Shown here in pieces: positions 1 to 35,891 of a stretch of DNA of 35,891 nucleotides. The DNA is from Eubacteriales Family XIII. Incertae Sedis bacterium. GTDB lineage: Bacteria > Bacillota > Clostridia > Peptostreptococcales > Anaerovoracaceae. The stretch lies in the NCBI GenBank assembly GCA_031290135.1, contig JAITOE010000146.1:1-35891 (forward strand), written 5' to 3'. A program made the position numbers and the translations under genes. Below the pieces are notes generated by a model, which worked only from the letters and a program-made list of their open reading frames with translations, was not told where the DNA came from and ran no database searches. Positions within the stretch are counted from its first letter, which is position 1; the number at the start of each line of letters is the position of its first letter.

Positions 1-1
1 C

Positions 2-454
2 CGGGATCAGGATGCGCAGGGGGCGTTCTCCCTCCGGCAGGGGGTTTTTCCCGCTTGCGGCGGACAGCACCACTTCGTAGTCCGTCAGGTATTCCTCCCG
101 CAGCACCACGCGGTATTCGTCTTTCGCGATGAAGCGGATGCGGTTGAAATCCGCCGCTGTTTTGCCGTATTCCGCCAAAAACGTGTTCAGCAGCGGTCCG
201 TAGGCTGCCACCGTGCCCGCTTTCGCCGTGGCGCCCGTCGCCGAGCGCCTGACACATTCCAGCGCCAGCAGTTCCTCCGGCGTCACTGTGAATTCTTCGT
301 CCAAAAGCCCGGATATCGCAATGGCTTCCGTCCCATACTCTGAAATGTCCGCCTGTCCGCCGCAGGCCGTTGCGCAAAAAAACAGCGTCAGGGCCGCGCA
401 CAGGGCAAAAACCCGCCGTGTACGCGCCCGCGCGCTTTTACTCTTCCGTTCCAT
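2..454 (-). CDS. Putative lipoprotein with SUOX-like domain (C-terminus runs off window)
   Basis: Manual minus-strand translation from ATG at 454: MERKSKSARARTRRVFALCAALTLFFCATACGGQ... with lipobox-like ATAC|G, then LLDEEFTVTPEELLALECVRRS...YGPLLNTFLAEYGK...PLRILIP. Not in ORF track because it is open at the window edge; starts overlapping the stop of the DUF2149-like gene. Confidence 0.7.
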   Translation of the reverse strand, partial: MERKSKSARARTRRVFALCAALTLFFCATACGGQADISEYGTEAIAISGLLDEEFTVTPEELLALECVRRSATGATAKAGTVAAYGPLLNTFLAEYGKTAADFNRIRFIAKDEYRVVLREEYLTDYEVVLSAASGKNPLPEGERPLRILIP

Positions 455-767
455 CATTCCTCACCATATAAAGCTTGCCCGTGTCGGGATCGCGGTAGAC
501 GCTGCCCATCCGTTCGTAGCGCGTGTCGCCGTCCGCGTCCTCCGTGACGGCATCCTGGACGCTTTCCACTTCTGTCACGTCGCCGCCCTGTTCAACGGAT
601 GCCAGCCGGTTTTCCTCCAGATCCACGTTCCAATAGATTACGAGCGATAGCATCAGTCCGCAGGCGAAGACCAGCATGGCGTCCACGATGTTGACTGCCC
701 CGTCCATGGGATTGATGTCGTCGTCCAACAGGCTTTTGCCCCTGCGAAGCCCGCCCCCCCTCAGCAT
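438..767 (-). CDS. DUF2149-like single-TM membrane protein (ExbD-like position)
   Basis: Start MLRGGGLRRGKSLLDDDINPMDGAVNIVDAMLVFACGLMLSLVIYWNVD; NPMDGAVNIVDAMLVFACG-type motif; start overlaps stop of the ExbB-like gene. Confidence 0.75.
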   Translation of the reverse strand: MLRGGGLRRGKSLLDDDINPMDGAVNIVDAMLVFACGLMLSLVIYWNVDLEENRLASVEQGGDVTEVESVQDAVTEDADGDTRYERMGSVYRDPDTGKLYMVRNDGTEE

Positions 768-1411
768 GGCTGCCGCCTTTCCTCCGGGAAGTATTCTTCC
801 AGCATGGCTTCCAGCACGGTCTCCATCGTGACGAGCCCGTCTTCGTACCATCTTTTGCGGATCCGCGAGATCACGAACGCCACGCCTGCCGCCGCCAAAC
901 CGGCGACGGTTGCGTCAAAGGCGGTAAGCAGGGAATCTGAAAGGGTTTTCGTGTCTCCCTGTCCCAGGGCGATCAGGCCGGGTCCAAGGGGGATCAGGGT
1001 CGCCATCAGGCCGAACAGGGGGCCGATGCGGGAAATGACGTCTGTCACGGTCACGATCTTCTGGCAGCGCCCCTCTTCTACGGCAAGCAGCCGGACTGCC
1101 AAGGAGTGGGCTGTATTTTGGGTGCAGCCTTTGTTTTCAAGGATTTCGGCGAAGGCTTTTTTTTGCGCGGCGGGAAAGGCGGTGTTCTGCAGGACGGCGC
1201 GTGTTTCTGCGGGGGCTTGCCCTTTCAGCCCCTTTACGATGCCCTTGACGTCCACCCGGCCGCGCCGCACGCGCAGGATGGCTTCCGCTGCAAGGCTTCC
1301 GAGTTCGACTGCCACGATCGCCACGAAGAGGATCAGGACGATGATGGCTGGGACTTCCAGCCCGGCGGATATCCAATGGATCGCGCTTTTTACTGATGCG
1401 GTTGCTAGCAT
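761..1411 (-). CDS. MotA/TolQ/ExbB proton-channel family protein
   Basis: MLATASVKSAIHWISAGLEVPAIIVLILFVAIVAVELGS...VTDVISRIGPLFGLMATLIPLGPGLIALGQGDTKTLSDSLLTAFDATVAGLAAAGVAFVISRIRKRWY; GPLFGLMATLIPLGPGL and the late TM pair are typical of TolQ/ExbB. Confidence 0.88.
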   Translation of the reverse strand: MLATASVKSAIHWISAGLEVPAIIVLILFVAIVAVELGSLAAEAILRVRRGRVDVKGIVKGLKGQAPAETRAVLQNTAFPAAQKKAFAEILENKGCTQNTAHSLAVRLLAVEEGRCQKIVTVTDVISRIGPLFGLMATLIPLGPGLIALGQGDTKTLSDSLLTAFDATVAGLAAAGVAFVISRIRKRWYEDGLVTMETVLEAMLEEYFPEERRQPC

Positions 1412-1542
1412 AAAATTCCTCCCGTTTTTATGTGATGGTTGGTATGATGAGCTTAGGTCTGAACGGCGCTGGGTTGCTTCGCTTCGCTCGCAATGACGGA
1501 GGGGTTGTCCGCAGCTGGGGGGCGATGGCGCGGGCGTCTCAT

Positions 1543-1611
1543 GTCGTTGCGAGGAGCGGAGCGACGAAGCAATCCAGTGCATGTGCATTGCTTCGCTACT
1601 CTCGCAACGAC
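1543..1611. repeat. Palindromic dispersed repeat (long hairpin)
   Basis: GTCGTTGCGAG...GCGACGAAGCAAT...ATTGCTTCGC...CTCGCAACGAC; perfect 11-bp outer arms. More half-copies at 1471-1493 and 1633-1660. Confidence 0.85.
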
Positions 1612-1684
1612 GAAAGGGTTGTCTGGCGCTGGGTTGCTTCGCTTCGCTCGCAATGACGGAGGGGTTGTCCCCCGGCGACGCCGT

Positions 1685-2869
1685 TCACTCCGTGCGCTGT
1701 CTTCTGTACTGTCCGATGGCGCCGGCAAAAAATAGCAACAGAAAAGCGAACGCTATGTATTTCAGCATTCCTCTGTCTGCTTCCGACGGCACGAGGGGCG
1801 CCGCGTTTTCTGCGATTTCGTGGATCCGCCAGGGCTGTTTCGCGCCTGCGTCCGCGTCGGCCGACGAAAGAGCTATCTCCGCGAAAGCGGGCGCTTCCGG
1901 CGCGTCCGTTTCTTCTCCCGTGTTCCCGGTCTGTTCCGCCAGGGCGCCTGCGGCTCCGCCCTCCGGCGCGCCCGGCGCGTCCGCCGCCGTCGGATCTCCG
2001 CCGCCCATTTCGCTCCCCAGCGGCACGTCCGCGTCTATGGCAGCCCCCTCGTCCGGCGGTGCGCCGCCCAGCAGGATCTCTATGGCGTGTATCCACTTCG
2101 CCGAGCGGTACGCTTCCTGCGAAAAACCGTCCGTCTGCCCGAACACCAAGCGAAACCGGTTGTCCGTCACCATCCCGTCGAAGTTCGGCGCGTCCGCGAA
2201 GCGTTCCCAGCGATCCATCACGGCGATCATGGTCTGGACCGGAACGGGATCTTCCATGGCGCCGAGCATCGGCGCCATCAGATCCAAGTTCCATAGCTCC
2301 GCGAGGTGCGGATAATAGTAGCGTTTCCTCTCCAGCAGGTAACTGCCGGGGTAGCTTTGGTACCAAGTCCCTTCAATGTCCTTGCAGTAGAGGTACAGCG
2401 TCTCTATCGAGCCGAGGTCGATGCCGGCGTCCGTCAGGATGTCCGAAAGCAGGGCGCCGCGCGCGGAGTTGACCACCACGGCCGGCATCCGGTCGATCCA
2501 CGTGTACACCTGCTGCACCTGCGGCAGTTTCAGGAACTCGTCCATGGTATAGACTTTTCTGATTTCGTAGTCCGAGCCGAAATAGCCCACCTTGATGGTC
2601 AGGCTGTCCGAGCGGAGTCCGTCGGCGCCCGTCCCCCGGCTTGTGTCGTCCGTCAGGTCGGCTTCCACCGCAGCGGGGCTTGTCACCTCCGCGATTTCGG
2701 TTGCGCCGGGGCTTACCGCGTCCGGCAGGACATCGGCTTCCGGTGCGCCGAGGCTTGCCGCGTCCGCCGGCTCGCCGGTTTCCGCTGCCAGGGCCGGACA
2801 AGGCAATGCCGCCCACGCGAAAAGGATGGCCGCCGTACAGATGGCCGGAATCAGAAAGGCTTTCCTCAA
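1685..2869 (-). CDS. Secreted SUOX-like domain protein with C-terminal TM anchor
   Basis: Signal peptide; VGYFGSDYEIRKVYTMDEFLKLPQVQQVYTWIDRMPAVVVNSARGALLSDILTDAGIDL...RLVFGQTDGF...AKWIHAIEILLGG; acidic Ala/Pro-rich linker; terminal KYIAFAFLLLFFAGAIGQYRRQRTE. Apparent TTG start overlaps upstream stop. Confidence 0.75.
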   Translation of the reverse strand: MRKAFLIPAICTAAILFAWAALPCPALAAETGEPADAASLGAPEADVLPDAVSPGATEIAEVTSPAAVEADLTDDTSRGTGADGLRSDSLTIKVGYFGSDYEIRKVYTMDEFLKLPQVQQVYTWIDRMPAVVVNSARGALLSDILTDAGIDLGSIETLYLYCKDIEGTWYQSYPGSYLLERKRYYYPHLAELWNLDLMAPMLGAMEDPVPVQTMIAVMDRWERFADAPNFDGMVTDNRFRLVFGQTDGFSQEAYRSAKWIHAIEILLGGAPPDEGAAIDADVPLGSEMGGGDPTAADAPGAPEGGAAGALAEQTGNTGEETDAPEAPAFAEIALSSADADAGAKQPWRIHEIAENAAPLVPSEADRGMLKYIAFAFLLLFFAGAIGQYRRQRTE

Positions 2870-4248
2870 ATTTCGACCCCCGCGTTTCTAAAGGTACGCA
2901 GGATGGCGACCGCGGCTTGTGCCTTCGTCGCCACGTCCAAGGGGTGGAAGCTTCCGTCCGGGAAGCCCGTCACGCCGCCGTTCTCCGTCAGGGCCGCCAC
3001 CGCGTCCCGCGCCCAGGACGCGATTTCCGCCCTGTCCGTATAGCTGAGCTGCGAGCCGTCGCCCGTCAGTTCAAGCGCGCGGGCGAGCATGCTGGTCATC
3101 TCCTGCCGCGTAATCAGCCTGTCCGGGTTCACTTCGCCTTTTTCCCCCGGAACCAGGATGCCCTGCCTGATGGCGGTGGACAGATAGGGCTGCCCCCAAT
3201 GGCTCTGCGCGTCGGAAATCCGCACGGAACCGTCTAAGCTGCACAGGCGCTTCACGATCATGGCCTTCGTCAGCATGCTTACGAACTGCGTGCGCGTTAC
3301 CTGGCTGTTCGGCGCAAAGCTGCCATCCGGGTTTCCGTTCACCGCGCCCAAGGCGACCAAGGTCGCGATGTCCGGCTCCGCCCAGTGGCCTTTCACGTCG
3401 GTCAGGGCGTGATCCGTCGTCATTCCGCCCGCGACGCCGCCCGTGACGACGTCCGATCCCTGCCCGCTGCCGGTGTCTACGGGGTCGGTGTCGTTCGTTC
3501 CGCTTGTGCTGCCGCTGCTTCCGCTGCCCGTGCTTGTGGCCGGCGCGTTGACCGATAGTTCCACGTCCATCCTGTAGACCCATTTAAAGGAATTCGACGC
3601 GTTCGCCGGGACAAAGGTCCCGTCTTCCCGATCCGAGAAATCTTCCATGCCGAACACCACGCGCATGCGGTTGGCACCCGTGAGGGGTTCCGGCTCACTT
3701 CCGGTCCGGTACCAGCCGTCCTCGTAGGCGAGCATCGGGTATACCCGGCGCTTTCCCTCGGAGGCCGCCGCGACGTTCAGGATGTTGATGCCCATGCCTG
3801 CCGGTTCCCACAGGGCTTTGTCCAGAATGGCAGGGAAGATGTAGCCGTCGTAGCCCAGCAGCTGCTCCCGTGAAAAGCTCTTCTGTCCGTCCGACGCCCA
3901 GAACGTGAAGCGTTCGATGTCGTTTTCCTTCAAGCCCACGTCCCGCAGGACTGTGGTCAGGTACACGCCTGTCGCTTCGTCGAAGGTCACGGTGGGGAGC
4001 AGATCCACGAAGGTGAAATACTGGGTCACGCCCTTGTCTTCGAAATAGCCGATGTCAAGGTCTCGCAGGACTTCAAACTCGTTCTTGTCCGCGTACCGGA
4101 TGCGGACTTCCAAGCTGGATGCCGCTGTGCCGGTTAAGGTCTTGTCCGGGTATTCGGTGGGGGGCGGCATGGCCGCGCAGAGGGTGGTGAACAGGACCGC
4201 AAGGGTCAGGGCCAAAAGGCATGTGCGCCGCAAGGTTTTTGTTTTCAT
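2866..4248 (-). CDS. SLH-domain surface protein with N-terminal SUOX-like domain
   Basis: MKTKTLRRTCLLALTLAVLFTTLCAAM signal; SUOX-like region (TGVYLTTVLRDVGLKENDIERFTFWASDGQKSFSREQLL...RMRVVFGMEDFSD...FKWVYRMDVEL); three C-terminal SLH repeats (VKGHWAEPDIATLVALGAVNGNPDGSFAPNSQVTRTQF...). RBS GGAGG before ATG 4248. Confidence 0.85.
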   Translation of the reverse strand: MKTKTLRRTCLLALTLAVLFTTLCAAMPPPTEYPDKTLTGTAASSLEVRIRYADKNEFEVLRDLDIGYFEDKGVTQYFTFVDLLPTVTFDEATGVYLTTVLRDVGLKENDIERFTFWASDGQKSFSREQLLGYDGYIFPAILDKALWEPAGMGINILNVAAASEGKRRVYPMLAYEDGWYRTGSEPEPLTGANRMRVVFGMEDFSDREDGTFVPANASNSFKWVYRMDVELSVNAPATSTGSGSSGSTSGTNDTDPVDTGSGQGSDVVTGGVAGGMTTDHALTDVKGHWAEPDIATLVALGAVNGNPDGSFAPNSQVTRTQFVSMLTKAMIVKRLCSLDGSVRISDAQSHWGQPYLSTAIRQGILVPGEKGEVNPDRLITRQEMTSMLARALELTGDGSQLSYTDRAEIASWARDAVAALTENGGVTGFPDGSFHPLDVATKAQAAVAILRTFRNAGVEI

Positions 4249-4407
4249 TGCAATTCCTCCCGTTTGTGAATTTTGGTTACGCATCCGCCGCTACGGGTTG
4301 CGCCCGCCCCGCAGCTGGGTGTTTCGTGCCATAAATATATAATAACAGGGGGGGAGGCAGAGAGAAGAAAGAAAACCTCCCCCCGGATGATGAAAGCAAG
4401 CGTTATA

Positions 4408-4484
4408 GCGGTAGGTTCCAGACCGGCTGAAGCCGGGGAGAACCCTCGCATGGCACCTACCATCCATTTGTTTCACAAATGGGG
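4408..4484 (-). ncRNA. Candidate structured RNA / leader element (unassigned)
   Basis: Minus strand: CCATTTG-TGAAA-CAAATGG hairpin, then GGTAGGTGCCA...TGGAACCTACC closing a junction with CCGGC-TTCA-GCCGG and GGG-TTCT-CCC hairpins; starts at the stop codon of 4485-7280. Confidence 0.4.
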
Positions 4485-7280
4485 TTAGGTGCGCATTATC
4501 CGTTCCAGCATCCCGGCGATCATCTTGGCGGCTTCTGCCCGCGTGGCGTTGTCCGACGGCGCGAAGCGGAAAGTTCCGTCATTGTTTTCGATGCCGTTCA
4601 GGATTTCTGACTGCTGCATCGCCCATACGGCGTCCTGGGCCCAGGGCGCGATCTCCGCCGCGTCCGAGAAACGCACGGCCGCCCCGCCCGCAGGCAGTTC
4701 CGCCTGCGCCACCCGGCTGATGTAGCGGGTCAGCATGGCCGCCGCCTCCTGGCGCGTCAGCAGGTCATTGGGGCGGAAAAGACCGTCCGCGCCCTCCGCC
4801 ACGCCCGCGCCAGCCGCCCACAGGACCGCGTAGTAATACCACTGGCCTTCCTGCACGTCCGCGAACGCGTCCCCGAGGTTGTCCCGCAGCGCCTCGTCCG
4901 TCATGTTGTACAGGATCCGCGCCAGCTCCGCCCGCGTGATGTTGGACAGGGGTTCGAACACACCCGTTTCTTTACCGTTCACAAGATTTCTGTCTGTTAA
5001 AAATTTCACAGGCTCGTAATACCAGGCGTCTTCCGCCACGTCCGTGAAGAGCGCGCTCAGGTTGTCGCGGCCCGTGAGCACAAAGGTCGAGAAATCGGAG
5101 GTTGTGAAGCTGAGGCGTCCTGTTTTCGCGTCGTATTCCGTTTGCAGGAATTCCACTTCGCCGTCTTCTGTCAGGTGTGCCGCCACGACCAGGGACGGGT
5201 CTTCCCCCTCCGCCGGAGCATAGTCCAGAATGACGGTCATGATTCCGCCCTTGAGGGTCTCTATCGTCACCCCGGCCTCGACCGCGCCGATGTAGGCGTC
5301 CAGCGTGACCGAGGTTCCCAAGGCACCCATGTCCTTGAGTTTTTTCGCCAGCGCCGCCTGCTGCGCTTCGTTCAGGACGGACGCGTCCCCCACCGAGGTT
5401 TTCAGCCGGACTGTCTTTCCCGCCTTGTACAGCACACGGACCGCCGCGTTGTCAAACTCCAGCGTCAGGTTCAGGTTTTCCGGATCCTCCGTCTTTCTTA
5501 CCTGCAGGCTCGTCGCCGAGGAAAGCTTTGACGTGTCCACGGCCGCCATGCCGTTTTCGTCGAATTCGGCGCGGACGCGGGTCGGCGTCGCTTGCGGGAC
5601 GGCGATGTTTCCGCCGCTCGTTCCCGTGGTCCCCGTGCTGTTATTGCTGTTGTTATTGCCGTTGTTATTGCTGTTGTCATTGTTGTCTGCGGCGTCATCC
5701 GGGTCTTCGGCGCCGGGCGGAGGGGTCTCCGGGTCGCCGGCGTAGAGGATGACCCGCGCGTCCATGTATCCCGCCGCGCTGATGTCCAGCGTATAGGTTC
5801 CGGCGGCGTCGAACAGGGTTCCGGCGAGGTAAATGCTCCGGTCAAAGGCGTCAATCCAGTAGTCCTGCCTTTCCTGTATGTCACGCCTGTTGGCAGGCAG
5901 CACCTGCCCGAAGTACAGTTTGGTTTGGGTGATGGCGGAGGTCCATTCCTCAAAGAATTTCGCGGATTCCGTGTCGGACAGCGCCATGGCGGGCGTCAGG
6001 TGTACGGGTTCATTTATGGGAATGAGTTTGGGGGCGCCGAAATCCGGGGCCTCCGGCAGGGCGTGGAGCGTGACCGTGCCGCGGTCCGCAAAGCCCGGCT
6101 GCGCCGCGTGGGCGTATACCGTCAGGGGCTTCGCCTCCCAATCCCGATCCGCTTCCTCCGGCACGAAATGGATTGTCCCCGTGTACGGGGTCTGCGCCGT
6201 GTCGTCGTCTTCAAGGGAATAATAGATGGATGCGCCGGTGGTGACGTTTTCCAGCGTGACGTCGGCGCTGCCGTCTCCGTTATACACGAAAGACGCGACG
6301 GGCGATTCCACCGTCCCGAAGCAGGGGAAATCCGGCGCGTTTGCCATGTCTAAGCGCATGCCGTAGATCCACTTGAAATTGTGGTACATGGTACGGGTAC
6401 CCCAAAACAGCACCGCCTTTGTTTGCGGGACGCAGAGCGCCAGGGCTTCCGCGCCGGACAGCGTGCTTGCGAAAGCGCCCGTGGGATCATCGCCGTTCGC
6501 GGCCAGCCAGCTGTTGAGGGGTTCGTCGCTCCTGCGTCCGTTCATGTAGCGCGTGGCCAGCAACACCGGCATCTCGGTGCTGTTAACTTCCGCATAGCGT
6601 TTGTCCGCATAATATGGATCGTCGATCCCGTAGCTGTCATTGTATATTTCAAAAGACAGGGGCGGCCAGACGCTGTAGCCCGGAGTCTCCCACCCTTCGT
6701 GCCATCCGCCTGCGGCGTAGGCCGCAGCGGGCGGTTTGAATATGGGCGGTTTGAGTGTCTCAGGGGCATAATAGCCAGGTTCTCCAAGCAGATCTTCGTA
6801 AGTCCAAGCGCGCACGAACGCGGTGGGCGTGTCCGTTGCCATCAGGTGGAGGGTTCCTCCCGGCGAAAAAGCGATGCCACCCGTCGTCGTAATTTCCGGG
6901 TTGTGTTCCCCGGCATATTCTTTTACAAAGTCTATCAGTTCCCAGATCTCGAAGCCCTGTGCTTCCGCGTACACGATATCGGGTAAGTTGTCTGAGGCGT
7001 TGAAATAATAATTTTTTCCCTCGCGCCCCGGACGGGTGTCCCCATGGGTGAGCGTGTCCAGCTCCGCCGCGGGGATGGCCGCCAGCAGCACGTCCGCCCC
7101 TTCCGCGTTCTTCGCGTAAAAGAAAAGGGTTTCCAGCGGTTCCGAATCCAAAGTTTTGTCCACTGCCCGGACGTCTCCGTCTGACAGGGCGGGATAAATC
7201 CCGAACATCAGGAGGGCCGCCAGCAGGACGCAGACAGCGCGCTTTGCCGCCGCCCTGCTTCTTGTCACGTTCGTTGCCAT
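4485..7280 (-). CDS. Large SLH-domain surface protein with SUOX-like and chitobiase-like beta-sandwich domains
   Basis: Start MATNVTRSRAAAKRAVCVLLAALLMFGIYPAL with AAGGAG RBS; LETLFFYAKNAEGADVLLAAIP...LPDIVYAEAQGFEIWELIDFVKEYAG; ASIYYSLEDDDTAQTPYTGTI; Asn-rich linker; three SLH repeats at C-terminus. Confidence 0.85.
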   Translation of the reverse strand: MATNVTRSRAAAKRAVCVLLAALLMFGIYPALSDGDVRAVDKTLDSEPLETLFFYAKNAEGADVLLAAIPAAELDTLTHGDTRPGREGKNYYFNASDNLPDIVYAEAQGFEIWELIDFVKEYAGEHNPEITTTGGIAFSPGGTLHLMATDTPTAFVRAWTYEDLLGEPGYYAPETLKPPIFKPPAAAYAAGGWHEGWETPGYSVWPPLSFEIYNDSYGIDDPYYADKRYAEVNSTEMPVLLATRYMNGRRSDEPLNSWLAANGDDPTGAFASTLSGAEALALCVPQTKAVLFWGTRTMYHNFKWIYGMRLDMANAPDFPCFGTVESPVASFVYNGDGSADVTLENVTTGASIYYSLEDDDTAQTPYTGTIHFVPEEADRDWEAKPLTVYAHAAQPGFADRGTVTLHALPEAPDFGAPKLIPINEPVHLTPAMALSDTESAKFFEEWTSAITQTKLYFGQVLPANRRDIQERQDYWIDAFDRSIYLAGTLFDAAGTYTLDISAAGYMDARVILYAGDPETPPPGAEDPDDAADNNDNSNNNGNNNSNNSTGTTGTSGGNIAVPQATPTRVRAEFDENGMAAVDTSKLSSATSLQVRKTEDPENLNLTLEFDNAAVRVLYKAGKTVRLKTSVGDASVLNEAQQAALAKKLKDMGALGTSVTLDAYIGAVEAGVTIETLKGGIMTVILDYAPAEGEDPSLVVAAHLTEDGEVEFLQTEYDAKTGRLSFTTSDFSTFVLTGRDNLSALFTDVAEDAWYYEPVKFLTDRNLVNGKETGVFEPLSNITRAELARILYNMTDEALRDNLGDAFADVQEGQWYYYAVLWAAGAGVAEGADGLFRPNDLLTRQEAAAMLTRYISRVAQAELPAGGAAVRFSDAAEIAPWAQDAVWAMQQSEILNGIENNDGTFRFAPSDNATRAEAAKMIAGMLERIMRT

Positions 7281-7314
7281 GCTTGCACGTCTCCTTCCTT
7301 TGCGTTTTACGCGC

Positions 7315-8655
7315 CTAAGACGCGCTTCCGGAAACGAAGTAATGAACCACAGCGAGCATCTTCGCCGCTTCGGCGCGGGTGGCTTCGCCCTGGGGGCGGA
7401 AGCTGCCGTCCTCGTAGCCGCCAATGACGTCCGCCTTCTGCATGGAAACCACCGCGTCTTTTGCGTAGCCGCTGATCCCGGTCGCGTCCGTGAACGTTAT
7501 CTCCGCATTGGTTTCGTCAAGCGTGATGTTTTTATAGTTCAGGTAGCGGGCCAGCAAGGTCGCGATGTCCTGCCGCGTAATGCGGTTCCCCGGCGCGAAG
7601 CTCTGTTCGGAAACTCCGCTCGTGACGCCTGCGGCCACTGCCCAGGCCACTGCGGGCGCGTAATAGGCGCTTTCCGGCACGTCGGCGAACACGGAGGCTG
7701 GCTCTGCGGAAGCGCCGTCCATGCGGTACAGGATGGTGATGAACTCCGCCCGGGTGATGGAATCCGAGGGCGCGAAAAGACTTGTGCTCTTGCCGGTCAC
7801 GAAGCCGTAACCCGCCATGTAGCTCACGTAGTCATAGGCCCAGTGTCCCTTTGGCACGTCCGTGAAATCCGAAGCCGCCAAGGGCGCGTTCCCGTCGAGG
7901 ATGTTGACGGCGGAGAGTCCGTTCGCGGCACCGGATGTGGTGCTTGGCGTGGCGGCAGGCGTAGTGGTTGTGGCGGCGGGCGCCGTGGCGCTTGGCGTGG
8001 AACCGCCGGACGTGGCGCCGCCTCCGGACGGGGTGCTGCCGGGCGTTGTGACGTCAGGCGTTGTGGTGCCGGGCGTGGTGCTGTCCGGCGTAGTGCTGTC
8101 CGGCGTTGTGCTCTCCGGCGTGGTGGTGGCGGGGGGCGTTGTGCCGGAATCCGCCGCTTTCACGGTGATTTTTCCGGGGCTGAACGTGACAGGCACGACG
8201 TCCGCGTTCCAATTCATAAGGTTTTTGTCAAGACCGTCCACCAGGCCGATCCGGATTTCATAGTCGCCGGCCGCCGCGCCGGATTTCACGGAAAACACGG
8301 CGGTAAACAGCGTTCCGTTTTCTTTTATGTCCGTAACCCCGAAAAACGCGACATTATTCCTGTCGGGGTTTTTGATCAAGCCACCCTCCGGAAAAAGCCC
8401 GCCCGTGAAGCCGGTCAGCGTCAGGGCGGCCGTGTCGTAGGTGAACACAAAGGCGGCCCCGGCTATGCCGGGGTTGTTTTCGATCCGGACGGGGATTTGC
8501 AGCCCCGTTGCTCCCGGCGCCGCTTCGCTTATGCTCCCTGCCTGCACCGCGGTTCCCGCCGCAAGGGCCGACGCCGGCGCGAGGCCGAAGAGGGTCAGGC
8601 AGAGACAGAGGGCGGCTACGATTATTTTCAAATGTTTGTCTTCTCTCTTTTTCAT
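7315..8655 (-). CDS. Cohesin-domain protein with Thr/Pro linker and three SLH repeats (cell-surface anchoring scaffoldin-like)
   Basis: Cohesin-like IPVRIENNPGIAGAAFVFTYDTAALTLTGFTGG...GTLFTAVFSVKSGAAAGDYEIRIGLVDGLDKN; TTPPATTTPESTTPDSTTPDS linker; SLH repeats FTDVPKGHWAYDYVSYMAGYGFVTGKSTSLFAPSDSITRAEF.... Confidence 0.88.
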   Translation of the reverse strand: MKKREDKHLKIIVAALCLCLTLFGLAPASALAAGTAVQAGSISEAAPGATGLQIPVRIENNPGIAGAAFVFTYDTAALTLTGFTGGLFPEGGLIKNPDRNNVAFFGVTDIKENGTLFTAVFSVKSGAAAGDYEIRIGLVDGLDKNLMNWNADVVPVTFSPGKITVKAADSGTTPPATTTPESTTPDSTTPDSTTPGTTTPDVTTPGSTPSGGGATSGGSTPSATAPAATTTTPAATPSTTSGAANGLSAVNILDGNAPLAASDFTDVPKGHWAYDYVSYMAGYGFVTGKSTSLFAPSDSITRAEFITILYRMDGASAEPASVFADVPESAYYAPAVAWAVAAGVTSGVSEQSFAPGNRITRQDIATLLARYLNYKNITLDETNAEITFTDATGISGYAKDAVVSMQKADVIGGYEDGSFRPQGEATRAEAAKMLAVVHYFVSGSAS

Positions 8656-8879
8656 TTTCTTCTCTCTTTCTTCTTCTTTTTTTCTTCTCTTTTTTTCTTT
8701 CTTCTCTTTTTTCCTTCTTCTTTGTTTATGCCGGATCTTACGGCGCGGAGCCAAACCCCGCGCCGCAGTCCGGGTCTATCCTGCAATGGGCAAGATTGCA
8801 TGCATGTGTTGGGTGGTGCTTATGTTACGCCCCGTCTTTGCGATGAAAGACGGAGGGGGCGGCTGACGTGTCCCCCCGT

Positions 8880-8965
8880 CTTTGCGAGGAGCATCGCGAC
8901 GAAGCAATCCAGTCCTCTGGGCTGCTTCGCTGCGCTCGCAGTGACGATGCTTCGCTCGCAGTGAC
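8880..8965. repeat. Palindromic dispersed repeat, same family
   Basis: TTTGCGAGGAGCATCGCGACGAAGCAATCCAGTCCTCTGGGCTGCTTCGCTGCGCTCGCAGTGACGATGCTTCGCTCGCAGTGACGATG. Confidence 0.75.
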
Positions 8966-8980
8966 GATGTTTCGTTGTAT

Positions 8981-10483
8981 TTACTCCGCAGCCGCTGCCG
9001 CGGCGTCTGCGTCCGTGGCGGAGATTGCTTCATCGGCGTCCGCTGCGCTCAGTCCCGTGCGCATCAGGTAATGCACCAGGGCCAGCATCTTCGCTGCCTC
9101 TGCGCGTGTGGCGTCCCCGCGCGGGCGGAAGCTGCCGTCTTCGTAACCGCCTATGATGTCCGCCTGCTGCATCTGTTCCACGGTCTCCTTGGCGTAGGCC
9201 TGGATCTGCGCGCTGTCCGTGAATGCGGACAGCTCGTTTACTTTCACGAACGCAAACGCTTTGTATTCCGCGTAACGCGAAAGCAACGCCGCTATCTGTT
9301 CGCGTGTGACCCTGTCGTTTGGCGAGAACGTCGTCGCCGAGGTTCCGTAGACGATCCCCGACTGTTCTCCCCAGACGACCGCTTCCGCGTAGTAGGCGTT
9401 CGCCGACACGTCCGCGAAGGCGCTGCCTGCCGAGGTCTTCGGTCCGCCTTCCATGCGGTGGAGGATGGTCACGAACTCCGCCCGCGTGATGGGGTCGTTG
9501 GGAGCGAAGAGGGTGGTGCTTTTGCCGGTCACGAAACCGTAGCCCGCCAGATAGGTCACGTACTCATAGGCCCAGTGGCCGTTCGGCACGTCCAGAAAAT
9601 CAGAGCCTGCCAGAGGCGTGCTTCCGTCTATGATGCTGATGGTGGAGGGGCGTACTATGCCGATGCCGTCGGAGATCACGGCGGGACTGTCAGGCGTTGT
9701 GGTTCCGGGATCCGTGGTTCCAGGGTCTGTGGTTCCGGGATCCGTGGTTCCAGGGTCTGTGGTTCCGGGATCCGTGGTTCCGGGGTCTGTGGTTCCGGGA
9801 TCCGTGGTTCCGGGATCCGTCGTTCCGGGGTCTGTCGTTCCCGGATCTGTGCCGTTGGGCGGATCCGGCAGAATTTCCGGCTCCGAAGCGCCGATCGTAT
9901 AGCCCAGGCCGCTGCCCTGCACAAAGTAGCTGAGAAGCCCGTCTTGCCGCGCCACCGTCATATGCGTGTTGCTGAGGCGGCTTGTGCCGGTCGCGCCCGC
10001 TTTCACGCGGAGCCGGAACGTCCCGAAGGGTTCTTCAGCTGCCGCTTGCACGCCGTACATGGAGCCGTTGTAGCCCAAAAGCAGCAGCCTGTAGTTGTCG
10101 GTGCTGCCCGCCCAAATCGTGCCTATAAAACTGCCCGCGTAGTTTGTGCCGGAAAAATTCACCGTTTCGCCGTCCGCCGCGGGGACAAGCTCGAAGAAGT
10201 TGCTGTCGTAGCGAATTTCATCCGCCGCCGTGTACAGGGCATACCCTGCGGCGCTGTCTTCACGGTGCAGCTTCACTGTCAGCGTCAGTACGCTGCCCGG
10301 CGCCAAGGGGCCCTCCGGCGTCCTCGCCTGTTCGGAAAGTTCAAACAGGTAGGAACGGCTGCTGTCCACGCTGGCGGCGGACGCGGCGACTGGCGTTAGG
10401 GTCAGCGCCAGCGCCGCCGCCAGCAGCCACGCTGCCGCCCGCGCCATCATCAAATGGTTTATTTTTGCTGTGATTCTTTTCAT
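8981..10483 (-). CDS. Cohesin-like domain, (TDPGT)n linker and three SLH repeats (second anchoring scaffoldin-like protein)
   Basis: MKRITAKINHLMMARAAAWLLAAALALTLTPVAASA signal; LAPGSVLTLTVKLHREDSAAGYALYTAADEIRYDSNFFELV...; long TDPGT repeat; SLH region close to that of 7315-8655 (HWAYEYVTYLAGYGFVTGKSTTLFAPNDPITRAEF). Confidence 0.82.
   Translation of the reverse strand: MKRITAKINHLMMARAAAWLLAAALALTLTPVAASAASVDSSRSYLFELSEQARTPEGPLAPGSVLTLTVKLHREDSAAGYALYTAADEIRYDSNFFELVPAADGETVNFSGTNYAGSFIGTIWAGSTDNYRLLLLGYNGSMYGVQAAAEEPFGTFRLRVKAGATGTSRLSNTHMTVARQDGLLSYFVQGSGLGYTIGASEPEILPDPPNGTDPGTTDPGTTDPGTTDPGTTDPGTTDPGTTDPGTTDPGTTDPGTTDPGTTTPDSPAVISDGIGIVRPSTISIIDGSTPLAGSDFLDVPNGHWAYEYVTYLAGYGFVTGKSTTLFAPNDPITRAEFVTILHRMEGGPKTSAGSAFADVSANAYYAEAVVWGEQSGIVYGTSATTFSPNDRVTREQIAALLSRYAEYKAFAFVKVNELSAFTDSAQIQAYAKETVEQMQQADIIGGYEDGSFRPRGDATRAEAAKMLALVHYLMRTGLSAADADEAISATDADAAAAAAE
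9700..9855. repeat. 15-bp tandem repeat encoding (TDPGT)n linker
   Basis: Alternating GGTTCCGGGATCCGT / GGTTCCAGGGTCTGT units within the SLH-cohesin gene. Confidence 0.9.
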
Positions 10484-10506
10484 AAACATTCCTCGCATAT
10501 CTCTGT

Positions 10507-10549
10507 CATTGCGGGGAACGAAGCATGGATTGCCTCGTTCCCCGCAATG
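10507..10549. repeat. Perfect 15-bp inverted repeat between two genes
   Basis: CATTGCGGGGAACGA (10507-10521) / TCGTTCCCCGCAATG (10535-10549), 13-nt loop. Confidence 0.85.
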
Positions 10550-10573
10550 ACGAAAGGCAGTGGGTTGCGTCGG

Positions 10574-12694
10574 TTAAATCCCCAGGTAGATCGCCTGGAT
10601 CCGCGTCACGTCCGTCAGGTCCACGTATCCGTCGCCGTTCACGTCCGCTTCGAATCTGGACAGGGCGCTTAACGTAGTGGACGTCAGGTAACGTCCTTGC
10701 CACAGAGATCCGGCGATGGTTGCGTCAAAGGTGTTTGTCGTGCTGTCGCCGTTCACGTCTCCGTCATACTGGACGACGTGGTTCGCCGCGTCAGCTCCGG
10801 CCGCCGTAGTGATCAGTGTGAGCGCGTTGGCGGCTGTCTCAGTGTCCAGCACGAAGAACAGATAAGAGCCGTCCCCGTCTCCGTCCTCGTCCAGATACTT
10901 GGACGACCAGTACATGGCTTCGCCGTTGTACGTGTAGTGAACATTTTCTGCGTCTAAGGATGCTTTGGGATCGTCCGGAGTAAACACAAGTATCTTATAG
11001 CCTTGCGGCGCAGCCTTATAGCCGCCGTTTTCGATGAACCTGACTACGCCGGTGTATGTAAGGAGTGTCACGCGCGCCGTGTAGTCCGTGTTCGCCGTGA
11101 ATGCGATCAGGGCAATTTCAGCCTCGGTCTTGTTGGTCGTTCCGCCGTCGTTTGTCCAAGGCGACGCCTCTGCCCTATAGGAAGTTTCCGGGACGATGGC
11201 GGGGAAGACGAAAGTTGTAGCATAGTCGTTTGCCGTGTAAAGCCCTGCCACGCCGTACTTCGCGTAGGCATATACCGGGGCAGCGGGGTTAAGGGTGCCG
11301 TGCTCCGCCGGCGCCTTGAATGTGATCCGTATGTTGTGGGCGTTGAAATCAAAGGATTCAGTGTTTACATCAACTTCGTTGTCTTCTTCGTCCTCGGTAT
11401 TCCAAATGTACGTGTATGTATTGTTGTCATCGAAGCGCAGGCTTTCCGCCAAATTCCCCGCCGCGATGGTGTCTTTGACCGTAAACTGCAATTTGATCAG
11501 TGTCAGGGGCGTTTCCGCCGTGATTGCATACCCATATTGCGGATTGGTAAAAGACGTCTTAATAAGGCCGGTAGTTCCGACCTCTGCCGCGCTCCCTCCC
11601 GTAACCGCGTTCGAGGAACTCGTGTAGCTCAGGACAGCGGGGACAAACAGGATCTCTGCTTGTGCGCCGTAGATATCTTCCGAGCCTTCGATGACTAAGC
11701 TCACTTCAATTTCCTCCCCGACGTTATAGTGTGTCTTACCGCCTGTCGGGACAAGGCTCAGGTCATAGGCCGCGTCCCCTTTCACCCTGACGGATCCTGC
11801 CGTGAAGCTCACCGCCACCTCGTCTGCGTCGTAGTTCACGAAGTTTGCTGAAAGTCCGTCTACCAAGCCTATGCCCACGGTGTATGATCCGAGAGGCGCG
11901 GTCGCGTTTACGTCAAAGATTGCGTTGAAGAGCACGCCGTCCGCAGTCTTATCTTCTGTAAGTGATAGGAATGCGACCGATTTTGTGGCCACATTCTGGC
12001 TCAATTGGCTGTCCTCAAAGACCCCGCCGTTTGTGAAACCCGTGAGCGTCAAAGCCGTCGTGTCGTAGCTGAGCGTGAACGCCGCAGCCGCGATGCCGGG
12101 ATTGTCCTCTATCGTTACCGGAACCGCAACGTTCGTGGCACCTGCCTGGGCGGACAAGCTTCCCACCGTCACAAGCGCCGGCGATGTGGATGTGCCCAGG
12201 ACGCTTATTGTGCCGACCGTGAAATCCACGGGCACGGCATCGAGATCCTCGTTGACGAAGTTGGCCCCGAGACCGCCTACTAAGCCTATGGAAACTTCAT
12301 AGTCCCCGGTCGGAGCTGTGGCATTCACCTCGAAAATCGCGTTAAAGACAACGCCGTCACTGGTTACGTTTTCAGTCGTCCAGAAATTTAACTTATGCCC
12401 GGGTACGTTCTTAGTCATGTTGGGCAATACGGTTCCTGCGGTGAAGTTCGTCAAGGTCAGTACGCTCGCGTCAAAAAAGATTTCAAATCCCGCGCCGGCA
12501 ATCCCAGGATTATTCGTGAGCCGAACCGGAACGGTAACTTCGTCGCCTGCGTTAATGGGTCCCGTGATGGTGTCCACGATGACATGCGCATCGCCGGCCG
12601 CCATGGCGTTCAGCGGGAACAGGCCCATCAGAAGCAGGCACAGGATCAGGATGGCTGGAATGCCGGTCATTTTTTTGTTCTTTTTGGTGTTCAT
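10574..12694 (-). CDS. Multi-cohesin protein with C-terminal dockerin (adaptor scaffoldin-like)
   Basis: MNTKKNKKMTGIPAILILCLLLMGLFPLNAMAAG signal; two clear cohesin domains (VPVRLTNNPGIAGAGFEIFFDASVLTLTNF; VPVTIEDNPGIAAAAFTLSYDTTALTLTGF) and a third cohesin-like one (IEVSLVIEGSEDIYGAQAEILFVPAVLSYTSS); C-terminal DVNGDSTTNTFDATIAG...ADVNGDGYVDLTDVTRIQAIYLGI. Confidence 0.88.
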   Translation of the reverse strand: MNTKKNKKMTGIPAILILCLLLMGLFPLNAMAAGDAHVIVDTITGPINAGDEVTVPVRLTNNPGIAGAGFEIFFDASVLTLTNFTAGTVLPNMTKNVPGHKLNFWTTENVTSDGVVFNAIFEVNATAPTGDYEVSIGLVGGLGANFVNEDLDAVPVDFTVGTISVLGTSTSPALVTVGSLSAQAGATNVAVPVTIEDNPGIAAAAFTLSYDTTALTLTGFTNGGVFEDSQLSQNVATKSVAFLSLTEDKTADGVLFNAIFDVNATAPLGSYTVGIGLVDGLSANFVNYDADEVAVSFTAGSVRVKGDAAYDLSLVPTGGKTHYNVGEEIEVSLVIEGSEDIYGAQAEILFVPAVLSYTSSSNAVTGGSAAEVGTTGLIKTSFTNPQYGYAITAETPLTLIKLQFTVKDTIAAGNLAESLRFDDNNTYTYIWNTEDEEDNEVDVNTESFDFNAHNIRITFKAPAEHGTLNPAAPVYAYAKYGVAGLYTANDYATTFVFPAIVPETSYRAEASPWTNDGGTTNKTEAEIALIAFTANTDYTARVTLLTYTGVVRFIENGGYKAAPQGYKILVFTPDDPKASLDAENVHYTYNGEAMYWSSKYLDEDGDGDGSYLFFVLDTETAANALTLITTAAGADAANHVVQYDGDVNGDSTTNTFDATIAGSLWQGRYLTSTTLSALSRFEADVNGDGYVDLTDVTRIQAIYLGI

Positions 12695-12794
12695 TGTTTC
12701 TTTCTTCCTTTCTGAGTTGTAATAAGTGTGGGTTGTAATAAGTAATAAGAGTAACAATAAGTAAGGCGATTTGGAATGGAGCTTGTATCTGCAC

Positions 12795-12960
12795 GTCATT
12801 GCGGAGGCGGACAAGGGCGAGTAAGGCAATGACGGGAGTACCATATCCGCCAATATCCGTTGCGCTTCCGTCAAGATCATCGGCGTATGTCCAGTGTAGT
12901 GTCCTACGTTATGCACTGGGTTGCTTCGTCGCTTCACTCCTCGCAATGACGGGGCAAGGA
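12795..12960. repeat. Dispersed repeat remnants (small hairpin plus half-element)
   Basis: GTCATTGC...GCAATGAC at 12795-12833 and GGGTTGCTTCGTCGCTTCACTCCTCGCAATGACGGGG near 12920-12956. Confidence 0.65.
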
Positions 12961-12970
12961 CGGGAGTGCC

Positions 12971-15355
12971 TTACAGACCGATCGCGCGTCGGGCTGTCAG
13001 TATGACGTCCCGCATGGTAATGACGCCGTCTCCGTCCAGGTCCGCCAAGATCCGCTGGGTTTCCGTCAAGGACACGAGGTCGGCTATCGCCCGCGCGATT
13101 TGGATCGCGTCGCTCGTCGCGACTACGCCGTCTCCGTTCACATCCCCGAGGATCAGCGCCGCGCCCGCCGCCGTCAGCGAGAGGCCAACCCCTGACACGT
13201 TGGGACGGGCTGCCGCATCCGCATCGGTCACGATGGCCGTTTCCTTGCGCAGGTCAAGTTCACCCGCGCGCAGGGGCATCAGCTTGACCGTCCCCACCGC
13301 CAGCGTGGCTTCTGCAGCCGTGCCTGTTGTCACGTCCGCCGCGAGGGTAAGCCAGGTGAGGGTGGTTCTCCCATCCTGGGTGACGCTGCCACATTCCCAG
13401 CCGGAGGCCGCCGTGAGGCCCGTAAAGCCGAAATCTGCCGCCGCGAAAGATACGCTGTACTGCCCGCCGTACAGCCGGAACGCCCCGGATTCCGAGGTGA
13501 GGCTTGCCGCCACGTCCACTACTTCGCCCACGGCGGCCTCGCTCTTCGCCGCGAGCAGGCTATAGTTGAAAACGCCGTCTTCGTTTTCGCCCAGTACGCG
13601 GAAAGTGAATTCCAAGCTAACTGGATCGTAGTTGCTGTTGATCGCTGTCAGAATGTAGTTCCCCGGCTCCTTGATGACACAGTTTGAAGCGCCGTAGTAG
13701 GACGCTCGGATGATGAGTCTGCCGGACTCCGCGCCGAAATGCGTACCTGAGATGGTGGAGGCTGCCCCTTCCGCCCCTTCTTTTTTGATGTACAGCATAT
13801 AAACCCCTGCGGCGTAGGCGCTATCGGAGAAAGTGAGGCTGATGGCTTGGTTCATCCGCGCCGATGCGGAAACCAAGTCCACCCCCGTTCTCTGCATGCC
13901 GAATGTAATGCTTTTATTCGCGTAACCCGCCGCGCTGACCGTGAGGGTATAAGAACCCGTCGCGCTGAACAGGGATTTGTCCAAGGTCAACGTCTTCGCC
14001 GCCGTGTCCACGCGGTACTCCGTTTCCGCCGTCAAGATCTGCGTGTTGGCGTTCGGGTAGCGCAGGCGCAGTTCGCTGATGTTCTCCGCCCAGTCCGCGA
14101 AGGCCGCCGCGTCCGTGCCGGCTGCGGCCGAAAGCACCACGTCGCTGCCGACCAGCCCCGCAAAGATGGCGTCGAACGCGGGCGCGGTTCCCGGATAGGA
14201 GCAGGAGACGATGCCCGCGTCGGTATAGCCTTCTTTCACGGCGCGCATGTAGAGCTTCACCGGGCTGGCGGCCAGATCCCGGCCCGCCGCGATGTTATAG
14301 GATATGGGCGTACCCGTGTATTTCGTCACCGGCGCGTCCTCTAAATCAAAGGAATAGTAGATGTCCGCGCCCGGCGTGTCGCAGTCAAGCGTCACCGACA
14401 GCGTGTCAGCCTCCCGCGTGAACGCGGCGGTAGGCGCCGTCACCGCGCCCAGAGGGGTGATTTGCGGCGCGTTTTCCATCGCCAGCTTCATCAGGTAGAT
14501 CCAGCCGGTGTAGTGGTACATGGTGCGGTTGCCGGAGTAGTACGCGTCTGGGGTCTGGGGCAGACACAGTTTCAGCGCGTAGCCGTCAAAGGCTCCGGAT
14601 TTCGTGACGCCGAGCCCTCCCGTGGGATCGCCCGCATGGCTGTTCAGCCAATTTGTCATTTCGCCGCGCCGAATGCCTTCCGAATACACGGCCAAGATAG
14701 CGGGCATGGCGGTTTTGCCCTGCGCCGCCGCCGCTTTCGCGGCATAGGTCGGGTCGGTGGATAAGTGATTTTCCTCATAAGTTGAGAGAGGCATGGCCGG
14801 CCACGACGTCGGGCTGTAGCCGCTCCCCGTGATCTCCCAGCTGAGATCCCAGCCGGTTGTCGGGTGCAGGAGGCCGGGATAGTAGTAGCCCTGTTCTCCA
14901 TACAGGTCATCATAGGTCAAGGAATCGCGGTAGATGCCGTGTCCGTCCGTGGCGCCCATGTACAGCCTGTCTGCGCCTGAAAAGTTGATGCCGGACGCGA
15001 CGGACGAGTTCGTTTTCACGTAATTGACCAGTTCGTCCGCCGTGAAGCCTATGGCTTCCGTGTACACCGCAATCGGGAGGTTGTCCGTGGCGCTGTAATA
15101 GTAGTTTGTCCCGGTGTCCGGATTGCCGTGGGCAAGGGCGTCCAGTTCGCTGAAAGGCAGGGCTTTCAGCAGCACTTCTTCGCCGTTGCTGTTTTCCGTG
15201 TAGAAGAACAGGGTTTCGGCTTTGGGGGATTCGGTGGTCTTCGCCTGGGCCGGGGTGCTTCCCGGAAGCAGGGGCGAGAGGCCAATGAGGAGCAGCGCCG
15301 TCAATATCAGGCTCAGCAGTCTCCCCGGTAGGGTCTTTATCCGCATGGTGTTCAT
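12971..15355 (-). CDS. Dockerin protein with SUOX-like, chitobiase-like and cohesin-like domains
   Basis: Start MNTMRIKTLPGRLLSLILTALLLIGLSPLLPGSTPAQA; SKAETLFFYTENSNGEEVLLKALPFSELDALAHGN...LPIAVYTEAIGFTADELVNYVK; GADIYYSFDLEDAPVTKYTGT; dockerin GDVNGDGVVATSDAIQIARAIADLVSLTETQRILADLDGDGVITMRDVILTARRAIGL. The track's extra N-terminus is translation of a tandem repeat. Confidence 0.85.
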   Translation of the reverse strand: MNTMRIKTLPGRLLSLILTALLLIGLSPLLPGSTPAQAKTTESPKAETLFFYTENSNGEEVLLKALPFSELDALAHGNPDTGTNYYYSATDNLPIAVYTEAIGFTADELVNYVKTNSSVASGINFSGADRLYMGATDGHGIYRDSLTYDDLYGEQGYYYPGLLHPTTGWDLSWEITGSGYSPTSWPAMPLSTYEENHLSTDPTYAAKAAAAQGKTAMPAILAVYSEGIRRGEMTNWLNSHAGDPTGGLGVTKSGAFDGYALKLCLPQTPDAYYSGNRTMYHYTGWIYLMKLAMENAPQITPLGAVTAPTAAFTREADTLSVTLDCDTPGADIYYSFDLEDAPVTKYTGTPISYNIAAGRDLAASPVKLYMRAVKEGYTDAGIVSCSYPGTAPAFDAIFAGLVGSDVVLSAAAGTDAAAFADWAENISELRLRYPNANTQILTAETEYRVDTAAKTLTLDKSLFSATGSYTLTVSAAGYANKSITFGMQRTGVDLVSASARMNQAISLTFSDSAYAAGVYMLYIKKEGAEGAASTISGTHFGAESGRLIIRASYYGASNCVIKEPGNYILTAINSNYDPVSLEFTFRVLGENEDGVFNYSLLAAKSEAAVGEVVDVAASLTSESGAFRLYGGQYSVSFAAADFGFTGLTAASGWECGSVTQDGRTTLTWLTLAADVTTGTAAEATLAVGTVKLMPLRAGELDLRKETAIVTDADAAARPNVSGVGLSLTAAGAALILGDVNGDGVVATSDAIQIARAIADLVSLTETQRILADLDGDGVITMRDVILTARRAIGL

Positions 15356-15413
15356 TTTTTTCTCCTGTTTGTGTTGTACTGGTGTATGTCCGGCGCAGTC
15401 CACGTTATGCGCT

Positions 15414-15691
15414 GGGTTGCTTCGTCGCTTCGCTCCTCGCAATGACGGGGGTGCTTCGCTCCTCGCAATGACGGGGGTGCTTCGCTCCTCGCAATGACGG
15501 GGGTGCTTCGCTCCTCGCAATGACGGGGGTGCTTCGCTCCTCGCAATGACGGGTGCTTCGCGCCTCGCAATGACGGGTGCTTCGCTCCTCGCAATGACGG
15601 GGGTGCTTCGCTCCTCGCAATGACGGGTGCTTCGCGCCTCGCAATGACGGGGGTGCTTCGCTCCTCGCAATGACGGGGGTGCTTCGCTCCT
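15414..15691. repeat. Tandem array of a 24/26-bp unit (GCTTCGCTCCTCGCAATGACGGGGGT), about 10 copies
   Basis: TCGCAATGAC recurs about every 24-26 bp; 24-bp units lack two G, two units have CGCCTCGC instead of CTCCTCGC. Confidence 0.9.
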
Positions 15692-15733
15692 CCGGGTTCG
15701 CCCGCCCCGCAGCTGGTGATCTACTCCATCCAA

Positions 15734-18700
15734 TCAGCTGGCTTCCTGCAGGGCGCGGCGGATTAGCTGGGCGTCGCGGACGTCTATTGTTCCGTCGCCG
15801 TTCATGTCGTAGGCGGCATTGTAGGCGCCGCCGCGCAGGACGGCGTTTTTCACTGCGGTCACGTCCGTCTCGTCTGTCCTGCCGTCGCCGTTCACGTCCG
15901 TGCGGTCGGGTTCTTCCGCGCCCGTGCGGCTCTGCATGGTGAAGCTGTCCAACAGCATCCCGTCCCTGTCGTAGGTGCGCAGGGACAGGGTGTTCCCCCG
16001 GACGTCCACGATCTGGTAATTTTCAACGCCGAACAGGAGTTTGTCGGAATAGGTTCCGTCCGCCGAATAATAGAATTTCTTTCCGGAGTTGCCCATGACC
16101 CAGGTGATGCCGTTTTCGTGATCCATGACGCCGTTTGTCAGCGGGTGCGTCCTGGAGTACACGTGCTGATGCCCGACCAAGGCCAGATCCACGCCGCCCG
16201 CCTCGAAGAGGGGCAGCCAGTATTGCCGCACGGCCGCGGACACCTTGTCCGTCACATGGGGGTATGCCGGGTGGTGCAGGGATATGATCCGGAACTTCGC
16301 GTCTTTGGCCGCCGCGAGGTCCGCTTCTATCCAGGCGGTGATCCGGTCCATCCGGGCCTGGTCGATCACCGCGCCCGCGCTGTTCAGGATCTTTTGTTCG
16401 TCGGACAGGGTCCAGCTGTTCAGGACGGTGAAATGCGCGTCCCCGTAGTCGAAGCTGTAGAACTCTTCCTTGAATTCCTCCGGTCCGTTCTGCGCCAGGT
16501 TGAAGTTGTCTAAGAAGAGGGGCGCCTTGCCGCTCCCGTCCGGGGCGTTGCTTTCATGGTTGCCGATGACGGGCGCGAGGGGGATCTTGTCGAAGATGCT
16601 CTGGGCGTAGGCGATCAGCCATTCCCATTCGGACAGGCTCTGGCCGTTCTCCACGGCGTCCCCGCCCTGGATGCCGAAAGCGATCTCCGGGTTTTCTTCG
16701 TAGGCTTTTTCCAGGAGGCTGCCCCAGAGGGGGTATTCCGTCTCCGGCACAGCGGGGTTGATGTCGCCCACGTAGAGGAAGCTGAATCCGCCCATGATGT
16801 CCGGTTCTGTGGTGAAGCTGCTGGCTTCGCTCCAGGCGTCCCCGCCGCCCACGCGGTAGCGGTAGGACGTTCCGGGGCTAAGCCCCGTCACCTTCGCTTC
16901 GTAATGGATCCGGCCGCCGAGGGTCTTGGCCGCGGCCGCAACGGATGCCGCCCCCGCGAAGGAGGCATCGCCGCTGTAGGCGGTCTCCGGCAGGTACTGC
17001 ACCTGTTGTGTGCCGTCGGCTCCGCCCGCAGGCAGGGACCAGACGACGCCGATTTCTGTCTTGGGGTCTCCCGTCAGGCTGAGGACGATGCCGCGGGGCT
17101 TGTCCGTGTTGATCAAGTCCCTGTCCAGGCGGAAGGCAATGGCTTCCTGATCCGTCAGCCTAAACGTGAGCGTCTGGGGCAGCCAGCCCTCTGCGGCCGC
17201 CGTGGCGGTGTAGATTTCTCCAAGCATCAGCGCATAGGTGCCGTCCCCGGAGGGCGTCTGTGCCGTATCGAAGGCGTTGCGCAGGGTCAGCTGCGCTTCC
17301 GCCGGTTCTGCGGTGACGCGCAGGTCTTTCCGCTGCCAGTGCAGCGCGGGGTACGCCCCCTCGTTTTTGACAAAATATCCGTCCGTTGTGCCGTTTCCGG
17401 CGCTGTTCCAGTTTTTCAGCGCCGTCTGTCCCAAGGCTTCATTGCCGAAGAACCAGGACTGCCAGTGCGGTTCCACGCCAGCAAGGTCTTCCGTGCTGCC
17501 GGCAAGCTCCGCCGGGCTGCCCTGTTCGCCGAGGTAATATACGCTGTCAAAGGTCTGTGTGCCGGTTTTTTCGCCGAACAGCGGATTGCCGGAATAATCA
17601 AAGCTGCGCGTGACGGCAGTGCCGCTTAGCAGGGTGCCCGCCAGGCCGAAGCTTTGCGCCGCGCTCAGCGTCCCGGCGTTATAGCTGTCCGTCAGGGAAC
17701 CGCTCAGGCTTTCCACAAGGCCGGAGGCTTTTTCGCCGCTGAGCCGCCCGAAGTTCACGCTGCCGCGCACCGCGCCCGTCTGCGCGCCCACGAGGCCCGC
17801 CGTCCGCGCCGCCGCCACATCGCCGAAGTTGGCGCTGTCCGTGACCGCGGACGCGGCGCCCGCCAGACCGTATGCGGCGCCAAGGCTCTCCCCGCCGGCC
17901 AGCGTTCCGTAGTTAAAGGAGCGTTCTATGGTGGCGTCTCCCGCCGCCACAAGGCCCGCCGCCAGGCTGCGGCTCGTGATGTCCGCGTAGTTGGCGCTGT
18001 CCGTGATCTGCGTCCCGTGTGCCTCCCCGGCGATTCCACCGACGGAACCGTTTTCGAAGGCTGTTTCCACCTGCACCCGGTTCACGCAGTTTTCGATGCG
18101 CCCGCCGTCGGCATAACCGACGAACACGCCCGCGTAGGCCGCGCTTGTGGCCGCGAGGGATCCGCGCAGGGTCAGGTTCTTCAGGGTGGCATCCACCGTT
18201 TTTCCGAAGAAGCCGGCGTATACGAGCACCTGCCCCGCCTTCTTTGCGGGCAGCCCGCTGACGGCGTGGCCCTGCCCGTCGAAGCTCCCGCTGAACGCCG
18301 CGCCGGAAGCGTCGGCGCTGCCAACGGTCCCGATGCCGCTCCAGGGGTGGCCGTTCAGGTGGATATCCGCCGTCAGCTTCACGGTCTTGCCCGCGAAGCT
18401 GTTGCCGCCGTTCACCAGGCTTGCCAGCCCCGCCAGTTCGGCGCCGGTTGAAATTTCATAGGCTGACGCGCCCGCGTCATACCAGGCGGTATTCGCCGCC
18501 GTGCCGTCCCAGGCGTGTTCGGCGCCCGCAGGAACCTCTTCCGCTTCGCCCAGATCCTCCGAATGGTCGCTGTTGGCCACCATGACGCCTTCATCCGTAT
18601 AGCCCTCCCGGACCGCGCGGAAATTGAAGGATACGGTTTTGTTTCCGTCTTTCCGGATTTTCACCGCTTCGCCCGCGTAGAGCGCCGTCGGCATATAGGA

Positions 18701-19660
18701 GCTGGCTGAGGCGTCGTTGTACAGGATGTCCACGCCCGGCGTCTCTTCAAAATTGAAATACCAGTACCCGGCGTCGTAGGCGTCCGTCGCGTCCGCGTCC
18801 CCGTCGATCACCGCGTAGGAGGGCATCCCCACATGGCCCAAGGCCGGGAGCGCGGGCTTGTTTTTCATGTTGAACAGGATGTAGCAGATGCCGTAGCGGC
18901 TGTTGCTTGCAGTCTTCGCCTGATCTTCGAACTGCTGTGCGGTCAGCGGGAGCATCAGGCGTACAGTTCTTGCCGTATCCAACCTGCCGTCGTCGTCGAA
19001 GTAGCCCTCCATGTAGACAACTTCTTTGTTCGGAACGGTGAGGAAGTAACGCTCGGAAAAGGCCGTGACGGAAAGAACGACCGTTTCCGACCTTGCGCTG
19101 GCCCGCACCGCGTCTTTGTCCACGTAACTGCTGGTGTAATCATTCCAGTTTTGGTACATGGCGGGATAATTGTACCTCATCTCTCCATACAAATCCGTCC
19201 AGGCGTAGGTGTCCGCGGCATCATATCCGTCGTCGTCGATTTCCCAGAAAGACACCTGATCGTCATTTTCGAAGCGCAGGGGGGACGTAGAGACCGCGGG
19301 CAAGCCGGAATTCGCTTTCGCGTAGTCCAGAAACTGCTCCACGGAAAAGCCCTGCGCCTCCTGGTGTACCACCGTGGGGTACTGATCCAAGATGGAGTAA
19401 TTATGCACCCGTCCGATGCTGGCGAAATTTGCGTTTAAATAGTCCAGCATGTCTTCCACGGCCAGGCGGGTGACCAGGACGTCGTCCCCCTGCGCGTTCC
19501 GCGCGTAGATGAGGACGTTCTTTACGGAATCCCCTGCGGCCAGGCTGCCTTTCGCGCTGGCTTCCTGGGGCGCCCAGAGGAGCGACGGCGCGGCCAGCGC
19601 CAGAACCAAGAATGCCAAGAGGATGTGGCGGAGCGTTTTCTTTCCTTGTGTCATTGTCAT
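15734..19660 (-). CDS. Dockerin protein: SUOX-like N-domain, GLUG-like repeats, purple-acid-phosphatase-like N-domain and calcineurin-like metallophosphatase
   Basis: VKNVLIYARNAQGDDVLVTRLAVEDMLDYLNANFASIG...YPTVVHQEAQGFSVEQFLDYAK; repeats such as GGIAGEAHGTQITDSANYADI; metallophosphatase motifs VGDINP, GGDAVENG, GNHESN, HHPAYPH, VGHQHVYSR; C-terminal DVNGDGRTDETDVTAVK...DMNGDGTIDVRDAQLIRRAL. Confidence 0.88.
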   Translation of the reverse strand: MTMTQGKKTLRHILLAFLVLALAAPSLLWAPQEASAKGSLAAGDSVKNVLIYARNAQGDDVLVTRLAVEDMLDYLNANFASIGRVHNYSILDQYPTVVHQEAQGFSVEQFLDYAKANSGLPAVSTSPLRFENDDQVSFWEIDDDGYDAADTYAWTDLYGEMRYNYPAMYQNWNDYTSSYVDKDAVRASARSETVVLSVTAFSERYFLTVPNKEVVYMEGYFDDDGRLDTARTVRLMLPLTAQQFEDQAKTASNSRYGICYILFNMKNKPALPALGHVGMPSYAVIDGDADATDAYDAGYWYFNFEETPGVDILYNDASASSYMPTALYAGEAVKIRKDGNKTVSFNFRAVREGYTDEGVMVANSDHSEDLGEAEEVPAGAEHAWDGTAANTAWYDAGASAYEISTGAELAGLASLVNGGNSFAGKTVKLTADIHLNGHPWSGIGTVGSADASGAAFSGSFDGQGHAVSGLPAKKAGQVLVYAGFFGKTVDATLKNLTLRGSLAATSAAYAGVFVGYADGGRIENCVNRVQVETAFENGSVGGIAGEAHGTQITDSANYADITSRSLAAGLVAAGDATIERSFNYGTLAGGESLGAAYGLAGAASAVTDSANFGDVAAARTAGLVGAQTGAVRGSVNFGRLSGEKASGLVESLSGSLTDSYNAGTLSAAQSFGLAGTLLSGTAVTRSFDYSGNPLFGEKTGTQTFDSVYYLGEQGSPAELAGSTEDLAGVEPHWQSWFFGNEALGQTALKNWNSAGNGTTDGYFVKNEGAYPALHWQRKDLRVTAEPAEAQLTLRNAFDTAQTPSGDGTYALMLGEIYTATAAAEGWLPQTLTFRLTDQEAIAFRLDRDLINTDKPRGIVLSLTGDPKTEIGVVWSLPAGGADGTQQVQYLPETAYSGDASFAGAASVAAAAKTLGGRIHYEAKVTGLSPGTSYRYRVGGGDAWSEASSFTTEPDIMGGFSFLYVGDINPAVPETEYPLWGSLLEKAYEENPEIAFGIQGGDAVENGQSLSEWEWLIAYAQSIFDKIPLAPVIGNHESNAPDGSGKAPLFLDNFNLAQNGPEEFKEEFYSFDYGDAHFTVLNSWTLSDEQKILNSAGAVIDQARMDRITAWIEADLAAAKDAKFRIISLHHPAYPHVTDKVSAAVRQYWLPLFEAGGVDLALVGHQHVYSRTHPLTNGVMDHENGITWVMGNSGKKFYYSADGTYSDKLLFGVENYQIVDVRGNTLSLRTYDRDGMLLDSFTMQSRTGAEEPDRTDVNGDGRTDETDVTAVKNAVLRGGAYNAAYDMNGDGTIDVRDAQLIRRALQEAS

Positions 19661-19693
19661 AAACAGACCTCCAAAATATTGTGCGTACCGCGT

Positions 19694-21247
19694 TTACAAA
19701 GCTGCCGCGCGGGCGATCAGGATGATGTCTTTCATGGTAATCACGCCGTCGTCGTCCATGTCCGCCGCCGCTTTTTGCGCCTCCGTGAGGGTTCCCCCGG
19801 CTAAGATGCTCTGCGCCGCAAACAGCGCGTCCGCGACGGTGGCGTGGCCGGTTCCGAGCAGATCCCCGCTGCCGGGCGCGCCGGGCGTACCGGGTTCTTC
19901 GGGATCGGTGATGCCGGCCTGCCATGCCAGAATGGGATAGCCGTTGTTGACGCCGTTCTCGTCTTTCACGAAGCCGCTGCCGGTTCCGCTGAGTTCCGTG
20001 ATGAAGGCGTCGGCCTTCATCTCGCTTGCCGTCTTCTCATATATGACGTCCCGCGAGCTGGCGCTCCAGATGCCGTAGGGGGCGGAGCCTTCCAGCCAGT
20101 AGCAGTTCACGAAGCTGCCGCCGGCGTTGGTGCCCAGCGCCACTGCGAACGTGTCCCTGCCGGCGCTGACGGTGCCGACGTTGTAGCAGTTGGTCACGGA
20201 GATTTCGTTGCCTGCGGCGATGCCGCCCGTGATGAATGCGCCGCTGTTGGCGACGCTGCCCGCGTTGTAGCAGTTGTTGATCCTGCCGCCGTTCCAGGCC
20301 GCGCCCGCGATGCCGCCCGTGCCTTTGGCGTCCGTTCCGTGGATCTCCGCGAAGTTGGCGCAGTTTTCAATGATGCCGCCGACGGAGCCGTCCCCGTTGT
20401 TGTATGATGTCTTTCCGATCTTGCCCACGATGCCGCCCACGCTGCGCCGCGCGGAAATGTAGCCGTCCACGCTGAGGTTGCGCACGCTGGGGTTCACGGG
20501 GCGCATCTCTACGGGGTCGCTGTCATGTACGCCGAGGCGCCCGATGAGGCCCACGGACTGGGATTCTTTGTAGGGTTCCGGGTTGGAGCCGCTGGGGTTC
20601 ATGGAGGCGCGTTCGCAGTAGATGTTGTAGATCTTATGCCCCTGGCCGTCCAAGTTTCCGCAGAAAGAGGAACTCAGCAGGGTGCTGCTGTCATTCAGCT
20701 GCATGGAATACTGCCCGCCTATGGGCATGTAGTTCGGTCCCGCCCACACGCCGCCCGTTTCATATCCGCCCATGTCCAGATCCGCGTCGATGTAAATGGT
20801 TTTGCCGTTAAAGTCGTCTATGCCGTACCAGTAGCCGTCGCTGGCGCCGCCGACGAAGGTACCCGTCACATAGTCCGGGTTGCCCAGCAGCGGCGCGCCT
20901 TCATTATATATGCCGTTGACGATGGCCGCCACGCCCGCCAGCTGCGCCGGGGTCTGGATGTGGAAGCTCGTGGCCTCGGCGCTGTACCAGGTGACGTCCA
21001 CGGTTCCGTTCCATATGGCGTCGTTGTAGGTGTTCAGCGGAGAGATGGCGAACGGGGCTGCCGCCTCCGCCGGTTCCGTTTCTTCTATTATTATGGATTC
21101 AGTTATTATGCCTTCAGCCGCGTCGTCCGCGAAGGCGGGCGGAACCCAGGCGATGGTGGAAATCACCATGCAAAGTCCCAATAAAGCCAACATACCTGTG
21201 CGGACGCTTCTTTTCGCTGTCCATGTCATGTCTTTCCCATGTTTCAT
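19694..21247 (-). CDS. Secreted GLUG-repeat protein with (partly degenerate) dockerin
   Basis: Signal peptide; SFCGNLDGQGHKIYNIYC, VGGIVGKIGKT...GGIIENCANFAEIHG, GGIAGAAWNGGRINNCYNAGSV; C-terminal GTGHATVADALFAAQSILAGGTLTEAQKAAADMDDDGVITMKDIILIARAAAL. Confidence 0.82.
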   Translation of the reverse strand: MKHGKDMTWTAKRSVRTGMLALLGLCMVISTIAWVPPAFADDAAEGIITESIIIEETEPAEAAAPFAISPLNTYNDAIWNGTVDVTWYSAEATSFHIQTPAQLAGVAAIVNGIYNEGAPLLGNPDYVTGTFVGGASDGYWYGIDDFNGKTIYIDADLDMGGYETGGVWAGPNYMPIGGQYSMQLNDSSTLLSSSFCGNLDGQGHKIYNIYCERASMNPSGSNPEPYKESQSVGLIGRLGVHDSDPVEMRPVNPSVRNLSVDGYISARRSVGGIVGKIGKTSYNNGDGSVGGIIENCANFAEIHGTDAKGTGGIAGAAWNGGRINNCYNAGSVANSGAFITGGIAAGNEISVTNCYNVGTVSAGRDTFAVALGTNAGGSFVNCYWLEGSAPYGIWSASSRDVIYEKTASEMKADAFITELSGTGSGFVKDENGVNNGYPILAWQAGITDPEEPGTPGAPGSGDLLGTGHATVADALFAAQSILAGGTLTEAQKAAADMDDDGVITMKDIILIARAAAL

Positions 21248-21730
21248 AGTGGCGCAACTCCTTTTTTTCGTAAGCCGGTATCCCCTGCTCCCCGCAATGA
21301 CGATACTCCAAAATAACGTATGCTCCGCGAACCGTTTTTGTCACTTTTCTCGTTTTCGCCTCATCCCGCCCTCCTTTTTTGCATTTTGTTGCATTTGCAG
21401 TCTGTTTTGTCCGTTTTTCATGCATCTTTCAAATGTGAGTATAGCACAATGTCAAAAAAAATGTTGTCGGATATCCATCACTTTTGGGTTTTTTTGAAGG
21501 TTTTTTTTTAATTTCCATGATATGTAAAATTTAGGCGGTTTTTTCGCATATTATATCCCTTTTTTTGAATTATTTCCCTTTTAATGTTTAAATTCTATCA
21601 TATATTTTCACGTTTTACTCATTTTTCGCATTTCAGACCTCGTTGACTTATGGCATTTTTTTGTATATAATGATGAAAGACTTCCAAAAACAGCAGGTAC
21701 ATGCAAACATAGGAGGAGGACGGCTGCGGC

Positions 21731-22561
21731 ATGAAAAAGAAGGGCTACGGTCTGGCATACGATGCCTTCAGCATGGCGGACGACGCCGTTGGCGCGACGG
21801 ATGACGGCAGCCACCGGAGCGGAGAAAACCGCGGCGCGACATATGATGAGAGTTACACCGCAGACGCCTTGGAGCAATGCTATTACGGACGGTCACATCT
21901 GATCAACGCGAAGCTGTTCAACGGCTTCACCGAGGATGAGTTGGACGTGCTTTTTTCCACTGTCAGAATCTCGCCGCAGCTTTTTCGCCGCAAGGAAGCG
22001 CTGATCCTCCAGGGGGAAAGGGCTCCTGGCATTGTCATCATAGAAAGCGGGACGGTATTCAGCGAAAAAACGCATTTTGACGGCTCCAGCCCCCGCCTGA
22101 TGCATGTGTACCATTCGCTGGACGTCATCCTCGCGGATGCTTATTTTTCTGACTTACGGACATCCCCGACGTCCATCGTCGGCGCCAACACCGGGCAGTT
22201 TGTATGGATATCCGGCCTTGAATCCATCTTGCAAAAGAACGGCGCCCCGCCGCGCCTGCTGCCCATACAGCACCAGTTCATGCAAAACGTCGCCTCCATC
22301 CTTGCCGATGAAACCATACGGGCCAATAACCGCACGGACGCGGTGGCGCACCACAAGGTACGCGACCAGGTCCTGACATACCTGAGCAACGTCACGGAGC
22401 GCAAGGGCAGCCTCACGGTGGACATCGGCATGGTGCAGAGCGAGCTGGCGCACTACTTGGGCGTCTCCCGCGCAACCCTCTCGGTGGAGCTGCACCGCAT
22501 GCGCGAGGACGGGCTGATTGACTACAAAGGCAAGGTTTATACGCTGCTTAGATGGAAATAG
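21731..22561 (+). CDS. Crp/Fnr-family transcriptional regulator
   Basis: cNMP-binding-like domain (LFNGFTEDELDVLFSTVRISPQLFRRKEALILQGERAPGIVIIESGTV) and C-terminal winged HTH (VQSELAHYLGVSRATLSVELHRMREDGLIDYKGKVYTLL); AGGAGGA RBS. Confidence 0.87.
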   Translation: MKKKGYGLAYDAFSMADDAVGATDDGSHRSGENRGATYDESYTADALEQCYYGRSHLINAKLFNGFTEDELDVLFSTVRISPQLFRRKEALILQGERAPGIVIIESGTVFSEKTHFDGSSPRLMHVYHSLDVILADAYFSDLRTSPTSIVGANTGQFVWISGLESILQKNGAPPRLLPIQHQFMQNVASILADETIRANNRTDAVAHHKVRDQVLTYLSNVTERKGSLTVDIGMVQSELAHYLGVSRATLSVELHRMREDGLIDYKGKVYTLLRWK

Positions 22562-22605
22562 GGAAATCAGGGAAGCCGCCGGGTTCGGCGGGTAGGGGGA
22601 AGAGG

Positions 22606-24432
22606 ATGTTTGCCAAGGTTCCCGCGGAATACCGCGAACAATTTCATACGCAGATTTTAGAAGACAACGTCCGGCGGATGCATGTTTTTTCGATTTACAT
22701 CATCGTCCTTCAGGTTGTCCTGAACATCATCAACATCGTCAAACCCAGCGACACGCAGTCCAGCGACATCATGGTCTATGTCTCGCTGTCCCTGTTCACC
22801 CTTTTGGTCGGCATCGTTTTCGCCATCTTGTTCGGACTGGCAAAAAAAGGAAAATTTAAAAGCCTCGCGCTCAAACGCGGCATGGTGCTGACGCTCCTTT
22901 ACCTGTACACCGTCATCCAAATGACTTTCTGCACCCTGAACATCATCTCCACCGGGGGAATCAACAGCTATATCATCGGCATCCTGATCATCGGGCTTGC
23001 GCCCATCATCCGCCCCTTGCAGAGCATCCTCAGCATCGCGGCCTGCTTTGCCTATGTCCTGCTTGCGATATACACGCGGCGCGACGTCTCGCAGACCTGG
23101 GACTCCATCATCCTGACGGACACCTGGACCAACCTGATCATCATCACCGCGCTGACCGCCTGCATCTCCGTCTTCATCTATGCCATGTACGTCGCGAATT
23201 TCCTCAAAAGCATGGAGCTGCAGAAATGGGGCGAACATCTGGAAGCCACGGTGCGCGAACGCACAAAGGCGCTGGAAGAAAAAACCGAAGCCGCGCAGGT
23301 GGCCTCCCGCGCGAAAAGCGAATTTTTGGCGCGCATGAGCCATGAAATCCGCACGCCGCTGAACGCCATCATCGGCATGGCGCAGATTGTGCGGAAGGCC
23401 GCGGTTTCCGACAAGGCCCGTCTTTCCGTCGATGAAATCACCATCGCCTCCAAGCATCTGTTGGACATCCTCAACGACGTCTTGGACATGTCCAACATCG
23501 AATCCGGGAAACTGGAGCTCGCCCGCGAACCTTTCGCGCTGCGCGCCGCCATGGAAGAGGTCGTCCACATCATCTCGCCGCGCTGCCAGGAGAAACAGAT
23601 TTCTTTCACCCAGAATGCCTCCGAAGCGCCGAACCTGCGCGTAATCGGCGACAAGCTGCGCTTACGGCAGGTTTTGATCAACATTTTGGACAATTCGGTC
23701 AAATATACGCCGGCCCGCGGAGCGATCAGCCTGCGGATCACGGCGGCGGAGGAAGGGGGAAACCGAACCAGGGTTTCGTTTGCCGTGACGGACGACGGCA
23801 TCGGCATGAACGAAGAACAGATTTCGAAGCTGTTTACGGCTTTTGAACATATCGACCGCAGCAGCGCCGCCCGTTTGGGCGGGATAGGACTGGGGCTTGC
23901 CATCAGCCAGAACCTTGTGAACCGGATGGGCGGGCAGATTGCGGTGCAAAGCGAGCCGGGGAAAGGCTCCTCCTTTGTTTTTTCCGTCGTGCTGGAGCAT
24001 ATGGCGGAAACGGACGCCGGGTGGGACACGGGCGGCGCCGCGCCGGATTTGAGCGGCAAGCGCATTTTAATTGTCGAGGACATTGAGATAAACCGTATGA
24101 TCCTGATCGAGCTGCTGGAAGACACCCACGCGGAGATGGAGGAGGCGGAAGACGGGCTGCTGGCGCTTGAAAAGTTCGCGGCCTCGCCCGAAGGGTATTA
24201 TGATTTCATTTTCATGGACATCCAGATGCCGAACATGGACGGCTACGACTGCACGCGGGCCATACGCGCCCTGCCCCGCGCCGACGCGGCGACGGTTCCC
24301 ATCATCGCCATGTCCGCGAACGCGTACCAGGAGGACATCGACAAATCCATCCTGTCAGGCATGGGCGGCCACCTGGCCAAGCCCGTAGACTTGGACATGG
24401 TGTTCCGCATGCTTTTTGAGAAGATACGGTAG
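22606..24432 (+). CDS. Membrane hybrid sensor histidine kinase with C-terminal receiver domain
   Basis: Multiple N-terminal TM segments; MSHEIRTPLNAIIGMAQI (H box), DNSVKYTPARGAISL (N box), DDGIGMNEEQ, GGIGLGLAISQNLV (G boxes); receiver ILIVEDIEINRMILIELLEDTHAE...YDFIFMDIQMPNMDGYDCTRAIR...AMSANAY...LAKPVD. Start chosen at 22606 for its GGGGAAGAGG RBS; the track start 22552 overlaps the regulator by 10 nt. Confidence 0.92.
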   Translation: MFAKVPAEYREQFHTQILEDNVRRMHVFSIYIIVLQVVLNIINIVKPSDTQSSDIMVYVSLSLFTLLVGIVFAILFGLAKKGKFKSLALKRGMVLTLLYLYTVIQMTFCTLNIISTGGINSYIIGILIIGLAPIIRPLQSILSIAACFAYVLLAIYTRRDVSQTWDSIILTDTWTNLIIITALTACISVFIYAMYVANFLKSMELQKWGEHLEATVRERTKALEEKTEAAQVASRAKSEFLARMSHEIRTPLNAIIGMAQIVRKAAVSDKARLSVDEITIASKHLLDILNDVLDMSNIESGKLELAREPFALRAAMEEVVHIISPRCQEKQISFTQNASEAPNLRVIGDKLRLRQVLINILDNSVKYTPARGAISLRITAAEEGGNRTRVSFAVTDDGIGMNEEQISKLFTAFEHIDRSSAARLGGIGLGLAISQNLVNRMGGQIAVQSEPGKGSSFVFSVVLEHMAETDAGWDTGGAAPDLSGKRILIVEDIEINRMILIELLEDTHAEMEEAEDGLLALEKFAASPEGYYDFIFMDIQMPNMDGYDCTRAIRALPRADAATVPIIAMSANAYQEDIDKSILSGMGGHLAKPVDLDMVFRMLFEKIR

Positions 24433-24466
24433 GGGGGCAAGGGACAACGGGTTCCGTCACCAAACT

Positions 24467-24593
24467 GAACGAATCTACCCAGCTGCGGGGCGGGCGTCAT
24501 ATCCTCCGTCATTGCGAGGGTCGCGAAGCAATCCAGTGCGCAGTATGGATTGCTTCGTCGCTTCGCTCCTCGCAACGACAAAGGACGTAGCGG
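24467..24593 (+). repeat. 127-bp dispersed element, copy A
   Basis: GAACGAATCTACCCAGCTGCGGGGCGGGCGTCATATCCTCCGTCATTGCGAG...GGATTGCTTCGTCGCTTCGCTCCTCGCAACGACAAAGGACGTAGCGG; reverse complement of 31244-31370 with about 5 mismatches. Confidence 0.9.
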
Positions 24594-24609
24594 CGTCCCG
24601 CAACAGTAA

Positions 24610-26145
<1,536 letters not shown>

Positions 26146-26151
26146 GATACG

Positions 26152-26904
26152 TCACACGGCGGCTTCTATGATCCGGATCAGGTCCTCCGGCTTCAGGCTG
26201 GCGCCGCCGACCAATGCCCCGTCTACATTCGCCTTGCTGAAAATCTCGCGGGCGTTGTCCGGCTTCACGCTGCCGCCGTACTGCACGCGCAGGCTGTCCG
26301 CCGCCGCGCCGCCATACAGCCCGGCGGCCGTTTTCCGGATGAAGGCGCACATCTCCTCCGCCTGTTCCGGCGTGGCCGTGCGCCCCGTGCCGATGGCCCA
26401 GATAGGTTCATACGCCACCACGAGCGTTCCCGCCTGCGCGGCGGTCAGGCCCGCCAGATCCTTTTTCAGCTGCGTTTCCACCACCGTGCATGCCTGTCCC
26501 GCGTCGCGCTGTTCCAGCTTTTCCCCGACGCAAAGAATGGGCGCGATATGGTGCGCGAAGAGCGCATGCAGTTTTTTGTTCACCGTTTCGTCCGTTTCCG
26601 CAAAATATTCGCGGCGCTCCGAATGTCCGATGATGGTGTAGTCCACGCCGATTTCCACGAGCATGGCGGGCGATATTTCGCCGGTGTAGGCGCCCTCTTC
26701 CTCGAAGTGCGCGTTTTGCGCCCCCAGCCGCACCGCCGTCCCGTCAAAGGCGGCTTTCAGCGCCGCCAGCTGCGTGAAAGGGGCGCACACGCCCGCCTCC
26801 GCCGCCTCTTCTTTATATAGTTTTTTGAACGCGGCGGCAAAGGCCAGCGCCTCCGCCGTCGTTTTGTACATCTTCCAGTTCCCGATGATTATTTTTTTTC
26901 TCAT
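26152..26904 (-). CDS. tpiA: Triosephosphate isomerase
   Basis: MRKKIIIGNWKMYKT...YTIIGHSERREYFAETDETVNKK...VVAYEPIWAIGTGRTATPEQAEEM...LRVQYGGSVKPDNAREI. Confidence 0.98.
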   Translation of the reverse strand: MRKKIIIGNWKMYKTTAEALAFAAAFKKLYKEEAAEAGVCAPFTQLAALKAAFDGTAVRLGAQNAHFEEEGAYTGEISPAMLVEIGVDYTIIGHSERREYFAETDETVNKKLHALFAHHIAPILCVGEKLEQRDAGQACTVVETQLKKDLAGLTAAQAGTLVVAYEPIWAIGTGRTATPEQAEEMCAFIRKTAAGLYGGAAADSLRVQYGGSVKPDNAREIFSKANVDGALVGGASLKPEDLIRIIEAAV

Positions 26905-28092
26905 TTATTTATCCTCTATTACGGCGATTCCCGGCAGGATCTTCCCTTCCAGGAATTCCAAGGACGCCCCGCCGCCGGTGGAAATGTGCGACATCTTGCC
27001 TGCTAAGCCGAACTGCTCCACCGCCGCCGCCGAATCGCCGCCGCCGATGACAGTCACGGCGTCCGACGCCGCCAGCGCTTCCGCCAGCGACCGGGTGCCC
27101 TGCGCGAAATTCGGCATTTCAAAAACGCCCATGGGGCCGTTCCATATGACCGTGCCCGCCGAAGCCACCGCCTCCGCGAAGCGCTTGACGCTCTTCGGGC
27201 CTATGTCCAGCCCCATCCACCCCGGCGGCAGCTTATCCGCGTCAAAATACGCGGATTCGGCTTCGTTGTCAAAGGCGCGCGCCGCTTTCATGTCCTCCGG
27301 CAGGAGCAGGGAAACGCCCTTTTCCTTCGCTTTTTTCTCCAAGGAGGCCGCCAGTTCCAGATTTTTTTCGTCCAAAATTGAGCTTCCCGTCTCATAGCCC
27401 CTGGCCTTGAAGAAGGTATAGGCCATCCCGCCGCCGATGATGAGGCCGTCCACCTTCCCCAGAAGGTTTTCGATGACGGAGATCTTGTCGCCCACCTTCG
27501 CGCCGCCCAGAATGGCAAGGAGCGGGTGCCTGGGGTGTTCGATCGCTTCGCCGAGGAACTGCACTTCCTTTTCGATGAGAAAGCCCGACACGGCCGGGAG
27601 ATAGTCCGCGATTCCCGCCGTGGACGCGTGCGCCCTGTGCGCCGTGCCGAAAGCGTCGTTGACATAGATGTCCGCCAGCCCCGCAAGCTCCTTTGAAAAG
27701 GCCGCGTCGTTTTTCGTTTCGCCCTTGCGGAAGCGCAGGTTTTCAAGCAGCAGCGCCTGGCCGGGCGCGAGCGCTTCCGCCGCCGCCCATACCGCGTCGT
27801 CCACCACGTCCGGCGAGCTGACAAAAACCACGGGCTGCCCCAGATGCACGGACAGGCGTTCCGCCACGGGTTTCAGCGTGTATTTCATGTCCGGCTCGCC
27901 GTCCGGCCGCCCCATGTGCGACATGAGGATGAGCTTCGCCCCCTGCCCCGCCAGATAGCGGAGGGTCGGCAGGGAGGCCGTGATGCGCGTTTCGTCCGTG
28001 ATTTTCCCCTGTTCGTCAATCGGAACGTTGAAATCGCAGCGGACGATGACGCGCTTGCCTTTCACGTCGATGTCTTTGATCGTCTTTTTCAT
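26905..28092 (-). CDS. pgk: Phosphoglycerate kinase
   Basis: [25 protein letters not shown]...[24 protein letters not shown]...[14 protein letters not shown]...GGAKVGDKI...[17 protein letters not shown]...GGGDSAAAV. Confidence 0.98.
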
Positions 28093-28096
28093 AGGT

Positions 28097-29125
<1,029 letters not shown>

Positions 29126-29199
29126 TTATGGCCCCGTCCGCCAAGCCTTTTCCGGCGGCCGCTGCGCAATCCATAGAACGTTATGCGAATATAGTGATA

Positions 29200-30630
29200 T
29201 TAATAACGTTTTCGTTTCGAGGACGAGGGGACGTTGATTTCGTCCCTGTATTTCGCGATCGTCCTCCTTGATATCTCAATTCCTTTTTCCAAGAGCGTTT
29301 CCGCGATGGACTGGTCGGAAAGGGGCGCCGACGCGTCCTCGTTTTCTATCATCTCCCGGATAAAGGTTTTGATGCTTTCCGACGCGATGCCTTCGCCGCT
29401 TCCCGACGATACGCCGCTGGTAAAAAAATATTTTATTTCAAAAACGCCGCGGGGACTCTGCATGTATTTCCCGTTGACGGAACGGCTTACCGTCGATTCG
29501 TGGATGCCCACCTCGTCCGCGATCTGTTTGAGGGTCAGGGTTTTCAGGTGCTTGGCGCCGTATTCGAAAAAATCAATCTGGTAGGCCACCACCGCGCTGA
29601 CGACGTTGTAGATGGTCTGCCGCCTCTGTTCGATGCTTTTTATGAGCCACAGCGCCGAATTCAGCCGTCCGGCGAGGAATATGGATATGTTCGATTCTTT
29701 ATCCGCCTCCCGGAGGACTTTCTGGTAGTAGGAGCTTACCATGAGCCGGGGCGTGCTGCTTTCGTTTACCGTCACCACGTATTCCCCGTCGCTTTTCTCC
29801 ACGGTCACGTCGGGGGTGATGTATTTGGTCTCCGCGGAGGAGCTGAACTGCCTGCCGGGTTTGGGCTCAAGGGTTTTGATGATGTCGCCGATCCGCTGGA
29901 TTTCCCGGACGGGGAGGCCTTTTGCCTTGGCGATGTTCGTGAGCCGGTTGTTCGCCAGGTCTTCGAGGTGATCCGTGACGATGCTCCGTATTTCAGGGGT
30001 GTTCAGCTCCATTTGTTCCAGCTGGATGAGCAGACATTCTTTCAGGTTGGCGGCGCAGACCCCCGCCGGTTCAAAGCCCTGGATCGCCTTTATCACCCGC
30101 TCGACCTTTTCCGTGCGTATGCCGAGCTGCGCCGCGATTTCCTCCGCGCTCTGGGTCATGTAGCCGTTCGGGTCCAAGGATTCGATGATATATTTCCCCA
30201 CCTGCCTGTAGCTTTTTTTCAGGTCCGCGAACTGCAGCTGGAAAAGCAGATGTTCCGTCAGGGTGATTTCCGACGATACGAACTGCTCATAGGAATATTC
30301 GTTCTGGTCCCCGGCGTACTCCCACTGGCGGTAGCTTATGTCGTCAAATTCCCGGTCTTTCAGGTATTCGGACCAGTCGAAGTCGTCCTCTTTGGCGCGG
30401 ACCGTTTCCCGCTCCGGTTCTTCCTCCGCCTGCTCCTCGTCGTCCTGCGCCGGGGTTTCCGCCGGCGCGGCGGGTTCCGCTTCGAGGATGGGGTTGGTCA
30501 GCAGCTGCTCCTCTACATAGGTTTCAAGCTCCTGCGTGTTGAACTGCAGGATCTGGATCGCCTGAATCAGCTCAGGCGTCATGACCAATTTTTGAGACTG
30601 TTCAATTGTAAGGTCATATCCCAGTTTCAT
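29200..30630 (-). CDS. rpoN: RNA polymerase sigma-54 factor
   Basis: MKLGYDLTIEQSQKLVMTPELIQAIQILQFNTQELETYVEEQLLTNPILE (region I); LKQIADEVGIHESTVSRSVNGKYMQSPRGVFEIKYFFTSG; RpoN-box-like ISRRTIAKYRDEINVPSSSKRK. Confidence 0.95.
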   Translation of the reverse strand: MKLGYDLTIEQSQKLVMTPELIQAIQILQFNTQELETYVEEQLLTNPILEAEPAAPAETPAQDDEEQAEEEPERETVRAKEDDFDWSEYLKDREFDDISYRQWEYAGDQNEYSYEQFVSSEITLTEHLLFQLQFADLKKSYRQVGKYIIESLDPNGYMTQSAEEIAAQLGIRTEKVERVIKAIQGFEPAGVCAANLKECLLIQLEQMELNTPEIRSIVTDHLEDLANNRLTNIAKAKGLPVREIQRIGDIIKTLEPKPGRQFSSSAETKYITPDVTVEKSDGEYVVTVNESSTPRLMVSSYYQKVLREADKESNISIFLAGRLNSALWLIKSIEQRRQTIYNVVSAVVAYQIDFFEYGAKHLKTLTLKQIADEVGIHESTVSRSVNGKYMQSPRGVFEIKYFFTSGVSSGSGEGIASESIKTFIREMIENEDASAPLSDQSIAETLLEKGIEISRRTIAKYRDEINVPSSSKRKRY

Positions 30631-30632
30631 GT

Positions 30633-31154
30633 TTAAGCCGCCCCGCAGCATTTTTTATACTTCTTCCCGCTCCCGCACGGGCAGGGGTCATTCCTGCCCG
30701 GCAGTTTGTCCTTGACAAGCGTCCCCGCCTTGCGCTGCTCCCTGGCGATCTCCGCCCGGCGTTCCAGAGGCAGGACCGCGTCCCATTCCGGCAGGCCGTA
30801 CAGATGCTCCGCCTTCGCCCCCCGCATGTTGAAATAGAGCTTTTCTATGTCGATGTCCAATTCCACGGGGGATTCTTCCGTCAGCGGTTCCAGCTCCAGC
30901 GTGTTTCGCAGGCTGCCCGACACGCCGTCCAGAAAGCCCATGAAAAGCACGGCGTCCGCCGAATAGCGGCCGGCCAGCTCGCCGAAGCTTCCTTTTATGA
31001 CTGCGGCCGGCGCGCTTAGGATGGCGCCGTAGATGCGCGCCTCCGCGTCGCAGTACCGGGTCCAGAACGCTTTGAACGTGGCGTCCGTCTGGTTTTCGAT
31101 CAGCTCCTTCCACTGGCCGTATAACGATGTTTCCTGCGGTGTTTCCTGCGGCAT
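30633..31154 (-). CDS. SEC-C metal-binding-motif protein
   Basis: C-terminal [24 protein letters not shown] is a canonical SEC-C motif; second ATG (31154) has AAAGGAG at better spacing than 31160. Confidence 0.85.
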
Positions 31155-31243
31155 TCCCATCTCCTTTGCGTCGCGCCGGGGTTTTCCCGGCTTTCTTGTA
31201 ACTATTATGAATCTTAGGTATGTAGGATCGCCGCTGTGGTACA

Positions 31244-31370
31244 CCGCTACGTCCTTTGTCGTTGCGAGGAGCGAAGCGACGAAGCAATCCATACTGCGCA
31301 CTGGATTGTTTCGCTTCGCTCGCAATGACGGAGGATGTGACGCCCGCCCCGCAGCTGGGTAGATTCGTTC
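31244..31370 (-). repeat. 127-bp dispersed element, copy B (inverted relative to A)
   Basis: CCGCTACGTCCTTTGTCGTTGCGAGGAGCGAAGCGACGAAGCAATCC...CGCCCGCCCCGCAGCTGGGTAGATTCGTTC. Confidence 0.9.
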
Positions 31371-31375
31371 CGTAC

Positions 31376-32347
31376 TTACTTCGCGATGGCGCGGGCGATC
31401 TCGATCACGTCGCCCATGACGGCGCTGCCCGTGGGAAGCGCCCCCGCGCCCTTTCCGTAAAACATCAGCTGGTCCACGGCGTTCCCCTTTACGAAGATCG
31501 CGTTAAATTCATTGTTTACGCCCGCCAGCGGGTGGTCTCCCCGGACGAACACCGGCTTGACATGGTATTCCAGGCCGTCCCCGGTTCTGCGGGCAGTGGC
31601 GATGAGCTTGATCTTGCCCCCGTCCGCCGCCGCTTTTTCGATGTCCCGCATGGTGACGCCCGTGATGCCCTCGGTGGGGATTTCCTGCGGCGGAACCCGT
31701 TTCCCGAAGACTAAGGAGATGAGGATGGAGAGCTTGTTCGCTACGTCGTGCCCTTCCACGTCGGCGGTGGGGTCGGCCTCGGCGAATCCTTTTTCCTGCG
31801 CCTCCCGCAGGACGTCTTCGTAGGGGCGGCCATCCTCTGCCATTTTTGTCAGGATGTAGTTGGTGGTTCCGTTCAGGATTCCCAGAATTTCTTCGTATTC
31901 GTTGGCGAGAAGCGCCGTTGTGAGGGCGTTCAGGATGGGGATGCCGCCGCCTACGCTGGCTTCGAAGCGGAACAGCACATGATTCGCTTTCGCGGCGTCC
32001 GTCAGTTTTTCATAATTTGCGGCCACTGCGGCCTTGTTGGCCGTGACCACATGTTTTCCGTTCTCCATGGCCGTGAGCATGAAGCTCGTTGCCGGCTCGA
32101 TTCCGCCCAGCAATTCGATGATTATGTCGATGCCCGGATCCCGGAGCACCGCGTCCGGCTCCTGCGTGAACTGTTCCGGGCTGACCGTGACGTCCCGTTT
32201 CCGCGCAACGTCCTTTTCAAGGATTTTGGTGATGGCCAGCTCCAGCCCCGTGTTTTCCGTGATCTGTTTTCGGTTCATTTCAAGCGTTTTATAGGTGCCG
32301 GTGCCGATGTTCCCCATGCCCAGCAGCCCGATGTTTATCTTTTTCAT
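31376..32347 (-). CDS. hom: Homoserine dehydrogenase (short form, no obvious C-terminal ACT domain)
   Basis: [22 protein letters not shown]...[10 protein letters not shown]...[17 protein letters not shown]...[16 protein letters not shown]...[32 protein letters not shown]; ends at [12 protein letters not shown]. Confidence 0.95.
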
Positions 32348-32513
32348 ACTACCTCCCGCGCAATTTTTGCCCATGCCGTTTTAAGCCCCAGGGGCGATTT
32401 TGGGGTTCATGCCCTGTGGTTATTATACTATGAAATCCCCGGATTGTCTTTATGTTTTGGCGATTTTTTATCGGGTTTTTTACGGAGGAAAATTCCCAAA
32501 GATAAAAAGCAGA

Positions 32514-32765
32514 TTACATGAAAAACAGCTCCGGGGCGGGCTTCCCGCCGCGCAATTCCGTTTCGGCCATTGCCGCGAGATCGACGGGGTTTTCCGTCCA
32601 AAGGGCAGATTCAACGTCCGACAATCTATCGAAGATATCCAGTTGGGACATTTCTTCAAGGGTCCGGTTGATCGTCCAGCCGTGGCTTTCCGCGATGCGT
32701 TCGGCAACCATTTTTATGACATATTCCAATGCCAGTTGGCATTTATCCCTGTCAGCCGTGTTCAT
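32514..32765 (-). CDS. Small protein of a DUF3791/DUF3990-type locus (putative antitoxin-like partner)
   Basis: MNTADRDKCQLALEYVIKMVAERIAESHGWTINRTLEEMSQLDIFDRLSDVESALWTENPVDLAAM; overlaps end of the DUF3990-like gene on the same strand. Confidence 0.6.
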   Translation of the reverse strand: MNTADRDKCQLALEYVIKMVAERIAESHGWTINRTLEEMSQLDIFDRLSDVESALWTENPVDLAAMAETELRGGKPAPELFFM

Positions 32766-33312
32766 GTTTCGGCACCTCCTCATATCCGGCCAGCTTCAGG
32801 CAGTCCACCGCAGATTGTGTTTTCAGGCAGATCTGATCCTCCAGAACTTCCGGCCGCAGCTGTCTCAGTGCGGCCGCGACGGCATCTTTAGAGCCGATTT
32901 CCCCGTATGCCCCGTTCAGATAAAAGGTGATCGTTGCGTTCGTGTCGTCATTCGCCACCTTTCCGGCAAGCACATCGCAGGATTCCCACAAGGCAGTTAT
33001 ACGCTCCACCCCTCTCCGGTGCCCGCAGACGCAGTGCAGCCATTCGGCATCCGTGTTCCGGAATTCGCAGACGTTCAGGCCGTCTGCCTGGGCGAATGTG
33101 TAAGAAAGTATGTAGCCTGATTGCAGATCCCCTCCGCCCTTTCGCAACGCGGCATTGACAAAACGCAATGCCTGGTCTTTGGACGTCGTGAGATAGAAGC
33201 CGCGCCCGAAATCGTTGGTCTTCTTGCATCGTCCCAAATCTATCTGCTCAATCAACGCATAACTTGTGTGGTAGATCGGTTTCCCTGCCCGCAAGGCATC
33301 CAAAACGCTCAT
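32752..33312 (-). CDS. DUF3990-like protein, ADP-ribosyltransferase-like putative toxin
   Basis: PIYHTSYALIEQIDLGRCKKTNDFGRGFYLTTSKDQALRFV: H-x-[ST] followed by G-R-G-F-Y-L-T, as in ART-fold DUF3990 proteins; 4-nt overlap with upstream small gene. Confidence 0.75.
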   Translation of the reverse strand: MSVLDALRAGKPIYHTSYALIEQIDLGRCKKTNDFGRGFYLTTSKDQALRFVNAALRKGGGDLQSGYILSYTFAQADGLNVCEFRNTDAEWLHCVCGHRRGVERITALWESCDVLAGKVANDDTNATITFYLNGAYGEIGSKDAVAAALRQLRPEVLEDQICLKTQSAVDCLKLAGYEEVPKHEHG

Positions 33313-33527
33313 GTCGTTTCGCCACGCGACCGGATGTGCGACTCGATGTCTTCATAGGTGGCCGACGCGCCCTGGATATGCAGGAATTCATATGCGTCGT
33401 CTATGTAATCAAAAACGCCGAATTGCTTGAACAGCCGTCCGGTTTCCGCGGCGGTTTTGCCTGTGCGTTTTTTGAACAGCTGAAACTGCCCGATCTTGAT
33501 CATTGTCGCAATGTCGTCGTTGTACAT
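33309..33527 (-). CDS. DUF3791-like small protein
   Basis: KRTGKTAAETGRLFKQFGVFDYIDDAYEFLHIQGASATYEDIESHIRSRGETT; typical F.YG..DYI...Y..LHTQG....I.DI...I..RG pattern, overlapping the DUF3990-like gene. Confidence 0.7.
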   Translation of the reverse strand: MYNDDIATMIKIGQFQLFKKRTGKTAAETGRLFKQFGVFDYIDDAYEFLHIQGASATYEDIESHIRSRGETT

Positions 33528-33786
33528 GGCAAAGTCTCCCTTACTTCATGTTGTCGGTCTTGCCGTGTTTTTTAATCCGGGATCATCTTTGTGCTATTTA
33601 TATTGTAACCTGATTGCCCTGCTGTTACAATGCATTTTTCGATTTTTGCGAAGCGTGTTGCGTTATAATTGCAATAAGTTCCCATTCATTCCAAAGAAAT
33701 GGAAAGCTGAGGTCGGTTGCCCCCTGCCTTGATCTGCGGTATAATTGTAGAAAAGACTTGTAGGGCAGCGTAATCCCAAAGGAGCA

Positions 33787-34266
33787 ATGCGAATGAACGC
33801 TTTCCATATCGTGCTGGTGGAGCCGGAGATCCCGCCGAACACCGGCAACATTGCCCGGACCTGCGCGGCCACGGGCACGAAACTGCATCTGGTGGAGCCG
33901 CTGGGCTTCGAAGTCTCGGACCGCACCGTGAAACGCGCCGGCTTGGATTACTGGCCCTTCGTGGATCTGGAAATCCATCCGGATCTGGATGCTTTTATGA
34001 AAAAATACGGCGGCGCGCCCCTGTACTTCATCAGCACAAAAGGACGCCGCCGCCATGTGGATTTTTCTTATGAAGCGGGCGCCATGTTCCTTTTCGGGAA
34101 AGAAACCGCGGGACTCGATGAAACGCTGCTGCGGGAAAACGCGGACAGGAGCGTCCGCATCCCCATGCTCCCGGACGACAGGCTGCGCTCGCTGAACTTG
34201 GCCAACTCCGCGGCCGTCATCCTCTTCGAAGCGCTGCGCCAGCACGGTTTTCCTGGGTTTAAGTGA
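33787..34266 (+). CDS. trmL: tRNA (cytidine(34)-2'-O)-methyltransferase (SPOUT family)
   Basis: FHIVLVEPEIPPNTGNIARTCAATGTKLHLVEPLGFEVSDRTVKRAGLDYW...LFGKETAGLDETLL...RIPMLPDDRLRSLNLANSAAVILFEALRQ. Confidence 0.95.
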   Translation: MRMNAFHIVLVEPEIPPNTGNIARTCAATGTKLHLVEPLGFEVSDRTVKRAGLDYWPFVDLEIHPDLDAFMKKYGGAPLYFISTKGRRRHVDFSYEAGAMFLFGKETAGLDETLLRENADRSVRIPMLPDDRLRSLNLANSAAVILFEALRQHGFPGFK

Positions 34267-34299
34267 ACGCCGCCTACAAGATTTTGCGGCACCCGCCCT

Positions 34300-34595
34300 T
34301 CACAAAATGCCCCGGTAAACCCTCTGGGCAACCGCGTCATGCAGCCAGCGGATCATGGAAACGTAGTCGAAAACGGGCAGCCCCGTCGCTTCCTGCACGG
34401 CCGCCGCATAAGGCGGGATGTCGCTGCATGTCATGAGGATGGCGCCGATCCCTTCGTTCTCTTCTGCCAGCGCCTTAGCCGCGCCCACAACCTCGCGTCC
34501 GATTCCCGCGTTGTCGATCACGGTGGCGTTGTCAAACAGCGCGGCAAAGCAAGGACCGTCCTGCAGCCCCTTGACCACGAGGTCATCCGCGTCAC
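34300..34595 (-). pseudogene. Aspartate/glutamate racemase family, C-terminal fragment
   Basis: ADDLVVKGLQDGPCFAALFDNATVIDNAGIGREVVGAAKALAEENEGIGAILMTCSDIPPYAAAVQEATGLPVFDYVSMIRWLHDAV; N-terminal half absent, replaced upstream by IstA sequence in another frame. Confidence 0.7.
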
Positions 34596-35039
34596 CACGC
34601 CGGCGGTCTGCCCCGCCCAGTCAACCTCCGTCGTTTCGCCGGGTTTGCGTTCAATGTGCATGGTCGCCTTGGTTTTGACGACGAAATCCCGGTAATGCTT
34701 TTTGAATTGTGTCAATTGGTATGGGATTTCGCCCGCATCGCGGCAACGGTCGCAATACTCGAACCATAGGAGCTGCAGTGTCACGCCGCTTTTTGCCATT
34801 TCGCGGTGTATCTGCGCGCAATCCGGCATTTTGTATGCCGGACCGGCGCTTTGCGGGTACAGCATTTCCGCCAGCTCGCGGTTCGACAGGCCGGTTGCGG
34901 TTTGATGGCTTATGCCGGACTCTGCGGCTTTTTGCAGGACTGTGATGACTGTCGGGCGTGAGACTCCCATGCTTTCGGCAATCCGCGTGTGATTGAGTCC
35001 CATGCCGTGGAGCCTCAGAATCTCTCTGTAGTCTGTCAT
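34518..35039 (-). pseudogene. istA: Truncated IS21-family transposase IstA (N-terminal part)
   Basis: MTDYREILRLHGMGLNHTRIAESMGVSRPTVITVLQKA...QLLWFEYCDRC...YQLTQFKKHYRDFVVKTKATMHIERKPGETTEVDWAGQTAGVV; homology appears to stop at about 34600, catalytic region and istB missing. Confidence 0.8.
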
Positions 35040-35116
35040 TTGATGACCTCCTTTTATTTGTTAAGGAGCGACGCACCAAACAATTGTACTACAGAAAGAT
35101 TGTTCATTGAAGCATA

Positions 35117-35283
35117 GTGTAAAATTTAACCGGCGGGAGTGTCAAATCACGCCGATCCAAGTGTCAAATCTGTGCGGCTCAACTGTCAAATCCAGAGCGT
35201 CATATTCAATTTTCGCATGCCCGCGCTTGGTGTAAAGTTATCCTGCGACGAATGTAAACTTTTGCCGCGACAAGTGTAAAATC
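35117..35283. repeat. IS21-type end: multiple short repeats (GTGTCAAATC / GTGTAAAATY) phased at 22 bp
   Basis: Copies at 35117, 35139, 35161, 35183 (22-bp steps) and 35230, 35252, 35274 (22-bp steps), just upstream of istA. Confidence 0.7.
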
Positions 35284-35430
35284 GCACCGCTATATGCAAA
35301 AGATCCCAAAAATATGTTTTTTAATGCCTTGTAATAAACGTAAAAACGGGTATATTTAATCCATGAAACGTTATTGGGCGGCGGGGCATCCGGGGAACGG
35401 GCTCCCTGCCGAAAAAAAAAGGAGGTTCTG

Positions 35431-35778
35431 ATGGGTGGCGTAATTATCCCTGTGCTGACGCGGACTGAAACGGCCGTCGTCAAAAAAGAAGATGTTCTCT
35501 ACGTTGAAAGCCGGCTCCGCACGGTCCTGCTCCACACGGCCGTGCGCAGATACCGCTATTACGGAAAAATGGGGGACCTGGCGGAGATGCTCGGCGGTTC
35601 TTTTTACCGCTGCCACGTAAGCTGGATCGTCAACCTGTGCAAAGTGGCCAGCGCCGGGGGCGGCACCGTGCACATGGAAGACGGAAAGGACATATTTCTG
35701 GGGCGCAACAAGTTCCAGGCTTTCCGCAGACGTTACATCCAGTACCTGGCTGCCCGACACAAGACGGAAAACAGTTAG
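35431..35778 (+). CDS. Stand-alone LytTR-type DNA-binding protein
   Basis: VVKKEDVLYVESRLRTVLLHTAVRRYRYYGKMGDLAEMLGGSFYRCHVSWIVNLCKVASA...MEDGKDIFLGRNKFQAFRRRYIQYL; AAGGAGG RBS before ATG 35431. Confidence 0.85.
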   Translation: MGGVIIPVLTRTETAVVKKEDVLYVESRLRTVLLHTAVRRYRYYGKMGDLAEMLGGSFYRCHVSWIVNLCKVASAGGGTVHMEDGKDIFLGRNKFQAFRRRYIQYLAARHKTENS

Positions 35779-35795
35779 GGAATGGCTTCCGCCGC

Positions 35796-35837
35796 AAAAA
35801 CCGCCCGCCGGACGAACAGTCCCGGTAGGCGGTTTTT
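35796..35837 (+). terminator. Rho-independent terminator after LytTR gene
   Basis: AAAAACCGCCCGCCGGACGAACAGTCCCGGTAGGCGGTTTTT: stem AAAAACCGCC/GGCGGTTTTT with T-run. Confidence 0.8.
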
Positions 35838-35891
35838 GCTGAAAATACGCAAAGGCTGAACCCGTCACGACATCGCTGAGCGCCTCGCCGT

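Follow-up and report, generated by a model that had tools for sequence, protein, structure and literature searches.

This locus raises the question of what is served by an array of SUOX-like modules that is carried on cohesin, dockerin and SLH domains and encoded next to an ExbB-type channel in an anaerobic clostridium. The window analysed here is the whole of contig C193 (35,891 bases), from a draft genome of 274 contigs belonging to the GTDB-style family that also contains Anaerovorax odorimutans; within this family, contig C10 of genome G125 has a SUOX-ExbB locus identical to that of NZ_AUFC01000013. From sequence comparison we lean, a little beyond an even chance, towards a system for surface capture and import of the molybdenum cofactor (Moco), the tungsten cofactor (Tuco) or molybdopterin, and consider a place in molybdenum/tungsten-cofactor metabolism very probable. 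It is widespread in anaerobic Clostridia, and the window holds one version of it.

All genes between positions 2 and 21247 lie on one strand, as the preliminary description of this DNA had stated; this is the minus strand, and they run from a GLUG-dockerin gene to a SUOX lipoprotein gene cut by the contig end (Table 1). The ExbB + DUF2149 pair and the cohesin/dockerin/SLH scaffolds that it had recognised agree with Pfam, which gives MotA_ExbB (1e-8) and DUF2149 (1.7e-10) matches, SLH domains in four proteins, Dockerin_1 in four (10574-12946, 12971-15733, 15734-19660 and 19694-21247) and several cohesins, of which that in 8981-10498 is marginal (22.3 bits in hmmscan, where the cut-off is 24.1, and 24.8 bits when the genome was searched). 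Two Shr-like_HID (PF07550) domains (ORFs 4485-7424 and 12971-15733) and the Pur_ac_phosph_N and Metallophos domains of 15734-19660 had been overlooked. The ORF of the SUOX-HID-SLH protein opens at 7424, with a probable start near 7280. The Crp/FNR-type protein encoded divergently from the block is a possible regulator of it.

Table 1 Features of the window in the order 21247 to 2, preceded by the divergent regulator gene.
Feature	Coordinates	Strand	Basis
Crp/FNR-type regulator, divergent from block	21731..22561	+	PF13545 4.9e-10
GLUG-type repeat protein + dockerin	19694..21247	-	Pfam
SUOX-like + GLUG-type region + purple-acid-phosphatase-like (PAP) phosphoesterase + dockerin	15734..19660	-	Pfam, SUOX profiles
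SUOX-like module + HID + dockerin (SUOX-D)	12971..15733	-	Pfam, SUOX profiles
Scaffoldin-like, three cohesins + C-terminal dockerin	10574..12946	-	Pfam
Anchoring protein, marginal cohesin + Pro/Thr linker + 3 SLH	8981..10498	-	Pfam
Anchoring protein, cohesin + 3 SLH	7315..8754	-	Cohesin 5.7e-7 (Pfam)
SUOX-like module + Shr-like HID + 3 SLH	4485..7280	-	Pfam, SUOX profiles
SUOX-like module + 3 SLH	2866..4284	-	Pfam, SUOX profiles
SUOX-like module + C-terminal TM helix (SUOX-A)	1685..2869	-	Profiles, fold model
ExbB/TolQ/MotA-type proton channel subunit	761..1411	-	PF01618 1e-8
DUF2149 protein, likely ExbD-like partner	438..770	-	PF09919 1.7e-10
SUOX-like lipoprotein, small, cut by contig end	2..457	-	Lipobox Cys32, second invariant Cys68

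The cohesin-SLH anchors, the dockerin-bearing multi-cohesin scaffold and the dockerin-borne cargo predicted here resemble a cellulosome, but the cargo consists of SUOX, phosphoesterase and GLUG proteins. Pfam recognises no glycoside hydrolase in the block, in line with the preliminary description. In total, 11 cohesins and 13 dockerins are matched in the host genome, and a cellulosome was rejected because GH and CBM domains are absent from the four dockerin proteins of the window and from six of the other nine, which were scanned as well.

The six SUOX-like regions had been proposed to be related, and iterated searches converge from any of them; those started from eight modules recovered largely the same set of >200 proteins, and each region is matched by several profiles. 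PF00174 matches neither the window modules nor anything else in the host genome, so Pfam alone overlooks SUOX-like modules; it scores above cut-off in two relatives of the small lipoprotein (L046:10222-10731 and L044:13275-14354), and hhalign comparison of the SUOX profiles with a single MsrP gave a signal too weak for use. Structure prediction, which had been suggested as a check on the shared domain, supported it for one module of two. In Foldseek searches of the PDB with the AlphaFold2 model of SUOX-A (pLDDT 89), the first 23 matches all belong to the sulfite-oxidase family, among them YedY with a tungsten cofactor, after which the probability falls; E-values reach 9e-5 and the best probability is 1.00, but the TM score is only about 0.43, which means a loose superposition. 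For the SUOX-D model (pLDDT 82) no PDB match was significant, and the fold of that module therefore rests on sequence. The small lipoproteins share an invariant Cys (Cys68 in the window) whose position, as judged by eye, resembles that of the Cys that binds the cofactor in the SUOX fold, and alignments show this Cys to be absent from the larger modules. SUOX proteins bear Sec-type or lipoprotein signals, with a Tat-like RRx[FL] motif in 8 of the 324 SUOX proteins in the loci listed, which makes it unlikely that they carry a cofactor outward from the cell. Chains hold up to seven modules among the loci listed, an arrangement that fits capture better than catalysis.

The SUOX-A gene lies directly upstream of exbB, a position conserved in relatives. 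Compared with solved structures, the ExbB profile matches ExbB 5sv0 and MotA. An alignment of 16 relatives gives DUF2149 one transmembrane helix with an invariant Asp (N-x-x-D-x-M-L-V) and an outside motif, G-x-V-Y-x-D-P-x-T-G; its profile found no ExbD among solved structures, the sole match being a designed repeat protein that was judged spurious. Since the invariant Asp stands in an ExbD-like setting, the ExbB-DUF2149 pair is read by analogy as a putative proton-driven motor. Pairs without SUOX (L048, L051 and L053-L056) represent a different subtype, found in genomes without genes for MoaC, MoaA and tungsten aldehyde oxidoreductase (AOR), and were set aside.

The lipoprotein cut at position 2 continues on contig C215 of the host genome (locus L217), the start of which encodes its C-terminal 18 residues: C215 begins CCGGAAGCGG, with the in-frame reading PEAESNMWEYACVRIEFVE-stop. 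Joining C193 and C215 through a 4-base overlap yields a 170-residue lipoprotein whose end, RILIPEAESNMWEYACVRIEFVE, matches RLLIPEAESAMWGYNIIRIEFER of L143, and the join rests on this overlap together with the protein homology. The preliminary description had pointed to the DNA left of position 1 as the place to look for an ABC transporter or a CobN/HmuS-like chelatase; C215 adds a Peripla_BP_2-type lipoprotein, a FecCD permease and an ATPase, and the chelatase is absent from both the window and C215. The binding protein and the permease share 71-74% identity with their counterparts in SUOX locus L148 and 48-62% with those of L143, which has the intact order SUOX-ExbB-DUF2149-SUOX-PBP2-...-FecCD-ABC. 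MolA (HI_1472, 6.8e-12) is among the nearest solved relatives of the binding protein profile, along with iron-complex (siderophore), haem and B12 binders, a mixture from which the substrate is not readable. The A4 profile matched nothing relevant among solved structures.

When GTDB genomes were scanned with the ExbB alignment, at least 80 loci were kept, and these revealed the conserved neighbourhood that had been proposed as a survey target. Among the 80 loci listed, SUOX lies beside ExbB in 71, DUF2149 is present in at least 56, a FecCD/PBP2 or ECF transporter in 39, SLH in 33, HID in 22 and a phosphoesterase in 20. Nearly all kept loci are from Clostridia (Family XIII bacteria, Anaerovorax, Mogibacterium, Syntrophomonas, Pelotomaculum, Desulfotomaculaceae, Thermacetogenium, Sporobacter and others), and within the order 28 of 297 genomes encode DUF2149. 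The recurrent order in mapped loci is SUOX-ExbB-DUF2149-SUOX, often after FecCD-ABC-PBP2; import genes (PBP2-FecCD-ATPase or ECF) share operons with SUOX in relatives, many syntrophs having ECF transporters (one S-component type, PF09819 match) instead of the FecCD importer. Cohesin and/or dockerin genes adjoin SUOX-ExbB in L105, L118 and L132, the last with a PAP-dockerin gene beside ExbB, and L044 has SUOX-dockerin and phosphoesterase-dockerin genes in that position. Among the loci listed, the closest named architectural match to the window is Sporobacter termitidis (L124), in which an RF01055 riboswitch is followed by PAP-SLH, SUOX-HID-SLH, SUOX-SLH, SLH, SUOX and ExbB genes; direct SLH anchoring there seems to fill the role of cohesin-dockerin pairing in the window.

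The first clue to the ligand is this molybdenum/tungsten-cofactor riboswitch. RF01055 was the sole regulatory RNA family at the SUOX-ExbB loci searched, with one tRNA besides. It stands immediately ahead of the operon in L194, L196, L199, L200, L042 and L057, that is, in six of the nine family and order genomes with both riboswitch and operon (0.096 expected; P about 2e-11, a rough guide because the 15-kb interval was picked after the data had been seen), and also in loci of Syntrophomonas, Desulfotomaculaceae, Sporotomaculum, Desulfoscipio, Dethiobacter, Thermacetogenium and Sporobacter. For 26 of 28 riboswitches examined in SUOX loci, a SUOX, PAP or ECF-S gene is among the first three downstream genes. 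Stem P3, the absence of which in Moco RNAs has been associated with Tuco (Regulski et al., PMC2408646), is missing in all nine aligned copies, and the riboswitches at SUOX operons are mostly of this Tuco type; those of L112 and Sporobacter L124 apparently keep P3, as judged by eye, and would be of the Moco type. The window contains no RF01055, its RNA family search giving chance matches only, and the host genome has a single, weak match, which at 25.6 bits stays below the cut-off of 36 and is located on C184 before a GLUG/dockerin operon.

Genome co-occurrence is the second clue. Of the 15 SUOX-ExbB genomes in the family, 11 have MoaC (1 of 26 others), 10 have AOR, a tungstopterin enzyme (1 of 26), and 14 have at least one of the two (1 of 26; p=6e-9, genome relatedness ignored), the contrast being between presence and absence of the ExbB-DUF2149 locus, as SUOX searches were confined to DUF2149-positive genomes. 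The lone other genome with AOR (G022) carries a riboswitch-headed SUOX-ECF operon. The main argument for import comes from three draft genomes of the family, G187 (99% complete), G200 (95%) and G220 (94%), all of which have AOR and a SUOX operon and in which MoaA, MoaC and MoeA were not found: uptake of a pterin cofactor would supply such an enzyme, and oxyanion uptake alone would not. In G187 the sole RF01055 match of the genome heads the SUOX operon. The host of the window has MoaA, MoaC, MoeA and about ten PF00384 matches, with no AOR found, and need not import the cofactor.

In the capture and import system that we favour, SUOX-fold modules would be exported empty via Sec and sited on the S-layer or wall (SLH), on cohesin-dockerin scaffolds and at the membrane, where they would bind cofactor released by other cells. 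The dockerin-borne phosphoesterase might, speculatively, trim a nucleotide or phosphate off a (dinucleotide) cofactor, and HID and GLUG modules could conceivably hold donor proteins. The inward path of the cofactor would then lead via the SUOX protein with its membrane anchor and the SUOX lipoprotein, release or hand-over presumably being powered by ExbB and DUF2149, as their homology suggests, and the binding protein, FecCD permease and ATPase placed next to the block by the contig junction would complete import. The riboswitch sequences heading the operons of relatives would set expression by sensing the cofactor, and in the window cohesin-dockerin pairing may stand in for direct SLH anchoring of some parts. 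The scheme resembles the Isd/NEAT and Shr haem relay in its wall or S-layer arrays of small binding modules, lipoprotein hand-over and FecCD-type importer, and shares the HID domain with Shr, but differs in having the SUOX rather than the NEAT fold, a Moco/Tuco riboswitch in relatives and an additional ExbB-DUF2149 motor.

Alternatively, although we think it unlikely, the SUOX modules might be surface Moco/Tuco reductases or electron carriers of an extracellular redox system, with the riboswitch matching apo-enzyme output to cofactor supply and ExbB/DUF2149 powering an unrelated surface step. Enzymes with this fold are known, Moco RNAs are found ahead of genes for Moco-using enzymes (PMC2408646), and FMN-bind, SUOX and NapH-like genes occur together in Syntrophomonas and Pelotomaculum loci, as a redox chain would have them. 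Likeness to the SUOX/MsrP (YedY) family PF00174 extends to the Foldseek fold, the PF00174 matches of close relatives and the small lipoprotein's Cys, which by eye seems placed as at the cofactor-binding site, but the window system is Sec- rather than Tat-exported, multi-module, mostly Cys-less and, like most loci, without a redox partner. Importers in the same operon also argue against redox chemistry, which would leave AOR without MoaA/MoaC/MoeA unexplained.

Uptake of tungstate or molybdate (or of a metallophore) by a MolABC-like importer, with surface oxyanion binders under end-product cofactor riboswitches, appears distinctly improbable. Like the type II importer MolABC, the system combines a binding protein of detectable MolA similarity with a FecCD permease and an ATPase, and molybdate transporters are also controlled by Moco RNAs (PMC2408646). 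However, the C215 protein also matches siderophore, haem and B12 binding proteins, the surface fold is that of a pterin-cofactor protein, and the importer here goes with SUOX modules at the surface and, in some relatives, with a missing molybdopterin pathway rather than with oxyanion supply.

There is very little to recommend an ordinary non-cellulosomal adhesion or glycan complex that neighbours a transport operon by chance: the genome's other dockerin proteins are indeed mostly GLUG/fn3/PKD-type surface proteins, but dockerin-borne SUOX and PAP recur beside ExbB in L044, as does PAP-dockerin in L132, and the Sporobacter operon joins the same domains to SLH behind RF01055. Uptake of haem, cobalamin or another metallo-tetrapyrrole, as first proposed, is scarcely credible, since, although ExbB-DUF2149 accompanies CobN in Bacteroidota hmuYRSTUV loci (PMC10434189) and in L032-L036, HID takes its name from the haem protein Shr and FecCD/PBP2 importers carry haem and B12, CobN occurs in 1 of the 80 loci listed, never adjoins SUOX in mapped loci and goes with a different ExbB-DUF2149 subtype lacking SUOX, no cobalamin riboswitch was found at the searched loci, and the window has SUOX proteins in place of CobN/HmuS and a TonB-dependent receptor. 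The preliminary view of a non-cellulosomal, wall-anchored cofactor complex energised by ExbB/DUF2149 is thus supported as to the assembly, cofactor handling, the likely energiser and an ABC importer on the flank, and finds no support as to the CobN neighbour and the tetrapyrrole ligand, in place of which regulation and genome co-occurrence point to a Mo/W pterin cofactor.

Known families account for the importer parts and for the motor parts; what appears new is the combination, a pterin-cofactor fold arrayed on the surface and served by a dedicated motor and importer. The literature searched, which included few subscription papers, describes the riboswitch, the hmu loci and NEAT relays and yielded no bacterial Moco/Tuco importer and no SUOX-ExbB-DUF2149 or SUOX/SLH/ExbB system. 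We give even chances to this being the first bacterial importer of ready-made Mo/W cofactor, built from SUOX arrays, an ExbB-DUF2149 motor in presumed monoderms and an ABC importer, assembled here as a cohesin-dockerin complex, and enabling some gut Clostridia to use tungsten enzymes in the absence of molybdopterin synthesis. If so, pterin-cofactor exchange would be a currency of anaerobic communities alongside B12 and haem, and some AOR-bearing bacteria without a molybdopterin pathway would be explained. ExbB motors would act where an outer membrane is presumed to be missing, and cohesin-dockerin pairing would acquire a new type of cargo. The 15 or more Moco RNAs reported in Syntrophomonas wolfei in 2008 (PMC2408646) would likewise probably find an explanation, since several head SUOX genes in the Syntrophomonas loci described here.

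In the host genome of the window, contig C92 encodes a 1683-aa GLUG/dockerin protein with a SUOX-like module at its C-terminus, so that SUOX-dockerin cargo is not confined to the window. A weak match (25.6 bits) to the P3-lacking form of the RF01055 riboswitch, on contig C184, lies upstream of genes for a GLUG protein and for a GLUG/dockerin protein of 1709 aa. Within the window, a Crp/FNR-type regulator and a hybrid histidine kinase are candidates for regulators substituting for the missing riboswitch. Short interspersed repeats, translating as an 11-letter peptide (not shown) / VIARSEA, inflate several ORF starts.

Coordinates of features in the window, the host genome and a Syntrophomonas locus
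Feature	Position	Remark
Crp/FNR-type regulator, hybrid histidine kinase	window 21731-24432	divergent from SUOX/cohesin/dockerin block
Short repeats	window ~1450-1740, 8780-9030, 12900-12950, 15350-15700, 24240-24580, 25950-26020, 31250-31330	15350-15700 partly tandem
RF01055 match	C184:22287-22390 (L063:288-391)	
GLUG/dockerin/SUOX protein	C92 (L061:5596-10647)	
FMN-bind, small SUOX and NapH-like Fe-S membrane proteins	L075:15771-17904	consecutive genes

The SUOX protein of the Syntrophomonas gene row possibly acts in surface electron transfer; similar genes occur in other syntroph loci. Both MoaA and MoaC are present in five SUOX-operon genomes (G214, G282, G285, G289, G296), none with a MoeA match, and their pathways might be partial or their MoeA divergent.

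Among the matches listed, the window ExbB is most similar to that of L069, a Clostridial-type SUOX-ExbB-DUF2149-SUOX locus on a Parabacteroides-labelled contig that was likely mis-binned. Five further loci (L048, L051, L053, L055 and L056, from G105, G115, G010, G154 and G204) lack SUOX, and their ExbB(-DUF2149) pairs occur with other surface proteins (PQQ-like, cadherin-like, fn3, SLH); MoaC, MoaA and AOR were absent from these genomes. The ExbB(-DUF2149) motor thus seems to serve additional surface systems as well.
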